NCBI RefSeq assembly: GCF_024171995.1
Contig: NZ_JAMTCT010000001.1
Span: forward strand, 186,001 to 250,000
Direction of reading: 5' to 3'
DNA length: 64,000 nt
Source: Promicromonospora umidemergens
GTDB lineage: Bacteria > Actinomycetota > Actinomycetes > Actinomycetales > Cellulomonadaceae
A program made the translations under genes and the position numbers. Positions 1-64,000 of the stretch are shown here, piece after piece (the stretch's first letter is position 1; every line of letters starts with the position of its first letter). The notes under the pieces are model-generated. The model was given only the letters and a program-made list of their open reading frames with translations. It ran no database searches and was not told the origin of the DNA.

Positions 1-223
1 CCGTCACGTCCTTGAGGAGCAGCGTTCGCGCGTGGACGTGCCCGGCGGCGTCGGCGGTCGAGAGCGTCGCGGCATGCGCGGCGAGCAGCTCCGCCTCGAT
101 CGCCTCGTCCAGCCAGGCGACGAACAGCTCGTGCGGTGTGGACGGGGCGGCGTCCGGGTCGAAGGGCGGGAGCCCGGGCCGGGCGAACGTGGGCAGCGCG
201 CGCAGGCGCTCGCGGAAGGTCAT
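1..223 (-). CDS. pdxH: Pyridoxine/pyridoxamine 5'-phosphate oxidase-like protein, N-terminal fragment
   Basis: Partial gene that runs off the left edge; about 74 N-terminal codons are visible. The translation contains the segment HVHARTLLLKDV, typical of the N-terminal half of FMN-dependent pyridoxamine 5'-phosphate oxidases (A-R-x-x-L-L-K-D). It also has the preceding acidic helix 'ELFVAWLDEAIEAELL' seen in this family. Full-length members oxidise PNP/PMP to PLP in the cytosol. The ATG at 223 overlaps the stop codon of the TetR gene (ATGA), so the two are translationally coupled and transcribed leftward together. Whether it is PdxH proper or an F420/FMN-binding paralogue cannot be decided from the fragment. 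Confidence 0.7.
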   Translation of the reverse strand, partial: MTFRERLRALPTFARPGLPPFDPDAAPSTPHELFVAWLDEAIEAELLAAHAATLSTADAAGHVHARTLLLKDVT

Positions 224-780
224 GGGTGCTCCTTCTGGGTCAGCAGGCCGACGAAGCCGCGCACCGCCGCGGTCAGCGCGTCCGGGTCCTGCGTGGCGCG
301 GGCGAGGACGTACCCGCCCTGGATGATCGCGAGGGCGGCGTGCGCGCGGTCGCGGGCGACGTCGTCGGGCAGGCCCGTCTCGCGAAAGATGCCGGTGACG
401 ACGCCGAGCAGCCGCACGAAGTAGGCGTCGAGCACGTCGCGCAGGCCGTCGTCGTCCATCACCGCCTGGTCGGCGGTGAGGCGGCCGATCTTGCAGCCCG
501 CCAGCGCGTCGCGTGGCCGCTCGAGGTAGGCGACCAGGCGTTCGATCGCCGGGGAGTCGCTGCCGAGCGTGCGCATCGCCTGGGCGAGCGCCTGGTCCAC
601 GTTCGCGCCGACGGCGGCGACGGCGAGGTCGTGCTTGGTGGGGAAGTGGTGGTACAGGCTGCCCTGCCCGACGCCGGACGCCGTCAGCACCGCGCGCGGG
701 CTGGTCGGTCCGACGCCCTGGACGGCGAAGAGGTCCTGTGCGGCGCCGATGAGGCGGTCACGTGCGGTGGGCGTACTCAT
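220..780 (-). CDS. TetR/AcrR family transcriptional repressor
   Basis: 186 aa, the usual TetR length. The N-terminal helix-turn-helix is clear (residues about 5-50: RDRLIGAAQDLF, then GQGSLYHHFPTKHDL, the recognition-helix signature). The C-terminal all-helical half is a ligand and dimerisation domain with a TetR_C YsiA-like flavour. A perfect inverted repeat 6 bp upstream of the ATG overlaps the probable -10 hexamer TATGGT, so the gene is probably autorepressed and its mRNA leaderless. The downstream PNPOx-like gene overlaps it by 4 bp and is the likely co-regulated target. The inducing ligand cannot be read from sequence. Confidence 0.9.
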   Translation of the reverse strand: MSTPTARDRLIGAAQDLFAVQGVGPTSPRAVLTASGVGQGSLYHHFPTKHDLAVAAVGANVDQALAQAMRTLGSDSPAIERLVAYLERPRDALAGCKIGRLTADQAVMDDDGLRDVLDAYFVRLLGVVTGIFRETGLPDDVARDRAHAALAIIQGGYVLARATQDPDALTAAVRGFVGLLTQKEHP

Positions 781-786
781 GGCCGC

Positions 787-810
787 ACCATACCTACCTC
801 CAGGTATGGT
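787..810. promoter_or_regulatory. Putative TetR operator (9-bp perfect inverted repeat)
   Basis: ACCATACCT, six-base spacer, AGGTATGGT: both 9-nt arms match perfectly. It lies 6 bp upstream of the tetR start codon. On the minus strand, the arm proximal to the gene contains TATGGT, a TAnnnT -10 box ending 6 nt before the ATG, so a bound repressor would occlude the promoter. Size and symmetry fit TetR-family operators; binding by this TetR is inferred from position. Confidence 0.8.
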
Positions 811-846
811 CGCAAGAGCGGATCACCCGGCGGGCGCAGCCGGGGC

Positions 847-1065
847 TCAGAACAGCGTCAGCAGGCCCAGCACCCCGACCGCCAGGGCCAGGGTGAGCGA
901 GACCGCGATCAGGACGGTGTGCACGGTGAGGAACTTCGTCGCCCTGCCGTTCGCGTCGCGCGACCGGGGGTCGGCGGCTATGCGCTGCCAGAACCGCGGC
1001 CAGATGAGCAGGTTCCACGCGGCGGTGACGATCAGGACGACGGACCAGGCAACCGGAATATCCAC
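847..1065 (-). CDS. Small two-helix membrane protein (SCO4848-like)
   Basis: 72 aa starting at a GTG (VDIPVAWS). Two hydrophobic segments are visible: residues about 4-22, containing a conserved-looking NLLIWPRFWQRIAAD turn, and residues about 48-72, which end the protein. The central loop is basic (RSRDANGRATKF). This pattern matches the short actinobacterial integral-membrane family typified by Streptomyces SCO4848, whose function is unknown. The larger ORF in this frame reaches back to 2247, but that extension is antisense shadow of the Eis gene. The start is supported by the conserved N-terminus rather than by a strong ribosome-binding site. Confidence 0.65.
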   Translation of the reverse strand: MDIPVAWSVVLIVTAAWNLLIWPRFWQRIAADPRSRDANGRATKFLTVHTVLIAVSLTLALAVGVLGLLTLF

Positions 1066-1090
1066 GTGCCCCAGTATGAGCCTTGGTCGT

Positions 1091-1141
1091 GGGCGCGACC
1101 GTTGCGCCTGGAACGGGCAGGTAGCCGCAACAGGCGCGCCC
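1091..1141 (-). terminator. Hairpin downstream of eis
   Basis: GGGCGCG at 1091 pairs with CGCGCCC ending at 1141, and inside that GTTGCG pairs with CGCAAC. Together this is a stem of about 16 nt with a small internal bulge. It lies 14 bp after the eis stop codon on the minus strand. No strong U-tract follows. Confidence 0.6.
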
Positions 1142-1154
1142 AACAAGGGGAGTC

Positions 1155-2360
1155 CTAGAAGTAGTCGCGGACGTGGAGCTGGCGGCCCGCGAACAGCGCT
1201 GTCAGGACGGCGTCCCGGGCAGGGCTGCCGGTCAGGTGGCCCGCGAGCCTCAGGTTGCCCGCCGACTGCGCCCCCGCGTACAGCAGCGCCAGCCCGTTCG
1301 GGCTCAGCACCGGCCGCTCGTGGTGCGCGTCCTCGAGAGCGACCGCGTCGCGCTCGACGTGCGTGACGCCGTCGGACACCGTGAGCGTCCAGGTACCGTC
1401 GAGGTCCTGAGCACCGCGCACCGCGAACGGGACCCGCGCACCCTCGAGCGGCGACCGCACACCACCCAGCGCACCGGCCACGTCCAGGACCCGCAGCATG
1501 TAGGGGTGGGCCGAGTGGACCGTCGTGGTCAGACCGGGCAGGACCAGCCAGGCAGGGTCCAGGCCCGACGTCGACACCCGTGCCGTGCCCACCACCGTCG
1601 AGAAGCTGCCGATCGTGCGCCACAGGGCACGGGCCGCGTCGGGCGTCAGGGCGATGAGGTCGTCGACCTCCATGACGGCGCTCGCTGGCGTGAACCCCTC
1701 GCCGCGGACCCAGCTCACGAAGCCGACCACCTCGCCCGAGCCGTCCACGGCCAGCGTGACGCCCGTGTAGTCGGCGAAGAACTTCTCGGGCGGGGTCCAG
1801 AAGGGCTTCTCCGCCCGCGAGACCGGCCCGTTCTGCGCGGCGGCCCACGTGCGGTGGACGGCCGTGATCGCGTCGAAGTCCGCGACTCCCGCCCGCCGGG
1901 TGACGATGCCGCTGGGCGCCGCCACGCGGCCCAGCTCCGGCAGCGGGACGTCGACGTCGTCGAACGAGCCGACCACCTCGTAGCCCAGCCCGCGGTAGAT
2001 GCCCGGGGCGCTCGGGAAGAGCGTGGAGATCGCCTCGCCGCGTTCGCGCGCTTCGTCGAGGGCAGCGGCGAACAGGTGCGCGAGGTGCCCGGCGCCGCGG
2101 CGCTCCGGCTCGACGGCGACCCCGGCGACGCCTGCCGTCGGGACCCGCGCGCCGTGGAACCACGACGTGAACCCGTACACCCGCAGGCGGGCGGCCATGC
2201 CGTCGCTGTCGAACGCTGCCCACTCCCGGAAACCCGACGCCGCCCACTCCTCGCGGGTCGGCAAGGGACGCCCGCCGTCGGGCGTACCGAACGCCTCTCC
2301 GCCGAGGCGGGTGTAGTCCGGCTGGTCGGCATACCCGACAGGGCGCACGGTAATACTCAT
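1155..2360 (-). CDS. eis: Eis-family GNAT N-acetyltransferase
   Basis: 401 aa. The N-terminal GNAT domain contains the acetyl-CoA loop VEPERRGAGHLAHLF, followed by the family segment TLFPSAPGIYRGLGYEV. A second GNAT-like fold and an SCP2-like C-terminal domain follow. The protein ends in Phe (HVRDYF), as in mycobacterial Eis, where the C-terminal carboxylate and a conserved Tyr are catalytic; the Tyr in GIYRGLGYE fits that role. Eis enzymes acetylate aminoglycosides and other amines at several positions. ATG 2360 is preferred because an AAGG lies about 9 nt upstream; an in-frame ATG at 2378 is the alternative. The gene is transcribed in the same direction as the upstream GNAT gene, with 115 bp between them. 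Confidence 0.9.
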   Translation of the reverse strand: MSITVRPVGYADQPDYTRLGGEAFGTPDGGRPLPTREEWAASGFREWAAFDSDGMAARLRVYGFTSWFHGARVPTAGVAGVAVEPERRGAGHLAHLFAAALDEARERGEAISTLFPSAPGIYRGLGYEVVGSFDDVDVPLPELGRVAAPSGIVTRRAGVADFDAITAVHRTWAAAQNGPVSRAEKPFWTPPEKFFADYTGVTLAVDGSGEVVGFVSWVRGEGFTPASAVMEVDDLIALTPDAARALWRTIGSFSTVVGTARVSTSGLDPAWLVLPGLTTTVHSAHPYMLRVLDVAGALGGVRSPLEGARVPFAVRGAQDLDGTWTLTVSDGVTHVERDAVALEDAHHERPVLSPNGLALLYAGAQSAGNLRLAGHLTGSPARDAVLTALFAGRQLHVRDYF

Positions 2361-2415
2361 GCAGCCGACCTTAGACATGTTCGGTACGGCGGGAGCGGTC
2401 TGGCGAACGGGTTCA

Positions 2416-2472
2416 GGCTCCGTTCATGCCGGCTGAGTCTGCGGCTCCGTTCATGACAGCTCCGTTCATGAC
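2416..2472. repeat. Three copies of a 15-bp repeat between two acetyltransferase genes
   Basis: GGCTCCGTTCATGCC at 2416, GGCTCCGTTCATGAC at 2443 and AGCTCCGTTCATGAC at 2458. The second and third copies are directly adjacent. The block ends 3 bp from the stop codon of the GNAT gene at 2476. Function is unknown; slipped-strand duplication is the simplest origin. Confidence 0.7.
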
Positions 2473-2475
2473 GGC

Positions 2476-3111
2476 TCAGTCGCCGAAGTAGGCGACCAGG
2501 TCCTCGGCCGGGTGGGGCCGGAGCAGCGGGGTACGCGTGACCTCGAGCGGCTCGGGCGTGAGCAGGCCAGGTAGCTCGGCGTCGGCCGTGCGGTCGCCGG
2601 GGGTGATCCCGTCGTCGGGCACGAGGTCGCGCTGGAAGAGCACGGCGTCGTGCCACTGGCCCAGCTTCCAGCCGATCTTCTCGAAGGCGCCCGCACGGTG
2701 GAAGCCCGCCGCCTCGTGCAGCGCGATGGCCGGGTCGTTCGGCAGCACGATGCTCGCTACGACGCGGTGGTACCCGCGGTGCGCGAGCCGCGCCAGCAGC
2801 GTGTCGTAGAGGGCACGGCCGCCGCCGCGCCGCTGGTGGTCGGCTGCGACGTAGACGTTGGTTTCAAGAGTCCACCGGAACGTCGGGCGGTCCGCGAACG
2901 GCTTGGCGTAGGCGAAGCCGGCCACGGCACCCTCCGCCTCGAGCACCAGCCACGTCTCCCGGCCGAAGAACCGCTCGATGCGGCGCGTCATCTCGCGAGA
3001 GTCCGGCGGGTTGGTCTCGAAGGTCGCCGCCGAGTCGGCGACGAAGGGGGCGTAGATCCCGGCGCAGGCTGCGGCGTCGTCTGGTGTCGCGACGCGGACG
3101 ATGCTGTCCAT
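2476..3111 (-). CDS. Phosphinothricin-type GNAT N-acetyltransferase
   Basis: 211 aa. The first 170 or so residues match the Pat/Bar/YncA group of GNATs. They begin VRVATPDDAAACAGIYAPFV, carry the CoA-binding loop QRRGGGRALYDTLL, and contain GYHRVVASIVLPNDPAIALHEAAGF followed by a GWKLGQWHDAVLFQR tail. Such enzymes acetylate phosphinothricin, methionine sulfone or similar small amines. A 35-residue C-terminal extension (LVPDDGITPGD...VAYFGD) is unusual for the family. ATG 3111 is preceded by the weak -10-like hexamer CAAGAT 6 nt upstream, so the mRNA may be leaderless. The gene is divergent from the DHA2 exporter across a spacer with three tandem repeats. Confidence 0.85.
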   Translation of the reverse strand: MDSIVRVATPDDAAACAGIYAPFVADSAATFETNPPDSREMTRRIERFFGRETWLVLEAEGAVAGFAYAKPFADRPTFRWTLETNVYVAADHQRRGGGRALYDTLLARLAHRGYHRVVASIVLPNDPAIALHEAAGFHRAGAFEKIGWKLGQWHDAVLFQRDLVPDDGITPGDRTADAELPGLLTPEPLEVTRTPLLRPHPAEDLVAYFGD

Positions 3112-3175
3112 GGACGGATCTTGCCGTGAACCGACGGCGCGCGATGATCGCAGCGTGGGCTTGACGGCAGTGCTC

Positions 3176-3245
3176 TGAGCGGGTAGCTCACGTGGGCCAC
3201 TGAGCGGGTAGCTCGCGCGCCACTGTGCGGGTTGCTCACGTGGCC
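3176..3245. repeat. Three tandem 22-25 bp repeats in a divergent promoter region
   Basis: The copies start at 3176, 3201 and 3224. Each carries the core GCGGGTAGCTC or GCGGGTTGCTC followed by a CACGTGG or CGCG variant. The first two contain an interrupted palindrome GAGC-N5-GCTC. The block sits between the divergent starts of the GNAT (3111) and the exporter (3301), ending 42 bp before the exporter's -10 box. An operator array is possible but unproven. Confidence 0.65.
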
Positions 3246-3300
3246 GCAGCCGTCGGCAGTGCCGGGGCGCGTGTCGGTGGCTGGGCATAGCGTGTGGCCC

Positions 3301-4689
3301 GTGACCACGCTCCAGAGACGGGTGCTTCTCGTCGCCATCCTCGGCTCGTTCGTGTCGTTCCTCGACGGCACGGTCGTGAGCGTGGCGCTGCCCGCCATCG
3401 CGCGAGAGCTCGGGGGACCCGGCGTGGCGGGGCTGGCCCTGCAGCAGTGGGTCGTCGACGCGTACCTGGTGACGCTCGGCGCGCTGATGCTCGTGGCCGG
3501 CTCGGTGTCCGACGTCTACGGGCGGCGCCGGGTGCTGGCGGTCGGGCTCGTCGGGTTCGCGGCGGCCTCGGTGCTGTGCGCGCTCGCGCCGACCGGTCCG
3601 GTCCTCGTCATCGCGCGTGCCCTCCAGGGAGTGGCGGGCGCCCTGCTGGTGCCGAGCTCGCTCGCCCTGATCGTCGCGACGTTCAGCGGTGAGCCGCAGG
3701 CCCGCGCGATCGGCCGGTGGACCTCGTGGACGACCGCCGCGATGATCGTCGGCCCGTTCGTCGGCGGCCTGCTGGTCGACCTCGTGTCCTGGCGCTGGGT
3801 GTTCTGGATCAACGTGCCCGTCATCGGCGTGACGCTCTGGCTGCTGCGCGGGGTACCGGCTGCAGCGGGCGTGCCGGGGCGCCGGGTGGACGTTCCCGGT
3901 GCTGTCCTGGCCGCGTTCGGCCTGGCGGGCGTCGTGTTCGGGCTCATCGAGGGGGAGCGGCTCGGGTGGACCTCGCTCGGCGTCCTGATACCGGTCGTCG
4001 CGGGCGCCACGATGCTGGTGGCGTTCGTGCTCCATCAGCGGCGGGCGGCGGACCCGATGCTCCCGCTGAGCCTGTTCCGGGCGCGCAACTTCGCCTGGGG
4101 CAACCTGGCCACCACCGCGATCTACGGGGCGCTCTCGCTGGGTGGTTTCGTGCTCACGCTGTTCCTGCAGCAGGTCGCCGGGTACTCCGCGACGTGGTCC
4201 GGTGTGGCGCAGCTGCCGACCACGTTCGCGATGATCCTGCTGTCTGCCTGGTTCGGCACGCTGGCGGGCCGCTACGGACCGCGGTTGTTCATGACGGTGG
4301 GGCCGATCGTGGCAGGGGCCGGGTACCTCCTCATGCTCTCGATCGACGAGACGGCCTTCTACCCCACGCAGGTCCTGCCCGGGCAGCTCGTGTTCGGGCT
4401 CGGCCTCGCGATCACGGTGGCGCCCCTGACAGCGGCCATCCTTGGCGCCGTCCCCGCCCACGACGCCGGCATCGGCTCTGCGGTGAACAACGCCGTGGCA
4501 CGCGTCGCGGGCCTGGTGACCGTGGCGTTCGCGGGCATCATCACGGGCGGGGTGCTCGACGTCGCCTCGTTCCACCGTGCGCTCCTCGTCACCGCTGCCC
4601 TCCTCGTGGTCGGCGGGCTGCTGTCCTTCGTGGGTATCCGGAACACGCGCCGGATCCATCCGGACCAGACCCTGGTCAAACCGACTTAG
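3301..4689 (+). CDS. DHA2-family (EmrB/QacA) MFS drug exporter
   Basis: 462 aa with about 14 hydrophobic segments, the DHA2 pattern. Motif A is present as GSVSDVYGRRRVL between helices 2 and 3. Motif C-like sequence GPFVGGLLVDLVSWRWVFWINVP follows, the EmrB/QacA hallmark in helix 5. Members export lipophilic drugs or siderophores by proton antiport at the cytoplasmic membrane. GTG 3301 is chosen because a TAGCGT -10 box (3288-3293) ends 7 nt before it, implying a leaderless transcript; an upstream in-frame start at 3232 would read through that promoter. The stop codon overlaps the iron box of the downstream siderophore-interacting gene, which hints at, but does not prove, siderophore export. 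Confidence 0.9.
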   Translation: MTTLQRRVLLVAILGSFVSFLDGTVVSVALPAIARELGGPGVAGLALQQWVVDAYLVTLGALMLVAGSVSDVYGRRRVLAVGLVGFAAASVLCALAPTGPVLVIARALQGVAGALLVPSSLALIVATFSGEPQARAIGRWTSWTTAAMIVGPFVGGLLVDLVSWRWVFWINVPVIGVTLWLLRGVPAAAGVPGRRVDVPGAVLAAFGLAGVVFGLIEGERLGWTSLGVLIPVVAGATMLVAFVLHQRRAADPMLPLSLFRARNFAWGNLATTAIYGALSLGGFVLTLFLQQVAGYSATWSGVAQLPTTFAMILLSAWFGTLAGRYGPRLFMTVGPIVAGAGYLLMLSIDETAFYPTQVLPGQLVFGLGLAITVAPLTAAILGAVPAHDAGIGSAVNNAVARVAGLVTVAFAGIITGGVLDVASFHRALLVTAALLVVGGLLSFVGIRNTRRIHPDQTLVKPT

Positions 4690-4704
4690 GTGTGCCTAAC
4701 CTCA
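4686..4704 (+). promoter_or_regulatory. IdeR/DmdR-type iron box
   Basis: TTAGGTGTGCCTAACCTCA matches the actinobacterial DtxR/IdeR consensus TTAGGTTAGGCTAACCTAA at 15 of 19 positions, with intact TTAGGT and CTAACCT half-sites. It lies 4 bp upstream of the ATG of the siderophore-interacting protein gene, where a bound repressor would block transcription under iron-replete conditions. The box shares bases with the upstream exporter's stop codon. Confidence 0.88.
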
Positions 4705-4708
4705 GTAC

Positions 4709-5584
4709 ATGGCACACAAGGGGCGCAAGGCGGTCGATCCGCACGTCGTGATGGCCGACGTCGTCAACACCAAGCGAGTCACGCCGAACATGATGCGGGT
4801 GACCCTCGGTGGTGACGAGCTCGCCCAGCTCACGCCGGTCGGATACGACCAGTGGTTCCGCCTCTTTCTGCCGCGCGCCGGCCAGGACATGCTGCGTCTG
4901 CCGACCCGCACGTCAGGGCTCTGGTACGCCGAGTACCTCACCACCCCGAAGGCCCGGAGGCCCTGGGTGCGCAACTACACCGTCCGTGCAGCACGGCCCG
5001 ACCTGAACGAGATCGATGTCGACTTCGTGCTGCACGCCGGCCCCGACGACGCCCCCGGAGACACTGCCGAGCACGGCCCGGGAGGTGCCTCCACGCACGG
5101 CTCGGGGCCGGGCGCCGGCTTCGCGCAGGCCGCCGAACCGGGCCTGCGGGTCGGCATCCTCGACCAGGGCATCTCCTACGACCCGCGCCACGCGCACGAC
5201 TGGACGCTCCTGGTGGCCGACGAGTCGGGGCTGCCCGCCGTCGCGGGCATCTGCGAGTCCCTCCCCGAGGACGCCCGTGGCATCGCGGTCATCGAGGTGC
5301 CGACGGCCGGGGACAAGCAGGAGTTCCGGGCACCGTCCGGCGTCGAGCTGCGGTGGGTGGTCCGGTCCGACGGTGACCCGCACGCCGTACCGGGACAGGC
5401 CGCGCTCGCCGAGCTGCGGGGGCTGGACCTGGCCGGTCTCGGTACCGAGGTGTACGCGTTCACGGTCGGGGAGTCGTCGCTGGCCACGGGGGCGCGCCGG
5501 TACCTGGTGAACGAGTGCGGGGTGCCCAAGGCGTACGTGGACTTCGTGGGCTACTGGCGCCACGGTCGTTCGGCGCCGGGCTGA
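4709..5584 (+). CDS. Siderophore-interacting protein (FAD-dependent ferric-siderophore reductase)
   Basis: 291 aa. The N-terminal FAD-binding barrel carries the signature RNYTVR at residues 88-93. The C-terminal SIP/ferredoxin-reductase domain ends with VYAFTVGESSLATGARRYLVNECG and YVDFVGYWRHGRSA. This is the YqjH/ViuB family, which releases iron from imported ferric siderophores by reduction in the cytosol. The region 112-145 is a Gly/Pro/acidic insertion (APGDTAEHGPGGASTHGSGP), probably a surface loop. The IdeR-type box directly upstream predicts induction by iron limitation. The 4-bp gap between box and ATG leaves little or no 5' leader. Confidence 0.93.
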   Translation: MAHKGRKAVDPHVVMADVVNTKRVTPNMMRVTLGGDELAQLTPVGYDQWFRLFLPRAGQDMLRLPTRTSGLWYAEYLTTPKARRPWVRNYTVRAARPDLNEIDVDFVLHAGPDDAPGDTAEHGPGGASTHGSGPGAGFAQAAEPGLRVGILDQGISYDPRHAHDWTLLVADESGLPAVAGICESLPEDARGIAVIEVPTAGDKQEFRAPSGVELRWVVRSDGDPHAVPGQAALAELRGLDLAGLGTEVYAFTVGESSLATGARRYLVNECGVPKAYVDFVGYWRHGRSAPG

Positions 5585-5617
5585 GCCGACCACTCGCTCG
5601 GCCTGCTTGGGTGGTGT

Positions 5618-5660
5618 CGAGCGCGACCACAGGCGCTGATCTCGAAGGGTTGTGCACAGG
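5618..5660 (+). promoter_or_regulatory. Shared upstream element (copy 1, before the AbiEi/DUF559-like gene)
   Basis: CGAGCGCGACCACAGG (5618-5633) and TGTGCACAG (5651-5659). The same two blocks, identical and with the same 33-bp offset, occur upstream of comEA (25433-25474). Here the second block ends 51 nt before the GTG start. Position and conservation suggest a transcription-factor site. Confidence 0.6.
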
Positions 5661-5710
5661 GCGACCGGCAGGAGCGCCGCGCCGGCCCTGGTCTGAGCGA
5701 ACCTCGTGGG

Positions 5711-6673
5711 GTGAACGAAGTCGAGATCGTCCTGGCCCGCGAGCACGACCGCGAGGCGTTGCGCCGCGCCGTGCGGGACCAGAAGATGGAGCGGATCCGC
5801 CGGGGTGCCTATCGCCGTCGCCAGGGCACGACCGGTGACCGGTACGAGGTCGCCCGGGACAGGGCGGTCGCACGCGTCGTCGCCGTGAGCACCCAGATCC
5901 GCCGCGCCGTGGTGAGTCACGAGTCGGCGGCGTTGCTGCACGGGTTGCGTCTGTGGCAGCCACCCGGGCACGTCCACGTCATCCAGTCGTACCGGGCGTC
6001 GTCGGCATCCGCCCGTGACGTCGCACGGCATCGTCTGACGCTCGCCGATCACGAACGGACCACCCTGGGCGGCGTGCCGGTGACCAGCCTGGCGCGCACG
6101 ATCGCGGACTGCTGCGTATCGCTGCACCCGCTGCTCGCGCTCGTCATCGTGGATCACGCGCTCGCGCTCGGCCTGGACATCGAGCGCGCACGCGAGATCG
6201 TCACCGGGATGCGGGACGTGCGCGGGCGTCGTCGGGCGCTCCTGGTGCTCGAGCTGGCGGACGCGGGGGCGGAATCGGCCTGGGAGACCTGGCTGCGGTA
6301 CCTGGTCCTGCGGGCCGGTCTGCCCCGACCGACCACGCAGCTGCGGGTGCGCACGCCGCACGGTGAGTACCGGGCCGACCTGGGCTGGGAGGCGTTCCGG
6401 CTGCTGGCCGAGTTCGATGGGCGGGTCAAGTACGCCGCCGGGGCGCTGGGCCCGCAGCACGACGCCGGCCGTGCGCTGTTCGACGAGAAGCGCCGCGAGG
6501 ACCATCTGCGGGAGGAACGCTGGGGAGTGGTGCGCGTGACGTCGTCGGACGGCGCCGGCCCGGCGCTCGCCCGGGTGCTGCGCCACGTGCCGGAGGAGGT
6601 GCGTGCGGCGCTGACCCCTATCCGGCTGCTCCCGGCCCCGCCGGGTGCCATGGGCAGCCCACGTGGTCGGTAG
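5711..6673 (+). CDS. AbiEi-like/DUF559 nuclease-fold protein
   Basis: 320 aa. The N-terminal segment resembles the winged-helix 'AbiEi antitoxin' domain of actinobacterial proteins (AREHDREALRRAVRDQKMERIRRGAYRR). The middle contains VVSHESAALLHGL and TSLARTIADCC, both typical of that family. The C-terminal part (about 205-295) looks like a DUF559/Vsr-type PD-(D/E)xK fold: YRADLGWEAFRLLAEFDGRVKY, then DEKRREDHLREERWGVVRV. That supplies D, E, K and a late basic or aromatic helix in order. No AbiEii toxin gene is adjacent, so the type IV toxin-antitoxin label is only a family name. The comEA-like upstream element suggests a link to DNA uptake or repair. The GTG start is not strongly supported by a ribosome-binding site. 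The stop codon lies inside a palindrome. Confidence 0.75.
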   Translation: MNEVEIVLAREHDREALRRAVRDQKMERIRRGAYRRRQGTTGDRYEVARDRAVARVVAVSTQIRRAVVSHESAALLHGLRLWQPPGHVHVIQSYRASSASARDVARHRLTLADHERTTLGGVPVTSLARTIADCCVSLHPLLALVIVDHALALGLDIERAREIVTGMRDVRGRRRALLVLELADAGAESAWETWLRYLVLRAGLPRPTTQLRVRTPHGEYRADLGWEAFRLLAEFDGRVKYAAGALGPQHDAGRALFDEKRREDHLREERWGVVRVTSSDGAGPALARVLRHVPEEVRAALTPIRLLPAPPGAMGSPRGR

Positions 6674-6726
6674 AACGTCATGAAATCGGTAATCCGAGCT
6701 ACCGATCACCTGACGTTCTGCCGACC
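6665..6726. repeat. Palindromic repeat family A, copy 1 (partly decayed)
   Basis: The left arm begins GGTCGGTAGAACGTCA and the right arm ends TGACGTTCTGCCGACC. About 23 of 27 arm positions pair. The left arm contains the stop codon of the AbiEi/DUF559-like gene. Copies 2 and 3 are at 7222 and 24323. Confidence 0.85.
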
Positions 6727-6781
6727 ACCGTGCCACCCTAAATCCGTTGGGCGGGGGCCTCGGGTGTGCCAGGGTCCGACG

Positions 6782-7198
6782 GTGGCTTCCTTCATCTCGC
6801 ACCTGTCCATCGACTGCTCCGACGCCTACTCGCTCTCCGAGTGGTGGAAACCGGTGCTCGGCTACGAGGACGAGCCCGGCGACCCGAACCTGCCCGGCCA
6901 CGACGAGTGCCTGCTCGTCGACCCGGAGGGAAAGGGCCCGACGGTCCTGTTCATCGAGGTGCCGGAGGCCAAGTCGGTGAAGAACCGGCTGCACCTCGAC
7001 CTGCGGCCGCGCACGGACCTGCAGGACACGGAGGTCGAACGCGTGATCGCGCACGGCGCCACGGTCGTGGCCGACCGGCGCGGGCAGTACGGCCCCGTTA
7101 CGGGCTGGGTGGTGCTCGCCGACCCGGAGGGCAACGAGTTCTGCATCCTCCGCTCGCCCGCCGAGGTCCAGGAGCAGCCCGCGCCGGTCTTCGGCTGA
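6782..7198 (+). CDS. VOC (glyoxalase-like) family protein
   Basis: 138 aa with two beta-alpha-beta-beta-beta modules typical of the vicinal-oxygen-chelate superfamily. The first module begins ISHLSIDCSDAYSLSEWWKPVLGY. The second contains RLHLDLRP and the diagnostic C-terminal VVLADPEGNEFCIL. Single-domain VOC proteins of this kind dimerise and bind metals or small ligands (glyoxalase, bleomycin-binding or thiol transferase types). The exact substrate cannot be assigned. GTG 6782 begins immediately before the domain; the longer frame from 6680 would translate the right arm of the palindrome. It is convergent with the oxidoreductase gene across palindrome copy 2. Confidence 0.85.
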   Translation: MASFISHLSIDCSDAYSLSEWWKPVLGYEDEPGDPNLPGHDECLLVDPEGKGPTVLFIEVPEAKSVKNRLHLDLRPRTDLQDTEVERVIAHGATVVADRRGQYGPVTGWVVLADPEGNEFCILRSPAEVQEQPAPVFG

Positions 7199-7221
7199 GG
7201 GGTACTCGGCCCCGCCCGCCC

Positions 7222-7291
7222 GTGCAGTCGGCAGAACGTCAGGTGATCGGCAGCCTGAGCTACCGATCACCTGACGTTCTGCCGACTGCAC
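7222..7291. repeat. Palindromic repeat family A, copy 2 (intact, between convergent genes)
   Basis: The arms are nearly perfect: GTGCAGTCGGCAGAACGTC... pairs with ...GACGTTCTGCCGACTGCAC over 31 of 32 positions, with a 6-nt loop. It lies 23 bp after the VOC stop and 23 bp after the oxidoreductase stop, so it can serve both strands as a terminator. No U-tract follows. Confidence 0.9.
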
Positions 7292-7314
7292 GGCGGACTG
7301 CGCGCAGTCGCGCG

Positions 7315-8238
7315 TCAGATCCGGACGACCACCTTGCCGCGCGTGTGGCCCGTCTCGTTGGCCCGGTGCGCTTCCGCCGCGTCGGCCAGGTCGAAGGTCT
7401 GAGCGATCTCGACCGACAGCTTGCCTGCGTCGAAGAGCGCAGTGAGCGCGTCGAGGTCCGCGGTGGACGGGCGCACCCAGACGTAGTGCCCGCCGTGCTC
7501 GGTGCGGGCGGCGGCGTCGGCGATCGAGGCGATGGTGCCGCCGTCGGCCAGCAGCTCCGCGCTGGTGGCGACAGCGTCGCCGCCGGCGAAGTCGAGGGCG
7601 ACGTCGATGCCGTCGGGCGCGATCGCTCGGACGCGGTCGGCCAGGCCGTCGCCGTAGGTCACCGGCTCGGCCCCGAGCCCGCGCAGGAACTCGTGGTTGC
7701 CCTCGCTCGCGGTGCCGATGACGCGGGCGCCCAGGGCCTTGGCGAGCTGTACGCCGAACGCGCCGACGCCGCCGGCCGCCGCGTGCACCAGCACCGTCTG
7801 GCCGTCCTTGACCCCGGCGCGCTGGATCGCCTGGTAGGCGGTGAGGCCGGCGAGCGGTACCGCAGCGGCCTCCTCGAAGCTCAGCGAGGCCGGCTTGCGG
7901 GCCAGCGTGCGCACGGGCGCTGCGACGAGCTCCGCGAACGTGCCGCCCCGCACCGTGTCCTTGCGTACGTACCCGTACACCTCGTCGCCGACCTCGAGCT
8001 CGGTGGTGTCCAGGCCGACCTGCTCGACGACGCCCGCCACGTCCCAGCCCGGGATCGCCGGGAGCTCCGTGTCGATCAGACCCTCCAGATAGCCCTGGCG
8101 GACCTTCCAGTCGACCGGGTTGACCGAGGCCGCCTTGACCCGGACCAGCAGGGTGTCGGGACCGATGTGCGGGTCGGGCTGCTCGGTGAGCTCCAGGACG
8201 TCCGCGCTGCCGAACTCCGAATATGTGATGGCTCGCAT
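7315..8238 (-). CDS. NADP-dependent zinc-less medium-chain oxidoreductase (quinone-oxidoreductase type)
   Basis: 307 aa, normal for QOR-type MDR proteins. The N-terminal GroES-like part has VRVKAASVNPVDWKVRQG and PGWDVAGVVEQVG. The nucleotide-binding Rossmann motif is VLVHAAAGGVGAFGVQLAKALGARVIG, an AxxGGVG variant that prefers NADPH. The Cys/His/Glu catalytic-zinc ligands of alcohol dehydrogenases are absent, placing it with quinone/enone reductases. It is a cytosolic enzyme with unknown substrate. ATG 8238 begins the conserved MRAITYSEFG start. A hairpin separates it from the upstream secreted-protein gene, so it probably has its own promoter. Confidence 0.9.
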   Translation of the reverse strand: MRAITYSEFGSADVLELTEQPDPHIGPDTLLVRVKAASVNPVDWKVRQGYLEGLIDTELPAIPGWDVAGVVEQVGLDTTELEVGDEVYGYVRKDTVRGGTFAELVAAPVRTLARKPASLSFEEAAAVPLAGLTAYQAIQRAGVKDGQTVLVHAAAGGVGAFGVQLAKALGARVIGTASEGNHEFLRGLGAEPVTYGDGLADRVRAIAPDGIDVALDFAGGDAVATSAELLADGGTIASIADAAARTEHGGHYVWVRPSTADLDALTALFDAGKLSVEIAQTFDLADAAEAHRANETGHTRGKVVVRI

Positions 8239-8249
8239 TCCAGCCACAA

Positions 8250-8290
8250 CCCACCCGGCGGACGCCGGTATTCCACGGCCGCCGGGTGGG
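8250..8290 (-). terminator. Hairpin after the beta-propeller gene
   Basis: CCCACCCGGCGG (8250-8261) and CCGCCGGGTGGG (8279-8290) form a perfect 12-bp stem with a 17-nt loop. It lies 24 bp downstream of the stop codon of the minus-strand gene at 8315 and just upstream of the next start. Confidence 0.7.
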
Positions 8291-8314
8291 CTGGAGCACA
8301 GGCGCCCCGGGCGC

Positions 8315-9304
8315 TCAGTGCAACGGCAGGCGGGTGACCCAGTACCCGGTGTCTTCCTGCGGCGTCGTGGTGAACCTGGCGTTCGGCAGGTACAGCGCAC
8401 CGGCGAAGCCCGCGATGGTGGTGGGCGTGTCGAAGTCGTCGCTGGTCCGTGTCTGCAGCACCCGCCCTTCCGACGCCGCCCGGTCGAGCCGCACCGTCGC
8501 CACCTGGTTGCGGGTGTTCTGCGCGACGTAGAGGGTGCGGCCGGTCCGGAGCATGCCGTCGCCGTTGGCGAGCTGGTCATCGCCGAGATCGACCAGGTAG
8601 GCATGCCCGTTGGCGGGGTCCACGCGGAAGAGGTCACCGGTCGTCGAGTTCACGACGAGCAGCGACCTGCCGTCGGGCGACGTCGTGATGCCGTTGGCGT
8701 TGAACCCGTCGACCTGCTCCCAGTCGCCGTGCAGCGCCAGCTCGTCGGACGTGTCGGTGGGCGTGCCGCCCGGTCCCAGGTGGAGCCGGTGGACCACGGA
8801 GCGCTCGGAGTCGGTGAAGTAGGCGTAGTGCTTCGTCACGACGACGTCGTTCACGAAGCCGCCGCCGAAGTCGTACGTCGCGAGGACCTCGCCGGTGCGC
8901 CCGTCGACGACGCGTGCGTCGCCGCCGGTGCCGCCCGAGACGAACAGCCGGCCCTTGGCGTCCACGGTGAGCCCCACCGACGGCGTGCCCGGCCCCTGGC
9001 TGATCACCTCGCCCTCGCCGGTCAGCAGATCGGCGCGATAGATGTCGCCGTCGGCCCGCGAGCCGAACCAGGCGAGCGGACCCGCCGTCGTGATGCCCTC
9101 GGGCTGGAAGGCGTCGGGAAGCTTGATCCGGTCCGGGAGCTCGATCTGGGGGAAGGGGTCGCGCAGGGCCTGGCCGAGCTGCTGCTCGGGGGAGCTGCTG
9201 GGGGTCGCTCCGGGTGCGGCGACTGCTGTCGCCGGGACGGCCGCGAGCGTGAGCGCGGCAAGGATGGCCACCGGGGCGGCCAGACGCTGGGGGTGTCTGA
9301 ACAT
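8315..9304 (-). CDS. Secreted SMP-30/gluconolactonase-like beta-propeller protein
   Basis: 329 aa. A Sec signal peptide is clear: basic RHPQR, hydrophobic core, then a VPATAVAA cleavage region near residue 29. The mature part has repeated propeller blades such as GITTAGPLAWFGSRADGDIYRADLLTGEG, GLTVDAKGRLFVSGG, GFNANGITTSPDGRSLLVVNS and LANGDGMLRTGRTLYVAQN. These match extracytoplasmic SMP-30/NHL-like 'superoxide dismutase-like' proteins of actinobacteria. The catalytic Glu/Asn/Asp set of true gluconolactonases cannot be confirmed by eye, so enzymatic activity is open. The start has a good Shine-Dalgarno sequence (GGAGG, 6-7 nt upstream). Confidence 0.82.
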   Translation of the reverse strand: MFRHPQRLAAPVAILAALTLAAVPATAVAAPGATPSSSPEQQLGQALRDPFPQIELPDRIKLPDAFQPEGITTAGPLAWFGSRADGDIYRADLLTGEGEVISQGPGTPSVGLTVDAKGRLFVSGGTGGDARVVDGRTGEVLATYDFGGGFVNDVVVTKHYAYFTDSERSVVHRLHLGPGGTPTDTSDELALHGDWEQVDGFNANGITTSPDGRSLLVVNSTTGDLFRVDPANGHAYLVDLGDDQLANGDGMLRTGRTLYVAQNTRNQVATVRLDRAASEGRVLQTRTSDDFDTPTTIAGFAGALYLPNARFTTTPQEDTGYWVTRLPLH

Positions 9305-9384
9305 CTATGTCCTCCGTCCGTCGCAGAACACGGTACGTCGATGGTCCGCGAAAGGGGAGGAAAGCGGTAAAAGTGTGCCAAGCG

Positions 9385-9412
9385 CCGACGCCTGGAAGCC
9401 CGTCAGCGTCGG
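9385..9412 (-). terminator. Weak hairpin downstream of ligD
   Basis: CCGACGC and GCGTCGG form a 7-bp stem with a 14-nt loop, 14 bp past the ligD stop on the minus strand. This is suggestive only. Confidence 0.4.
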
Positions 9413-9425
9413 GGGCATCGGGGCG

Positions 9426-11918
9426 TCAACCCTGACCCGGACCCTCCACCAGGACGTCCTCCGGCGACTTGTCCGGGCGCCACCCGCGCCACACCGAGTG
9501 GCGCATCCGCCGCTCGCCGGACGCGCTACCGCTGCCCTCCGCCCAGTCGGCGTACGTCACCTCGCCCACCAGCTTCGGCGTCACCCAGCGGGCGTCGGAC
9601 GCGTCCTCCGCCGGGACACCCGACGCACCGGGGGTCTTGCGCTCCATGCCCTGCAGCCGGGTGGTGATCTCCCGGCGCTCACGCTCGGTGAAGCCCGTGC
9701 CGACCCGTCCGACGTAGCGCAGGCCGTCGCGCACGTCGCCGTCGTCGGGCACCGCCATGAGGAGGGAACCCATCACCGAGGTGTTCGCCCGGCCCGGGCG
9801 CCAGCCCACGATCACGACCTCCTGCATCGCGCTGTGCTTGAGCTTGAGCCACTCCCGCGAGCGCCGTTCCGCGTAGGTGGAGGTGCGGCGCTTGGCGACC
9901 ACGCCCTCGAGCCGCAGGGTGCGTGAGGTGCGCATGGCTGAGTCGAGGTCGCCGTCGAACGCGGGCGGGAGGTGGATGGGGGCGCTGGGCGTGAGGAGGG
10001 ACTCCAGCAGCTCACGCCGCTCGGTGTAGGGCTGGTCGGTGACGCTGTGGCCGTCGGCCTCCAGGACGTCGAAGAGCATGAGGTCCACCTGGACGCGGGC
10101 CCGCGCGCGTGCGACGTCGCGCTCCTTGCGGAGGTTGGCGCGCTGCTGGAGGCGGCGGAAGTCGGGGCGGCCGTCGCGGTCGAGGGCGACGATCTCGCCG
10201 TCGAGCACGACGGGCAGCCGGGCCGGGTCGACCTGGCCGGCGAGCGCGGACAGCTCGGGGAAGGTGACGGTGAGGTCCTGGCCGGAGCGGCTGACCAGGC
10301 GCACGGTCTCAAGGTCCTCGACGTGGGCGAGGGCGCGGAACCCGTCCCACTTCATCTCGAACGTCCAGCCCTCCGGCTCGACGAGCTCGCCGGGCGCCGC
10401 GTTGGTGGCGAGCATCGGCCGGCGCGCCTTGTCTCGCTGGGTGCTGGCCTTCTGCCCCGACAGGGCCTTCTTGCTGGGGGAACGTGCGGCACCCGGCGGG
10501 GCCGGGGCGCCGGGCTGGGCCTTGGTGAGGTGGATCAGCCAGTTGTTCTCGGCGTCGCCGTCGCGGCCGCCCGTGCGGATCAGGGCGAGGCGCCGCGCAC
10601 CGCGTTCCGCGGAGCGGAGCGTGACGATCACCTCGTCGTCGCGCCATTTCTCCAGCTCGTACGTGCCGGAGTCCCAGATCGTGACCTCGCCGCCGCCGTA
10701 CTCGCCGCTCGGGATGGTGCCCTCGAAGGACCCGTACTCCAGCGGGTGGTCCTCGGTCTGGACGGCCAGGTGGTTCTTCGCGGGGTCCGTCGGTTCACCG
10801 CGGGGGAGCGCCCAGCTGACGAGCACGCCGTCGTGCTCCAGGCGGAAGTCCCAGTGGAGGCGGCGGGCGTGGTGCTCCTGGATGACGAACGTGGGCTCTC
10901 CGGCGGCCCGTGCGTCGTCGGAGTCGGGGCCGAACGGTTCCGGGGTCTTGGTGGGGTCGCGCTTGGCCCGGTAGTTCTCCAGCTTCTGGAAGGTGGCCAG
11001 GCGCTCCGGCGTCGGCTCGAGCGCGGAGAGGTGACCCTCCAGGAGCGGGGCGAGGAGGTCGCCGTCGGCCTCGACGCGTGCGACGACCTCGTCGGGCGTG
11101 AGCTGCGCGAGGTCCGGGTCGTCGAGCTCTTCCCAGGTGCGAGGTGCTGCCACCCATGGCTGGTCGCGGCCGCGCAGGGAGTAGGGCGCGATGGTGGTCT
11201 TGCTGCCGTTGTTCTGGGACCAGTCGACCAGCACCTTGCCCTGCCGCAGGCTCTTGCTCATGTCGCTGACGACGAGGTCGGGGTGCTCGGACTCGAGGTA
11301 GCGCGCGAGCTCGTGCGCGACGGCGGAGACGGCGTCGGAGTCGAGCCGGGTGTCCTGCGCCTTGCCGAGCGCCGCGTACAGGTGGATGCCCTTGGAGCCC
11401 GACGTCACTGGATACGGCTCCAGGCCCATGCCCTGCAGGATCTCGCGCGCCCAGCGGGCGACCTGTGCGCACTCGGGCAGGCCGGCGCCCGGGCCGGGGT
11501 CGAGGTCGAGCACCAGGCGGTCGGGGTCGAGGCGGGCGCCCGTGCGGCCGAACTGCCACTGCGGGGTGTGCAGCTCGAGGGTCGCGGTCTGGCCCAGCCA
11601 TGTGAGGGTCGCGAGGTCGTTGACGAGCACGTAGTCGTTGGCCGACGTCCTGTGCTGGATCGACCGGCGCTTGACCCAGTCGGGGGTGGAGGCGTCGAGG
11701 TTCTTCTGGAAGAACATCTGCCCGCCCGTGCCGTCGGGCCACCGCTTGCGCGTGGCGGGGCGGTTGGCGGCGTGCGGCAGCAGCACGGGCGCGACCTGTG
11801 TCAGGTAGTGCAGGACCTCGCCCTTGGTGGTCCCGGACGCGGGGAACAGCACCTTGTCGAGGTTGCTCAGGCGGAGGCGATGTCCGTCGACCATGACCGT
11901 CTGCTGCGTGGACGCCAT
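9426..11918 (-). CDS. ligD: Multifunctional NHEJ DNA ligase LigD (Pol-PE-Lig)
   Basis: 830 aa with three domains in the mycobacterial order. The primase-like polymerase domain (about 10-300) has the metal-binding LVLDLDPG near residue 140 and SGSKGIHLY. The 3'-phosphoesterase domain (about 345-470) begins FVIQEHHARRLHWDFRLEHDG and contains the Zn/Mn-ligand His residues. The ATP-dependent ligase domain (about 500-830) has the nucleotidyl-transfer motif EMKWDGFRAL, with Lys near residue 523 as the adenylation site, and later EGVVAKRR. LigD fills in, trims and seals double-strand breaks together with Ku. A GTG at 11921 is an alternative start. It is divergent from the glutaredoxin-ku pair across 101 bp. 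Confidence 0.97.
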   Translation of the reverse strand: MASTQQTVMVDGHRLRLSNLDKVLFPASGTTKGEVLHYLTQVAPVLLPHAANRPATRKRWPDGTGGQMFFQKNLDASTPDWVKRRSIQHRTSANDYVLVNDLATLTWLGQTATLELHTPQWQFGRTGARLDPDRLVLDLDPGPGAGLPECAQVARWAREILQGMGLEPYPVTSGSKGIHLYAALGKAQDTRLDSDAVSAVAHELARYLESEHPDLVVSDMSKSLRQGKVLVDWSQNNGSKTTIAPYSLRGRDQPWVAAPRTWEELDDPDLAQLTPDEVVARVEADGDLLAPLLEGHLSALEPTPERLATFQKLENYRAKRDPTKTPEPFGPDSDDARAAGEPTFVIQEHHARRLHWDFRLEHDGVLVSWALPRGEPTDPAKNHLAVQTEDHPLEYGSFEGTIPSGEYGGGEVTIWDSGTYELEKWRDDEVIVTLRSAERGARRLALIRTGGRDGDAENNWLIHLTKAQPGAPAPPGAARSPSKKALSGQKASTQRDKARRPMLATNAAPGELVEPEGWTFEMKWDGFRALAHVEDLETVRLVSRSGQDLTVTFPELSALAGQVDPARLPVVLDGEIVALDRDGRPDFRRLQQRANLRKERDVARARARVQVDLMLFDVLEADGHSVTDQPYTERRELLESLLTPSAPIHLPPAFDGDLDSAMRTSRTLRLEGVVAKRRTSTYAERRSREWLKLKHSAMQEVVIVGWRPGRANTSVMGSLLMAVPDDGDVRDGLRYVGRVGTGFTERERREITTRLQGMERKTPGASGVPAEDASDARWVTPKLVGEVTYADWAEGSGSASGERRMRHSVWRGWRPDKSPEDVLVEGPGQG

Positions 11919-12019
11919 CACACCATCGTGCCGCCGGTCGGGTTCTCGTGCCCAGACGTCACCGAGATCACGTGCTGGAGGGTCGTGACGGCGGCGGGAA
12001 CTCCGCTAGGCTCCGGCGA

Positions 12020-12343
12020 GTGATTTCGGACTACCGCGCGATCGACGCGCTCGCAGCGCCTCTGGCGACTGCAGGCGATGCCTCGTCGGCCGCCCGACCT
12101 GAGCAGCTCACCGTCTACGGCGCCGAGTGGTGCCGTGACTGCCGCCGCAGCAAGGCCGTTCTCGACGTCCGCCGCGTCAGCTATGTCTACGTGGACCTCG
12201 CAGCCCACCCGACCCGTGCCGACGAGGCCGAGGCGCTGACCGGGCGAAAGACCATCCCGGTGCTGGTCTTCCCCGACGGCGAGCAGCTCGTCGAGCCGAC
12301 CAACGCAGAGCTCTGCGCGAAGCTGGACCGCGCCGGCCTCTGA
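12020..12343 (+). CDS. Glutaredoxin-like / mycoredoxin-type protein
   Basis: 107 aa. An N-terminal stretch of about 33 residues precedes a glutaredoxin fold beginning LTVYGAEWCRDCRRSKAVLD. The active site is a CxxC (C-R-D-C), and a cis-Pro follows in GRKTIPVLVFPDGEQLVEPTNAEL. Actinobacterial homologues reduce mixed disulfides with mycothiol (mycoredoxin) or feed ribonucleotide reductase (NrdH); the sequence does not separate these. GTG 12020 follows a TAGGCT -10 box by 7 nt, so the mRNA is probably leaderless. It sits between ligD and ku and may be expressed with the latter (69-bp gap). Confidence 0.85.
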   Translation: MISDYRAIDALAAPLATAGDASSAARPEQLTVYGAEWCRDCRRSKAVLDVRRVSYVYVDLAAHPTRADEAEALTGRKTIPVLVFPDGEQLVEPTNAELCAKLDRAGL

Positions 12344-12412
12344 CGCCACCCCTGTTCGTCGGCCCAGACCGAAACCTGGGCATGTAGTGCTCCCCAGGCG
12401 CACCATAGAAGG

Positions 12413-13297
12413 ATGAGGGCGATCTGGAAGGGCGCCGTGACCTTCGGCCTCGTCAACGTTCCGGTCAAGCTGTACAGCGCGACCGAGGACCACGACGTGT
12501 CGCTGCACCAGGTACACGATGCCGACGGTGGACGTATCCGGTACAAGCGCGTGTGCGAGATCGACGGCGAAGTGGTGCCGTACGAGCACATCGACCGCGC
12601 CTACGACGACGGTGAGCGCACGGTCGTGCTCACCAAGAAGGACCTCGCGGATCTCCCTGCCGAACGGGACCGCGAGATCTCGGTGGTGGAGTTCGTGCCC
12701 AGCGACCAGATCGACCCGATCATGTTCGACCGGACGTACTACCTCGAGCCGGACTCCAAGTCCACGAAGGCGTACGTGCTGCTGCGCCGCACGCTGGAGG
12801 AGACCGAGCGCACGGCCGTCGTGAAGTTCGCGCTCCGCCAGCGCACCCGGCTGGCCGCGCTGCGCGTGCGCGACGAGGTGCTCGTGCTGCAGACCCTGCT
12901 GTGGGCCGACGAGGTCCGCGAGGCCGCGTTCCCCTCCCTCGACGAGCCCGCGAAGATCTCCGAGAAGGAGCTCACGATGTCGGCCCAGCTGGTCAGCAGC
13001 TTCGAGGCCGACTTCACGCCCGAGGACTACGAGGACGAGTACCAGGTACAGCTGCGCAAGCTCGTCGAGGCGAAGCTCGAGGCCGGCGAGACGGTCGACA
13101 CGGCCGCGACCTTCGGTGAGACGGCCGAGGAGGAGGGCGAGGGCGCCGAGGTGGTCGACCTGATGGAGGCGCTCAAGCGCAGCGTCGCGGAGTCGAAGTC
13201 GAAGTCTGGGTCGAAGTCCGGGTCACGGTCCGGGTCCGGGACCTCGTCGACGTCGGCCAGGTCGAAGCCGAAGTCGAAGTCCCGCAAGGCGGGCTGA
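12413..13297 (+). CDS. ku: Ku protein, DNA end-binding factor for NHEJ
   Basis: 294 aa. The bacterial Ku core spans about residues 1-255, with the typical start MRAIWKGAVTFGLVNVPVKLY. It also has IRYKRVCEIDGEVVPYEHIDRAYD, LEPDSKSTKAYVLLRRTL, and ELTMSAQLVSSFEADFTPEDYEDEY near the end of the ring. The remaining 40 or so residues are a low-complexity Ser/Lys/Arg tail (SKSGSKSGSRSGS, then KPKSKSRKAG). Such extensions are known to add DNA binding and LigD contact in some actinobacteria. Homodimeric Ku threads onto broken ends and recruits LigD, encoded divergently upstream. A GAAGG directly before the ATG is too close to be an ideal Shine-Dalgarno site. Confidence 0.97.
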   Translation: MRAIWKGAVTFGLVNVPVKLYSATEDHDVSLHQVHDADGGRIRYKRVCEIDGEVVPYEHIDRAYDDGERTVVLTKKDLADLPAERDREISVVEFVPSDQIDPIMFDRTYYLEPDSKSTKAYVLLRRTLEETERTAVVKFALRQRTRLAALRVRDEVLVLQTLLWADEVREAAFPSLDEPAKISEKELTMSAQLVSSFEADFTPEDYEDEYQVQLRKLVEAKLEAGETVDTAATFGETAEEEGEGAEVVDLMEALKRSVAESKSKSGSKSGSRSGSGTSSTSARSKPKSKSRKAG

Positions 13298-13302
13298 CGG
13301 GC

Positions 13303-13887
13303 TCAGCGGCGCAGCCGCGCCGTCAGGCCGCGCTCTCCTGCCCGCATCACGTGGGCGTGCGCCCAGGCGAGCGGTCCGGGGCCGATCCGGGCGGCGGCCC
13401 GGAACCAGGTGGGGACGGGGGCGACCTCCCAGCGCAGGCTCACCTCGGCCGAGGCCTCGCCACCATCGGCCGGACCTGGGCCGCCTGCTCCCTGCCCGCC
13501 TGCCCCCGCCGACACCGTCACCAGCGCAGACCCGACCAGATCCCCGGACACCCGCAGCCGCGCCACGCCATCCTCCGCGGGCCACGCCATCGTCTGCGCT
13601 TCCGCCGGCTCATGCGTGGAAGATGGCATGGCCCGCGGACGATGGCGTGGCTCCCGCGTCTCGACCAGGTCCAGCCGGAACCGCAGCGCGTAGCCGAGCG
13701 GGCTGCGGACCTGCAGCCGGGCCCAGGCTCCGGGCGCGGCCAGCCCGTCCGGCCCGACGACGGGGTGGGTGGCGAGCGCGGTCAGCCCGGGCCACCAGTC
13801 GGGCCAGGTGAACCCGGGGTCCGCGAGGACCGGCCAGACGCGCGTCACTGGCGCGGCCGGGCGCCAGACCGATTCGAGCACGAACAT
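13303..13887 (-). CDS. SRPBCC (START-like) family protein with an internal hairpin-encoded insert
   Basis: 194 aa. The N-terminus MFVLESVWRPAAPVTRVWPVL and the pattern PDWWPGLTALATHPV...ARLQVRSPLGYALRF are typical of polyketide-cyclase/START-like SRPBCC proteins, which bind hydrophobic ligands in a helix-grip pocket. No specific substrate can be named. Residues about 79-110 (the PRHRPRAMPSSTHEPAEAQT region) are encoded by a large inverted repeat and interrupt the expected strand, suggesting an in-frame insertion. ATG 13887 is used. The frame stays open upstream to 14034 through 30-bp repeats encoding LDATRTTNLR units, but no family conservation is expected there. It is convergent with ku, with stops 6 bp apart. 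Confidence 0.75.
   Translation of the reverse strand: MFVLESVWRPAAPVTRVWPVLADPGFTWPDWWPGLTALATHPVVGPDGLAAPGAWARLQVRSPLGYALRFRLDLVETREPRHRPRAMPSSTHEPAEAQTMAWPAEDGVARLRVSGDLVGSALVTVSAGAGGQGAGGPGPADGGEASAEVSLRWEVAPVPTWFRAAARIGPGPLAWAHAHVMRAGERGLTARLRR
13562..13651. repeat. Long inverted repeat inside a coding sequence
   Basis: A 33-nt left arm (13562-13594, starting GCCACGCCATCCTCCGCGGG) matches the complement of 13619-13651 at 30 of 33 positions, with a 24-nt loop. It lies entirely within the SRPBCC gene and keeps its frame. Its architecture resembles the long intergenic hairpins elsewhere in the window, although its sequence differs from them. Confidence 0.85.
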
Positions 13888-13905
13888 CGGTCCATCGTGC
13901 CGTCT

Positions 13906-14044
13906 GAGCTGCAAGTTCGTCGTGCGGGCGGCGCCGAGCCGCAAGTTGGTCGTCCGGGTGGCGTCGAGCCGCAAGTTGGTGGTGCGGGTGGCGTCGAGCC
14001 GCAAGTTGGTGGTGCGGGTGGCGTCGAGCCGCAAGTCACGCGTC
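13906..14044. repeat. 30-bp tandem repeat, 4.6 copies
   Basis: Units start at 13906, 13936, 13966 and 13996, with a partial copy at 14026. The unit reads GAGCCGCAAGTTGGTGGTGC followed by GGGTGGCGTC; units 3 and 4 are identical and unit 1 is the most diverged. The period is a multiple of three, so the minus strand stays open through it. The GCCGCAAGTTG core links it to the repeats at 14097 and 61619. Confidence 0.9.
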
Positions 14045-14096
14045 TATACGGGTGTCCGGTGACGTGTTCGCATCGGTTCGGCGTCCGAGGCCACCG

Positions 14097-14290
14097 TCAA
14101 CTTGCGGTTGGGCGCCGCCGCCCAGACCGATCGACGCGCATCTTGCGGTTCGGCTCCTGCCGGTGGGCTGATCGGCGCCCAACCTGCGGTTCGGCGCCGG
14201 CCTCCGGACCGATCGACGTGTACCTTGCGGTTCGGCGCCGCCGACCGTCGGCCCGGTCAACGCGCAACCTCCGTCTCGGCGCCGGCACCT
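14097..14290. repeat. Degenerate 41-44 bp repeats with CAACTTGCGGTTCGGC core
   Basis: About five diverged copies, with cores near 14098, 14149, 14179, 14222 and 14264. Each begins CAACTTGCGGTT, CATCTTGCGGTTCGG, CAACCTGCGGTTCGG or similar. GCGCCG and a GACCGATCGACG-like tail follow in several. This is the opposite orientation of the core in the neighbouring 30-bp array. With the flanking arrays it accounts for essentially all of the 505-bp gene-free stretch 13888-14392. Confidence 0.75.
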
Positions 14291-14319
14291 GCGCCGAGCA
14301 CCAAGCAGGCCTCGGCGGC

Positions 14320-14381
14320 GCGCGGCACGCATCGGCCGCGCCGCATGAACGCGCGGCACGCATCGGCCGCGCCGCATGAAA
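14320..14381. repeat. 31-bp tandem duplication just upstream of the metallophosphoesterase gene
   Basis: Two copies (14320-14350, 14351-14381) begin GCGCGGCACGCATCGGCCGC and end GCATGAAC or GCATGAAA. They are identical over 30 bp and end 12 bp before the ATG. Each copy contains the palindrome GCGCGGC...GCCGCGC. Confidence 0.9.
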
Positions 14382-14392
14382 AGGTAGGACCG

Positions 14393-16063
14393 ATGAGCCG
14401 TCCCAACCCGCCCCGCTGGCTGCGCTGGACCCTTGCCGGCGTGGCAGCAGCCGTCGTGTGCCTCACGTTCGGGATCACGACCGCCAGGGCAGACCTCAGC
14501 CTCGGCCCGCACGAGGCCACGTACGGGGTCACCGCGAACGACAGGCTGCTCGCCGACCTCGGCCCGCTCGGCACCGTCGTGACGGACTCCCCGCTGCCGC
14601 TCAATCTCGGCGTGCGCATCACCGTGCACGAGATCCCCGCCGACCTCTCGGCCGTGGACACGGCCAGCTTCGACGCGCTCTCCGGCGACCTCGACGGGTA
14701 TCTCCAGTTCTTCGACACCCCGCAGCAGACGGTGCGCACCGTGGCGTGGGCGCTGGTCTGGGACGCGGCCCGCGGGACAGGAGCGGCCGCCCTCGTGCTG
14801 GTCGCGGCCGGCTTCGGCCTGCGGATCCTGCTGGGTGCTGCCCGACGGCGGGATCTCGCCCGGGTGCTGGCGCCCCGCACCTGGGAGATCACCGGCGCCG
14901 TGCTCGTCGTCGTGCTCGTGGCGAGCACGGCCACCTCGAGCGCGGGTCCCGAGGAGCGGGCCTCGCTGCCCGCCTCGCCGGTGTTCGAGGGGACCGCACT
15001 GGAGGGCGCGCGCATCACCGGCCGCCTGGCCGGCGTCATCGACACCTACAGCGGGCAGCTGGTGGAGACCTACCAGGCCAACGAGGTGTTCTACGCCGGA
15101 GCGCGGGAACGGCTGAACGAAGCCTGGGACGCCCGGGTCGCCGAGCAGGAGGCCGCGGAGGCCGAGCAGGGTCCCACGGCGTCGGACAGCCCGGAGAGCA
15201 CCGACTACGTGACGCTCCTCCTGGTCTCCGACCTGCACTGCAACACGGGCATGACGCCGCTGATCCGGGACCTCGCCAGCCGGCTGGCCCCCGACGTCAT
15301 GCTCAACGCCGGGGACACCACCATCAACGGCACGAGCGTTGAGTCGGTGTGCGTCGACTCGTTCGCGTCGGCGGTGCCCGACGGCGTCCCGTTCGTCGTC
15401 TCCGACGGCAACCACGACTCCCGCCTGACGACAGCGACGGAGCTGGCGAACGGCCAGATCGTGCTCGACGGCGACATCGTCGAGGTCGAGGGCGTACGGA
15501 TCCTCGGCGACCGGGACCCGCTGGAGACGCGGATCGGCAGCGGCACGGTGATCGCTCGCGAGGAGACCCCCGAGGAGGCCGGCGAGCGCCTGCGGGACGT
15601 CGCGTGCGAGGCCGCGGGGGAGCCCGGACTCGGCGGGTACACCGCGGAGGACCGGGTGGACCTGCTGCTGATCCACCAGCCCGCCGTGGGCGACGCGGCG
15701 CTGGAGTCGGGATGTGTGCCGTTCCAGATATCTGGGCACATGCACACGCGGATGGGGCCGGAGGTCGTGGGATACGGCGTGCGGTACGTGAACGCGAGCA
15801 CCGGTGGCGCGACGAAGGGCAACACGTCGGTGGGTCCGCTGCGGGACTCCTCGGAGATGACGGTGCTGCGGTTCGACCCGGAGCGGCGCCGGTTCGTGGA
15901 CTGGCAGCTCGTCGAGGTCACGCCGGAGGGGGAGGCGTCGGTGAGCGAGCGCACGCCGATCCCGCCGCCGGTCCCGTTGCCCGACGAGGTGCCTGGCGAC
16001 ACCGCGGAGGGTGTGATGTCCGGCACCGGGTGGACGCCGTCGTCGGCGCCGTCGGGCAACTAG
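14393..16063 (+). CDS. Membrane-anchored metallophosphoesterase
   Basis: 556 aa. A signal or anchor segment covers residues about 10-33, with two further hydrophobic segments near 116-140 and 165-182. A long linker leads to a C-terminal calcineurin-like phosphoesterase domain. All metal-ligand blocks are present in order: VSDLHCN (D-x-H), NAGDTTING (GD), SDGNHDS (GNHD), LIHQP and ISGHMHTRM (GHxH). A di-metal phosphodiesterase or phosphatase active outside the membrane is expected; the substrate is unknown. The ATG sits just after a 31-bp tandem duplication. The MntR-like gene follows after 9 bp, so the two may form an operon, although MntR also has its own -10 box over this gene's stop codon. 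Confidence 0.88.
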   Translation: MSRPNPPRWLRWTLAGVAAAVVCLTFGITTARADLSLGPHEATYGVTANDRLLADLGPLGTVVTDSPLPLNLGVRITVHEIPADLSAVDTASFDALSGDLDGYLQFFDTPQQTVRTVAWALVWDAARGTGAAALVLVAAGFGLRILLGAARRRDLARVLAPRTWEITGAVLVVVLVASTATSSAGPEERASLPASPVFEGTALEGARITGRLAGVIDTYSGQLVETYQANEVFYAGARERLNEAWDARVAEQEAAEAEQGPTASDSPESTDYVTLLLVSDLHCNTGMTPLIRDLASRLAPDVMLNAGDTTINGTSVESVCVDSFASAVPDGVPFVVSDGNHDSRLTTATELANGQIVLDGDIVEVEGVRILGDRDPLETRIGSGTVIAREETPEEAGERLRDVACEAAGEPGLGGYTAEDRVDLLLIHQPAVGDAALESGCVPFQISGHMHTRMGPEVVGYGVRYVNASTGGATKGNTSVGPLRDSSEMTVLRFDPERRRFVDWQLVEVTPEGEASVSERTPIPPPVPLPDEVPGDTAEGVMSGTGWTPSSAPSGN

Positions 16064-16072
16064 GCTCGGGGC

Positions 16073-16807
16073 GTGGAGATCGCAACCGACCCGGCCGAGC
16101 TGACGCCCGTCGCCCAGGACTACCTGAAGGCGGTGTGGTCGGCGCAGGAGTGGTCGGACGAGAAGGTGACCACCAAGCAGCTTGCCGACCGGCTCGGGGT
16201 GGGCGCGTCCACGGTGTCGGAGACGGTGCGTCGCCTGTCCGGGCAGGGCCTGCTGGAGCACGAGCGGTACGGTGCGATCCGGCTGACCGACGACGGCCGC
16301 CGTCTCGCCCTGGCGATGGTGCGCAGGCACCGGCTCCTTGAGACGTTTCTGGTGGACCAGCTCGGGTACGGCTGGGACGAGGTGCACGACGAGGCAGAGG
16401 TGCTGGAGCACGCGGTCTCGGACGTCTTCGTCGAGCGCATGGCCGAGCGCCTGGGTAACCCTTCGCGCGATCCGCACGGTGACCCGATCCCGGCCGCCGA
16501 CGGAACGGTCGTCCGGCCCTCTGCCGTACCCCTGTCGTCGATGCACGCCGGCGACGTCGGTACCGTCGTGCGCATCTCCGACGCTGATCCCGAAGCGCTG
16601 CGCTACCTCGCGGAGCTCGGCCTGGACCTCGACATGCGGGTCGAGGTCACGACGCGGCGCGAGTTCGCTGGCACGGTCGCCGTGGCCTGGACGTGCCCGG
16701 CGCCGCAGCCGGGGCAGGGCGGCGCCGGTGAGCCGCTCGGCACGGCCGAGCGGGTGGCGGACCTCGGCCTGCTGGCGGCGTCCCGCGTGTGGGTCGCTCA
16801 GGAGTAG
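16073..16807 (+). CDS. mntR: DtxR-family metalloregulator, probably manganese-responsive (MntR type)
   Basis: 244 aa. The winged-helix domain is about residues 8-70 (TTKQLADRLGVGASTVSETVRRLSGQGLL). The metal-binding dimerisation domain has H-R-L-L-E and then VHDEAEVLEHAVSD. A C-terminal SH3-like/FeoA domain begins near residue 150. In iron sensors (DtxR, IdeR) the last motif reads HDEACxxEH; here Glu replaces the Cys, and Asp (QDYL) stands where DtxR has Met10. Both are hard ligands as in Mn sensors, so manganese is the inferred signal. A TAGGCT -10 box (16061-16066), overlapping the previous stop codon, ends 6 nt before the GTG, implying a leaderless mRNA. Confidence 0.88.
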   Translation: MEIATDPAELTPVAQDYLKAVWSAQEWSDEKVTTKQLADRLGVGASTVSETVRRLSGQGLLEHERYGAIRLTDDGRRLALAMVRRHRLLETFLVDQLGYGWDEVHDEAEVLEHAVSDVFVERMAERLGNPSRDPHGDPIPAADGTVVRPSAVPLSSMHAGDVGTVVRISDADPEALRYLAELGLDLDMRVEVTTRREFAGTVAVAWTCPAPQPGQGGAGEPLGTAERVADLGLLAASRVWVAQE

Positions 16808-16881
16808 TCTGCTCCCCGTTGTGCTCGTCGCCGGTGTCGCCGACGGTCTGTTCGAATCGATACGACACCCTGGAGAGCCCC

Positions 16882-18108
16882 ATGGCGACCACCCCTGAGC
16901 GCGCCCCGGACGAGGCGACGGCGACCGGTTCGATGCGCCGCGCGGCGCCCGCGCTCGTCGCGCTGGCGGTCGGCGGCTTCACCATCGGCACCACCGAGTT
17001 CGCCGCGATGGGCCTGCTGCCCGACGTCGGTGCGGACTTCGGCGCGACCGACCCGCAGGTGGGGCACACCATCACCGCGTACGCGCTCGGCGTCGTCGTC
17101 GGGGCGCCGCTGCTGACGGTGGCCGCCGCGCGGATGTCGCGCAAGCGGCTGCTGCTCGTGCTGATGGGCGCCTACACGCTCGCGAACGTGCTGTCGGCGG
17201 CGGCGCCGGACCTCGGCTGGCTCGTGGCGGGGCGGTTCTTCGCCGGTCTGCCGCACGGGGCGTTCTTCGGCGTGGGCGCGGCGGTGGGTGCCGCGGTCGC
17301 GGGGCCGGCCCAGCGGGGCCGGGCCGTCGCGATGATGATGACCGGCCTGACCGTCGCGAACGTCATCGGCGTGCCCCTGTCCACCTGGGTGGGGCAGGTC
17401 TTCGGGTGGCGCACGTCCTACGTGCTGATCGGAGCGCTCGGTATCGTCACGCTGCTGGGGCTGTGGCGGCTCGTGCCGGATGCCGCAGGCGGTCCCGGGC
17501 GCTCGGTGCGCACCGAGCTGGCGACCCTGCGGAACGGTCCTCTGTGGTTCGCGTTCGCCGCGGGCGCCGTCGGGTTCGGTGGCATGTTCGCCGTCTACAC
17601 CTACGTGGCCCCCACCATGACCGGCGTGACCGGTCTGCCCGGCGGTGCGGTGCCGTGGGTGCTCGCCCTGTTCGGCGTCGGGATGACGGTGGGGACGCAG
17701 ATCGGCGGCCGGCTCGCCGACCGCGGCGTGCTGCGCGCGGTGCTGATCGGCTTCGTGGCGACCGCGGCGTCGCTGGCGCTGTTCGCGCTGACCGGCGCCT
17801 CGGTGGTGCCCGCCCTGGTCTCCCTGTTCCTGCTGGGCGTCACCTCGCAGATGTTGGGCCTCGCGTTCCAGACCAGGCTGATGGACCTGGCGCCCGGTGC
17901 GTCGTCGCTGGGTGCGGCGCTGTGCCACGCAGGCCTCAACGTGGCCAACGGCGCGGGGGCGTTCCTCGGCGGCGTGGTCATCGATGCAGGCTGGGGCTAC
18001 CTCGCACCCGCCTGGGCCGGGGTGGGAGTCACCCTGCTGGGGCTCGGCATGATCCTGGCGTTCGGGCGGCAGCGGGTGGTGCATCAGGCCGCGGAGACAA
18101 CTTTGTGA
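16882..18108 (+). CDS. DHA1-family MFS transporter (AraJ/YdhP-like)
   Basis: 408 aa with 12 predicted helices. The start of helix 1, GGFTIGTTEFAAMGLLPDV, is diagnostic for the AraJ/NepI/YdhP subgroup of drug or purine exporters. A motif A variant (AARMSRKRLLL) follows helix 2, and GLPHGAFFGVGAAVGA lies in helix 4. It is a proton-coupled exporter in the cytoplasmic membrane; the substrate is not predictable. The Shine-Dalgarno sequence GGAGAG precedes the ATG by about 5 nt. It lies 74 bp after the MntR-like gene, but no Mn box was recognised in the gap. Confidence 0.9.
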   Translation: MATTPERAPDEATATGSMRRAAPALVALAVGGFTIGTTEFAAMGLLPDVGADFGATDPQVGHTITAYALGVVVGAPLLTVAAARMSRKRLLLVLMGAYTLANVLSAAAPDLGWLVAGRFFAGLPHGAFFGVGAAVGAAVAGPAQRGRAVAMMMTGLTVANVIGVPLSTWVGQVFGWRTSYVLIGALGIVTLLGLWRLVPDAAGGPGRSVRTELATLRNGPLWFAFAAGAVGFGGMFAVYTYVAPTMTGVTGLPGGAVPWVLALFGVGMTVGTQIGGRLADRGVLRAVLIGFVATAASLALFALTGASVVPALVSLFLLGVTSQMLGLAFQTRLMDLAPGASSLGAALCHAGLNVANGAGAFLGGVVIDAGWGYLAPAWAGVGVTLLGLGMILAFGRQRVVHQAAETTL

Positions 18109-18154
18109 CCCGAGATCCAGCAATGTCCCAGCCCGCGCCGGTAGCGTGGGGCGG

Positions 18155-18814
18155 GTGACTGAGACAGGGGCGACCACGACGTCGTCGGAGAGCTCGATGA
18201 ACGATGAGAACGACGTCGCCGCGACGGGGGCCAGACCGCTCGCCGGCCGGACGATGGGGCTGCTTCTCGTGGTGCTGGGCGGGATCGGCTTCGTGGCCTC
18301 GTTCGCCCTCGCGTGGGAGAAGTACCTGGCGTTCGTCGATCCGGACCGGACGGCGTCCTGCACCGTCAACCTGTTCGTCACCTGCAGCGCCGCCATGGAC
18401 TCGTGGCAGGGCGCGCTGCTCGGCTTCCCCAACCCGTACATCGGCGTGGCGGCGTTCCCCGTCGTCGTCACGACGGGGGTGATGCTGCTGCTCGGTACGC
18501 GTCTGCCCCGCTGGTACTGGACGTCGCTGCTGGCCGCGACGGTGCTCGGCCAGGCGCTCATCTTCTTCCTGATGTGGACCAGCTTCGAGGTGATCGTCGC
18601 GCTGTGCCCCTACTGCATGGTCGTGTGGACCATCATGTGGCCGCTGCTCTGGTACCAGATCGTGCGAGGCGCCCAGTCCGGCGACCTGCCCATGGGCGCT
18701 GGACTGCGGGACGCGCTGGTGGGCAACCGCACGATCATCCTGATCATCGGCTACGTCGCCGCTGTGGCGTGGCTGATGCTGGCGGTGGGCGAGCACCTGA
18801 TCGCGTCGTTCTGA
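18155..18814 (+). CDS. Vitamin K epoxide reductase family protein (VKOR)
   Basis: 219 aa. After a 30-residue soluble N-terminus there are five hydrophobic segments. The redox loop carries a Cys pair (SCTVNLFVTCSAAMDSWQG) and the active-site CPYC lies in the fourth segment (ALCPYCMVVWTIMWP). Bacterial VKOR replaces DsbB: it reoxidises DsbA-like proteins and passes electrons to menaquinone, supporting disulfide formation in secreted proteins. GTG 18155 is preceded by TAGCGT (18142-18147) with a 7-nt gap, implying a leaderless transcript; an upstream in-frame GTG at 18146 would overlap that box. The cysteine-containing secreted proteins at 29-31 kb are plausible clients. Confidence 0.93.
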   Translation: MTETGATTTSSESSMNDENDVAATGARPLAGRTMGLLLVVLGGIGFVASFALAWEKYLAFVDPDRTASCTVNLFVTCSAAMDSWQGALLGFPNPYIGVAAFPVVVTTGVMLLLGTRLPRWYWTSLLAATVLGQALIFFLMWTSFEVIVALCPYCMVVWTIMWPLLWYQIVRGAQSGDLPMGAGLRDALVGNRTIILIIGYVAAVAWLMLAVGEHLIASF

Positions 18815-18824
18815 CACGTTCAGC

Positions 18825-18867
18825 GCCCGGCCCGGCCCAGGCCGCGGTAAGCGGGCCGGGGCCGGGC
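18825..18867. terminator. Bidirectional GC-rich hairpin between convergent genes
   Basis: A 14-nt arm GCCCGGCCCGGCCC (18825) pairs with GGGCCGGGGCCGGGC (18853-18867). It lies 10 bp after the VKOR stop and 11 bp after the phosphodiesterase stop on the other strand. Confidence 0.75.
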
Positions 18868-18878
18868 TGCGGCACGGC

Positions 18879-20189
18879 TCAGCGGCGCAGCGACTCGCGC
18901 AGCGCCCGGCCCTCGCTGCCCGACGGCGGCGCGTAGCCCAGCAGCGCCGAGATCGTCGGCGCGATGTCGATGTGCCGCGGCGCGCGGGGGTGCGCACCTG
19001 GTCGGACCCCCGCTCCGGCCAGGAACAGCGGCACGTGCAGCTCGGTGGTCGAGCCGTGCCGCCCGGACGGTCCCGCCGGCGTCGTGCCGAACGACCAGCC
19101 GGGCTTCGGCTCGACGAGCAGGTCGCCGTAGTTCGGGCTCATGCGCATGCGCCGCTGGTCGGCCTTGTCGAAGACGTTCCGCACCTGCGGCAGCGCCGTC
19201 AGCGCCCCCTCCAGCCGGCGGACCGCCGCCGGGTCGCCCGCCCGCTCGCCGATGATCCGTACGTCCGCGACCCCGCCGACGACTATCGCGACGTCGGTGC
19301 CGGGGGCCGGTGACTGGCCGCTCGTGAGGATCTGCGGGGTGAAGCCTGCGGCCTCGACCGCGGCGAGCCCTTCGGCCCCGAAGCCCTTGTCGAAGGTCGT
19401 CATGCCGTGGTCGCCCGTGATGACGAACGCGGTGCGGCCGTAGATGCCCGCGTCCTTCGTGGCCGCGACGATCCGCCCGATCTGGCGGTCGATCTCCGTC
19501 AGGACGCCGGGGATCCGCGGGTCCTCGTCGCCGCCCTCGTGCCCTATCGCGTCGAGGGTGTCGCAGTAGACGGTCATGAGCTCCGGGATGCCGTTCGCGG
19601 TCACCAGCTGCCCGCCCGAGCTGACGGGCTCGCCGCGCAGCACGGCGACGGCGTCGTCGGTACGGCGCGCGCAGTCACCACCGGGCTGGGTGTAGAGGCC
19701 GTCGGGGTCGCCGTAGGTGACGCCGTAGTTCTGCAGGATGAACCACTGGGAGGAGAACACGGTGCCGCCCTGCTCGCGGACCGACTGCGCGATGGTGGGT
19801 ACCGCGAGGTCGCGCTGCTGCCCGCGCGCCGTGTTCGTCTCTGTGTTGAACCAGTAGGCGGTGTTGCGGTGGGTCTCTGGCCAGGCACCGGTCGCCACCG
19901 ACGACCAGGACGGGTTGGTGATGGAGGTCATCACGCCGGTCGAGGTCGTGACGCTGCCACGGTGCAGGAGGCGCCGCAGGTTCGGCATCTCCCCGGAGCC
20001 GTCACGGACCAGGTCGAGGTACTCGATGTCGAACCCGTCGAGCGCGAGGAAGACCACGTGGTCGGCGGGACTTCTGCCGGCAGGGCCGGTCTCGTCCGTC
20101 GGCGACGGCACGGCTGCTGCGGTCGGGGCCGTCCACACGACGGTGGCGGCGATGCTGGCGGCGAGGAGCTTTCGCAACGAGGGCATCAT
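18879..20189 (-). CDS. Secreted alkaline-phosphatase-superfamily phosphodiesterase (nucleotide pyrophosphatase type)
   Basis: 436 aa with a Sec signal peptide ([24 protein letters not shown]). The alkaline phosphatase superfamily core is visible. It has [13 protein letters not shown] (first metal Asp), [25 protein letters not shown] (catalytic Thr/Ser region), [14 protein letters not shown] (D...H), VITGDHGM (DH) and [16 protein letters not shown] (late His). NPP/autotaxin-type enzymes hydrolyse nucleotide or lipid phosphodiesters outside the cell. ATG ATG at 20189/20186 begins the signal peptide. The much longer frame extending to 22391 is antisense to leuS and is not coding. Confidence 0.9.
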
Positions 20190-20321
20190 GCGGGCAATTC
20201 GAGCACTCCGGCGGACAACTTCGGGGGAGGCGCGGGCGAATGTCGGATGAACCTTCGCCCGGTCTTTTGCCCTGTGGACGACCGAGAGCCGGGTATCCGC
20301 TCGGTCGGTAGACTCTGCGGC

Positions 20322-23267
20322 GTGACAATGCCCGACGCACCCGAGCGCACCGCGTCTTCGGACGAGCCCCGTTTCCGCTACACCCCAGCCCTCGCGCAGC
20401 AGATCGAGCTGCGCTGGCAGGACGTCTGGGAGGAGCGCGGAACCTTCCATGCGGCGAACCCGCAGGGGCGACTTACCGGGCCGGGCGGGCGCCCGGCGGA
20501 GGGCAACCCGTACTTCATCATGGACATGTTCCCGTACCCCTCGGGTGCGGGGCTGCACGTTGGGCACCCGCTGGGCTTCATCGCCACGGACGTGGTCGGC
20601 CGGTTCCGGCGCATGTGCGGCGACAACGTGCTGCACACCATGGGTTTCGACGCGTTCGGCCTGCCCGCCGAGCAGTACGCGGTGCAGACGGGCGAGCACC
20701 CCCGCCTGGTCACCGAGCGCAACATCGTCACGTACAAGCGGCAGCTCCGGCGGGCGGGCCTCGCACACGACCCGCGCCGTTCGTTCGCCACGATCGATCC
20801 CGAGTACGTCCGCTGGACCCAGTGGATCTTCCTGCAGATCTTCGACTCCTGGTACGACGAGGAGGCACAGCGGCCAGACGGCGGACGCGGGCGAGCCCGG
20901 CGGATCGGCGAGCTGCCCGACGAGCTGGCGTCGGGCGCACGTCCCGTACCCGGCCACGAGGGGGACAACACGGACGGCGCCGTCTGGGCTGCGCTGAGCG
21001 AGGGGCAGCAGCGCGACGTCGTGGACGCGCAGCGGCTGGCCTACGTGGACTCCTCGCCGGTGAACTGGGCACCCGGCCTCGGTACCGTGCTGGCGAACGA
21101 GGAGGTCACCAGCGACGGCCGGTCCGAGCGCGGCAACTTCCCGGTGTTCACCAAGAACCTGCGCCAGTGGAAGATGCGCATCACCGCGTACGCGGACCGC
21201 CTGACCGACGACCTGGAGCTCATCGACTGGCCGGACAAGGTCAAGTCGATGCAGCGCAACTGGATCGGCCGGTCCACGGGCGCCGCCGTGCGGTTCGACG
21301 TGGTGGGCACCGCCGAGTACGACCCGGCCGGTGCGGGCGGCAGCCTCGAGGTGTTCACGACACGTCCGGACACGCTGTTCGGCGCGACCTTCATGGTCGT
21401 GGCCCCTGAGCACCCGCTGCTCGACGAGGTCCCGAGCGCGTGGCCGGAGGGCACACGCTCGGCGTGGACCGGTGGTTACGAGACGCCGGGCGAGGCGGTC
21501 GCCGCCTACCGGCGTGAGTCCGCCGCGAAGACCGCAGTGGAGCGGCAGGCAGACGCCGGCAAGAAGACGGGTGTGTTCACGGGGCACCTGGCCGTGAACC
21601 CGGTGACGGGTACGTCGGTCCCGGTGTTCACCGCCGACTACGTGCTCATGGGCTACGGCACCGGCGCGATCATGGCGGTGCCGGGCGGCGACGAGCGTGA
21701 CTTCGCGTTCGCGGAGGCCTACGACCTGCCGGTGATCCACACGGTGGAGCCAGAGGGCGGCCTCCCCGATGGGCACGTCGGCGCCTACACCGCCGACGGC
21801 GTCGCGGTCAGGTCCTCGAACGACGAGATCTCGCTGGACGGGCTCGGCGTGACCGAGGCCAAGGCACGGATCGTCGAGTGGCTCGAGGCGAAGGGCATCG
21901 GCGAGGGCACGACCACCTACCGCCTGAACGACTGGCTGTTCTCCCGCCAGCGCTACTGGGGCGAGCCCTTCCCCGTGGTGTGGGACGAGCAGAACCGCCC
22001 GATGGCGCTGCCGGACTCGATGCTGCCCGTCGAGCTGCCCGAGGTGCCCGACTTCTCGCCGCGCACGTTCGAGCCCGACGACGCGGCCTCGGAGCCGGAG
22101 GCGCCGCTCGGCCGCAACGAGGACTGGGTCAACGTCGAGCTCGACCTCGGCGACGGCGCGAAGACCTACCGCCGCGACACGAACACCATGCCGAACTGGG
22201 CCGGCTCGTGCTGGTACTACCTGCGCTACCTGGACCCGACCGACACGGCGCACGCCGTGGACCCGGAGCTCGAGAAGTACTGGCTGGGCCCGCGGCACAA
22301 CCCGACGTCCGGTCCGGCGGGCGGCGTCGACCTGTACGTCGGTGGCGTGGAGCACGCGGTGCTGCACCTGCTGTACGCGCGGTTCTGGCACAAGGTCCTG
22401 TTCGACCTGGGCTTCGTGACGAGCCTCGAGCCGTTCGGCAAGCTCTTCAACCAGGGGTACATCCAGGCGTACGCGTTCACGGACGCGCGCGGCGTGTACG
22501 TCCCGGCGGCCGAGGTCGATGGTGACGAGCAGGCCGGCTTCACCTGGCGCGGCGAGCCCGTGAACCGCGAGTACGGCAAGATCGGCAAGTCGCTGAAGAA
22601 CGTGGTCTCGCCGGACGAGATGTACGAGGCGTACGGCGCCGACACGTTCCGGGTCTACGAGATGTCGATGGGTCCGCTCGACCAGTCACGTCCGTGGAAC
22701 ACCCGCGACGTCGTCGGCTCGCAGCGGTTCCTGCAGCGGCTGTGGCGCAACGTCGTCTCTGAGGAGACCGGCGAGCTCACGGTGACCGACGACGAGGCGG
22801 ACACCGCCACCCTGCGGGCCGTGCACCGCACCATCGCCGACGTCCATGTCGAGATGGAGAACATGCGGCCCAACACGGCGATCGCCAAGCTCATCACGCT
22901 GAACAACCACCTCACGGGGCTGGACTCGGTTCCGCGTGCCGCCGTCGAGCCGCTGGTCCTGATGACGGCGCCCATCGCGCCGCACATCGCGGAGGAGCTG
23001 TGGTCCCGGCTCGGTCACGAGGAGTCGCTGGCGCACGCGCCGTTCCCGGCAGCCGACGCTGCGTACCTCGTCCAGGACACCGTCACCTGCGTGGTCCAGG
23101 TCCAGGGCAAGGTGCGCGCCCGGTTCGAGGTCGCCCCGGACATCTCCGCCGAGGACCTGGAGGCGGCAGCCCTCAGCGAGCCGAACGTGGTCAAGTTCCT
23201 GGACGGCCGGGGCACCCGCAAGGTCATCGTCCGCGCCCCGAAGCTGGTCAACATAGTCCCGGCCTAG
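20322..23267 (+). CDS. leuS: Leucyl-tRNA synthetase
   Basis: 981 aa, class Ia. The HIGH motif appears as [13 protein letters not shown] (residues about 73-85) and the KMSKS loop as KIGKSLKN. The CP1 editing domain has [13 protein letters not shown] and [17 protein letters not shown], including the conserved Thr-rich and Asp editing residues. It charges tRNA-Leu in the cytosol. An actinobacterial insertion of about 45 residues with Arg/Gly content follows [13 protein letters not shown] 20322 follows a TAGACT -10 (20309-20314) with a 7-nt gap, so the message is likely leaderless; ATG 20328 is the alternative. No T-box or leader attenuator was seen. Confidence 0.97.
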
Positions 23268-23278
23268 GTTCAGTCCGT

Positions 23279-23313
23279 CCGACCACGGTCCTTACCCTCT
23301 GGACCGTGGTCGG
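23279..23313 (+). terminator. Terminator hairpin of leuS
   Basis: CCGACCACGGTCC (23279-23291) and GGACCGTGGTCGG (23301-23313) form a perfect 13-bp stem with a 9-nt loop, 12 bp after the leuS stop. Confidence 0.85.
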
Positions 23314-23386
23314 GCTCCGGCGTTTCGCGCGGGAGGTGCCGACGGTTTCGCTGTCCGGTTCCTCGCGCGGATAGAGTGGCGCGGTC

Positions 23387-24268
23387 ATGCGCACCCGACG
23401 TCGATCTCCCAGCCCGGCTCCCCAGGAGGTGCGGGTCGTCACCGACTCGACCGCCTGCCTGCCCGCCGGTCTGCCGGGCGGCCCGGTCGTGGTGCCCCTG
23501 CGCGTCCTGGTCGGCGACGAGGCCTACGCCGAGGGCGAGGACATCACCCCCGAGCGGCTCGCCGAGCTGGTCGCAGAGGGTGCGCAGGTGACCACCTCCC
23601 AGCCGCCTCCGGAGGCGTTCGCCGCCGTCTACCGCGGCCTCGGTGAGGAGGGTGCCCGGTCCATCGTCTCGGTGCACCTGTCCGGGGCGCTGTCCGGCAC
23701 GGTGGGCTCAGCGGGGACGGCCGCAGCGCGGTCGCCACTGCAGGTGCGCGCCGTGGACTCGCGTACCGGCGCCGCCGGCCTCGGGTTCGCCGCGCGCGCG
23801 GCGGCAGAGTGCGCCGCCGCCGGGGCCGACGCCGCCCATGTCGCCGCCCGGGCCATCGAGGTCGCCGGCACGGCGAACGCCGTGTTCGTCGTCGACACCC
23901 TGGAGCACCTGCGCCGCGGCGGACGGCTCTCCGGGCCTGCCGCGGCGCTCGGCACGGTCCTGGGCGTCAAGCCGATCCTGCGGCTGTCCGACGGCGTGGT
24001 GGAGCTCTCCCAGCGAGTGCGCACTCGTGCTGTCGGTGCCGAACGGCTGCTGGATCAGGCCGCAGGCTTCGTCGCCGAGGCGAAGCGGCCGGTGGTCGCC
24101 GTGCACCACTTCGGCGCGTACGACCGGGCACTCGCGCTGGCCGGCCGCCTGCACACCCGTACGCGAGCGGAGGTCGAGGTCACACCGCTGAGTGCCGTGC
24201 TGGGCGTGCACGTCGGTCCGGGCACCCTCGCCGTCGTCGTCGCGGACCTGGGCGACCACTCCCACTGA
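23387..24268 (+). CDS. DegV-family fatty-acid-binding protein
   Basis: 293 aa. DegV signatures are present: VRVVTDSTACLP at the start, VTTSQPPPEAF (Thr-Ser fatty-acid carboxylate site), SIVSVHLSGALSGT, DTLEHLRRGGRLS and VLGVKPILRL. Members (FakB in Firmicutes) present fatty acids to a FakA kinase for phospholipid synthesis. No FakA-like gene is in the window. In actinobacteria this gene commonly sits between leuS and comEA, as here. A TAGAGT hexamer ends 9 nt before the ATG. It is convergent with the following hydrolase gene across palindrome copy 3. Confidence 0.93.
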   Translation: MRTRRRSPSPAPQEVRVVTDSTACLPAGLPGGPVVVPLRVLVGDEAYAEGEDITPERLAELVAEGAQVTTSQPPPEAFAAVYRGLGEEGARSIVSVHLSGALSGTVGSAGTAAARSPLQVRAVDSRTGAAGLGFAARAAAECAAAGADAAHVAARAIEVAGTANAVFVVDTLEHLRRGGRLSGPAAALGTVLGVKPILRLSDGVVELSQRVRTRAVGAERLLDQAAGFVAEAKRPVVAVHHFGAYDRALALAGRLHTRTRAEVEVTPLSAVLGVHVGPGTLAVVVADLGDHSH

Positions 24269-24280
24269 GCTGCTGCTCGC

Positions 24281-24320
24281 GGACCCTCGCGGACCCTCGC
24301 GGACCCTCGCGGACCCTCGC
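24281..24320. repeat. 10-bp tandem repeat, four copies
   Basis: GGACCCTCGC repeated four times without change, immediately before palindrome copy 3 and 10 bp after the degV stop. It is probably a recent slippage product. Confidence 0.95.
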
Positions 24321-24322
24321 CG

Positions 24323-24386
24323 TGGTCGGTAGGACGTCAGATGATCGGCCGCCCGGGCGACCGATCATCTGACGTCCTACCGACCA
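24323..24386. repeat. Palindromic repeat family A, copy 3 (intact, between convergent genes)
   Basis: TGGTCGGTAGGACGTCAGAT... pairs perfectly with ...ATCTGACGTCCTACCGACCA over 26 nt, with a 12-nt loop. Relative to copy 2, three positions differ in the left arm and each is matched by the complementary change in the right arm. It is flanked by the degV and hydrolase stop codons. Confidence 0.92.
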
Positions 24387-24401
24387 TCCCACCGGCACGG
24401 A

Positions 24402-25280
24402 TCAGCCGGCGAGGACCTCGCGCAGCCTTGTCGCGAACTCGACGGGCTTGTCGGCCGGCTGGCCGTACTCGCCGCCGCTGAAACCGCCGTGGCCACCCGG
24501 GAAGACGACCGGTTCGGTACCGAGCCGCGCAGCCGCCCCGCGAGCGGCTCGGCCCGTCATCTGCTCGCCGGTGTCTTCGCCGACGCCGATCACCACTCGC
24601 GGAGCGCCGGCCGCGATGGTCTCGTACCGTGGCTCGTAGGGCGGCAGCACCAGCATGTTGACGCCGAACATCAGGTCGTCGCGGGAACCGTCGTCCTCGG
24701 TGGGCAGGCCGAATGCCGCCGGGTCCGGGTCGGGCTGCTTCGCGTGGTCCGCGGTGAGCTCGCCCTCGGCCATGAGCACCGTGATGAACTTCGCCATCGC
24801 GGCGCCGAAGCCCTTGGCCTGGTAGGTGTCGTGCATGCCGGTCATGGCGGCGACCATCGCGTCACGGTCGGGGAGCACGGTGGCCAGGGGCGGCTCGTGC
24901 GCCACGACGGTCCGGAGGTCCGCGGGGTGGGTCGCCGCGAGCTCCAGCGCCACGACGGCGCCGCCGCTGGAGGCGAACAGGTCGACCGGTCCGCCGCCGA
25001 CCGCGCCGATGATGCGGTGCACGTCGTCTGCGTGGGTGGCGACGCCAGGCAGCTCCGCCTCGGTAGCCAGGTCTCGCGTGCTGCGCTCGACACCACGCGG
25101 GTCGTACGTCACGACGGTCCGGTCGGTGAAGTGGCCGGCGAGCGTGCTGAACCCCTCCGCTCCCATCGGGAGGCCGATCAGCACCAGGGGAACCTCGTCG
25201 GTCGGCGCTGCGGCCTCGCGCACGTCATAGGTGAGGACGCCGCTCGGCGCTTCGAGGGTGAAGGTCTTCTTGTCGGTCAT
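24402..25280 (-). CDS. Alpha/beta hydrolase
   Basis: 292 aa. Canonical alpha/beta-hydrolase layout: VPLVLIGLPMGAEGF (oxyanion-hole strand), DLFASSGGAVVALELA with nucleophile Ser in A-S-S-G-G, and a C-terminal PGGHGGFSGGEYGQP supplying the catalytic His. The sequence FTDRTVVTYDPRGVERST is the standard strand 4. It is cytosolic with unknown substrate. ATG 25280 has a good Shine-Dalgarno sequence (AGGAG, about 7 nt upstream). It is inserted in reverse orientation between degV and comEA. Confidence 0.9.
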   Translation of the reverse strand: MTDKKTFTLEAPSGVLTYDVREAAAPTDEVPLVLIGLPMGAEGFSTLAGHFTDRTVVTYDPRGVERSTRDLATEAELPGVATHADDVHRIIGAVGGGPVDLFASSGGAVVALELAATHPADLRTVVAHEPPLATVLPDRDAMVAAMTGMHDTYQAKGFGAAMAKFITVLMAEGELTADHAKQPDPDPAAFGLPTEDDGSRDDLMFGVNMLVLPPYEPRYETIAAGAPRVVIGVGEDTGEQMTGRAARGAAARLGTEPVVFPGGHGGFSGGEYGQPADKPVEFATRLREVLAG

Positions 25281-25432
25281 CGTGTGGCTCCTGCTCGTAC
25301 GCCTCGGCCCGGCCGGGTTGGCTCGGGCGCTCGCTGCCAGGTCTGACGACGGTGCCGGGAGGAACTCATCGGTGCACGTCGGCGAATCTTTCGTGCGAGC
25401 ACACGGACCCCCGGCACGGCCCGGTGCGGCGA

Positions 25433-25474
25433 CGAGCGCGACCACAGGAGGCGACTTTCGAGGTCTGTGCACAG
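25433..25474 (+). promoter_or_regulatory. Shared upstream element (copy 2, before comEA)
   Basis: CGAGCGCGACCACAGG (25433-25448) and TGTGCACAG (25466-25474), the same two blocks at the same 33-bp offset as at 5618-5659. The second block ends 53 nt before the comEA ATG and 39 nt before its TAGCGT -10 box, a position suited to an activator. Confidence 0.62.
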
Positions 25475-25527
25475 CAGGGCTGCCTCGGCACACCGGAGGG
25501 TGCGACGCGCGCCTAGCGTCCGGTGCC

Positions 25528-26502
25528 ATGCAGCCAGAGACCGTTCAGCAGCGACTTCCCGACCCGTGGCCGTTCAGCCCGGTGCCCGGGCCAGGGGACA
25601 GGGACGGGGACGACCTGCCGCCCGCGCCGTCCGCCGTGCCCGCCGCTCGGGACCAGCCAGGTGCGGACACCGACGAGCTGGTGGCCCGGCTGCGTGCCAG
25701 GCGGTCCGCCTCCGGGGTGGCAGCCGCGTATGCGGCGGCGCACGGTCATCCGGCCGACCCCCGGGTCGAGCACGGCGCCCGCAGATGGGCACTGACCGGG
25801 ACGACGGCGGTGGTCGCTGTCGTGGCCGTGCTCCTGCTCGCCGTCGGCGTGGCGGTGCTGTCACTGCGTGGCGACGGCGTCGAGCCGCTGGCCGGGGTGG
25901 TCGCGGGCGCGAACCCCGCTGGCGACGAGCCCGTGGGCCAGCAGAGCGGCGGTGGCGCGGAGAGCCCGCCCGCCTCCGGCGAACCGGCACCGGCCGCACC
26001 CGAGACCGACGCAGGGTCGGACGCAGGCCCGGAACCCAGCGGGGCGGCCAGCGGGCTGCTCGTGCACGTCGTCGGCGAGGTGGCCGAACCAGGCCTGGTC
26101 ACCGTGCCAGACGGCGCCCGCGTGGCCGATGCGCTGCAGGCAGCCGGCGGCACCACCGGCAAAGCCGATCTGACGGCCGTCAACCTGGCCCGCACGGTCG
26201 TCGACGGTGAGCAGCTGTACGTGCCGAGGCCCGGGGAGCCGGTGCCCGGCCCGACACCAGGCACCGGAGCCGCGCCGGGCACGGGCGCCGGGCCGTCGGC
26301 CGGCGGCACCGTCGACATCAACGCGGCGGATGCCGCGGCGCTGGAGGAGCTTCCCGGCGTCGGGCCGTCGATCGCACACGCGATCGTCGAGTGGCGCGAG
26401 ACCAACGGGCCGTTCGCGAGCGTCGACGAGCTCGAGGACGTGCCGGGCATCGGCCCCGCCACGCTCGACGAGATCCGGGACAGCGCACGGGTCGGGCCAT
26501 GA
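25528..26502 (+). CDS. comEA: Competence protein ComEA (DNA receptor)
   Basis: 324 aa. A cytosolic Pro/Arg-rich N-terminus (about 85 residues) leads to one transmembrane helix (about 88-112), then a Pro/Ala/Gly linker. A SLBB domain follows (LLVHVVGEVAEPGLVTVPDGARVADAL, about 173-235). The helix-hairpin-helix DNA-binding domain is at the end: DINAADAAALEELPGVGPSIAHAIVEWRE, then GIGPATLDEI. ComEA binds incoming double-stranded DNA at the membrane for natural transformation. A TAGCGT -10 box (25514-25519) lies 8 nt before the ATG. The stop overlaps the comEC start (ATGA), so the two are translationally coupled. Confidence 0.95.
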   Translation: MQPETVQQRLPDPWPFSPVPGPGDRDGDDLPPAPSAVPAARDQPGADTDELVARLRARRSASGVAAAYAAAHGHPADPRVEHGARRWALTGTTAVVAVVAVLLLAVGVAVLSLRGDGVEPLAGVVAGANPAGDEPVGQQSGGGAESPPASGEPAPAAPETDAGSDAGPEPSGAASGLLVHVVGEVAEPGLVTVPDGARVADALQAAGGTTGKADLTAVNLARTVVDGEQLYVPRPGEPVPGPTPGTGAAPGTGAGPSAGGTVDINAADAAALEELPGVGPSIAHAIVEWRETNGPFASVDELEDVPGIGPATLDEIRDSARVGP

Positions 26503-28883
26503 TCGACCTGCGGTTGGTTCCGGCGGCCCTGGCCGTCTGGGTCGCGGCATGGCTGCTGACCGGCTCGGGGGTCGCCTGGAGCGGCCCGGCGACGTGGATC
26601 GCGGCGGGCGTGGTGGCAGCAGCCTGCCTCTGCCTGACGGCGACGGCAGCGCTGCTGCACCGTGCCGCCTGGCCGACCGTCGCCCACGCTGCGCTCGCGG
26701 CTGCCTGCGTGCTGGCGGTCACGGCTTCCGCGCACGTCCAGCTGGCCGGCAGGGCACCGCTCGCCGAGCTCGCCGAGCAGCGGGTGACCGCGACCCTCAC
26801 CGGCGTCGTCGTCTCCCAGCCGGAGCCGTTCTCGTTCGCCCAGGGGCCTCCCGCTCCTGGAACGGGGCAGTACCGCTGGGTGCTTGCCGCCCGCGCGCTC
26901 GACGCCCGGGGCGTCGTCTCAGCGGCACGAGCGCACGTCCAGGTCCTGTCGAGCACGGCGCCCCGGTACGGGGCGACCGTGACCGTGTCGGGCGGGTTAC
27001 GGCCCGCCGACGCAGGCGCAGCGGAGACTGCCCGGCTGGCGGCCGACGGCGCGAGCGAGATCCGTGCTCCGCCGTCGGCCCTGCGCGTGCTCGACACCCA
27101 CCGCACCGCGCTCCTCGACGTGACCGACCCGCTGCCCGCGCAGGCTCGCGGGCTGGTGCCGGGCGCTGCCATCGGCGACACCACGCGCCTCCCGGAGGAC
27201 CTGGCCGAGGAGATGAGAGCGACCGGTCTGACGCACATCACGGCAGTCTCGGGTGGCCACTTCGCCGTGGTCGTCGCCGTCCTGACCCTGCTCTGCTCGT
27301 CGGCCCGGCTCCCGAGGCCGGCCAGGGTGGCCCTCGTCGCGCTCGCTTCCCTCACCTTCGTGGCGCTCGTCCGACCCGAGCCCGCGGTGCTCCGCGCGGC
27401 GGTCATGGCGGCATTCGCGCTGACAGGGGTCGCGATCGGACGGCCGGCGCAGTCGGTCCCGGCGCTCGCCGCGTCGGTCGTCGGGCTGCTGGTGGTCGAC
27501 CCGTGGCTCGCCCGCTCCTTCGGGTTCGTGCTCTCCGCCGCGGCGACAGCGGGCCTCGTGCTGCTCGCGGCACCGCTGGCGGCCCGGCTCGCGCCCTGGA
27601 CGGGGGACGCCGCGGCGTTCGCCCTGGCGGTCCCGCTCGCCGCACAGGCGGCGTGCGGCCCGGTGCTGGTGCTGCTCGACCCGTCGGTCTCCACGGTGTC
27701 GGTGCTCGCGAACCTGCTGGCCGCGCCGGCGCTGGTGCCTGCGACGGTACTCGGGCTGGTCGCGACGGTCCTCGCCCCCGGGCTACCGGCCCTCGCCGGG
27801 CTCGTGGCCTGGGCGGCGAGCGCCGCCACGTGGTGGATCGCCGGGGTCGCGCACTGGTGCGCCGGGCTCCCCGGTGCGATGGTCCCCTGGCTGGGCGGGC
27901 CGCCGGGCGCGCTCCTGCTGGCCGTGCTCACCGCGGTGGTGCTGTGGGCCGTGCTGCGGCGCGCTCCACGACCGGGCTGGCCCGAGTCGTGGCGGACGGC
28001 GGCGCGTTCGGGCCTGCGCGACGCGCTCGGCGCGCGGCGTCAGAGGCTCAGCCGGGCGCGCTTCGTCGCCATCGTAGCGGTGGGTTCGGTGGCGGTGCTG
28101 GTCGTCGTGGTGGCGGTACCGCGCCTCGCCGCCCGTTCAGGGTTGCCGGCGGACTGGCAGGTGGCGGCGTGCGACGTCGGGCAGGGTGACGCGCTGGCTC
28201 TGCGCACGGGACCGACGTCGGCGGTGGTGGTGGACGTGGGGCCGGACGGGCCCGCGGCGGGCCGGTGCCTGGACCAGCTCGGCGTCACCCGGGTCGATCT
28301 GCTGGTGCTCAGCCACTTCCACGCGGACCACGTGGGCGGCCTCGGGCCGGTGCTGGCGGGGCGGGAGGTGGCCGCCGCGCTCGTGTCCCCGGTGCCGGAG
28401 CCCGCCGCGAACGCCGCGGCGACCGGCGCGGCGCTGGCGGCCGCAGGGGTGCCGGTGCGGGCCGCGCGGGCCGGCGAGCGGGGCACGGCCGGTGCGCTGA
28501 CGTGGCAGGTGCTGCTGGCCGGGGCGGGCGAGGGGGCGAACGACTCGAGCGTCGTGCTCGCCGCCCGGACCGCCGGGCTGGACGTGCTGACGCTCGGCGA
28601 CCTGGAGGAAGCGGGCCAGGCGGACCTGGTCCCGCTGGTGGGTCCCGCCGACGTCGTCAAGGTCGCCCATCACGGCTCGGCGGTGCAGTCGCGCGCCCTG
28701 GCGGAGCGGGTACGGCCCGCGGTCGCGCTCGTCTCGTCCGGCAGGGACAACGACTACGGTCATCCGACCGACGAGGCCCTCGAGCTGTACGCGGGCGTGG
28801 GCGCCGCGGTGGTCCGGACCGACGAGTGCGGGACGGTGGCGCTCGTGGTGCGGGAACAGGAGGTGTCCTTGGCGGGCTGCTGA
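26499..28883 (+). CDS. comEC: ComEC/Rec2 DNA-uptake channel with C-terminal metallo-beta-lactamase domain
   Basis: 794 aa. N-terminal helices are followed by the periplasmic OB-like region (about 85-210). The Competence transmembrane domain (about 225-510) includes MRATGLTHITAVSGGHFAVVVAVLTLL, the family signature. The C-terminal metallo-beta-lactamase-fold domain (about 555-790) has CDVGQGDALALRTG, LSHFHADHVGG (HxHxDH), VKVAHHGSAVQS and SSGRDNDYGHP. The channel moves single-stranded DNA across the membrane; the MBL domain is thought to degrade the other strand. Start by ATGA overlap with comEA. Confidence 0.96.
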   Translation: MIDLRLVPAALAVWVAAWLLTGSGVAWSGPATWIAAGVVAAACLCLTATAALLHRAAWPTVAHAALAAACVLAVTASAHVQLAGRAPLAELAEQRVTATLTGVVVSQPEPFSFAQGPPAPGTGQYRWVLAARALDARGVVSAARAHVQVLSSTAPRYGATVTVSGGLRPADAGAAETARLAADGASEIRAPPSALRVLDTHRTALLDVTDPLPAQARGLVPGAAIGDTTRLPEDLAEEMRATGLTHITAVSGGHFAVVVAVLTLLCSSARLPRPARVALVALASLTFVALVRPEPAVLRAAVMAAFALTGVAIGRPAQSVPALAASVVGLLVVDPWLARSFGFVLSAAATAGLVLLAAPLAARLAPWTGDAAAFALAVPLAAQAACGPVLVLLDPSVSTVSVLANLLAAPALVPATVLGLVATVLAPGLPALAGLVAWAASAATWWIAGVAHWCAGLPGAMVPWLGGPPGALLLAVLTAVVLWAVLRRAPRPGWPESWRTAARSGLRDALGARRQRLSRARFVAIVAVGSVAVLVVVVAVPRLAARSGLPADWQVAACDVGQGDALALRTGPTSAVVVDVGPDGPAAGRCLDQLGVTRVDLLVLSHFHADHVGGLGPVLAGREVAAALVSPVPEPAANAAATGAALAAAGVPVRAARAGERGTAGALTWQVLLAGAGEGANDSSVVLAARTAGLDVLTLGDLEEAGQADLVPLVGPADVVKVAHHGSAVQSRALAERVRPAVALVSSGRDNDYGHPTDEALELYAGVGAAVVRTDECGTVALVVREQEVSLAGC

Positions 28884-29052
28884 CCACGATGTTCCCCGAG
28901 CGGCCCCCGAGCGCGGCGCGGGACGTCCTATACCAGGTCCGGAGGCAACTCACCTGGCGCAGCGCCACACATCGCGAAACGTTGCGGATCCTGTCCGCGG
29001 CCCTACCGTTGAGTATGTCGGAGAGTTTCATCATCACGTACCAGGGGGGCTC

Positions 29053-29844
29053 GTGGTTGATCTCAAGCACATGGCCCGGCGGTATCGCCGGACCATCGCG
29101 ATAACCGCAGCGGCTGCTCTGCTCGTTCCGGTTGCGGCGCTCAGCGCCGTCGGGCGGGACCAGACGGCCGCCCAGCTCCAGCTTCGACAGGAGCTGCTGG
29201 CGCAGTCCGTCGTCACCGACGTCTCCGAGGCCGAACAGGTGGTCCGGGTTGACGTCGCCACGGACCCGGCGGCCGCGGGGGCCTGGCTCGACGAGTCGGG
29301 AGAGGTGCTGGACGGCTGGACCGTCGTCGTAGAGGGCATGGACGCCAAGACTGGTGAGGAGCGCGCGCGGCTCGACGCCGAAGCGGTAGCCGGCGACCCG
29401 CCGTCGACCACCGAATCCTGTCCGGAGCTCCCTCAGGGGCCGCGCTCGGCCGACGGCGCCACGACGCCCTACCTGGGCTGCGAGCCGGCCGGGGGCGTCC
29501 AGTCGACCGCGCGGTCGGTCGAGGGGGGCGCGTCCACCACCACGCTGGCCAAGGCGGTCGACCAGGTGCTCGCGGCCCATCTGCCGGGCGCGGACCTGCC
29601 GCGCACCAAGGTGCGGATCGTCAAGGGCGAGGCGACGATCGACGTCGCAGCCGGGTTCGAGCAGGCGCTGGCCGACGCGGGGGTGTACCCGGGCGACGTC
29701 TGGAAGGCGCTTCTGTTCACCGCGCACAGCAACGGCGCCATCGACTCGGTGAAGTTCACGCTCGAGGGGGACTGTCTCGCCTTCGCGTATGCGACGGGCG
29801 GGGACATGTGCGCCTCGACCGACCTGCCGATAGACCTGGGCTGA
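29053..29844 (+). CDS. Secreted/anchored protein with a GerMN-like C-terminal domain
   Basis: 263 aa. A basic N-terminus (KHMARRYRR) precedes one hydrophobic signal or anchor helix (about 14-33). The region 150-263 resembles GerMN domains. It has KAVDQVLAAHLPG, VRIVKGEATIDVAAGFEQALADAG, and AHSNGAIDSVKFTLEGDCLAFAYATGGDMCAST, with the usual 'constant-strand, x-V-D-[FL]' pattern of that fold. Four cysteines lie in the exported part. GerMN domains occur with cell-wall amidases, and the next gene is an amidase 10 bp downstream. GTG 29053 is preceded by a G-rich site (GGGGGG). This domain call is by eye and moderately sure. Confidence 0.6.
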   Translation: MVDLKHMARRYRRTIAITAAAALLVPVAALSAVGRDQTAAQLQLRQELLAQSVVTDVSEAEQVVRVDVATDPAAAGAWLDESGEVLDGWTVVVEGMDAKTGEERARLDAEAVAGDPPSTTESCPELPQGPRSADGATTPYLGCEPAGGVQSTARSVEGGASTTTLAKAVDQVLAAHLPGADLPRTKVRIVKGEATIDVAAGFEQALADAGVYPGDVWKALLFTAHSNGAIDSVKFTLEGDCLAFAYATGGDMCASTDLPIDLG

Positions 29845-29854
29845 GGGGACGACG

Positions 29855-30544
29855 ATGCACGCAACGCTCCGCAGGGTTCTTGCCCTCTTCGGGCCCCTTG
29901 CACTGGCTGCCGGCGGGTTGCTCGCCGTGGCCCCGACCGCGGCCGCCGACGTGACCTACGTGCCGGACCGCTGGAACGGCAAGGTGATCTATCTGTCCCA
30001 GGCGTGCCATGACCGCGGCGACACGGTGTGCCACACCAACATCGGCTGTGACGGGTTCAGCGAGAACTGGTACTCGCGCCAGGTGGCGATATCCGCCGCG
30101 ACCCAACAGGGTTCCCACCGTCTGAACCTGGTCGAACGGGGCTACAAGGTGGTGCGCGGCAACGGCCTGACCCGGTCGAACATCGCGAACTCGAACCGGG
30201 TGGGGGCGGACCTGCACGTGCCGATCCACTCCAACGCGATCAGCGATTCGTGCGAGACCGGCTACTCGGAGGACCGCTACGGCACCCACGTGATGTACGT
30301 GTCCACTGCCGGCCGGGAGTGCGCGCTGGACATGGTGAAGCGCGTGGGCGCTGCCAGCCCCGGCACCAACGACGCCCGCCTGTATCGCACCGACCTGGGC
30401 GAGCTCAACCAGACCAACGCCGTGGCCTGCTACCTGGAGCAGGAGTTCCACGTCTGGGACCGCGGTGTGCAGTGGATGCGGGACCGCGACACCTGGTCCT
30501 GGCGGATCGGTCACAGTGTCGACGCCTACCTGGGTTACCCGTGA
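29855..30544 (+). CDS. Secreted N-acetylmuramoyl-L-alanine amidase (Amidase_3-like)
   Basis: 229 aa with a Sec signal peptide ending near AAADV (residue 31). The mature enzyme shows a divergent Amidase_3 pattern: VIYLSQACHD (first zinc His region), GCDGFSENWYSRQVA (Glu), VGADLHVPIHSNA (second zinc His, matching the SLHADS motif), then LGELNQTNAVACYLEQEFHVW with the late catalytic Glu. Six or more cysteines are present, unusual for this family and consistent with the VKOR system at 18.2 kb. It should cleave the amide between MurNAc and the stem peptide. Its stop codon overlaps the next start by 1 nt (TGATG), so the next gene is co-translated. Confidence 0.82.
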   Translation: MHATLRRVLALFGPLALAAGGLLAVAPTAAADVTYVPDRWNGKVIYLSQACHDRGDTVCHTNIGCDGFSENWYSRQVAISAATQQGSHRLNLVERGYKVVRGNGLTRSNIANSNRVGADLHVPIHSNAISDSCETGYSEDRYGTHVMYVSTAGRECALDMVKRVGAASPGTNDARLYRTDLGELNQTNAVACYLEQEFHVWDRGVQWMRDRDTWSWRIGHSVDAYLGYP

Positions 30545-31449
30545 TGCGCGCGCGCCTGCTCGTCCCGGTCGCCGCCGTCGTGCTCACGCTGGCCGCGTGC
30601 ACAGCGGCCCCGGAGGGCACGGTCCCGTCGGGGCCTCCGCCGGAGGCCGGGGTCCAGCGTGATCCGGACGCGAGCCCGACGCCGGACACCCCGGACGCAA
30701 GTCCGACGCCGGGCGCCCCGGACGCGAGCCCCACGCCGGACGCCCCGGACGCGAGCCCCACGCCGGACGCGAGCGGCGACCCGGCCATCACCGTCAGGGC
30801 CGCCGACGGCATGTGGGTGGTGCACGGCACGGGCTTCACGGGTAGCAACCAGTACCTGGTCCAGTGCGCGGGTGGCACGATGGCGGGTGCGAGCGCCCTC
30901 GAAGAGTGCGACATGTCGACGAGCGAGCAGGTGGTCGCCGACGAGCGTGGCGAGATCTCGGCGACGCGGCCGGCCAGGGCGTTCGTCAACGTCGGCGCGG
31001 TGTCCGAGGTGGACTGCACGGAGGATCCGTGCGCGCTGGCCGTCGCCGACCTGGCCGATGTCGTGCTCGCGGCCGCCGCTGCCCCGTTGCCCGACGGCTC
31101 CGAGCCGCCGGAAGCACCAAGCCTCGTGCTGTCCGAGCTGGAGCTCGGGCCGGAGAAGGGCCACGTCACGGTGACGGGCACCGGCTACGCGAAGGGCTCG
31201 GCTGTCCGGATCGTGCAGTGCGCCACCACCTCGGATGGAGCGGTGGACGGGGACAACTGTCTGTACGACGACGGCAAGCGCGTGGTCGCCGATCGCTCCG
31301 GCTCCGTGATCGCGCGGTTGCCGGTCCAGCGCGAGATCGAGCTGGTCGGCGGAGGGGTGGCCGACTGTGCCGTGGCGGGTACGTGCGTGGTCGCGAACGC
31401 GTGGACCGACGGCGGACGGATGGCACTGGCCGATCTCCTCTGGGAGTAG
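30544..31449 (+). CDS. Lipoprotein with DASPTPD repeats and two neocarzinostatin-like domains
   Basis: 301 aa. The lipobox LAAC ends the signal peptide at Cys 20. Residues about 41-80 are tandem repeats of the type PDASPTPD, a flexible spacer from membrane to wall. Two similar domains follow (about 82-180 and 192-300). Each has a glycine-rich start (VHGTGFTGSNQYLVQCAGG; VTVTGTGYAKGSAVRIVQCA) and the paired cysteines C...C and VDCTEDPC or ADCAVAGTC. This resembles the immunoglobulin-like neocarzinostatin/macromomycin fold. A role in ligand binding or wall attachment is inferred. It is third in a GerMN-amidase-lipoprotein operon. Confidence 0.68.
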   Translation: MRARLLVPVAAVVLTLAACTAAPEGTVPSGPPPEAGVQRDPDASPTPDTPDASPTPGAPDASPTPDAPDASPTPDASGDPAITVRAADGMWVVHGTGFTGSNQYLVQCAGGTMAGASALEECDMSTSEQVVADERGEISATRPARAFVNVGAVSEVDCTEDPCALAVADLADVVLAAAAAPLPDGSEPPEAPSLVLSELELGPEKGHVTVTGTGYAKGSAVRIVQCATTSDGAVDGDNCLYDDGKRVVADRSGSVIARLPVQREIELVGGGVADCAVAGTCVVANAWTDGGRMALADLLWE

Positions 31450-31497
31450 GTGGCCGCGTGGGCAGGTGCTGCGAGGACAGCACCTGCCCGCGCCACC
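31449..31497 (+). terminator. Terminator hairpin of the cell-wall operon
   Basis: The 23-nt left arm (GGTGGCCGCGTGGGCAGGTG...) pairs with a right arm ending CGCGCCACC. The core GGGCAGGTGCTG/CAGCACCTGCCC is perfect, with a 6-nt loop. It starts at the last base of the lipoprotein stop codon. Confidence 0.85.
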
Positions 31498-31531
31498 GTC
31501 GGCTGTCGGTGGTGCATGGCAGGCTGTGTCC

Positions 31532-32539
31532 GTGCCTCCAGCGACCAGACGCCGTACCGCCTCACCGCCCGCCGGCCGCAGCTGGGACGAGCCGACGCTC
31601 GCCCCGGTCCTGCTCGTGCGCGGCGCCGAACCGCTCCTGACCGAGCGCGCGGTGGACGGCGTCGTCGGGCTGGCGCGCGCGCGTGACCCCGAGGTCGAGA
31701 AGGTCGAGCTCGAGGGCGCCACGTACGGCGCGGGCCAGCTGCTGGTCGCGACGAGTCCGTCCCTCTTCGGCGAGGCCAAGGTCGTGGTGGTCCGGTCGAC
31801 GGAGTCCGGCACCGAGGACCTGATGGCCGACCTCATCGCGTACGTCGCCGCGCCGGACGAGGAGACCACGGTCGTGGTGGTGCACGGCGGTGGGCAGCGC
31901 GGCAAGAAGATGCTCGACACCGTCACGAGGTCGGGCGCGCCCGTCATGGTGTGCGAGCCGGTGACGAAGGACGCCGAGAAGGCGTCGTTCGTGGTCGGGG
32001 AGTTCAGGGCCGCCCGCCGTCGGGCCGACGCCGAGGCCGTGCGCGCCCTGGTGGACGCGCTCGGCAGCGACCTGCGTGAGCTCGCCTCGGCCTGCTCGCA
32101 GCTGGTCGCCGACACGACCGGCACCATCACGGCCGCCACCGTGGACAAGTACTACGGCGGGCGCGTCGAGGCAACGGGTTTCCGGGTCGCCGACGCCGCC
32201 GTGGCGGGCGACGCCGGCGGTGCGGTCGCCCTCCTGCGGCACGCGCTGGACACCGGGCTCGACCCGGTGCCCATCGTCGCGGCCCTGGCGCTGCGCCTGC
32301 GCAACCTCGCGAAGGTCGCGTCGATGCGGGGCGGCGGGCTCGCGGCACGAGACCTGGGCATGGCGCCGTGGCAGGTGGACCGCGCACGCAAGGACCTGCG
32401 GAGCTGGACGCCGGAGGGCCTGGCGGCGGCGATCTCCGCCGTCGCGCAGGCCGACGCGGACGTCAAGGGCGAGGCGCGCGACCCGGTGTTCGCCGTGGAG
32501 CGCGCGGTGCTGACGATCGCGCGCTCCCGCCGCTCCTGA
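31532..32539 (+). CDS. holA: DNA polymerase III delta subunit
   Basis: 335 aa, standard HolA length. The N-terminal AAA+-like domain has LAPVLLVRGAEPLLTERAVD. The region TSPSLFGEAKVVVVRSTES is the conserved 'SLF...VVV' strand. Domain III includes DPVPIVAALALRLRNLAKVASMR. HolA opens the beta clamp within the clamp loader. It follows comEA-comEC in most actinobacteria; here a three-gene secreted cluster intervenes. GTG 31532 is the best-placed start (VPPATRRRT), although no strong ribosome-binding site is visible. Confidence 0.93.
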   Translation: MPPATRRRTASPPAGRSWDEPTLAPVLLVRGAEPLLTERAVDGVVGLARARDPEVEKVELEGATYGAGQLLVATSPSLFGEAKVVVVRSTESGTEDLMADLIAYVAAPDEETTVVVVHGGGQRGKKMLDTVTRSGAPVMVCEPVTKDAEKASFVVGEFRAARRRADAEAVRALVDALGSDLRELASACSQLVADTTGTITAATVDKYYGGRVEATGFRVADAAVAGDAGGAVALLRHALDTGLDPVPIVAALALRLRNLAKVASMRGGGLAARDLGMAPWQVDRARKDLRSWTPEGLAAAISAVAQADADVKGEARDPVFAVERAVLTIARSRRS

Positions 32540-32608
32540 CCGCACCGCCGAGGCGGGGATGATGCGCGCCGCGCAGCCCGAGCGGCGCCCGAGTCAGGGC
32601 GCACGAAA

Positions 32609-32639
32609 GACGCCGCCCGCCCGAGGGGCGAACGGCGTC
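32609..32639 (-). terminator. Rho-independent terminator of rpsT
   Basis: GACGCCG (32609) pairs with CGGCGTC (32639), with further pairing inside. On the minus strand the hairpin is followed by TCTTTCG. It lies 13 bp after the rpsT stop. Confidence 0.8.
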
Positions 32640-32652
32640 CGACGAAGTGTGC

Positions 32653-32913
32653 TCAGAGAGCGGCGACCGACTTCGCGAGGGCCGACTTGCGGTTCGCAGC
32701 CTGGTTCGAGTGGATGACGCCCTTGGCGACAGCCTTGTCGAGCTTGCGCGACGCGGTGGCAAGGCTGACCGTCGCGGTCTCCTTGTCGCCGGCTGCGACG
32801 GCCTCACGCACCTTGCGGACGTGGGTCTTCAGCTCCGACTTGACGGACTTGTTGCGCAGACGAGCCTTCTCGTTCGTCTTGATGCGCTTCATCTGGGACT
32901 TGATGTTTGCCAC
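32653..32913 (-). CDS. rpsT: 30S ribosomal protein S20
   Basis: 86 aa, highly basic and helical: [31 protein letters not shown], ending [17 protein letters not shown]. It binds 16S rRNA early in 30S assembly. GTG 32913 has a strong Shine-Dalgarno sequence (AGGAAG, about 8 nt upstream). Codon choice is more biased than in neighbouring genes, as expected for a ribosomal protein. It is convergent with holA. Confidence 0.97.
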
Positions 32914-33147
32914 GAGTGTACTTCCTGGTGTGTTCGCCTGATGGCGAGCGGATAGGTCGTAGAGGGCGGTCACAGCTCCGGGACTGGGGTGGGGACCCGT
33001 GGAGAGGAACTGTGACTGTGCCCGCCGACCTGGGCGGACACGCGACCTCCAAGGTTACCAGAGGGGACGGGACTCCGAGCGCGGTGCGGGACGTGACTCC
33101 CGCGACTGCCGGAAACGGCCTCTGACATGGGACCTTAGAATTTCCCC

Positions 33148-34272
33148 ATGAGCACCAGGACACTGCGCGGACATCTCCAGTGGACCGTGGTCGTACCGGT
33201 TCTAGCTCTGGTGCTTCTCGTGGCCACGTGGACCAGCCATGACCACCCGGCCATCTTGTCGGCCATCGGCGCGGCCTTGATCGGCGCCGTCCTCGCGGCA
33301 GTCCACCACGCGGAGGTGGTGGCGCACAAAGTAGGTGAACCGTTCGGCTCCCTCATCCTCGCGGTCGCGGTGACCGTCATCGAGGTCGGGCTGATCCTCA
33401 TGCTGATGAGCAGCGGTGGCGACGCGTCCAGCACCTATGCCCGCGACACCGTCTTCGCCGCCGTGATGATCACCTTCAACGGGATCGTCGGGCTGACCTT
33501 GCTGGTGGGGGCGAGCAAGCACCACCTGGTCAGCTTCAACCCGTCGGGCACCGGGTCGGCGCTCGCCACCGTGATCGCGCTGGCCGGGGTCACCCTGGTC
33601 CTGCCCCGCTTCACGACGTCGGCGGACGGCGGCGCCTACACCGGATTCCAGCTGGCCTTCGCCGCTGTGGCGTCGCTGGTGCTGTACGGGGCGTTCGTCT
33701 TCACGCAGACCGTGCGCCACCGCGACTTCTTCCTGCCCGTGACGAGCGACAAGTACGGCCGTGTCACCGGCGTGATCCGAGACGCGGACGGCGACGACCA
33801 CGCCGACCCGCCGTCCGCCAAGCAGGCGTGGTTCAGTGTCGCGCTGCTGGTGGTCGCGCTGGTCTCGGTGGTCTTCCTGGCCAAGATGCTCTCCCCGACC
33901 ATCGAGCACGGGGTCGCGGCGGCCGGCCTGCCGTACACCGTCGTCGGCGTCGTCATCGCGCTCCTCGTGCTCGCGCCGGAGTCGATAGCAGCGGTGCGCA
34001 ACGCACTGCGGAATCGCGTGCAGACCAGCCTCAATCTCGCCTACGGCTCCGCGATGGCGTCGATCGGCCTGACCATCCCCACCATCGCCGTCGCGATGAT
34101 CTGGATGGACGGCCCGCTCACCCTCGGCCTCGAACCGGTCCAGATGGTGCTGTTCGCGGTGTCGGTGGCGGTGGCGATGCTGAGCATCGCCCCGGGCCGG
34201 GCCCAGACCCTGCAGGGCGTGGTGCACCTGGTGCTGTTCGCCGCGTTCCTCGTGGTGTCGGTCCAGCCGTAG
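33148..34272 (+). CDS. chaA: ChaA-type Ca2+(Na+,K+)/H+ antiporter
   Basis: 374 aa with about 11 hydrophobic helices in two halves, as in the CaCA superfamily. The two alpha-repeat signatures are visible: VGEPFGSLILAVAVTVIEVGLI in the first half and LNLAYGSAMASIGLTIPTIAVAM in the second. An acidic/His-containing cytosolic loop (DADGDDHADPPSAK) separates them. It exchanges cytosolic Ca2+ or Na+/K+ for protons. A TAGAAT -10 box (33136-33141) ends 6 nt before the ATG, implying a leaderless transcript. It converges with the PemK-like gene, 13 bp away, without an obvious terminator. Confidence 0.93.
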   Translation: MSTRTLRGHLQWTVVVPVLALVLLVATWTSHDHPAILSAIGAALIGAVLAAVHHAEVVAHKVGEPFGSLILAVAVTVIEVGLILMLMSSGGDASSTYARDTVFAAVMITFNGIVGLTLLVGASKHHLVSFNPSGTGSALATVIALAGVTLVLPRFTTSADGGAYTGFQLAFAAVASLVLYGAFVFTQTVRHRDFFLPVTSDKYGRVTGVIRDADGDDHADPPSAKQAWFSVALLVVALVSVVFLAKMLSPTIEHGVAAAGLPYTVVGVVIALLVLAPESIAAVRNALRNRVQTSLNLAYGSAMASIGLTIPTIAVAMIWMDGPLTLGLEPVQMVLFAVSVAVAMLSIAPGRAQTLQGVVHLVLFAAFLVVSVQP

Positions 34273-34285
34273 CCCGCTCGACGCC

Positions 34286-34840
34286 TCAGAGGGCAGCGGC
34301 GACCTGGTCGAAGACCGCCTTGTCGAGGATGGCTCCCTCGCGGCGCACGGCGTCCGGGTGGATGCGGATCACGCGGTTGAGGCGCACCTCGGACGGGCGG
34401 CCCGAGCGGTCCCACGCTCCGGTCCCGATGTCCATCCAGCGCCGCCCCGCGCGGTTCTCCTGCTCGGCGTCGCGATCGTGGTCCTGGCTGGTGAGCTGCA
34501 GCGCGAGCAGCCAGGGGCCGTCGTTGCCCACCAGGAGCACGGGCCGGTCCTTGCCCTGGCTGTGATCTTCTTCATACGGGACCCAGGACCACACGACCTC
34601 GCCCGGGTCGGGCTCGCCGTCCAGCTCTGGGCGGTAGACCGGCGTGACCCTGCCCTCGAAGTCGCCGGGGTAGCTCTCGGTGTCGGGCACCTCCTGGCCC
34701 TGCGACGTGCGCCGGCCGGCGGGCCGGGTACCCGGGGTGGGCCTGCCGGCGCCCGGGCGGTGGTCGTTCTGGTCGAAGGCTGCGCGTGCCACGGCCTCGA
34801 CGACGTCGCCGAGCAGCTTGATCCATGGGTTCTGAGTCAC
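34286..34840 (-). CDS. PemK/MazF-like protein, paralogue 2 (long form)
   Basis: 184 aa. An N-terminal extension of about 50 residues is helical, then Pro/Gly/Arg-rich. The rest forms a PemK-like beta barrel: YPGDFEGRVTPVYRPELDG, VVWSWVPYEEDHSQGKDRPVLLVGNDG, LQLTSQDHD, and RLNRVIRIHPDAVRREGAILD. The Arg-Pro-V-L-L-V strand is typical of MazF/PemK endoribonuclease folds. It is about 70 % identical in the barrel to the gene at 34908 by eye. No antitoxin gene adjoins. A TACCCT -10 box ends 6 nt before the GTG, so it can be transcribed separately (leaderless). Confidence 0.8.
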   Translation of the reverse strand: MTQNPWIKLLGDVVEAVARAAFDQNDHRPGAGRPTPGTRPAGRRTSQGQEVPDTESYPGDFEGRVTPVYRPELDGEPDPGEVVWSWVPYEEDHSQGKDRPVLLVGNDGPWLLALQLTSQDHDRDAEQENRAGRRWMDIGTGAWDRSGRPSEVRLNRVIRIHPDAVRREGAILDKAVFDQVAAAL

Positions 34841-34907
34841 GGAGGCAGGGTAGCCCGGCGCCGTCCCGCGAGAGACGCAGGCCGACGCCGGGCGGCGGGC
34901 GGCCGGC

Positions 34908-35339
34908 TCAGGTCAGGTCGAGCGCCCGGTCCATGTACTTCACGACCTCGTTGAACATGTCCTCGTCGAGGATGTCGCCCTCGCGGCGCACGTCGTCCGG
35001 GTCGATGCGGATGACGCGGTTGATCCGGACCTCCGAGTCACGGCCGGTGCTGTCCCAGCGGCCGGTGCCGACGTCCATCCAGATCCGGCCGGCGCGCACC
35101 TCCTGCAGCATGTCGCGGTCATGGTCCTGGCTGGTCAGCTGGAGCCCGAGCAGCCAGGGACCGTCCTTGCCCACGAGCAGCACGGGGCGGTCCTTGCCCT
35201 GGCTGTGGTCCTCCTCGTAGGGCACCCAGGTCCAGACCACCTCGCCGGGGTCCGGGTCACCGTCCAGCTCAGGGTTGTAGATGGGGTGCACATCACCCTC
35301 GTAGTCGCCGGGGTAGCTCGTGTCTGATGCGAAGGTCAC
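34908..35339 (-). CDS. PemK/MazF-like protein, paralogue 1 (short form)
   Basis: 143 aa, almost only the PemK-like barrel: YPGDYEGDVHPIYNPELDG, VVWTWVPYEEDHSQGKDRPVLLVGKDG, LQLTSQDHDRD, VRINRVIRIDPDDVRREGDILDEDMF. This conserved actinobacterial family is usually annotated as type II toxin PemK/MazF. The missing antitoxin and the strong acidity argue for a housekeeping or regulatory role. GTG 35339 follows a TACGGT -10 box by 7 nt. The tandem neighbour at 34286 is clearly its duplicate. Confidence 0.82.
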   Translation of the reverse strand: MTFASDTSYPGDYEGDVHPIYNPELDGDPDPGEVVWTWVPYEEDHSQGKDRPVLLVGKDGPWLLGLQLTSQDHDRDMLQEVRAGRIWMDVGTGRWDSTGRDSEVRINRVIRIDPDDVRREGDILDEDMFNEVVKYMDRALDLT

Positions 35340-35375
35340 GCCCGGAACCGTACCGGAACGGGTGAAGCGCGCATC

Positions 35376-35437
35376 CAGGACTTACCTGGCGCAGGACTTA
35401 CCTGGCGCAGACTTGCCTGGCGCAGGCCTACCCGGCG
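35376..35437. repeat. 16-bp tandem repeat, about four copies
   Basis: CAGGACTTACCTGGCG occurs twice without change (35376, 35392). CAGACTTGCCTGGCG (35408) and CAGGCCTACCCGGCG (35423) follow. The last copy runs into the 3' end of the hydrolase gene at 35428, suggesting the array grew out of its coding end. Confidence 0.9.
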
Positions 35438-36216
35438 CACCGCCGGGCGAGCTCGGTGAGCTGGGCCGCCATCGGCTCCGGCTCCCACGAGTGCATGGCG
35501 CCCGGCATCTCCTTCTCGGTGCCGTTCGGCACCGCGACCACGATGCTCGCCGCGGCCACGGGCATCTCCGGGAAGGTCTCCGCCCCGTACATGGCCAGCA
35601 CGGGGACGGTCACGTCGAGCGTGCCGTCCTCCAGCGCGTGCTGCGCCCAGGCGAGCGACTGCGCGTCGGCACGGTAGGCGGCGACGGTCCGCGCGATCAG
35701 GGGCCAGGCCGGGGACGCCTCCATCCCGGCGAGCCACTCGGGCGGCATGTCCTTCATGTAGTGCCGCATCGCGTTCTCGTGGTCGCCGGCGTCGAGCAGG
35801 CGCTCGATCTCGTCGGCCCACGCCTGCGCCTTCACGGCGGGGCCGCCGAGAGGCGCCTCCCAGAGGGCGAGGCCGGCGACCGGCAGCCCGGCGTCGGCGG
35901 CCCGCAGGCTGACCGAGCAGCCGGACGAGTGCCCGACCAACACTGCGGGGCTGCCCGCGACCTCGATCATCGCGGCGACGGCCGCCAGCTCGCGGTCGAG
36001 GTCGAGGCGGCCCTCGGCGGGGCTCTCCCCGCGCCCGAGCCGGTCGAACGTGAGGGCGGTCAGCCCGGCGTCGGCGACGCGCTCGGCGGTCTCGGCGGTG
36101 ACCGGGTCGTCGGCCCGGTCGGGTCCGGCGCCCGTCACGAACACGACGGCCGGTCCGGAGCCGTGCAGGTCGTAGGCGACGCGGTCACCCTGGCTGGTGG
36201 TTGCATATTCGGTCAT
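35428..36216 (-). CDS. Alpha/beta hydrolase
   Basis: 262 aa. DLHGSGPAVVFVTGAGP is the oxyanion strand. LVGHSSGCSVSLRAA holds the nucleophile Ser (G-H-S-S-G). LTFDRLGRGESPAEGRLDLD is a standard strand-4 region. A His lies in PGAMHSWEPEPMAAQL near the C-terminus. It is a small cytosolic esterase or peptidase-like hydrolase; the substrate is not inferable. Its end is bordered by the 16-bp tandem array and its start by the long hairpin at 36267. Confidence 0.9.
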   Translation of the reverse strand: MTEYATTSQGDRVAYDLHGSGPAVVFVTGAGPDRADDPVTAETAERVADAGLTALTFDRLGRGESPAEGRLDLDRELAAVAAMIEVAGSPAVLVGHSSGCSVSLRAADAGLPVAGLALWEAPLGGPAVKAQAWADEIERLLDAGDHENAMRHYMKDMPPEWLAGMEASPAWPLIARTVAAYRADAQSLAWAQHALEDGTLDVTVPVLAMYGAETFPEMPVAAASIVVAVPNGTEKEMPGAMHSWEPEPMAAQLTELARRCAG

Positions 36217-36266
36217 GGCCAGTCCGACGCCGCAGCGGGGCGCAACTCATCGGTGACGGCGACTCC

Positions 36267-36336
36267 GGGACGCCGAACGTAGGCCTGGTCGCTCTGTCAG
36301 GGCTCATAGAGCGACCACACCTACGTTCGACGCCCC
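36267..36336 (-). terminator. Long hairpin between same-strand genes
   Basis: 29-nt arms (25 paired) with a 12-nt loop: GGGACGCCGAACGTAGG... against ...CCTACGTTCGACGCCCC, with a perfect inner TGGTCGCTCT/AGAGCGACCA. It lies 51 bp after the stop of the mycothiol-type gene (36388) and upstream of the hydrolase start. Confidence 0.75.
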
Positions 36337-36387
36337 GGTCCTCGTGCCGCGGCGGTCCTCGAGGACTGACGGGCTGACGGGCGGCGG

Positions 36388-37128
36388 CTACGGCACTATC
36401 GACTGCGTCAGCGCCGTCTCGAGGTCCGCCCGGTCGCCCGCCACGGTGAGTCCCGCCTCGGCGGGCGTGAGGCGGTGCCACAGCGTCAGCGCGAGCGCTT
36501 CGGCGGGCCCGGAGACGACGACGTCGGGCGCCACCTCGTCCGCTCGCTCACCCGGGGCGCCGAGCACCCACACGGGCGTCCCGGCGACGTCGGTCGCCAC
36601 GAGGCAGAGCGGGTGCCTCAGCGGCTCCATGCGGCCAAGGCCCACCTGCCGGGGCTGGAGCACGGTGACCACCTCGTCGACGGCGTCCGCCCACACCCCG
36701 GGCTCGGCCTCCACCAGGCCGAGGAGGCTCGCGCCGGCCGTCGCGGCCAACAGGTCGTGCAGGTGCACGAGCGTCTCGTGGACCTGTCGGCGGTGCCAGA
36801 ACCGCACGGGTCCCTGACCCAGGGGTTCGGGATGAGCCAGCACTCGGCCGACGCTGTCGGGATCGGTCTCGGCCAGAGCCCGTCGGAGGGCCGCGGCCTG
36901 AGCCGCGTAGTGCGGTGCCAGCTCGAACGGTCCGTCGCCGAGCGGCGCCCCCTTGGCCCCGCGGACGTTGCCCGCCGCCCAGTGATGGACCTCCGCAAGG
37001 TGCTCCACCAGCTCGCGGACCGTCCAGTCGCCGCAGGCGGGAACCCGCGCGTCGGCGTCGGCGTCGGGCACGGCGGCGAGGAAGTCGCCCTGGAACCGGG
37101 CCAGCAGCGCAAGGTGATCGAGGCTCAT
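36388..37128 (-). CDS. Maleylpyruvate-isomerase-family, mycothiol-dependent type enzyme
   Basis: 246 aa. The N-terminal DinB-like four-helix domain has ACGDWTVRELVEHLAEVHHWA, with the conserved W-T-V-R-x-L-x-x-H-L-x-x-x-H-x-W metal/thiol site. Further on is RFWHRRQVHETLVHLHD, the E-x-x-V/H-x-x-D part of the triad. The C-terminal MDMPI_C domain follows (VVVSGPAEALALTLWHR). Relatives use mycothiol for isomerisation or conjugation, which agrees with an actinobacterial host. A TACGTT -10 box ends 7 nt before ATG 37128, implying a leaderless mRNA. Confidence 0.9.
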   Translation of the reverse strand: MSLDHLALLARFQGDFLAAVPDADADARVPACGDWTVRELVEHLAEVHHWAAGNVRGAKGAPLGDGPFELAPHYAAQAAALRRALAETDPDSVGRVLAHPEPLGQGPVRFWHRRQVHETLVHLHDLLAATAGASLLGLVEAEPGVWADAVDEVVTVLQPRQVGLGRMEPLRHPLCLVATDVAGTPVWVLGAPGERADEVAPDVVVSGPAEALALTLWHRLTPAEAGLTVAGDRADLETALTQSIVP

Positions 37129-37213
37129 GTGCCGCAACGTACCGCTACCGACCGACGAGACGACTCTGGTCTCTTGAGTTCCGGGCGGCCAGAATTCGCG
37201 TCGAGCAGGTTCG

Positions 37214-37450
37214 TCAGGCGGAACGTGCCAGGTCCGCCACGGAGTACGAGGATGTAATCGGCTCGTCGGCGCCTGGAACTTCGATCTGGATACGCACTCG
37301 GTCCCCGTATCGCTCGATCACTGTCGCGTTGTACCGGCGAACGCCGAATGGCACGGTGAGGTGGGATCCCACGGGAAATGCCTCGTTGGGGCGAGGCCGC
37401 CGACCGGACCGAGTCTTCTTGTGTACAGACATGACCAGCCTCCTCACCAT
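37214..37450 (-). CDS. Small basic protein with SH3/KOW-like barrel, partner of the HEPN gene
   Basis: 78 aa. The first 25 residues are strongly basic (VRRLVMSVHKKTRSGRRPRP). The rest reads FPVGSHLTVPFGVRRYNATVIERYGDRVRIQIEV, a beta-rich pattern like small SH3/KOW/Tudor barrels that bind nucleic acid or protein. Start 37450 is chosen for its strong Shine-Dalgarno sequence (GGAGAGAAG, about 5 nt upstream); an internal ATG at 37432 is possible. It begins 34 bp after the HEPN stop and is surely co-transcribed with it. It could be an antitoxin or a targeting subunit; function is not established. Confidence 0.6.
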   Translation of the reverse strand: MVRRLVMSVHKKTRSGRRPRPNEAFPVGSHLTVPFGVRRYNATVIERYGDRVRIQIEVPGADEPITSSYSVADLARSA

Positions 37451-37484
37451 GGCTTCTCTCCGTTCAGATCTTCCAAGTATGCCG

Positions 37485-38033
37485 TCACCGCACGGTCGAT
37501 GCCAGATGCCATCTGGTCCAGGCCCGAACGCATGCACGGAACGTGACCATGGTCAGGGGCTGCTCGGCGTGACACTCCGCGAGCTGGGTGCTGTTGTCGT
37601 GGGCGATGGCGTTGCGGGCCGTATTGAGCCGTTCGAGCTTCTCGGTCCAGGGCCCTGACCGCTTTGGATATCGACTGGTCAGCTCCGCCTTGATGCTCAT
37701 TCCGAGGCGCGCAAAGTCGTTGTTCACGTTCGCCCAGCCTGCGTTGCCGGAGTCGAGCTTGCGTCCGCTCGTGAGGAGGCGGCGGACGATCGGAGCAGCC
37801 GGGCTCCCGGCTTCGAATGTTGATGCGAGGAACGAGTCGATCGCTTCGTCATGCAGTTCGCGGCAGAACCCCTGGAACTCCGAAGCCAGTCTCACGATCA
37901 GCGCGTGGTTGACCTCGACCGTCAACCACCGGCGGCCAGCACCGTCGCCGGCGACCGCGCGGTGTGCGGCAACGAGGTTGTCGAGGCGCGCCGCGCGCGC
38001 GCCACGCCACTTCTCCAGAGCATCAGAGGGCAC
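37485..38033 (-). CDS. HEPN-domain protein (candidate ribonuclease)
   Basis: 182 aa, all helical. The C-terminal half contains LERLNTARNAIAHDNSTQL, which holds the R-x4-H motif (R-N-A-I-A-H) of HEPN ribonucleases. Upstream helices (HALIVRLASEFQGFCRELHDEAIDSFL) match the MAE_28990/RiboL-PSP-like HEPN layout. HEPN proteins act as RNases in toxin-antitoxin and abortive-infection systems. The GTG start follows a TAGATT -10 box (38045-38040) by 6 nt, so the mRNA is leaderless. A hand count gives about 61-62 % GC for two 60-bp samples in this block, below its neighbours, suggesting recent acquisition. Confidence 0.72.
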   Translation of the reverse strand: MPSDALEKWRGARAARLDNLVAAHRAVAGDGAGRRWLTVEVNHALIVRLASEFQGFCRELHDEAIDSFLASTFEAGSPAAPIVRRLLTSGRKLDSGNAGWANVNNDFARLGMSIKAELTSRYPKRSGPWTEKLERLNTARNAIAHDNSTQLAECHAEQPLTMVTFRACVRAWTRWHLASTVR

Positions 38034-38282
38034 CAGGCGAATCTAGAGGTCCTTCGGCAGGGGCGCATCTCGTGAAACTGGACGGTGTCCGACGCTCCGG
38101 ATGACGACTGCCGCGCGTCGTGGAACCGTTGGGCTACGTCCGTCGTTCTCCACGCGATGCCCGAGCGGGTATCCGGCCGGAGACCCTCGGGCCGCCACCG
38201 AACCGCACCACCTCCAGCGAAGGATCATGGACTCCAGTCATAGACCCCGCCCACAGGCACGTCGTCGAACCACCGGTCGGGG

Positions 38283-39671
38283 GTGGTGGCGTTGAGCTGG
38301 GTGGTCTCCCTCCTGCTGGGGGTGCTGGTGATCCTGGCGATCACCGCCGTGACGGGCTACTTCGTCGCGCAGGAGTTCGCGTACATGGCGGTCGACCGCG
38401 CGCGCCTCGCGGCCCGCTCCGAGTCCGGCGACGCGGGGGCGCGCCGCGCGCTCGGCGTGACCCGGCGGACCAGCTTCATGCTCTCCGGTGCCCAGCTCGG
38501 CATCACCGTCACGGGCCTGCTCGTCGGCTATGTCGCCGAGCCGCTCGTCGGTGAGTCGCTGGGCGAGGCGCTCGGCGGCGTCGGCGTGCCTGTCGGTACG
38601 GGCGTCGCGATCGGCACCGTCCTCGCGCTGGTGTTCTCGACGCTCGTCCAGATGCTGTTCGGCGAGCTCGTCCCGAAGAACCTGGCGATCGCCCGCCCGG
38701 AGCCGGTGGCGCTGTGGCTCGCCCGCTCGACCACTGTCTACCTCGCCGTCTTCGGCTGGCTCATCAAGGTGTTCGACGCCGCGTCCAACGCCCTCCTGCG
38801 GCTGCTGCGCATCGAGCCGGTGCACGACGTCGAGCACTCGGCGACCGTGCGCGACCTCGAGCACATCGTCGCGGACTCGCGTGCCAGCGGTGACCTCCCA
38901 GGGGACCTCTCGGTGCTGCTGGACCGCATCCTCGACTTCCCGCGCCAGGACGTCGAGCACGCGATGATCCCGCGGGCCAGGGTCGGCGTCGTGCAGGCCG
39001 ACGACACGCTCGCCCAGGTCCGCGAGCTGATGGCCCGCGGGCACTCCCGCTACCCGGTGGTCGACGACGACGGCGAGGTGGTCGGCGTCGTGCACCTCGC
39101 GGACCTGCTGTCGGCGCGCCCGGGGGCGGCGACCGTCGCGGACCTCCTGCGGCCGGCGCTCGTGCTGCCCACGGCGATGGCCCTGCCCGACGCGCTGCGG
39201 GAGCTGTCGGCCACGCACAACCAGATGGCGTGCGTGGTCGACGAGTACGGCGGGTTCGCGGGCGTGCTCACCGTGGAGGACCTCGCGGAGGAGCTGGTCG
39301 GCGAGATCACCGACGAGCACGACGACGAGATCGACCCCGTGACCGCGGCGTCGGACGGGGTGTGGGTGATGGCCGGCGACGTCCACCTCGACGAGGTCGA
39401 ACGGTCCGTCGGGCGCGACCTGCCCGAGGGCGACCACGAGACGATCGCCGGGCTGGCGATCGCCGTCCACGGCTCGCTGCCGACGGCGGGTGACGTCGTC
39501 GACGTCGGCCTGCCCGCCGACCCGGCCGACCTCGTCGCGCTGGAGCCACATCCCGCAGAGGTGCTCAGGATCGAGGTGCTCGAGGTGGAGCGGCACGTGC
39601 CGTCCCGCGTCCGGGTCACCGTCGTCGACGCCGGCGTGGCCACCGAGACCGAGAGCGAGGAGACCCGATGA
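38283..39671 (+). CDS. CNNM/CorC-family membrane protein with CBS pair (HlyC/CorC)
   Basis: 462 aa. The N-terminal DUF21/CNNM transmembrane domain (about 1-200) has FVAQEFAYMAVDRARLAARSESG, GAQLGITVTGLLVGYVAEP and FGELVPKNLAIARPEP, the family signatures. The Bateman (CBS) pair (about 215-335) includes MIPRARVGVVQ and VVDEYGGFAGVLTVEDLAEELVGEI. A C-terminal CorC_HlyC domain (about 350-435) follows. These proteins act in Mg2+/Co2+ export or homeostasis. Tandem GTG codons (38283, 38286) are both possible starts. The ATGA overlap with the next gene shows translational coupling. Confidence 0.93.
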   Translation: MVALSWVVSLLLGVLVILAITAVTGYFVAQEFAYMAVDRARLAARSESGDAGARRALGVTRRTSFMLSGAQLGITVTGLLVGYVAEPLVGESLGEALGGVGVPVGTGVAIGTVLALVFSTLVQMLFGELVPKNLAIARPEPVALWLARSTTVYLAVFGWLIKVFDAASNALLRLLRIEPVHDVEHSATVRDLEHIVADSRASGDLPGDLSVLLDRILDFPRQDVEHAMIPRARVGVVQADDTLAQVRELMARGHSRYPVVDDDGEVVGVVHLADLLSARPGAATVADLLRPALVLPTAMALPDALRELSATHNQMACVVDEYGGFAGVLTVEDLAEELVGEITDEHDDEIDPVTAASDGVWVMAGDVHLDEVERSVGRDLPEGDHETIAGLAIAVHGSLPTAGDVVDVGLPADPADLVALEPHPAEVLRIEVLEVERHVPSRVRVTVVDAGVATETESEETR

Positions 39672-40696
39672 GCAACCCCTGGGTGGTCGTTGCCGTGACC
39701 GTCGCCATCATCGCTCTGAGCGCGTTCTTCGTGGCGGTGGAGTTCGCGCTGCTCGCGGCCAAGCGGCACCGCCTGGAGGACGCGGCGTCCACGAGCCGCT
39801 CCGCCCGGGCCGCGCTCCGCAGCGCGAGCGAGCTGACGGTGCTCCTGGCGGGCTCGCAGCTCGGCATCACGGTCTGCACGCTGGCGCTGGGCGCCATCAC
39901 CAAGCCGGCGGTGCACCACTGGCTGACGCCGGTGTTCGAGACGTGGGGTGCGCCGTTCTGGGCCGCCGACGTCGCCAGCTTCGTGCTGGCGCTGGTCATC
40001 GTCACGTTCCTGCACCTGGTCGTGGGGGAGATGGCGCCCAAGTCGTGGGCCATCGCGCACCCGGAGGCCAGCGCCACCATGCTGGCGCTGCCGATGCGGG
40101 CGTTCATGCTGCTGACCCGGCCGGCGCTCGTCGCGCTGAACGGCGCGGCGAACTGGTGCCTGCGGCGGGTCGGCGTCGAGCCGGCGGACCAGCTCGCGTC
40201 CGGGCAGGGGCCGGACGACCTGCGGCACCTCGTGGAGCACTCCGCCAGCGTCGGTGCGCTCTCCGTCGCCTACTCCGACCAGCTCTCCGGAGCGCTGGAC
40301 CTGCGCCGCATGACGGTCGAGGACCTGCTGACCTCTGGCACGGCACCCGCCGCCGTCGGCCACGACGCGACCGCCGCTGAGGTGCAGGAGGCGTCCAGAG
40401 CGTCCGGCCACCTGCGGATCCTCGTGCAGGCCGCCGGGAGTCTGCCGGACGGCGTGGTGCACGTGCGCGACACGCTCCTGCTGGCTGACGACGCGTCCGT
40501 CGCGGACGTCACCCGGCCGGTCTTCGAGCTGGCCGCCGACGTGCCGCTGCACAGCGCCCTGACGAGCATGCGGGAGACGGGCAACCTGCTCGCGATCGTG
40601 GCCCGGCCGGGGAGCGCCGCGGACTACGGCGTCGTCACGCTCGCCGACGTGCTGAGGAGGCTGCTGCCGCGCACCACGGCCGGCCGGGCCGGCTGA
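39668..40696 (+). CDS. CNNM/CorC-family membrane protein lacking a C-terminal CorC domain
   Basis: 342 aa. The CNNM domain has FFVAVEFALLAAKRHRLEDAAS, AGSQLGITVCTLALGAITKPAV and VVGEMAPKSWAIAHPEASA. It is followed by a diverged CBS pair (LDLRRMTVEDLLTSGT, YGVVTLADVLRRLL) and stops without the CorC_HlyC domain of its upstream partner. Paired genes of this kind are common in actinobacteria, and the two proteins probably form a heteromer for divalent-cation transport. The start overlaps the upstream stop by 4 bp. Confidence 0.92.
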   Translation: MSNPWVVVAVTVAIIALSAFFVAVEFALLAAKRHRLEDAASTSRSARAALRSASELTVLLAGSQLGITVCTLALGAITKPAVHHWLTPVFETWGAPFWAADVASFVLALVIVTFLHLVVGEMAPKSWAIAHPEASATMLALPMRAFMLLTRPALVALNGAANWCLRRVGVEPADQLASGQGPDDLRHLVEHSASVGALSVAYSDQLSGALDLRRMTVEDLLTSGTAPAAVGHDATAAEVQEASRASGHLRILVQAAGSLPDGVVHVRDTLLLADDASVADVTRPVFELAADVPLHSALTSMRETGNLLAIVARPGSAADYGVVTLADVLRRLLPRTTAGRAG

Positions 40697-40702
40697 CGAC
40701 GG

Positions 40703-41257
40703 TCAGCCGGCCAGCACGGCGTCGACCTCGCGGAGGAAGTCCGGGATGTCCTTGGGGTTGCGGGACGTGATCAGAGGGAACCCGGCCCCGCTGTCCCGGA
40801 CGACCGGCTCGTCGACCCAGGTGCCGCCGGCGTTGCGGATGTCGGTGGCGAGGGACGGGTAGCTGGTGAGCGTCGCGCCGGCGACCCGTCCCGCCTCCAC
40901 GAGCGCCCACGGCCCGTGGCAGATCGCGGCCACCGGGCGCCCGGAGGACGTGAACGCCTCGACCATCTCGACGGCCCTTGCGTGCAGGCGCAGGCTGTCG
41001 GCGTTGATCGTGCCGCCGGGAACGAGCAGCAGGTCGAACCCCGCCGGGTCGACCTCGTCGATGGTGGTGTCCGGGGCCACGGCCTCGCCGGGCTTCTCGT
41101 CGCCGACCAGGGTTCGGACGTCGTCCCGTGACACGGCGGCCAGGGTGACCACGGCACCGCGGTCGCGCAGGTGGCGCATGGGCACGAGGAGCTCGTCCTG
41201 CTCGACGCCGTAGTTGGTCACGAGCGCCAGCACTTGCTTGCTCGTCAGATGCGGCAT
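40703..41257 (-). CDS. DJ-1/PfpI family protein
   Basis: 184 aa. The class I glutamine-amidotransferase-like fold carries the PfpI nucleophile elbow AAICHGPWALVEAGRVAGATLTSY, with Cys followed by His. FDLLLVPGGTINAD is the glycine-loop strand. VVRDSGAGFPLITSRNPKDIPDFL is the typical C-terminal strand. Members act as proteases, deglycases or hydratases on stress-related substrates. ATG 41257 has a strong Shine-Dalgarno sequence (AGGAGGAG). It is divergent from lepA across 122 bp. Confidence 0.93.
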   Translation of the reverse strand: MPHLTSKQVLALVTNYGVEQDELLVPMRHLRDRGAVVTLAAVSRDDVRTLVGDEKPGEAVAPDTTIDEVDPAGFDLLLVPGGTINADSLRLHARAVEMVEAFTSSGRPVAAICHGPWALVEAGRVAGATLTSYPSLATDIRNAGGTWVDEPVVRDSGAGFPLITSRNPKDIPDFLREVDAVLAG

Positions 41258-41379
41258 GGGTCTCCTCCTGGCGGTCGGGTTCGCTACGTCACGACAGTAG
41301 GCACGACCGCGCCCCGCTCGCACGGGACGTGGGAGAATGGCCGTTGGCCCGCCCACCCTGACAACGGAGCGAGAACGCT

Positions 41380-43260
41380 TTGCCCATCCCCGGTCCTGCG
41401 CTCACCGCGCGCATCCAGCCGAATGCCACCGCGCCGGAGCTGATCCGGAACTTCTGCATCATCGCGCACATCGACCACGGCAAGTCCACCCTGGCCGACC
41501 GCATGCTCCAGCTCACCGGCGTGGTCGACTCGCGTGCCATGCGCGCGCAGTACCTGGACCGGATGGACATCGAGCGCGAGCGCGGCATCACCATCAAGTC
41601 GCAGGCCGTGCGCATGCCGTGGGCTCTGGCCGACGACGCGGGCGTGCTGACGCCGCACGCCCTGAACATGATCGACACCCCTGGCCACGTCGACTTCACG
41701 TACGAGGTCTCCCGGTCGCTGGCCGCGTGCGAGGGCGCCGTGCTCCTGGTCGACGCCGCCCAGGGCATCGAGGCGCAGACCCTGGCCAACCTGTACCTGG
41801 CCATGGAGAACGACCTCGAGATCATCCCGGTCCTGAACAAGATCGACCTGCCGGCGGCGCAGCCGGAGAAGTACGGCGAGGAGCTCGCGAAGCTGGTGGG
41901 CTGCGAGCCCGAGGACGTGCTGAAGGTCAGTGGCAAGACCGGTGTCGGCGTCGAGCCGCTGCTCGACCGCATCGTCCAGCGGGTGCCGGCCCCGACCGGC
42001 GACCCGAACGGCCCGGCCCGGGCCATGATCTTCGACTCCGTCTACGACACCTACCGCGGCGTCGTGACGTATGTGCGCGTGATCGACGGTGACCTGAACC
42101 CGCGCGAGAAGATCGCGATGATGTCGACGCGTGCCACGCACGAGCTCCTCGAGATCGGGGTCAGCTCGCCCGAGCCGCACGCGACCAAGGGTCTCGGCGT
42201 CGGCGAGGTGGGCTACCTGATCACGGGCGTGAAGGACGTGCGCCAGTCCAAGGTCGGCGACACCGTGACCAACGCGGCCAAGCCCGCCACCACCGCGCTC
42301 GCCGGCTACAGCGACCCCAAGCCCATGGTCTTCTCGGGCCTGTACCCGATCGACGGCTCCGACTACCCGGTGCTGCGCGACGCCCTGGACAAGCTCAAGC
42401 TCAGCGACGCCGCGCTCAACTACGAGCCCGAGACGTCGGTGGCCCTCGGCTTCGGCTTCCGCGTGGGCTTCCTCGGCCTGCTGCACCTCGAGATCGTGCG
42501 CGAGCGTCTCGAGCGCGAGTTCAACCTCGAGCTGATCTCGACCGCCCCGAACGTCATCTACCAGGTGACGATGGAGGACGGCACGAAGGTCGAGGTGACC
42601 AACCCGTCGGAGTTCCCCGGGGGAAAGATCAAGGAGGTCCGTGAGCCCGTCGTCAAGGCCACCATCCTCACCCCGAGCGAGTTCGTGGGCGCGGTCATGG
42701 AGCTCGCGCAGTCCAAGCGCGGCGACCTGCAGGGCATGGACTACCTGTCCGAGGAGCGCGTGGAGCTGCGTTACCACCTGCCGCTCGGCGAGATCGTCTT
42801 CGACTTCTTCGACCAGCTCAAGTCCAAGACCCGCGGCTACGCGTCCCTCGACTACGACACGACCGGCGACCAGGTGGCCGACCTCGTGAAGGTCGACATC
42901 CTGCTCCAGGGTGAGCACGTCGACGCGTTCAGCTCGATCGCGCACCGTGACAAGGCGTACTCGTACGGCGTCATGATGACCGCCAAGCTCAAGGAGCTCA
43001 TCCCGCGCCAGCAGTTCGAGGTGCCGATCCAGGCCGCCATCGGCGCGCGCGTGATCGCCCGCGAGACCATCCGCGCCATGCGCAAGGACGTGCTTGCCAA
43101 GTGCTACGGCGGCGACATCAGCCGTAAGCGCAAGCTGCTGGAGAAGCAGAAGGAGGGCAAGAAGCGCATGAAGAACATCGGTTCCGTCGAGGTGCCGAAG
43201 GAGGCGTTCATCGCCGCGCTCTCCTCCGACTCCGATGCGCCGAAGGACAAGAAGAAGTAG
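41380..43260 (+). CDS. lepA: Elongation factor 4 (LepA) GTPase
   Basis: 626 aa. The G domain has G1 AHIDHGKS, G2 [12 protein letters not shown]3 DTPGHVDF and G4 NKIDLP. EF-G-like domains II, III and V follow, then the LepA-specific C-terminal domain ([29 protein letters not shown]). It back-translocates or remodels stalled ribosomes. The start is a TTG at 41380 with a GGAG about 11 nt upstream. The next gene begins at the base after its stop codon. Confidence 0.97.
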
Positions 43261-44610
43261 GTGCCCGCTCTTCCCTCCGGCATCCCCGTGCCCGACGACG
43301 GCGGGCTGCCCGCCTGGGTGCGCCCGTCGTCCGGACCAGCGGAGCGGCCCTTCGGGGTCTACGTGCACGTCCCGTTCTGCACGGTGCGCTGCGGCTACTG
43401 CGACTTCAACACCTACACGGCGTCCGAGCTGGGCGGCGGCGCGAACCAGGCGCAGTACGCCACGACGGCGCTGCTGGAGGTCGACCTCGCCGCGAAGGTG
43501 CTGTCCGACGCCGGGCGCGCGCCCGCAGCGGTCTCCACCGTGTTCTTCGGCGGCGGCACGCCCACGATGCTGCCTGCGACGGACCTCGCCCGGGTGCTCG
43601 GCGGCATCAAGGACGCCTGGGGCCTGGCCGGCGCCTCGACCGGCTCGGGGCACGCCGCCGAGGTCACCACCGAGGCGAACCCCGACTCGGTGACGCCCGA
43701 GTCGCTGCGGCTCCTTGCCGACGCCGGGTTCACGCGCGTCTCCTTCGGGATGCAGTCGGCGGTGCCGCACGTGCTGGCGACGCTCGAGCGCACCCACGAC
43801 CCGCTGCGCATCCCCGACGTCGTCCGGTGGGCCCGCGACGCCGGGCTGGACGTGTCCCTCGACCTCATCTACGGCACCCCCGGCGAGTCCCTCGACGACT
43901 GGCGCACCAGCGTGGAGACGGCGCTGGCCACCGGCGTCGATCACGTGTCCGCGTATGCGCTCGTGGTGGAGCCCGGGACCAAGATGGCCGCCCAGGTCCG
44001 CCGGGGCGAGGTCATGCTGCCCGACGACGACGACCAGGCCGCCAAGTACGAGCTTCTCGACGACCTGCTCACGGAGGCCGGCCTGCGCTGGTACGAGGTG
44101 TCGAACTGGGCGCGTGCCGGGCACGAGTGCCGCCACAACATCGGGTACTGGCGCGGTGACGACTGGTGGGGCATCGGCCCGGGCGCGCACAGCTACGTGT
44201 CGGCGCCCGCCCCGCGGGTCCCGACAGGTTCGACCACCGACGCAGGTTCGACCACCGACGCAGGCCCGGCCACCGACGAGACGCTCGCCGGTGTCCGCTG
44301 GTGGAACGTCAAGCATCCCCGTGCCTACGCCACGCGGCTGGAGGCAGGGCAGAGCCCCGGCGCGGGGCGCGAGCTGCTCACCCGTCAGGAGGCGCACCTC
44401 GAGCGCGTCATGCTCGGGGTGCGGCTGCGCGAGGGCCTTGACCTGGGGGCGCTGTCGGCCGCGGGCCGCACCGCGGTGGCGGGCCTCGTGGCGCGCGGGC
44501 TGCTCGACGGCCACGCGGCGGTCGGCGCGGGGGGCATGCCCGCCCGGGCCGTGCTCACCCGCCGCGGCCGCCTGCTGGCCGACACCGTGGTGCGCGACCT
44601 CACCGCGTGA
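43261..44610 (+). CDS. hemW: Radical-SAM heme chaperone HemW
   Basis: 449 aa. The radical SAM cluster motif CTVRCGYCDF (CxxxCxxC plus Phe, as in HemW/HemN) is at about residue 40. FFGGGTPTMLP and VTTEANPDSVTPE follow, as do FGMQSAVPHVLATLERTHDP and YEVSNWARAGHECRHNIGYWRGDDWWGIGPGAHSY, the family signatures. HemW binds heme and delivers it to respiratory proteins. An oddity is a short tandem insert GSTTDAGSTTDAGPATDE near residue 325, from an 18-bp DNA repeat, absent from most relatives. The GTG start abuts the lepA stop with no gap. Confidence 0.94.
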   Translation: MPALPSGIPVPDDGGLPAWVRPSSGPAERPFGVYVHVPFCTVRCGYCDFNTYTASELGGGANQAQYATTALLEVDLAAKVLSDAGRAPAAVSTVFFGGGTPTMLPATDLARVLGGIKDAWGLAGASTGSGHAAEVTTEANPDSVTPESLRLLADAGFTRVSFGMQSAVPHVLATLERTHDPLRIPDVVRWARDAGLDVSLDLIYGTPGESLDDWRTSVETALATGVDHVSAYALVVEPGTKMAAQVRRGEVMLPDDDDQAAKYELLDDLLTEAGLRWYEVSNWARAGHECRHNIGYWRGDDWWGIGPGAHSYVSAPAPRVPTGSTTDAGSTTDAGPATDETLAGVRWWNVKHPRAYATRLEAGQSPGAGRELLTRQEAHLERVMLGVRLREGLDLGALSAAGRTAVAGLVARGLLDGHAAVGAGGMPARAVLTRRGRLLADTVVRDLTA

Positions 44611-44739
44611 CGGCAAGGACCTGAACATTTCGCCGAAGTCCTGAATGGTTTGTTTGCGTAGTGGGCGAAAACGTCGATATCTTGTGCCGATTCACACCGT
44701 TACGAGGCGGCCCGGGCACGCCTGACGAGGGGTACGCGC

Positions 44740-45726
44740 ATGAGCAGCACCTACGGCGGCTGGAACCCAGAGGATCCGTACCGTCGGCAGGCTCCTGAGT
44801 CCCGGCGGGCGCAGGACGCGAACCCGGACGGACAGCAGGAGCCGGCCCGGGACCCGTACGGCGCCCGGGACCCGTACGGCCGGGAGCAGCAGCCTGTGGC
44901 CCCCCAGCCGTACGACCCGTACGGCCCGCGCGACCCCTACGGCCGCCCCGCCAACCCGTACGGCCGGCCCGACTACCAGCCCCGGCAGCAGCCGGAGCTC
45001 CCGCAGTACTCCGCCGTCCCGGGGGCCGAGCACCGGTCCGAGGTGGGCGGGCCGCCGACGGTCGGCGGCGCGTGGCGCTGGGGCTGGAGCGCGTTCGGTG
45101 CGAGCTGGGGCCTCTGGGTGCTGATGACCCTGCTGATCGGCCTGGCGCAGCTCGCCGTCCTCCTCGCGTTCAACCCGTCCACCATGGACGGCTTCGCGAA
45201 CGCGACCGACCCCGCGGCGGTCGCCGCCGCGCAAGCCGGCGGCCAGACGCTGACGGCCAAGGGGCTGGCGGCGGCAGGCACGGCGATCTGCGTCCTGCTG
45301 CAGGCCCTCCTGTACGCCGGAGCGCTCGCGGCGACGCGGACCCACAAGGTTCGCCTCCGCGACTTCTTCGTGCTCCGCGGCTTCGGCGGGCTCCTGGCGT
45401 ACGCGGTGCTCTCCGGGGCGCTCGGTTTCGTCAGCATCAGCGTGCCGATGGCCGGCTGGGTGGTGCAGATCATCGGCACGCTGCTCCTGCTGCCGGTGCC
45501 CTTCCTGATCCTCGGGGGAGCGGGCTTCGGCAAGGCTGTCGCCGGTGGCGTCGGGCTGGTGCTCTCGCACCTCGGGACCGCGCTCGCGGTCTTCGGGATC
45601 GTTGCCGGGCTGGCCCTCGCCTCGGTCTTTACCTGCGGGATCGGTCTTGTGGTGATCGCCCCCGCGATGCTGCTGGTCGGGGCGTATCTCGTCCAGCGCT
45701 GGACCGGAGAACCGGTCCACGGCTGA
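44740..45726 (+). CDS. Integral membrane protein with DPYG-rich cytosolic N-terminus
   Basis: 328 aa. The first 105 or so residues are hydrophilic, with repeated DPYG/RDPYGR units (PARDPYGARDPYGRE, PYDPYGPRDPYGRP). Six hydrophobic segments follow in a DUF975/DUF4013-like arrangement, starting WRWGWSAFGASWGLWVLMTLL. It is similar in overall plan to the gene at 45818, probably a paralogue. Function is unknown; Pro/Gly/Tyr-rich tails of this kind are common on actinobacterial envelope proteins and may drive clustering. The 129-bp gap after hemW includes an AT-richer patch (about 44640-44700) that probably holds the promoter. Confidence 0.8.
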   Translation: MSSTYGGWNPEDPYRRQAPESRRAQDANPDGQQEPARDPYGARDPYGREQQPVAPQPYDPYGPRDPYGRPANPYGRPDYQPRQQPELPQYSAVPGAEHRSEVGGPPTVGGAWRWGWSAFGASWGLWVLMTLLIGLAQLAVLLAFNPSTMDGFANATDPAAVAAAQAGGQTLTAKGLAAAGTAICVLLQALLYAGALAATRTHKVRLRDFFVLRGFGGLLAYAVLSGALGFVSISVPMAGWVVQIIGTLLLLPVPFLILGGAGFGKAVAGGVGLVLSHLGTALAVFGIVAGLALASVFTCGIGLVVIAPAMLLVGAYLVQRWTGEPVHG

Positions 45727-45740
45727 GCGCCCGGCAACAA

Positions 45741-45770
45741 CTTCGCGCCTGCGCATGCGCAGGCGCGAAG
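45741..45770 (+). terminator. Perfect 30-bp palindrome
   Basis: CTTCGCGCCTGCGCA followed immediately by its exact reverse complement, 14 bp after the stop of the membrane protein gene and 47 bp before the next start. It probably acts as an intra-cluster terminator or processing hairpin. Confidence 0.75.
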
Positions 45771-45817
45771 AAGAGGTGAAGGTGGCTTCGGACCACTGAC
45801 CACCCAAGGGACGGCAC

Positions 45818-46666
45818 ATGAGCGAGAACACACCACGGAGCCCGTACGAGCCCAGGCCGGGCGGGCCCACACCGCCGCCAGCGGGTGGGCCGGCTCCCGG
45901 CCCGGTCAACCTGCCGGTCAACCCGCCGTCGGGCGGTCCGAGCCAGCCGCCGGCCTACGGCGGACCGGCGGTGCCGTACGGTACGCAGCCGTCCAGCCCG
46001 TTCCGGGTCGGGGAGGCGCTGAGCTTCGGCTGGAACCGGTTCAAGGCGAACTGGCTGTTCTGGGTGCTGTTCGTGCTGCTGACGTTCGCCGTCAGCGCCA
46101 TCTTCAGCTCGGGGTCGATCGGCGACGTCCAGGAGCAGATCAACGCGTCCTCCGACCCGGAGGCGATGGCGGAGCTCGCGGCCGACATGTCCGGAGCGAG
46201 CTCGCTGCTCCAGCTGATCGGCTCGCTGGTGGTGGCGGTGCTCCAGGCGCTCGGGATCAACGCCGCGCTGCGCGAGGTCTCCGGCGAGAAGGCGAGCTGG
46301 GGCACCCTCTTCAAGGTCAACAGCTACGGGATGATCATCCTGGCCGCGCTCCTGCTGGCGGCCGCGAGCTTCGTGGGCGCTCTCCTGTGCGGGCTCGGGC
46401 TCATCGCGGTGGCGATCTTCGCGGTGTTCACCTACCACAACGTGGTCGACAAGGGCATGAACGCGTGGGCCGCCTTCACCTCGTCGTTCGCGCTGGTGGG
46501 CAAGAACTTCGGTGCGGTGTTCCTGCTGGAGCTCGCACTCCTCGGGATCAACGTCGTCGGCGCCCTGCTGTGCGGGCTCGGCCTGTTCGTCACGATCCCG
46601 CTGTCCGTGCTGGCGATGGCCTACGCGTACCGCCGGCTCACCGGCGGCCCGGTGGTAGCAGCCTGA
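45818..46666 (+). CDS. Integral membrane protein with Pro/Gly-rich N-terminus
   Basis: 282 aa. A Pro/Gly-rich cytosolic segment (about 1-60, PPPAGGPAPGPVNLPVNPPSGG) is followed by a DUF975-like membrane domain: FRVGEALSFGWNRFKANWLFWVLFVLL, then about five further helices with two similar ALLCGLGL turns. It starts MSENTPRSPYEP, and the neighbouring DUF4870 protein starts MSENPQQPQ. It has the same domain plan as the gene at 44740. No known enzymatic motif. Probably an envelope scaffold or transport-related protein of unknown function. Confidence 0.8.
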   Translation: MSENTPRSPYEPRPGGPTPPPAGGPAPGPVNLPVNPPSGGPSQPPAYGGPAVPYGTQPSSPFRVGEALSFGWNRFKANWLFWVLFVLLTFAVSAIFSSGSIGDVQEQINASSDPEAMAELAADMSGASSLLQLIGSLVVAVLQALGINAALREVSGEKASWGTLFKVNSYGMIILAALLLAAASFVGALLCGLGLIAVAIFAVFTYHNVVDKGMNAWAAFTSSFALVGKNFGAVFLLELALLGINVVGALLCGLGLFVTIPLSVLAMAYAYRRLTGGPVVAA

Positions 46667-46673
46667 GCCCAGA

Positions 46674-46732
46674 GACGACCATGCACCTGCTGCCAGGTCC
46701 GGTCCGGACCTGGCAGCAGGTGCATGGTCGTC
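46674..46732. terminator. Perfect 27-bp-stem hairpin between convergent genes
   Basis: Arms 46674-46700 (GACGACCATGCACCTGCTGC...) and 46706-46732 are exact reverse complements; the loop is 5 nt. It lies 7 bp after one stop codon and 6 bp from the other, so it can terminate both. It has no U-tract on either strand. Confidence 0.9.
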
Positions 46733-46738
46733 CAGCCA

Positions 46739-47296
46739 CTACTTGATGAAGCGGATGTTCACCGGGTAGCGGTACGGGGCACCCTTGCCGTTCTGCACGG
46801 CGGCCAGGATCTGGAACACGATCGCGACGACGACGATAGCGGCATAGAGGAACCCGCCGATCCCGAACGTGACCACCGTGAGGATCGTGGTGGCGATGTA
46901 CGCGATGGCCAGCGTGATCTGGAAGTTCAGCGACTCCTTGGCTTCCTGGTCCACGAACCGGCTGCGGTCCTTGAGCACCAGCCAGATCACCAGCGGTGCG
47001 ATGAAGCTCAGCAGGAGCGGACCGATCTGGGCGAAGACGGACCACATCCGCTCGTCCGACGGGTTGAGCGGCTGAGGCTGGTACTGCCCGCCGTAGGTGT
47101 AGGGGGAGCCGTGCACCGGGCCCTGCTGCGGCTGGCCAGGCTGCGGCTGGCCAGGCTGCGGCTGGCCAGGGTGGGGCTGGGACGGCTGGTCCTGATACGG
47201 CGTCTGGCCGGGCTGGGGAGAGCCATAGGCGGGAGCCGGCTGCGGCTGCGGGTCGGGCTGCTGCGGCGGCTGCGGTTGCTGTGGGTTCTCGGACAT
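46739..47296 (-). CDS. DUF4870 domain membrane protein with PGQPQ repeats
   Basis: 185 aa. The N-terminal 80 residues are Pro/Gln-rich with tandem PGQPQ units. The C-terminal DUF4870 domain (about 83-185) reads RMWSVFAQIGPLLLSFIAPLVIWLVLKDRSRFVDQEAKESLNFQ, with three helices. Function unknown; DUF4870 proteins are abundant small membrane proteins (Tic20-like fold). TACCGT ends 7 nt before the ATG, implying a leaderless mRNA. Together with the two genes at 44740 and 45818 it makes a local set of Pro-rich-tailed membrane proteins. Confidence 0.88.
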   Translation of the reverse strand: MSENPQQPQPPQQPDPQPQPAPAYGSPQPGQTPYQDQPSQPHPGQPQPGQPQPGQPQQGPVHGSPYTYGGQYQPQPLNPSDERMWSVFAQIGPLLLSFIAPLVIWLVLKDRSRFVDQEAKESLNFQITLAIAYIATTILTVVTFGIGGFLYAAIVVVAIVFQILAAVQNGKGAPYRYPVNIRFIK

Positions 47297-47320
47297 GGCC
47301 CTAACGGTAGAGGCTCCGCC

Positions 47321-48184
47321 TCACGACGCGGTCACGAAATCGATAAGTTCTTCGACCCGGCCCAGCAGCGCCGGATCGAGGTCGCGGAAGTCGCGCACGG
47401 TGCCGAGGACACGCTGCCAGCCACGGGCGACGTCGGCCTGCGTCTCTGCAGGCCAGCCAAGGGAACGCAGGATGCCGAGCTTCCACTCGGTGCCCCGGTC
47501 GATCACCGGCCAGCGGTCCAGCCCGAGCCGCTCGGCGCGCACGGCCTGCCACACGTCGACGTACGGGTGGCCCAGCACCAGGACGGTGCCTCGCGGGACG
47601 TGACGCAGGGCGTCGTCGGTCAGCCGCTGCTCCTTCGAGCCGGGAACCAGGTGGTCCACCAGGACGCCCACGCGCCGCTCGGCGTCGGGCGCGAACTCGG
47701 CGAGGCGTTCGGCGAGATGGTCCACGCCGTCGAGCATCTCGACCACGACGCCCTCGATGCGCAGGTCGTCGCCCCAGACCTTCTCGACGAGCTCGGCGTC
47801 GTGCTTGCCCTCCACCCAGATGCGGCTGCCGCGCGCCACGCGCGCCCTGGACCCGTGCACCGCCACGGACCCGGAGGCCGTGCGCGTGGGCTGCGCGGGA
47901 GCCCGGTTCAGGACGGGCGCGGTGAGCACGACGGGCTTGCCCTCCACCCAGAAGCCCGGCCCGAGCGGGAAGGTGCGGGTGCGGCCACGGCGGTCCTCCA
48001 GGACGACGACGTGCATCCCACCCGACTTCTCGACCCGCACGACGGCGCCGACCCAGCCGGTCTCGACCTCCTCGACCACGAGCCCCGGCTCGGCGGGGGT
48101 GGGTTGCGACGTCGGCCGCCGCCCCCGGTGCGCGCCGGGAAAGGCGGGGGACAGGACGTCGGGGCCATACCGTTCGTCGAACAC
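47321..48184 (-). CDS. DUF3097 family protein
   Basis: 287 aa. An actinobacteria-specific conserved protein recognised by YGPDVLSPAFPGAHRGRRPT, GWVGAVVRVEKSGGMHVVVLEDRRGR, SRIWVEGKHDAELVEKVWGDDLRIEGVVVEMLDG and LVLGHPYVDVWQAV. The central VEGKHDAELVEKVWG resembles a Toprim-like 'VEGxxD' motif, so nucleic-acid chemistry is possible but unproven. The gene commonly lies near hemW and hrcA. GTG 48184 follows a TAGGCT -10 box (48196-48191) by 6 nt, implying a leaderless transcript. Confidence 0.88.
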   Translation of the reverse strand: MFDERYGPDVLSPAFPGAHRGRRPTSQPTPAEPGLVVEEVETGWVGAVVRVEKSGGMHVVVLEDRRGRTRTFPLGPGFWVEGKPVVLTAPVLNRAPAQPTRTASGSVAVHGSRARVARGSRIWVEGKHDAELVEKVWGDDLRIEGVVVEMLDGVDHLAERLAEFAPDAERRVGVLVDHLVPGSKEQRLTDDALRHVPRGTVLVLGHPYVDVWQAVRAERLGLDRWPVIDRGTEWKLGILRSLGWPAETQADVARGWQRVLGTVRDFRDLDPALLGRVEELIDFVTAS

Positions 48185-48267
48185 GCCGCGAGCCTAGATC
48201 GGCAGCTGCGCCGAGCCCCGGATCTCTGCGCGGTCGGAGTGTCTCGACCCAGCGCCGGACCCAGAGG

Positions 48268-51189
48268 TCAGCGCGCTGCGCGCAGGGCCGCCTCGGTCCG
48301 CGACGCCACGCCCAGCTTGCGCAGGATCGCCGAGACGTGCACCGACACGGTCTTGGCCGAGATGAAGAGCCGCTCGGCGATCTGCCCGTTGGTCAGCCCC
48401 TCCGCGACGAGCGCGAGCACCTGCTGCTCCCGTGCGGTGAGCGGGTCCGGTCCGCTGGCCGACGGCGGTGCGTCTGCTCCGACCGCACCGGCCGTCCCGG
48501 TGCGCCCGGCCGTCCCCGCACGCCCAAGAAGTCCTGCCCGCTCGATCAGGCCCCGCGCGAGCCGGACCACCAGGCCCGCACCGATCTTCTCCGCCTCGGT
48601 CACCGCGGCACCCAGCGCCGACCGTGCACCGACGCGGTCGCCCGTCTCCAGCAGCCGCGCGCCCTCGCGGTACAGCGCGTAGGGGCGCAGGTGCGCGGGA
48701 CGTGGATCCGGCACGTCGACCGCCGCCGTCCACGACCCGGTGCCGAGCTCCGCCTCGAACATCGCCGACCACACGGGGAACGTGGGCCAGCCGGCGCACT
48801 CGGCGAGCGCCGCACGGTAGCCGGTGTCGTCCACGACGTGACCGGCCGCGCGCAGGCGGGCGATCGCCTGGGCGGCCACGGCGAGCTGCGGCAGGTCATA
48901 GGCCGCGCTGCGCGTGCGGTCAGGGGCGATCACCGCCGACACACGCTCGAGGGCCTCCGCCGGGTCGTCACGCAGCAGGGCGAGCTCCGCCATGGTCGTG
49001 CTGGTCCGCGACCTGATCTGCTCCTCAAGACGCCCGAACCGCTCCCAGGTGGCGGCCTTACGGCGGGCTTCGGCCTGCGCCCGCTCGACGTCGCCCCGCC
49101 ACATCGTGAGCCAGGTGAGGCGCTCGCTCAGGTAGGCGGTGTACACGCTGTCGTGGATCAGCGGCACGATGCGCTCGTACCAGGCGGCCGCCTCGGTCCA
49201 GTCGCCGCGCCCGATCCACGCGTCGACGAGGTTCCCCTCGATCATGATCCGGGACCCCTCGGACGAGCCGTGCCGGCGCGCCACCGCGACACCCTCCTCG
49301 GCGATCTTCGCCGCGCCTGCCCAGTCGCCGCCGTGCAGCCGGACGTCCGAACCGTTGATGTAGTAGCGGCTCAGCCCCTGCCAGGAGTCCTCGGCCGCCT
49401 CGCGGCCGGCGTCGATCTCCGCGAAGCCGCCGGTGTCGCCGAGCTGGACCCGGCTCACCCCGCGCAGGTTCAGGGCGACCGAGACGACCTCGGCACTACC
49501 GATCGCGGTGCCGGCCTCGTAGGCGGCCGTCGCGGCCTCGATCCCCTCGTGGGGCCGGCCGTCGAGCATGGCGTGGCGCGCCCGCAGGATGAGGAGCTGG
49601 CCGCGCACCGCGTCGTCCCGACCGGGTTCCACGAGCGCGAGGGCCCGGTCGATGAGCCGAGGCCCTTCGTCCGAGCCGGCGTGACCGGCGATGAGCGCCG
49701 TGTCGCAGAGAGCCCGCGCGAGACCTGCCGGGTCGTCGTCGGGCCACTCGTCGATCGCCTCGTGCGCCACGGCCAGGGCGCGCGTGGTCCGGGTGGACGC
49801 ACGCAGGGACTCGGCAACCCGGCGCAGCAGCTCGTGGTGCGGCAGGCCGGCCACCGCCTCGGCGTCGGGCACCTGCTCCCAGAGCTCCAGGGAGCGTTCG
49901 CCCAGGGTGACCGCGGTGGACGACGCCGCGCCGTCCGCCGCGGCGTCGTGCCCGACGACGGCGGCCGCCAGCGCCTTGTCGAGCATCCCGGCGCGCCACC
50001 AGTGGTCGGCGATCCGGGAGAGCTTCGCGACGGACCGCGCGCGCCGGACGAGGGCGCGCTCCAGTGCTCGCGCGTACGCCGCGTGCAGCCGACGGCGCTC
50101 GCCGGGCAGCAGCTCGCCGTAGACGGCCTCCTGGACCAGGGCGTGCCGGAACGTGTACCCGACGTCGGTGGCTACCAGCACCTGTGCGTCGACGGCCGCA
50201 CGCGCCGTCTCCTCGGGATCGGGCCCGACGCCGGCACCGACGGGCTTGCCCGAGCCTCCCGAGGAGTCCGCGAGGACGTCGTCGAGCACGTCGTGCCACA
50301 CGCGCGGTCCGGCCGCGGCGACGACCCGGCACAGGGCCCGCGCCTCCCCGCTCAGGCTCCAGTAGCGCAGCAGGAGGATGTCCCGGAGCGAGTCCGGCAG
50401 GTCGGTCCCGAGGAAGCCGACGAGCTCCTCGACGTAGAACGGGACGCCCTCGCTGCGGTCGGCGAGGTCCGCGAGCGCCTCCCGCTCGATCCCTTGGTCG
50501 TGGTGGCCGTCGCGCCCGGCAGGGGCGCCGAGCAGGTCCTGGGCCATCTCCCGGATCTCTGGCTCGCCCAGGCGGCTCAGGTCGAGGCGGGTCGTGAGCC
50601 GGGCCCGGTCGAGCTCGGCCATGACGGCGCGCAGGGGGTGCGTGCGTCCGACGTCGTCGCTGCGATAGGTGAGCAGCAGGAGCAGGCCGGGGGGTGCGGT
50701 GCGGGCGAGGCGGAGGGCGACGGCGCGGGTGATGTCGTCGGACCAGTGCAGGTCCTCCATGATCACGGCGACCGGTCGTTCGGCGGCGAACGTGGCCAGC
50801 AGGTCGGCGAAGACCTCGGGGATGCGGTCGGCTCCGGCGTCGGACGCCGGCGCGACGAGCTGAGGTGCGACGGCGGACAGGGCGTCGGCCGCAGGTCCGG
50901 CCGCTGCGACGGTGGCCTCGGGGCCGATCGCCTGGACCGTCCCGTGCAGGAGGCCGGCGAGGGCGGCGTAGGGAACGGGGCCGGAGCCGGAGTCCGCGCA
51001 CTGGCCGGAGAGGACCGTGACGCCGTCGGCGCGTGCGGTGAGCTCGTCGAGCAGGCGGGTCTTGCCGATCCCCGCCTCGCCTGCGATCACGATGGTGCGG
51101 TTGGTCTGCGAGCGGACGTCGTCGAGGGCGGTCCGGAGCGCGGCGAGCTCACGGGCTCGACCCACCAGGCGGGCGCGCGGAACCGGCAT
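48268..51189 (-). CDS. LAL-type LuxR-family transcriptional regulator (ATPase)
   Basis: 973 aa. The N-terminal AAA/STAND ATPase has Walker A GEAGIGKT and Walker B VAVIMEDLHWSD. A long TPR-like helical sensor region (about 400-870) follows. The C-terminal LuxR helix-turn-helix reads LTAREQQVLALVAEGLTNGQIAERLFISAKTVSVHVSAIL. Large ATP-binding LuxR regulators control sugar use or secondary metabolism; the ligand is unknown. ATG 51189 is preferred (GGGA about 10 nt upstream) over the in-frame ATG at 51234, which has no ribosome-binding site. A perfect 10-bp inverted repeat overlaps the chosen start codon. A low-complexity GRAGTAGRTGTAG stretch precedes the HTH. Confidence 0.93.
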   Translation of the reverse strand: MPVPRARLVGRARELAALRTALDDVRSQTNRTIVIAGEAGIGKTRLLDELTARADGVTVLSGQCADSGSGPVPYAALAGLLHGTVQAIGPEATVAAAGPAADALSAVAPQLVAPASDAGADRIPEVFADLLATFAAERPVAVIMEDLHWSDDITRAVALRLARTAPPGLLLLLTYRSDDVGRTHPLRAVMAELDRARLTTRLDLSRLGEPEIREMAQDLLGAPAGRDGHHDQGIEREALADLADRSEGVPFYVEELVGFLGTDLPDSLRDILLLRYWSLSGEARALCRVVAAAGPRVWHDVLDDVLADSSGGSGKPVGAGVGPDPEETARAAVDAQVLVATDVGYTFRHALVQEAVYGELLPGERRRLHAAYARALERALVRRARSVAKLSRIADHWWRAGMLDKALAAAVVGHDAAADGAASSTAVTLGERSLELWEQVPDAEAVAGLPHHELLRRVAESLRASTRTTRALAVAHEAIDEWPDDDPAGLARALCDTALIAGHAGSDEGPRLIDRALALVEPGRDDAVRGQLLILRARHAMLDGRPHEGIEAATAAYEAGTAIGSAEVVSVALNLRGVSRVQLGDTGGFAEIDAGREAAEDSWQGLSRYYINGSDVRLHGGDWAGAAKIAEEGVAVARRHGSSEGSRIMIEGNLVDAWIGRGDWTEAAAWYERIVPLIHDSVYTAYLSERLTWLTMWRGDVERAQAEARRKAATWERFGRLEEQIRSRTSTTMAELALLRDDPAEALERVSAVIAPDRTRSAAYDLPQLAVAAQAIARLRAAGHVVDDTGYRAALAECAGWPTFPVWSAMFEAELGTGSWTAAVDVPDPRPAHLRPYALYREGARLLETGDRVGARSALGAAVTEAEKIGAGLVVRLARGLIERAGLLGRAGTAGRTGTAGAVGADAPPSASGPDPLTAREQQVLALVAEGLTNGQIAERLFISAKTVSVHVSAILRKLGVASRTEAALRAAR

Positions 51190-51210
51190 GGGCTCATCGT
51201 CCCATGCCGG
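51183..51210. promoter_or_regulatory. Perfect inverted repeat over the start codon of the LuxR-type regulator
   Basis: CCGGCATGGG, 8-base spacer, CCCATGCCGG. It covers the ATG at 51189 and its ribosome-binding region. It could be an autoregulatory operator or an mRNA hairpin limiting translation. Confidence 0.5.
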
Positions 51211-51291
51211 TCCTGTCGTCGGTCCGCTGGTCATCGCTGCTGGTCATCGCTGCTGGTCACGGTCGTTCCGCACGGGCCGGGTGCCGTGGCG

Positions 51292-51483
51292 TCAGGCGAC
51301 GCGCGGACGGGTCCGGTCGGCGTCCGTGGTCCGAGCGGTGCGCTCGGTGGTGCGCACGGCGGTGCGCCGCGCGGCCACGTCCTGGCGGGTGGCGTGCTCG
51401 CGTGCGGCCCGTGACTGCTCTGCCCGGCGGTCGAGCTCCTGCTCGTTCCTGCGGTACTCGGCGTAGTCGGAAAACCCGAACAT
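51292..51483 (-). CDS. Small highly charged protein of unknown function
   Basis: 63 aa: MFGFSDYAEYRRNEQELDRR, then a long Arg/Glu/Ala-rich stretch predicted to be one amphipathic helix (EQSRAAREHATRQDVAARRTAVRTTERTARTT). A strong Shine-Dalgarno sequence (AGGAGG, 7 nt upstream of the ATG) supports translation. Not recognised as a named family. It lies between the LuxR-type regulator and hrcA, divergent from the latter. The Arg-rich helix could bind RNA or a partner. Confidence 0.6.
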   Translation of the reverse strand: MFGFSDYAEYRRNEQELDRRAEQSRAAREHATRQDVAARRTAVRTTERTARTTDADRTRPRVA

Positions 51484-51717
51484 GGTGGTGCCTCCTGGTC
51501 GAAGCCGGTCTCTCGCCGGCAGTGGTTCCAGGTTCGTCGCTGAGGTAGCCCGCCCGGATCGGGCGGCCGCCGCATCTTTCGGACCGGTCTCGCCGGCCCG
51601 GCCGGACGCGTCTAAGCCATCGCCCTATACGCCCCGCGCGAACGGTTCGGTCGGGTAGGTCGGCCGGTGACCTGCGCGGATGATGCGTACCTGATGGTCC
51701 GTTGGCGGGTCGGGGAC

Positions 51718-51771
51718 TTGGCCCCTGGCGTGTGCCGCGTAGGATTGGCACTCGGTTGGCGAGAGTGCTGG
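51718..51771 (+). promoter_or_regulatory. hrcA-dnaJ promoter with CIRCE operator
   Basis: TTGGCACTC-N9-GAGTGCTGG (51745-51771) matches the CIRCE consensus TTAGCACTC-N9-GAGTGCTAA at 15 of 18 positions. A plausible promoter overlaps it: -35 TTGGCC (51718-51723), 16-bp spacer, -10 TAGGAT (51740-51745). HrcA bound here would block initiation until heat shock inactivates it. The 349-bp gene-free stretch 51484-51832 holds this site; nothing else was recognised in it. Confidence 0.93.
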
Positions 51772-51832
51772 AGAGCAGGCAGGAACCCGGGTGCCGTTCC
51801 CGGACGTTCTACCTGGGACGGAGGTGAGTGCG

Positions 51833-52852
51833 GTGAGCGAGGAACGCAGGCTCGATGTCTTGCGAGCGATCGTGGAGGACTATGTCCGGACACGGGAGCC
51901 CGTCGGATCCCGCATACTCACCGAACGGCACCGGCTCGGTGTCTCTCCGGCCACCGTGCGCAACGACATGGCGGCGCTCGAGGAGGCTGGGCTCATCGCC
52001 CAGCCGCACACCTCGGCCGGTCGTATCCCCACGGACAAGGGCTACCGCCTGTTCGTGGACCAGCTCGCCGAGGTGCGGCCGCTGACCGTGCCCCAGAGGC
52101 GGGCCATCGAGACGTTCCTGTCCGAGGCGGTCGACCTGGACGACGTCGTGGCCAGGGCCGGGCGGCTCATCGCCCAGCTGACGGGCCAGGTCGCCGTCGT
52201 GCAGTATCCGTCGCTGCGTCGTTCCGGGCTGCGGCACCTGGAGCTGGTGCCGACGGCCGAGGGGCGGCTCCTCGTCGTCGTCATCACCGACACGGGACGG
52301 GTGGAGCAGCGTTTCCTCGACGTGCCGGTCGGGATGGACGACGGGACGCTCGGCGAGCTGCGTGCGCGCTTCAACGCCGCGGCCGCCGGCCACCGTCTCA
52401 CCGAGATCGGCACCGCCTTCGAGCGGGTCACCGAGGCGATGCCGGACGACCACCGGGCGCTGGCCACGGCCGTGGCAGCGGTCGTGACCGCCGCGCTCGG
52501 CGAGGAGAGCGAGGAACGCATAGTCCTGGCCGGTCAGGCCAACCTGGCCCGGTCGAGCATGCGGTTCGAACAGGGCCTGCGTCCCGTGCTCGAGGCGCTC
52601 GAGGAGCAGGTGGTCCTGCTCGGTCTCCTCACCGACATGACCGACGACGCCGGGGTGGCCGTGAGCATCGGCCACGAGAACCGGCTGGCGGGCCTGGCGG
52701 AGACCTCCGTGGTCACGTCCGGCTACGGCTCGTCCGACGGCGACACCGTCGCGATCCTGAGCTCGATCGGCCCCACCCGTATGGACTACCCGGGCACCAT
52801 CGCCGCGGTGCGCGCCGTCGCGCGCTACCTGTCGCGAGTGCTGCCCAGCTGA
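51833..52852 (+). CDS. hrcA: Heat-inducible transcription repressor HrcA
   Basis: 339 aa. The N-terminal winged helix reads [51 protein letters not shown], then [20 protein letters not shown], the family signature. A GAF-like and a dimerisation domain follow, ending [23 protein letters not shown]. It represses class I heat-shock genes through CIRCE, one copy of which lies 62 bp upstream, giving autoregulation. GTG 51833 has a strong Shine-Dalgarno sequence (GGAGGTGA). dnaJ follows after 40 bp and should share the promoter. Confidence 0.97.
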
Positions 52853-52892
52853 CATCCCGACCTTCCACAAACCTCCCCACAAAGAGAGACCT

Positions 52893-54014
52893 GTGACCGA
52901 CTACTACGAGATTCTCGGTGTTCCGCGCGACGCCTCGCCCGAGCAGATCAAGAAGGCATACCGCAAGCTGGCCCGCGAGCTGCACCCCGACGTGGCAGGC
53001 GACGTGGGTGAGGACCGGTTCAAGGACGTGGCGCGCGCCTACGAGGTGCTGTCCAACCCGGACAAGCGCCAGCAGTACGACATGGGGGTGGACCCCACGT
53101 CGCCGGGCGGCGGCGCGGGCGGCGGGTTCGGGGCCGGGTTCGGTTTCCAGGACATCTTCGAGACCTTCTTCGGCGGCGGGCAGCCCGCAGGGCCGGTGCC
53201 CCGCGCCCGGCGCGGCAACGACGCGCTGGTGCGCCTCGACCTAGAGCTGGCCGAGGCGGTCTTCGGCGCCAAGCGGGAGATCCAGGTCGACACCGCGGTG
53301 GCGTGCAACACCTGCGGCGGCGACGGCGCTCGGCCGGGTACCTCGGCGCGCACCTGCGACGTCTGCCACGGCCGTGGCTCCGTGCAGCGGGTCGCCCGCT
53401 CGTTCCTCGGCCAGGTCATGACGAACCAGCCGTGCTCCGCCTGCGGCGGCTTCGGCACCGTGATCCCCGAGCCCTGCACCGACTGCTCCGGCGAGGGTCG
53501 CGTGCGCTCGCGCCGCACCGTCTCGGTGAACGTGCCGGCCGGCGTCGACACCGGAACGCGCATCAAGCTCTCCGCGCAGGGCGAGGTGGGCCCCGGTGGT
53601 GGCCCCGCCGGCGACCTGTACGTCGAGATCCGGGAGCGCGCGCACGACACGTTCGTGCGGCGTGGCGACGAGCTGCACTGCACCCTCCAGGTGCCGATGA
53701 CTGCGGCCGCCCTCGGTACGGTCCTCGAGCTCGACACGCTGGACGGCCTCCAGGAGATCGACCTGCGCCCCGGCACGCAGCCCGGCCAGGTCATGACCAT
53801 CAAAGGTCTCGGCGTGGGGCACCTGCACTCGACCGGGCGTGGCGACCTCAACGTGCACATCGAGGTCCAGGTGCCCACGGCCCTTGACGAGGAGCAGACG
53901 GCGCTCATGCAGCAGCTCGCGGTCCTGCGTGGCGAGGAGCGGCCCGAGTCGCGGCTCGCGTCGGTCCACGGCGGCGTGTTCTCACGGCTGCGCGACAAGC
54001 TGAGCGGGCGCTGA
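52893..54014 (+). CDS. dnaJ: Chaperone DnaJ (type I Hsp40)
   Basis: 373 aa. The J domain (1-68) includes the HPD motif in LARELHPDVAGD. The G/F-rich linker (about 70-95) is GGGAGGGFGAGFGF. The zinc domain has four CxxCxGxG repeats (CNTCGGDG, CDVCHGRG, CSACGGFG, CTDCSGEG). C-terminal substrate-binding domains follow. It stimulates DnaK ATPase. Being in the HrcA operon, it corresponds to the actinobacterial dnaJ2. No DnaK or GrpE gene is in the window. Confidence 0.97.
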   Translation: MTDYYEILGVPRDASPEQIKKAYRKLARELHPDVAGDVGEDRFKDVARAYEVLSNPDKRQQYDMGVDPTSPGGGAGGGFGAGFGFQDIFETFFGGGQPAGPVPRARRGNDALVRLDLELAEAVFGAKREIQVDTAVACNTCGGDGARPGTSARTCDVCHGRGSVQRVARSFLGQVMTNQPCSACGGFGTVIPEPCTDCSGEGRVRSRRTVSVNVPAGVDTGTRIKLSAQGEVGPGGGPAGDLYVEIRERAHDTFVRRGDELHCTLQVPMTAAALGTVLELDTLDGLQEIDLRPGTQPGQVMTIKGLGVGHLHSTGRGDLNVHIEVQVPTALDEEQTALMQQLAVLRGEERPESRLASVHGGVFSRLRDKLSGR

Positions 54015-54024
54015 CCACCCACCC

Positions 54025-54792
54025 ATGAGCGCACCGGTCTTTCTCGCGGAGGCGTCCACCGCCCATCCGCTGTCGGAGTACGCCGTGGGCTCGGTCTATG
54101 TGCTCGACGGCGCGGAGGGCCGGCACGCCGGCGTGGTCCAGCGGCGCGGCCCCGGGGAACGGATCGACGTGGTCGACGGCGCCGGGGTGCGCCTGCGGAC
54201 CGTCGTCGAGTCGGTGAACGGTGCCGAGGTGCACCTGCGGGTCGAGCGGGCCGACGTCGAGCCGGTGCCCGCCGTCGTCGTGACGCTCGTCCAGGCCCTC
54301 GCCAAGGGCGACCGTGACGAGATGGCCATCGAGGCGGCCACCGAGGTCGGCACGGACGCGATCATCCCGTGGCAGGCGGAGCGTTCGGTGGTCGTGTGGC
54401 GCGGCGACCGCGCCGCGAAGTCGCGGGCGCGCTGGATCAGCACCGTGCGGGCCGCGACCAAGCAGGCCCGCCGGTGCCGCATCCCCGACGTCGAGGTGCC
54501 CCTGTCCACCAAGCAGCTCGCCGCCCGGACCCGTTCCGTCGTCGCGGCGGGTGGGACGGTGGTGGTGCTGCACGAGGAGGCGACGGCAGCCCTCGCGACC
54601 GTGCCGCTGCCCGACGCCGGCGAGGTGCTCGTCGTCGTCGGACCGGAGGGCGGGATCTCGGAGGGTGAGGCAACCCTGCTGACGGAGGCGGGCGCGGTCA
54701 CCGCAAGGCTGGGCCCGCACGTCCTGCGCACCTCGACGGCGGGCCCCGTAGCGATAGCCCTGCTGAGCGAGCGTCTGGGCCGCTGGTCCTGA
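54025..54792 (+). CDS. rsmE: 16S rRNA (uracil1498-N3)-methyltransferase
   Basis: 255 aa. The N-terminal PUA-like domain has GRHAGVVQRRGPGERIDVVDGAG. The SPOUT methyltransferase domain contains VQALAKGDRDEMAIEAATEVGTDAIIPW, then VVVGPEGGISEGEATLL and LGPHVLRTSTAGPVAI, the SAM-binding trefoil-knot motifs. It methylates U1498 of 16S rRNA in the 30S subunit. It follows dnaJ by 10 bp, the usual actinobacterial order, and is probably read from the heat-shock promoter as well. Confidence 0.95.
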   Translation: MSAPVFLAEASTAHPLSEYAVGSVYVLDGAEGRHAGVVQRRGPGERIDVVDGAGVRLRTVVESVNGAEVHLRVERADVEPVPAVVVTLVQALAKGDRDEMAIEAATEVGTDAIIPWQAERSVVVWRGDRAAKSRARWISTVRAATKQARRCRIPDVEVPLSTKQLAARTRSVVAAGGTVVVLHEEATAALATVPLPDAGEVLVVVGPEGGISEGEATLLTEAGAVTARLGPHVLRTSTAGPVAIALLSERLGRWS

Positions 54793-54832
54793 CCTGACCG
54801 GCCACGGTCCTCGCCCGGCACAGGGCCGGCTG

Positions 54833-54887
54833 AGAATGACCCTGGGTACCGAGTCCGGCGGCCGGATCCGGTACCCAAGGCCATTCT
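54833..54887. terminator. Long hairpin between convergent rsmE and the OmpA-like gene
   Basis: 27-nt arms with 23 paired positions and a 1-nt loop: AGAATGACCCTGGGTACCGA... against ...GGTACCCAAGGCCATTCT. It ends 4 bp before the stop of the minus-strand OmpA-like gene. Confidence 0.82.
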
Positions 54888-54891
54888 GGAG

Positions 54892-55731
54892 TCAGTCCTG
54901 GACGATGAGCTCCACGCGGCGGTTCTTCTCCAGGTCCGCGAAGGTCCTCGGGACGACCAGCGGGTCGCTCTCGCCGTAGCCCTCCGACGTCAGCCGGTCG
55001 TGGTCGACGCCCAGCTCGGCCAGCCGGTCGAGCACCTCGTCGGCCCGGCGCTCGCTCAGCCGCCGGTTGTGCGTCTCGGAGCCGCGCGAGTCGGTGTGTC
55101 CCTCGATGCGGACCTCCACCTCTGGGTGCTCCTCGAGCACCTCGGCGGCCTCGCGCACCACCCGTCGGCCGTCCCTGGTCAGCCGAGCGCTGTCCGTGAC
55201 GAACGTGATGTTCGGGATCTCGACCAGGTCCTGCTGGGCCATCTCCCGCTCCGCGCTCGTCGGGGTCCGCCGGGGCCCGTCGCTCTCCGCCTCCGCGTCC
55301 CCGTTCGCGTCGTCCGACGGCGTCTCGGTCGGCTCGGGCAACAGCGTCGCCTCGGCGGACGCGACGTCGCCGACGTCGACGACGGCCGTCGACGCGGGGG
55401 AGCTCTGCGACAACGAGCTCTCCGTCTCGCCCGCGTCCGCGGACACCGGCCCGTCCGGCCCGTACGCCGCTGCCACCCGGATGCCGTCGACGCCGCTCAC
55501 GACGTCGGCGGCCTCGATCGCCTCCAGGGCGGTCGGGGCGGTCACGTCAGCGTCCCGACCCGTGATCTCGACGTCCGCCTCGTAGAGGCGGGCCGCGGAG
55601 AGCGCCCCCTGCGCGCGCTCCGTCAGGTCCGACTCGATTCGTTCGCGAAACCCGGTGTCCTGGACGGCGGAGAGCGCACCCAGGCCGAGGACCGCGACGA
55701 CCACCGGGGGCAGCACCGTCCTCAGGCTCAT
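54892..55731 (-). CDS. OmpA-family protein with BON-like domain (ArfA-like)
   Basis: 279 aa. An N-terminal hydrophobic anchor (VLPPVVVAVLGLGALSAV) is followed by a BON-like segment (RIESDLTERAQGALSAARLYEADVEITGRDADVTA). An acidic Ser/Asp linker leads to a C-terminal OmpA domain (about 165-279): IPNITFVTDSARLTRDGRRVVREAAEVLEEHPEVEVRIEGHTDSRGSETHNRRLSERRADEVL, with the peptidoglycan-binding Asp and Arg. The layout equals mycobacterial ArfA/OmpATb. It probably tethers the membrane to peptidoglycan. It overlaps the upstream helix-hairpin-helix gene by 4 bp. Confidence 0.9.
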   Translation of the reverse strand: MSLRTVLPPVVVAVLGLGALSAVQDTGFRERIESDLTERAQGALSAARLYEADVEITGRDADVTAPTALEAIEAADVVSGVDGIRVAAAYGPDGPVSADAGETESSLSQSSPASTAVVDVGDVASAEATLLPEPTETPSDDANGDAEAESDGPRRTPTSAEREMAQQDLVEIPNITFVTDSARLTRDGRRVVREAAEVLEEHPEVEVRIEGHTDSRGSETHNRRLSERRADEVLDRLAELGVDHDRLTSEGYGESDPLVVPRTFADLEKNRRVELIVQD

Positions 55732-57029
55732 GCCCGCGCCTCGGACCCCGCGGCCTCGGTGTCGCCGTCGGCCGCCGTCTTGGCCTCGTCCTCGCTGATG
55801 GCCGCCGCCTTGCCGGCGGCGCCGTCGATCTCGTCGACGTCGGTGTAGTCGACGTCCTTCTTGAACCTCGCGGCGCGGTCCTGCCCGCCGACCAGGTAGT
55901 CCTGGTACTCGTCCAGGCCCTTCGTGTCGCTGTCCACGAGGTACTGCGCCTGGTCGGCCCAGCTCGTGGCGGCAGGGGCGAACTTGATGCCGCCCGCGGC
56001 GAGCGCCTCGCGGAGCTCGGTCTCGGACGCTCCCGCCACCTTCGCGTACGTCGTGTAGCCGGCGGCCTTGAGCGTGGCGTCGATCTTGGGGCCGATGCCC
56101 TCGATGCGGCGCAGGTCCTGGGGCTCCGGCTCGGGCTCCGCCTCGACCGCGGCGGCGGCCTCGGCCTCGTCCGCGGCGATCGCGGCGGCCTTGGCGGCGG
56201 CGCCGTCGATCTCGTCGACGTCGGTGTAGTCGACGTTCTCCGTGAACTTCCCGCGTCGCTCCTGGCCGCCGACGAGGTAGTCCTGGTACTCGTCCAGGCC
56301 CTTCGTGTCGCTGTCCACGAGGTACTGCGCCTGGTCGGCCCAGCTGGCGGCCGACGGCGCGAACTTGATGCCCTGCCCCGCGACGGCCTCGCGCAGCTCG
56401 TCCTCGGTCGCGGCGGCGATCCTGGCGTAGGTCGGGTAGCCCGCGGCGACCAGCGCGGCGGCGATCTTGGGGCCGACGCCCTCGATGCGCCGCAGGTCGT
56501 CAGGAACCGCTGCGGTCTCTGCCGTCTCTGCGATCTCTGCCGTCTCCGCGGCGGAGGCCTCTGCCTCCGCACCCGATCCGGCCGTGGCCGTGGCCGTGGC
56601 GTCCGCCTCGGCGGCGCGGCGTGCGACGGCCTCGGCCTCGGCGATGACGTCGGCCCTGGCGGCCTCGGCCTCGCCGGCATCGGCGCGGTCCGTGCCGTCC
56701 GGGTCGGGGCCCGGCGCGCCGTCCGCGACCGGCGGGACGGTGTCGGCCGCCGGCTCAGCGCCGGCCGCCTCGCTCGTCGCTGCGTCCGAGCCGGACGTGG
56801 CGACGGGCTCTGCCTCGGTCGTGGTGCCGGTGCCTGAGGCGGCTACAGCGAGGGCGGGCACGGGCTGCGCGACGGCGTCCGCGCGCGCGGCCGCCTCGGC
56901 CTTCGCTGCCGCGTGCTTGCCCTTGGCGCGGCGGCCCCAGACGAGCCAACCGATCCAGATGCCGATCGCGAGACCGATCAGGGCCGCGATGATGATGAAT
57001 GCGAGCGATTGGGTGATGAACCAACCCAC
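55728..57029 (-). CDS. Membrane-anchored protein with two helix-hairpin-helix repeat modules
   Basis: 433 aa. One N-terminal helix (WFITQSLAFIIIAALIGLAIGIWIGWLVW) is followed by an Ala/Glu-rich linker (about 40-190). Two near-identical modules of about 110 residues follow. Each starts DLRRIEGVGPKI or DLRRIEGIGPKI (helix-hairpin-helix) and continues WADQAQYLVDSDTKGLDEYQ and then VDYTDVDEIDGAA. The HhH motif suggests nucleic-acid or protein binding on the cytosolic side. The duplication is also strong at DNA level, pointing to recent tandem copying. GTG 57029 has a good Shine-Dalgarno sequence (GGAGG). It is coupled to the OmpA-like gene by overlap, where mycobacteria have arfA-arfB-arfC. Confidence 0.78.
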   Translation of the reverse strand: MGWFITQSLAFIIIAALIGLAIGIWIGWLVWGRRAKGKHAAAKAEAAARADAVAQPVPALAVAASGTGTTTEAEPVATSGSDAATSEAAGAEPAADTVPPVADGAPGPDPDGTDRADAGEAEAARADVIAEAEAVARRAAEADATATATAGSGAEAEASAAETAEIAETAETAAVPDDLRRIEGVGPKIAAALVAAGYPTYARIAAATEDELREAVAGQGIKFAPSAASWADQAQYLVDSDTKGLDEYQDYLVGGQERRGKFTENVDYTDVDEIDGAAAKAAAIAADEAEAAAAVEAEPEPEPQDLRRIEGIGPKIDATLKAAGYTTYAKVAGASETELREALAAGGIKFAPAATSWADQAQYLVDSDTKGLDEYQDYLVGGQDRAARFKKDVDYTDVDEIDGAAGKAAAISEDEAKTAADGDTEAAGSEARA

Positions 57030-57273
57030 GCGAACCTCCAGGTGACTACTGCAGTGTGTGGTGTGCGGGCGACGACGGGATCCGCTGGGCCGGCACCGAA
57101 GAAACGGTGCCGCAGTGAGCCAATCTCCATCGAACGCGGCAAACTCTCCCACATCCCATTCACCCAGGCATTACCAACTGCGGGACGGTACGGAAAACCG
57201 GCCGGCGTCCCGCCCGGGCCGCCCGGCCGCTCCCGGGGGCGGGTGGGCGGACGCCGCCGGTAGCCTGCGGAAC

Positions 57274-57624
57274 ATGACGAGCACCGACAACGCTGACTGC
57301 CTCTTCTGCAAGATCGTGGCGGGGGACATCCCCGCGGATGTCGTGGCGTCGTCGGACACCGCGATCGCGTTCCGGGACATCGCGCCCAAGGCGCCCGTGC
57401 ACGTGCTCGTGGTGCCGAAGGAGCACTATCCGGACGTGCCTGCGTTCGCCGCGTCGGACCCCGAGGGCCTGGCCGCCGTGATCGGGCTCGCCGACGGCGT
57501 CGCGAGCGATCTCGGCGACGGCCAGCACCGCCTGATCTTCAACACGGGGCCCAAGGCCGGGCAGACAGTGTTCCACGTGCACGCGCACCTGCTCGCGGGC
57601 GGGGAGCTGCCCGGTCTCGCCTGA
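57274..57624 (+). CDS. HIT-family nucleotide hydrolase (HinT-like)
   Basis: 116 aa. CLFCKIVAGDIPADVV at the start and FHVHAHLLAGG at the end give the HIT motif H-x-H-x-H. HinT-type enzymes hydrolyse adenosine phosphoramidates; here the two CxxC-type cysteines (CLFC) are as in the zinc-containing subgroup. It precedes phoH in most actinobacteria. A TAGCCT -10 box (57261-57266) ends 7 nt before the ATG, implying a leaderless mRNA. Confidence 0.94.
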   Translation: MTSTDNADCLFCKIVAGDIPADVVASSDTAIAFRDIAPKAPVHVLVVPKEHYPDVPAFAASDPEGLAAVIGLADGVASDLGDGQHRLIFNTGPKAGQTVFHVHAHLLAGGELPGLA

Positions 57625-57737
57625 CGAGCGAAAGACCGTGGCGGTACCCGGGCGGGTCGATAGGATGAGATGTCGTCACCCATACCGCACAGCATCCCTA
57701 CCGCATAAGGAGCGGATCGGCCCCGCGGGGCCGGCTC

Positions 57738-58802
57738 ATGACAACTTCGTCCAGCACACAGTCCCAGACGCGGATCGAGCACAAGATCGTCGTTCCGGCC
57801 CACCTCCCGACGGTCGCGCTCCTCGGGAGCCGGGACTCGGTGCTGCGGGCCGTCGAAGAGGGCTTCCCCGGCGTCGAAATCCATGCCCGTGGCAACGAGA
57901 TCGCAGTAAACGGACCGGCGGGCGACGTGGCCCTGGTCACCCAGCTGCTCGACGAGCTGATCGAGGTGGTGGAGGCGGGCACCCAGCTCACCCCCGAGGT
58001 CGTGAAACGCTCGGTGGCGATGCTGAGCGACGCGTCGGCGTCGCGTCCCGCCGAGGTCCTCACGTTCAACATCCTGTCCAGCCGGGGCCGCACCATCCGG
58101 CCCAAGACGGTCGGGCAGAAGGCCTACGTCGACGCCATCGACACCAACACCATCACGTTCGGCATCGGCCCTGCCGGTACCGGCAAGACCTATCTCGCCA
58201 TGGCCAAGGCCGTGCAGGCGCTGCAGGCCAAGCAGGTCAACCGGATCATCCTGACGCGTCCCGCCGTCGAGGCGGGGGAGCGCCTCGGGTTCCTGCCCGG
58301 CACGCTGTCCGAGAAGATCGACCCTTACCTGCGTCCGCTGTACGACGCGCTGCACGACATGGTCGACCCCGAGCAGGTGCCCAAGCTGATCGAGGCCGGC
58401 ACCATCGAGGTCGCGCCGCTGGCTTATATGCGCGGTAGGTCACTCAATGACGCTTTTGTCGTCCTGGACGAGGCGCAGAACACGTCGACCGAGCAGATGA
58501 AGATGTTCCTGACCCGTCTGGGGTTCGGCTCCAGGATGGTGATCACCGGCGATGCCACGCAGATCGACCTGCCGGGCGGCACCACCTCCGGCCTGCGCGT
58601 GGTCGAGGACATCCTGCTGGGCGTCGACGACGTCGAGTTCTGCCGCCTCACGTCTTCCGACGTCGTGCGGCACCGGCTGGTGAGCGACATCATCGACGCG
58701 TACGCGCGCTGGGACGTCCTCACCGATGACCGGCGCCCGGGCCGTCAGCCGCAGGACCACCGTCAGGGCGGCAACCAGGGGAGCAAGAGGCAGCGCCGGT
58801 GA
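57738..58802 (+). CDS. phoH: PhoH-family ATPase
   Basis: 354 aa. An N-terminal KH-like domain (about 15-110) precedes the PhoH P-loop domain. Walker A is [13 protein letters not shown], Walker [11 protein letters not shown], followed by the sensor [13 protein letters not shown]. It is probably an RNA-linked ATPase or helicase acting with YbeY in rRNA maturation. A likely ribosome-binding site AAGGAG (57707-57712) is 25 nt from the ATG, with the palindrome GGCCCCGCGGGGCC (57719-57732) between them, which could fold and shorten the distance. A TAGGAT at 57661 may be the -10. The stop overlaps the ybeY start. Confidence 0.95.
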
Positions 58803-59251
58803 GCATCGAGGTCAACAACGAGTCCGGGTTCGAGGTCGACGAGGCGGAGTTCGCCGCGATCGGCCGCTTCGTGCTCGACTCCATGCGGGTGCACCCGCAG
58901 TCGGAGCTGTCGCTCATCTTCGTCGACACCACCGTCATGTCCGACCTGCACGTGCAGTGGATGGACGAGCCGGGCCCCACCGACGTCCTCTCCTTCCCGA
59001 TGGACGAGCTGCGTCCGGGACGCGACGGTGACGTCACCCCGCCCGGCATGCTCGGCGACATCGTGCTGTGCCCGGAGGTGGCGGTCACGCAGGCCAAGGC
59101 CGCCGGCCACTCCACGACCGAGGAGCTCCTGCTCCTGACCACGCACGGGATTCTGCACCTGCTCGGCTATGACCATGCCGAGCCGGAGGAGGAGAAGGAG
59201 ATGTTCGCGCTCCAGCGCAAGCTCCTCCTGACCTTCCTCGCTACGCGGTGA
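58799..59251 (+). CDS. ybeY: Endoribonuclease YbeY
   Basis: 150 aa. The zinc-binding motif [20 protein letters not shown] matches the H-G-x-L-H-L-x-G-Y-D-H family signature. [12 protein letters not shown] is the second hallmark. It is a metal-dependent RNase in 16S rRNA 3'-end maturation and ribosome quality control. It begins at a GTG overlapping the phoH stop by 4 bp; the next gene begins in the same way. Confidence 0.97.
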
Positions 59252-60654
59252 CCGGCGTGATCGATCTGCTCCTCACCCTCGTGATGCTGGTCGGGCTCTC
59301 CCTGGCGGGCATGCTCTCGGCCGGAGAGGCCGCGCTCCTGCGCGTCACCCGCGCGTCCCTCACGGAGGCGCTCGCGGAGGCGGAGCTGGGGCAGTCGCCC
59401 GAGCCGGAGCGCGCCGCCCGGATCCGGCGCGCCCAGGCGCTCGTCGTGGACCCGACGGCGATCGTCGCCTCCTTCGCGCTCGTGCGTGTCATGTCGGAGG
59501 TGGTCGCGATCGCGGCCGGGACCCTGCTGGTGCAGCAGGCGATGCCGGGCGAGGGAGTCCCCGACGAGCTCCCGGTCATGCTCATCGCGCTCGTGGTGGG
59601 CGTCGTCATCGGCGTCATCTTCGTGCGGGTGTCGCCGCGCGCGCTCGGCTTCCGCAAGCCGGTGGCCGTGCTCCTCGCGCTGGTGGGCCCGTTGACCGGG
59701 GTCTCACGCGCGGTCGCGTGGCTCACCCGGTTCTCGGTGCCGCGGTACGACCCGTCGCCGCCCACCGAGGCCGAGCTGCGCGACATCGCCGACCGGGTGG
59801 GGGAGAGCCTCTCGGAGAGCAGCGCGTTCGAGGAGTCCGACCGGGAGCTCATCCGCTCGGTGATCGAGCTGGGCGGCACCATCACGCGTGAGGTCATGGT
59901 GCCCCGCACCGACATGGTGACGGTCACCGCGGGCACCTCGCTGGACCGGGTGCTGCGGCTGCTGCTGCGATCCGGTTTCTCGCGGGTTCCGGTGATCGGG
60001 GAGTCGGTGGACGACGTCGTCGGGGTCGCCTACCTCAAGGACGTGGTGGCCGCGGTGCACTGGCCGGTGGGCGACGGCGACCCCGGCGCGCGGGAGCCTT
60101 CGCGGCGTCCCGCGTCGGACGTGGCGCGCGACGCCGTCTTCGTGCCCGAGTCCAAGCCGATCGACGACCTGCTGCGGGAGATGCAGGCCTCGGCCAGCCA
60201 CATCGCGCTCGTCGTGGACGAGTACGGTGGCGTGGCAGGCCTGGTGACCATCGAGGACCTCCTCGAGGAGGTGGTCGGTGAGCTCACCGACGAGCACGAC
60301 ACCGTGCCCGTCCAGGAGGTGGAGGACCTCGGCGACGGCGTCCTCCGGGTGCCGGCCCGCCTCCCGGTGGACGAGCTCGGTGACCTGTTCGACCTGCGCC
60401 TGGACGACGACGACGTGGACACCGCCGGTGGTCTGCTCGCCAAGGCGCTGGGCAAGGTGCCCCTGGCGGGCTCGTCCGCCGAGGTGGGCGGGATGCACCT
60501 CGAGGCGGAGCGGGTGGAGGGCCGCCGCAAGCAGATCTCTACGATCCTCGTGCACCGCACGGAGCCGGCGACCGAGCCGGATGACAGCAACGGTGGTCCC
60601 GAGCAGCATGACCACCGTGATCAGAAGCGTGACCAGAAGGAAGTGACCTCGTGA
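59248..60654 (+). CDS. CNNM/CorC-family membrane protein (HlyC/CorC), era-operon member
   Basis: 468 aa. A CNNM transmembrane domain (about 1-165, beginning [32 protein letters not shown]) is followed by a Bateman pair ([54 protein letters not shown]). A C-terminal CorC domain (about 355-430) is next, and a hydrophilic tail ends in DQKRDQKE. It is a third relative of the pair at 38.3-40.7 kb, here in its conserved place between ybeY and era. A role in Mg2+/Co2+ homeostasis is inferred from the family. GTG start by overlap. Confidence 0.93.
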
Positions 60655-61619
60655 GCGACCAGCCCGCAGTGCATCAGACCGCCGAGCACCGGAGCGGCTT
60701 CGCCTGCCTGGTGGGCCGTCCCAATGCCGGCAAGTCCACCCTGACCAACGCGCTGGTGGGGCAGAAGGTCGCGATCATGTCGGCACGGCCGCAGACCACG
60801 CGCCACACGATCCGCGGGATCGTGCACCGCGAGGACGCGCAGCTCGTGCTCGTGGACACGCCGGGCCTGCACCGCCCGCGGACCCTGCTGGGCGAACGCC
60901 TCAACGACCTGGTGCGCGACACGCTGTCCGAGGTGGACGTCATCGCGTTCTGCCTGCCCGCCGACCAGAAGGTGGGCCCGGGCGACCGGTACATCGCGGC
61001 TCAGCTGGCCGAGCTGATGACGGGCCGCCGGGGCAGGCCGGTGGTCGCGGTCGTGACCAAGGCCGACCTCGTGCCGCGCGAGACCCTCATGCAGCACCTC
61101 ATCTCCGTGGACCAGCTGGCGAAGACCGTCGACCGCGAGTGGGCCGACATCGTTCCCGTGTCCGCGAAGGACGGCTACCAGGTCGAGGAGCTCGAGGCCG
61201 TGCTCATCTCCCACCTGCCCGAGGGCCCCGACCTGTACCCGGACGGCGAGCTGACCGACGAGCCGGAGGCCGTCATGGTGGCAGAGCTCGTGCGCGAGGC
61301 GGCCCTGGAGGGCGTGCGCGACGAGCTCCCGCACTCCCTCGCCGTGGTCGTGGACGAGATCGTCGAGCGCGAGGGGACCGGCGACCCGGAGAAGGGCAAG
61401 CCCGCGCTCCTGGACGTGCGGGTCAACCTCTTCGTGGAGCGTGACTCCCAGAAGGCGATCATCATCGGGCGCGGCGGCTCACGGCTGCGGTCGGTGGGCA
61501 CCGAGGCGCGCCAGGGCATCGAGAAGCTGCTGGGCCAGCGCATCTACCTCGACCTGCACGTCAAGGTCGCCAAGGACTGGCAGCGGGACCCGAAGCAGCT
61601 GCGCAGGCTGGGCTTCTAG
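60651..61619 (+). CDS. era: GTPase Era
   Basis: 322 aa. G1 is GRPNAGKST, G2 QTTRHTIRGIV, G3 DTPGLH and G4 TKAD. A C-terminal KH domain contains LLDVRVNLFVERDSQKAIIIGRGGSRLRSVG, with the GxxG loop. It binds 16S rRNA and couples 30S maturation to growth. Last gene of the phoH-ybeY-corC-era string, in which every junction is a 4-bp overlap. It is followed immediately by the CGAACCGCAAGTTG repeat block. Confidence 0.97.
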   Translation: MSDQPAVHQTAEHRSGFACLVGRPNAGKSTLTNALVGQKVAIMSARPQTTRHTIRGIVHREDAQLVLVDTPGLHRPRTLLGERLNDLVRDTLSEVDVIAFCLPADQKVGPGDRYIAAQLAELMTGRRGRPVVAVVTKADLVPRETLMQHLISVDQLAKTVDREWADIVPVSAKDGYQVEELEAVLISHLPEGPDLYPDGELTDEPEAVMVAELVREAALEGVRDELPHSLAVVVDEIVEREGTGDPEKGKPALLDVRVNLFVERDSQKAIIIGRGGSRLRSVGTEARQGIEKLLGQRIYLDLHVKVAKDWQRDPKQLRRLGF

Positions 61620-61848
61620 CCGAACCGCAAGTTGGGTGTCCACCACTGCCCGGGGGTGGTGCCGAACCGCAAGTTGCACGTCATCGGCGGCGGCGAACCG
61701 AAGGTTGCGAGTCCTCCGGCCCTTGTTCGGACGCGCAACCTTCGGATCGGCGGCGGCGGGGACGTCTAGGTTGCGGTTCGGCGGGCGAGCGCGGCGGCAG
61801 GGACGTCTAGGCTGCGGTTCGGCGGGCGAACCGCAGCCCGCACGTCCC
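61619..61848. repeat. GAACCGCAAGTTG-family repeats with terminal hairpin
   Basis: Forward cores are at 61620 (CGAACCGCAAGTTG), 61663 and 61695 (variant CGAACCGAAGGTTGCG). Reverse cores are at about 61735 (CGCAACCTTCGGATCGGCG), 61768 and 61809 (GGTTGCGGTTCGGCG, GGCTGCGGTTCGGCG). The last two units repeat with a 41-bp period. The final reverse and forward cores form a 12-bp perfect stem (61810-61821 with 61827-61838), extended by GGGACGT/ACGTCCC to 61800-61848, which is probably the era terminator. The same core dominates 13906-14290. With the next two entries this describes the 507-bp gene-free stretch 61620-62126. Confidence 0.82.
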
Positions 61849-61982
61849 ACCAGTGGCCCCTGCCCGAGGCGGACGCCCTGGCCCAGGAGTGGCTGCACGG
61901 AGAGCGCTCGCTGACAGCGAGCGCCTACGCCGGAGCTGCGCGCTTCGCGTCGGGCGCCGGCCGCCACGGCCACCCGGCCTGA
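61849..61982 (+). other. Possible C-terminal gene remnant
   Basis: An open frame without a start codon reads QWPLPEADALAQEWLHGERS, then LTASAYAGAARFASGAGRHGHPA and a TGA at 61980. Composition and third-position GC look protein-like, whereas no start or ribosome-binding site exists, and the frame meets a TAG inside the repeat block. It may be the 3' end of a gene whose front was lost when the repeats accumulated. Identity not recognised; chance cannot be excluded. Confidence 0.25.
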
Positions 61983-61983
61983 C

Positions 61984-62053
61984 TCCCCTTCGAGACCTAG
62001 GTTGCTTCGTTTTGAGGGGGCTGAAAGCGAAGAAACCTAGGTTTGGAAGGGGA
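61984..62053. repeat. Long imperfect hairpin upstream of the hydrolase gene
   Basis: 30-nt arms with 26 paired positions and a 10-nt loop: TCCCCTTCGAGACCTAGGTT... against ...AACCTAGGTTTGGAAGGGGA. It is AT-richer than its surroundings. It lies 2 bp after the possible remnant's stop and 73 bp before the hydrolase start. Confidence 0.85.
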
Positions 62054-62126
62054 TCAGACGATGGGGCGCGGGACGCGCCAGTTCTTTACCGTCGAGAGGG
62101 CAGGGCCGCGGGCGTAGCATCCGAAG

Positions 62127-63680
62127 GTGTTCTTCCGGACCGTTGCCACCTCCTCCGCGATCCTGGTCGCGCTCGCGGTCACCGGCGCGGTCGCAGGACC
62201 GGCCTGGGAGCCCGAACCCGTCACCGACCATCTGGAGCCGGCCACCGTGTCGACGGCGATCGGTGGCACCTCGGCCGACGGCGGCGAGCCGGGCGACCAC
62301 GAGGTGCGCGAGTCCGCCGTCACGATCCCGCTCGCCGACGGGCTCGAGGTGGCCGGGCTGCTCCGCGAGCCGGTCGGCGCCGACGGGCAGGCCGGTGCCG
62401 AGGACCGCCCTGGCATCGTGTTCGTGCACGGCGCGGGCACCGGCAAGGCCGCCGACGCGTTCACGCTGGCCGCGACCGCCCTGGCCAGCGCGGGGATCAC
62501 CACGCTCGTGCCCGACAAACGGCTGGACAACTACTCCACCCGTCACCGGGACTACGAGGCCATGGCGCGTGACTACGCCCACTCGGTCAGCTACCTGCGC
62601 GGTGTCCCCGGCGTCGACCCCGACGCCGTCGGTCTGTACGCGGAGTCGGAGGGCGCGTGGGTGTCGCCGGTGATGATGGTGGACGACCCGCGGCTCGCGT
62701 TCCAGGTCCTGGTCTCCGCCCCGGTGGTGCCGCCACGGCAGCAGGCCGCGTACGCCGTCGACAACTACCTGCGGAACACGGACGTGCCCGCCGGCGTCTT
62801 CCGCGCGATCCCGCGCGCGGTGGGCATGAAGGTGCCCGGCGGCGGCTTCGAGTACGCCGACTTCGACGTCCGGCCGTGGCTGCGGGAGCAGGAGGACCCG
62901 ATCCTCGCCGTGTACGGCACGAACGACGCCTCGATGCCGCTCGAGCAGGGCACGCGGGAGCTCGTCGAGGCCGCCGACGACGTGACCGTGCGCTTCTACG
63001 ACCGCGCGAACCACGGCATCAACGTGGAGACACCCGACGGGCTGCTGCTGCACCCCGACTTCGCGGCCGACGTCGCCGGCTGGCTGCTCGGTCTGCCCGC
63101 TACGGCGTCCGCGCCGCCGCAGGTCGCAGGCGCCCAGCCGGAGCAGCTCTACCTCGCGGCGCCGGTGCCCCAGCCGCACTGGTACGGCGACGGCGACTGG
63201 CTCGTCGGGGTGGTCATCACCGCGGGCGGGCTGCTCGTCGTCGGCCCGCTGCTCGTGGGCGGTGCGGTGCTGACGGGCCGCCTCGCCCGACGGCGTTCCG
63301 GTCGCCCGGGCGCTCGGCTCGCCCCTGGGCTGCGCGCGCCACTGGCGGGGCTGGGCGTCGGCGCTGCCGCGACGACGGTCGCGCTCGTCGCGTACCTCGC
63401 CGTCGTCGCACGCCTCGCCCTGGAGTACGAGAAGGACGCGGTAGTGGTCCAGGGCGGCTGGCTCGGCGTGCGGCTGCTCGGCGTCGTGACCGTCGTCGCG
63501 GCGGCGCTGCTGCTCGACCGGATCCGCGACCTGCGCGGACGGGTCGTGCTCGTGCCGGGGACCGATCCGGGCGTGCGGGCCACCGCCGTCGTCTCGACCG
63601 GCTTCTGGCTCACCGTGCTCGGCGCGACGGCGCTCCTGGTGACTCTGGCGTACTGGGGCGCATACCAGCTCGGCATCTGA
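62127..63680 (+). CDS. Membrane-anchored alpha/beta hydrolase
   Basis: 517 aa. A signal or anchor helix (about 3-24) is followed by an extracytoplasmic alpha/beta-hydrolase domain (about 60-330). It contains GIVFVHGAGTGKAADAF (oxyanion), VGLYAESEGAWVSPVM with nucleophile Ser in A-E-S-E-G, ILAVYGTNDASMPLEQG (Asp) and FYDRANHGINVE (His). The last 170 residues hold about four further transmembrane helices (LVGVVITAGGLLVVGPLLVGGAVL and on). It is a surface esterase or peptidase of unknown substrate. GTG 62127 follows TAGCAT (62115-62120) by 6 nt, implying a leaderless mRNA. Confidence 0.88.
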   Translation: MFFRTVATSSAILVALAVTGAVAGPAWEPEPVTDHLEPATVSTAIGGTSADGGEPGDHEVRESAVTIPLADGLEVAGLLREPVGADGQAGAEDRPGIVFVHGAGTGKAADAFTLAATALASAGITTLVPDKRLDNYSTRHRDYEAMARDYAHSVSYLRGVPGVDPDAVGLYAESEGAWVSPVMMVDDPRLAFQVLVSAPVVPPRQQAAYAVDNYLRNTDVPAGVFRAIPRAVGMKVPGGGFEYADFDVRPWLREQEDPILAVYGTNDASMPLEQGTRELVEAADDVTVRFYDRANHGINVETPDGLLLHPDFAADVAGWLLGLPATASAPPQVAGAQPEQLYLAAPVPQPHWYGDGDWLVGVVITAGGLLVVGPLLVGGAVLTGRLARRRSGRPGARLAPGLRAPLAGLGVGAAATTVALVAYLAVVARLALEYEKDAVVVQGGWLGVRLLGVVTVVAAALLLDRIRDLRGRVVLVPGTDPGVRATAVVSTGFWLTVLGATALLVTLAYWGAYQLGI

Positions 63681-63683
63681 CGC

Positions 63684-64000
63684 GCCGCGACGCTGACCGA
63701 GGACGGACGGTGGTGGCCACCGCGTCGAGGCCCACGACGTGCTCCCGATCCGGTACGGTCAGCAAGCGCGTCCAGGCTTTTCGGCGGCCGATCGGAACGA
63801 GCCAGACGTCGCAGGTGCGGGATGCTGGTGCGGCAGCCGAGCCCAGCGCGTTCTCCTGTGACCTCGACGTGCCGTCGGCTGCCGCCGACGGTGGTGTTCT
63901 GCGCATGCCGAATGTGATGGACGTGCGCAGAATTGCGGGGTGTGACCGGACTCGCCGTCGTTTGGCCTGACAGGTTCCGTTCCGAGCGGGTACAAACGTC
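63684..64000. other. No gene recognised to the right edge
   Basis: Frames here lack family-like sequence and the GC level falls near the end (GGCCTGACAGGTTCCGTTCC). The last stretch may be the promoter region of a gene beyond the window. No hairpin or repeat of the families above was found. Confidence 0.5.

Follow-up and report, generated by a model that had tools for sequence, protein, structure and literature searches.

Expression of competence genes in other bacteria depends on short promoter elements, namely the ComK box, the ComX/CIN box and the CRP-S sites. The element described here resembles them in that one short sequence before uptake, pilus and recombination genes appears to mark a regulon, but it differs in being composed of tandem half-sites 27–28 bp apart, in serving a promoter that lacks a -35 and is apparently often leaderless, and in belonging to another phylum. 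With the actinobacterial DnaA box, TTGTCCACA, it shares a GTCCACA core and the occurrence of several boxes in tandem, whereas the left half of its Promicromonospora version (GACCACAG), its fixed promoter position and its transformation-gene targets set it apart. The PafBC-dependent P1 promoter of the actinobacterial DNA-damage response has been described as tTGTCRgtg-8 nt-TannnT (PMC5656591). Both systems have -35-less promoters with TAnnnT and both have recA as a target; however, the present element lies further upstream, and a P1-like signature (TGTCRGTG-8 nt-TAnnnT) accompanies only 1 of 122 non-recA sites. Transformation of Micrococcus luteus involves comEA/EC, Tad pili and a cpaB-like gene (PMC8467076, PMC12849477, PMC4322843); these are the same kinds of genes as those preceded by our element, but no shared cis element is described in the available excerpts of those papers. 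According to the most recent one (January 2026, PMC12849477), the competence regulon of M. luteus is unknown and its regulatory cascade has still to be identified. Literature searches, including one for the literal motif GTCCACAG, found no published report of the element.

Two copies of the element in the window

The window, i.e. the whole stretch of 64,000 nucleotides of Promicromonospora umidemergens DNA that was analysed, carries the two-block element upstream of a gene for an AbiEi/DUF559-like protein and upstream of comEA:

5618–5633, + strand: left block of the AbiEi/DUF559-like locus (CGAGCGCGACCACAGG), exact copy of the comEA left block
5651–5659, + strand: right block of the AbiEi/DUF559-like locus (TGTGCACAG), exact copy of the comEA right block
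5699–5704, + strand: possible weak -10 (GAACCT) of the AbiEi/DUF559-like gene, positioned from the promoter alignment
5711–6673, + strand: AbiEi/DUF559-like gene, GTG start at 5711, 51 nt past the right block
25433–25448, + strand: left block of the comEA locus (CGAGCGCGACCACAGG)
25466–25474, + strand: right block of the comEA locus (TGTGCACAG)
25514–25519, + strand: -10-like TAGCGT of comEA, from the window sequence, kept in Promicromonospora
25528–26502, + strand: comEA (SLBB and helix-hairpin-helix; Pfam HHH_3 4.7e-21, SLBB 2.3e-15), ATG at 25528, 53 nt past the right block
26499–28883, + strand: comEC (Pfam Competence 1.3e-43, Lactamase_B, DUF4131), its start overlapping the end of comEA

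The 16-mers and the 9-mers are letter-for-letter alike at the two loci and their offset is 33 bp in both, exactly as the original prediction had it; the distances of 51 and 53 nt to the start codons agree with it as well. It had further claimed that the bases between the blocks have diverged. This is correct, although part of a T-rich centre is preserved across 69 sites from Promicromonospora and Antribacter. The left block has a CGAGC extension, each position of which is kept in 24–29 of 29 exact sites. When up to 3 mismatches are allowed, the window has two matches to the combined two-block pattern and 100 dinucleotide shuffles have none; the 9-mer alone is not significant in the window (10 matches with up to 1 mismatch versus 13 expected). 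If transcription of the AbiEi/DUF559-like gene starts at 5711, GAACCT presents an A at -11 and a T at -7, a weak resemblance to a -10. A mechanically called minus-strand frame (24402–25529) covers the comEA copy. Judged by eye, the real start of this frame is probably near 25280, and the copy was therefore counted as intergenic.

The AbiEi/DUF559-like protein of the window has no Pfam match at 0.01 (none to AbiEi_4 either) and no NCBIfam match, and in this, as in sharing its promoter element with transformation genes, it is unlike known AbiEi antitoxins and DUF559 proteins. The likeness is one of homology: hhalign related it over 205 columns (98.5%, E 3e-15) to a DUF559-containing group of three sequences, one member of which matches DUF559 at 4.6e-7, and a D...E-x-D-G pattern is aligned between it and AbiEi/DUF559 proteins. 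The predicted model (pLDDT 64) had an AbiEi antitoxin (6y8q) as its top Foldseek match, at only E 0.05 and with no match at E 0.001, while a PDB profile search with the AbiEi-like alignment returned two weak, unrelated chains and a literature search joining DUF559 and AbiEi found nothing. Homology predicts a nuclease fold, and the protein may act on incoming or heteroduplex DNA, as had been suggested.

Conservation and target genes

A whole-genome scan with the 39-bp pattern (spacers of 15–19 allowed) identified 4 exact copies, all with a spacer of 17, versus none for the reversed pattern. At up to 3 mismatches there are 11 copies versus 1 for the control, and all 11 lie upstream of an open frame of the same direction. 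Altogether 12 sites were assigned in this genome: to comEA-comEC, recA, tadZ, cpaB, an M23 peptidase, a 3-methyladenine glycosylase, five AbiEi/DUF559-like genes and one unidentified target. A degenerate thirteenth site (in locus L269, which a contig end truncates) precedes a sixth AbiEi-like gene, with the start at +51. In two of nine AbiEi-like paralogues no element was seen.

Within the genus (13 genomes) there are 204 matches versus 46 for the reversed pattern, with the half-sites CGAGCnCGACCACAGG (left) and YYGTSCACAG (right). In most other genera of the family this spelling does not exceed the control; elsewhere in the class, direct repeats of YGTCCACAG 27–28 bp apart are commoner. The exact direct repeat is present in 43 of 248 genomes of the order, with up to 16 per genome, and the exact GTCCACAG repeat in 47 of 296 genomes of the class.

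Lack of conservation upstream of comEA in close relatives would have spoken against the original prediction, but both blocks are kept at 9/9 Promicromonospora and 2/2 Antribacter loci, together with TAGCGT in the former (9/9) and TACGGT in the latter (2/2). Of the five other loci compared, those of Isoptericola and Krasilnikoviella carry a version shortened by 10 bp and that of Oerskovia a 28-bp version; no element was found at up to 2 mismatches in Myceligenerans or in a Planctomycetota MAG. For the order, the 30 best-scoring loci and 40 hand-picked over families were taken from 119 genomes, and 4 of these 70, which had no recognised frame, were dropped. Among the remaining 66, the right block is found 49–53 nt before the in-frame start in 17 (exact) or 32 (up to 1 mismatch), versus at most 1 and 14, respectively, for 300 permuted motifs. 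The other 34 lack the block there, and five families (f4, f9, f11, f13, f19; 17 loci) yielded no copy.

To assign targets, 131 sites were fetched. On the Promicromonospora/Antribacter side these were the 11 of our genome and 60 hand-chosen of 104 listed in seven genomes (G014 13/15, G007 5/11, G008 2/14, G003 13/18, G012 7/14, G002 15/18, G004 5/14). The order contributed 40 sites (all those listed for G073, G253, G064, G080, G198, G102, G185, G042 and G187, and 1 of 2 each for G075 and G103), and the class 20 (G486 9/9, G279 4/4, G295 4/5, G423 1/7, G531 1/3, G333 1/5). Outside Promicromonospora and Antribacter, 39 of the 60 sites precede, by our reading, transformation, pilus or recombination genes (tadZ 9, recA 7, yraN/comM 7, ssb 4, comEA 3, cpaB 3, others 6), and 12 precede AbiEi-like genes; comF is also among the targets of these families. 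Inside the two genera the corresponding figure is 31 of 71, which brings the sites before core transformation genes to 70 of 131 (by reading, with protein-family support for some). No other single target is as frequent as the AbiEi-like genes (33/131, by reading). Sites at unrelated genes or inside coding sequence would have spoken against a regulon, but most fetched sites lie elsewhere, the exceptions being L084, which falls within a tannase-like frame, L289, which precedes an integrase, and L168, whose surroundings resemble a DnaA-box cluster by eye.

Promoter architecture and the proposed regulon

The right block typically ends 49–53 nt before a start codon. A start codon lies at 50–54 nt in 73 of 131 sites, versus 4–16 in every other 5-nt bin; for 57 of the 131 sites, the hand-picked frame offers no start at 49–53 nt. 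At the -10 place, defined by assuming that transcription starts at the start codon, TAnnnT is found in 52 of 104 promoters (and missing from the other 52), versus 0, 0 and 1 in control windows. The promoter alignment places the element at about -53 to -89 from the presumed start and reveals no -35 signal. The recA gene has a leader, and the distance from the right block to TAnnnT is the same there. This architecture points to activator-dependent, often leaderless promoters. The two blocks are unlikely to be the -35 and -10 of an alternative sigma factor, because TAnnnT lies some 38–39 nt below the right block. PafBC was also rejected as the basis of the element: its P1 motif is present in 9 of 9 recA sites and is recA-specific here.

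From the observed sequence, conservation, position and target identity of the element, we consider it probable that in Actinomycetes the two blocks are half-sites of one activator element and that the promoters of a regulon for competence (natural transformation) share it. A putative regulator would bind the two tandem, same-orientation half-sites (commonly YGTCCACAG) and from there recruit the housekeeping RNA polymerase to promoters with TAnnnT and no recognisable -35, so that at most targets transcription would begin at the start codon. The predicted targets comprise comEA-comEC, comF, yraN-comM, ssb and recA for uptake and recombination, tadZ, cpaB and pilin for the Tad/Flp pilus, and further the M23 peptidase and many AbiEi/DUF559-like genes. 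An element that in many actinobacteria stands at a fixed distance before uptake, pilus and recombination genes as well as nuclease-like ones looks, therefore, like a common on-switch for DNA uptake. Since AbiEi/DUF559-like genes are among the targets, the one in the window would be a member of the regulon; this part of the original prediction gains support from the copies at transformation genes both in the same genome and in other families. Its paired activator site fits the placement of the element, while binding by an activator is still a prediction.

Candidate regulators and implications

DnaA, one HTH_17 gene and the AbiEi proteins each appear less likely as the regulator. Were the half-sites DnaA boxes, DnaA on tandem boxes would couple competence to the replication state. 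The common half-site YGTCCACAG matches the DnaA box, the presumed oriC region of our genome (contig C16, between frames taken by eye for dnaN and dnaA) contains GTCCACAG twice and the palindromic CTGTGCACAG, and L168 resembles a cluster of such boxes. However, in other families both half-sites have the DnaA-like core, and in our genome this is not so: at 11 of 11 sites the left half reads GACCACAG, and at 8 of 11 the right half reads GTGCACAG (both spellings permitted by the pattern). Moreover, no GACCACAG turned up in the oriC locus, where the boxes listed have a TCCACA-type core, partly by construction, because the search asked for such a core. We regard DnaA as an improbable regulator.

Equally doubtful is a role for HTH_17 (excisionase/BldC-like) proteins, whose head-to-tail binding to the repeats could repress or activate the com promoters. 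BldC, which binds direct repeats, provides a parallel, and an HTH_17 gene lies 6.5–6.8 kb from cpaB in our genome, G002 and G014. The com-up mutants of M. luteus carry their changes in the HTH_17 gene Mlut_14660, in the region 5' of it or in the adjoining cpaB-like gene; the exception carries a SNP in a different HTH_17 gene, and the phenotype was restored by R64W alone (PMC8467076). But the cpaB-linked gene, the one of the genome's 20 HTH_17 matches covered by the comparison, has no close match in the element-bearing G003, where the best hit reaches 33% and contains a stop, and G198, G080 and G279 have no match at E 0.001.

It is quite unlikely that the element is an operator of AbiEi-type proteins, which would regulate their own genes and cross-regulate the com genes. 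Their genes are the top single target, many encode the AbiEi_4 helix-turn-helix, and 23 of the 24 element-bearing genomes tested contain AbiEi_4 matches. There is, however, no AbiEi_4 match in G075 and only below-cut-off ones in G102, G198 and G139, and these proteins are weakly disfavoured as binders, such absence being weak evidence because even the window protein is without such a match. A site upstream of a -35-less promoter would also suit activation better than autorepression. Finally, a few matches at unrelated places (L084, L289) might speak for a dispersed repeat or a DNA-uptake signal that plays no part in promoters, but this is hardly credible given about 12 copies per genome versus near zero in controls, the fixed strand and start-codon distance and the same targets in distant families.

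The activator element of a competence regulon is thus our preferred reading. As a defined cis element it can serve as a probe to pull out the regulator, it allows sequence-based prediction of regulon members and possibly of transformable species, and it provides the first functional context for the AbiEi/DUF559-like proteins of these genomes. A bolder view, to which we give an even chance, is that one activator drives transformation across much of Actinomycetes via this element and that the AbiEi/DUF559-like proteins, with those containing DUF4192 and DUF222/HNH, act as competence effectors, processing or policing incoming DNA, and not as parts of toxin-antitoxin systems. If this is true, several large orphan families would gain a function.

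The paired element in the genome of Promicromonospora umidemergens

The sequence check bore out the original prediction that two identical blocks at a 33-bp offset stand upstream of comEA and of an AbiEi/DUF559-like gene; the block pair was matched 2 times in the window and in 0/100 shuffles. Searches of the whole genome (6.6 Mb) revealed 4 exact copies of a 39-bp pattern (reversed control: 0), 11 copies when as many as 3 mismatches were allowed (reversed control: 1) and 11 copies of the direct repeat YGWSCACAG-N18-YGWSCACAG, i.e. two half-sites in the same orientation (control: 0). The paired blocks recur genome-wide, and the union of the 39-bp-pattern and direct-repeat searches comprises 12 sites, located upstream of:

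comEA(-comEC)
recA
tadZ/Ssd
cpaB (SAF+RcpC)
an M23 peptidase gene
a methyladenine glycosylase gene
five AbiEi/DUF559-like genes
one gene without a family match

The five AbiEi/DUF559-like targets belong to nine AbiEi-like paralogues in this genome. A sixth (contig C19) is preceded by a degenerate element with ATG at +51, a seventh by the right half alone, at +51, and the element is absent at the other 2/9. The product of the window gene gave no match in family searches. Profile comparison related its group (n=8) to a group of three sequences, one member of which hits DUF559, MTES_1575 and AbiEi_4, and a second AbiEi-like subfamily of the same genome matches that group at 99.4%. The structure of the window protein was modelled with moderate confidence (pLDDT 64, higher in the C-terminal part), with an AbiEi antitoxin as the best structure match (E 0.05). 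For these reasons, the putative nuclease-fold label is drawn from sequence homology.

Conservation and targets in related genomes

Conservation upstream of comEA in relatives was found in 9/9 Promicromonospora and 2/2 Antribacter loci, two of these eleven pairs having one mismatch; the upstreams carry TAGCGT or TACGGT, with ATG 50–53 nt from the right block. One comEA copy (L066, genome G007) exhibits an apparent frameshift ahead of the helix-hairpin-helix end, due to sequencing error or decay. Isoptericola and Krasilnikoviella possess the right block CGTCCACAG with GTG 50 nt further on, and we read CGAGCCTGCCCCCAGG as their left block, located 10 bp, about one helical turn, nearer the right block (L123, L124). 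The Oerskovia half-site pair is 28 bp apart and 51 nt ahead of GTG; no element was seen upstream of Myceligenerans comEA. With up to 2 mismatches, the pattern gave 204 matches in 13 Promicromonospora genomes, where its reversed control gave 46, and 15 in Antribacter (control: 2), and counts for the same spelling were not above control in most other genera of the family.

Across the order, 43/248 genomes contain the exact direct repeat, with as many as 16 copies in one genome and close to none in the controls, and GTCCACAG-N18..20-GTCCACAG is present in 47/296 genomes of the class. According to our reading of the targets, backed by family scans where stated, 39 of the 60 fetched order/class sites lie ahead of genes for transformation, pili or recombination (tadZ 9, recA 7, yraN 5, ssb 4, comEA 3, cpaB 3, comM 2, comF 2, M23 2, DUF4244 pilin 1, TadE-like 1). 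The rest are AbiEi-like (12), DUF4192 (2) and seven others: a WXG100-like protein, an XRE regulator, an MTAP-like enzyme, two unknowns, a DnaA-box-like cluster and an integrase. Family scans of these sites identified TadZ/Ssd 9, RecA 7, UPF0102/YraN 5, AbiEi_4 5, SSB 4, HHH_3 3, SAF 3, DUF4192 2 and Mg_chelatase 2; one of the two comF calls passed the cut-off, the TadE-like call did not, and AbiEi-like calls beyond the five AbiEi_4 matches were made from weaker hits or by eye. Among 71 Promicromonospora/Antribacter sites, by the same reading, 31 precede transformation, pilus or recombination genes (cpaB 8, comEA 7, M23 7, tadZ 5, recA 2, yraN 1, ssb 1), 21 AbiEi-like genes and 19 others, including glycosylase 3, WXG100 4 and DUF222 3; one more of the 19 is a chance match within a tannase-like frame.

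Among the genes downstream of the element are those for DUF4192 proteins in two distant families (L140, L278); three DUF222/HNH-type genes of Antribacter, with near matches (L054, L063, L064); WXG100 or short WXG100-like genes in several genomes (L061, L069, L081, L104; L053, L068, L092, L095, L161); and, in three Promicromonospora genomes each, a 3-methyladenine glycosylase gene with GTG at +51 (L019, L077, L096) and a gene for a protein of ~210–260 aa without a family match (L018, L080, L101), which we take to be Rv3235-like.

Position relative to the start codon and promoter

Of 66 comEA upstreams from the order, 17 contain an exact right block that stops 49–53 nt short of an in-frame start, and the number rises to 32 when 1 mismatch is tolerated; the maxima for 300 permuted motifs were 1 and 14, respectively. 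The block was seen at this distance in 13/18 families, and in 0/17 loci of families f4, f9, f11, f13 and f19. A second half-site (at least 8/9 letters) lies 26–29 bp up in 16 of 35 comEA loci, 17 bp up in two, and 39, 50 and 55 bp up in one each, distances that hint at helical phasing. Over all 131 sites, a start codon follows the right block by 50–54 nt in 73, versus 4–16 in any other 5-nt bin. When 104 distinct upstreams, picked for a start at 49–53 nt, were aligned at the start codon, 58% had A at -11 and 61% had T at -7; TAnnnT occupies this place in 52/104, whereas windows lying farther upstream contain it in 0, 0 and 1, and the alignment shows no -35 signal. For transcription beginning at the start codon, this would be the canonical -10 position.

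Candidate regulator and the recA promoters

Comparison items were ComK, CIN, CRP-S, BldC and the DnaA-box consensus. Literature searches, with most subscription papers and preprints outside their scope, found no published description of the element. The related papers covered are PMC12849477, PMC4322843, PMC13388538, PMC11804915 and PMC5656591. In PMC8467076, Micrococcus luteus genetics point to HTH_17 proteins, which makes them the literature's best lead to a regulator; according to its authors, verification of binding to the com promoter is still to come.

Most recA genes possess a leader, and the right block nevertheless again lies ~38–39 nt from TAnnnT, so the element seems to keep its place with respect to the promoter and not the reading frame. 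A PafBC P1-like motif, judged by the consensus in PMC5656591, is present at 9/9 recA sites versus 1/122 other sites, at a fixed spacing from the element (recA sites: L085, L107, L136, L145, L150, L156, L162, L165, L287; in P. umidemergens, contig C4, position 123211, L241). Here a DNA-damage promoter seems to be joined with a competence element, and the co-occurrence of the two motifs suggests dual control of recA by DNA damage and competence.
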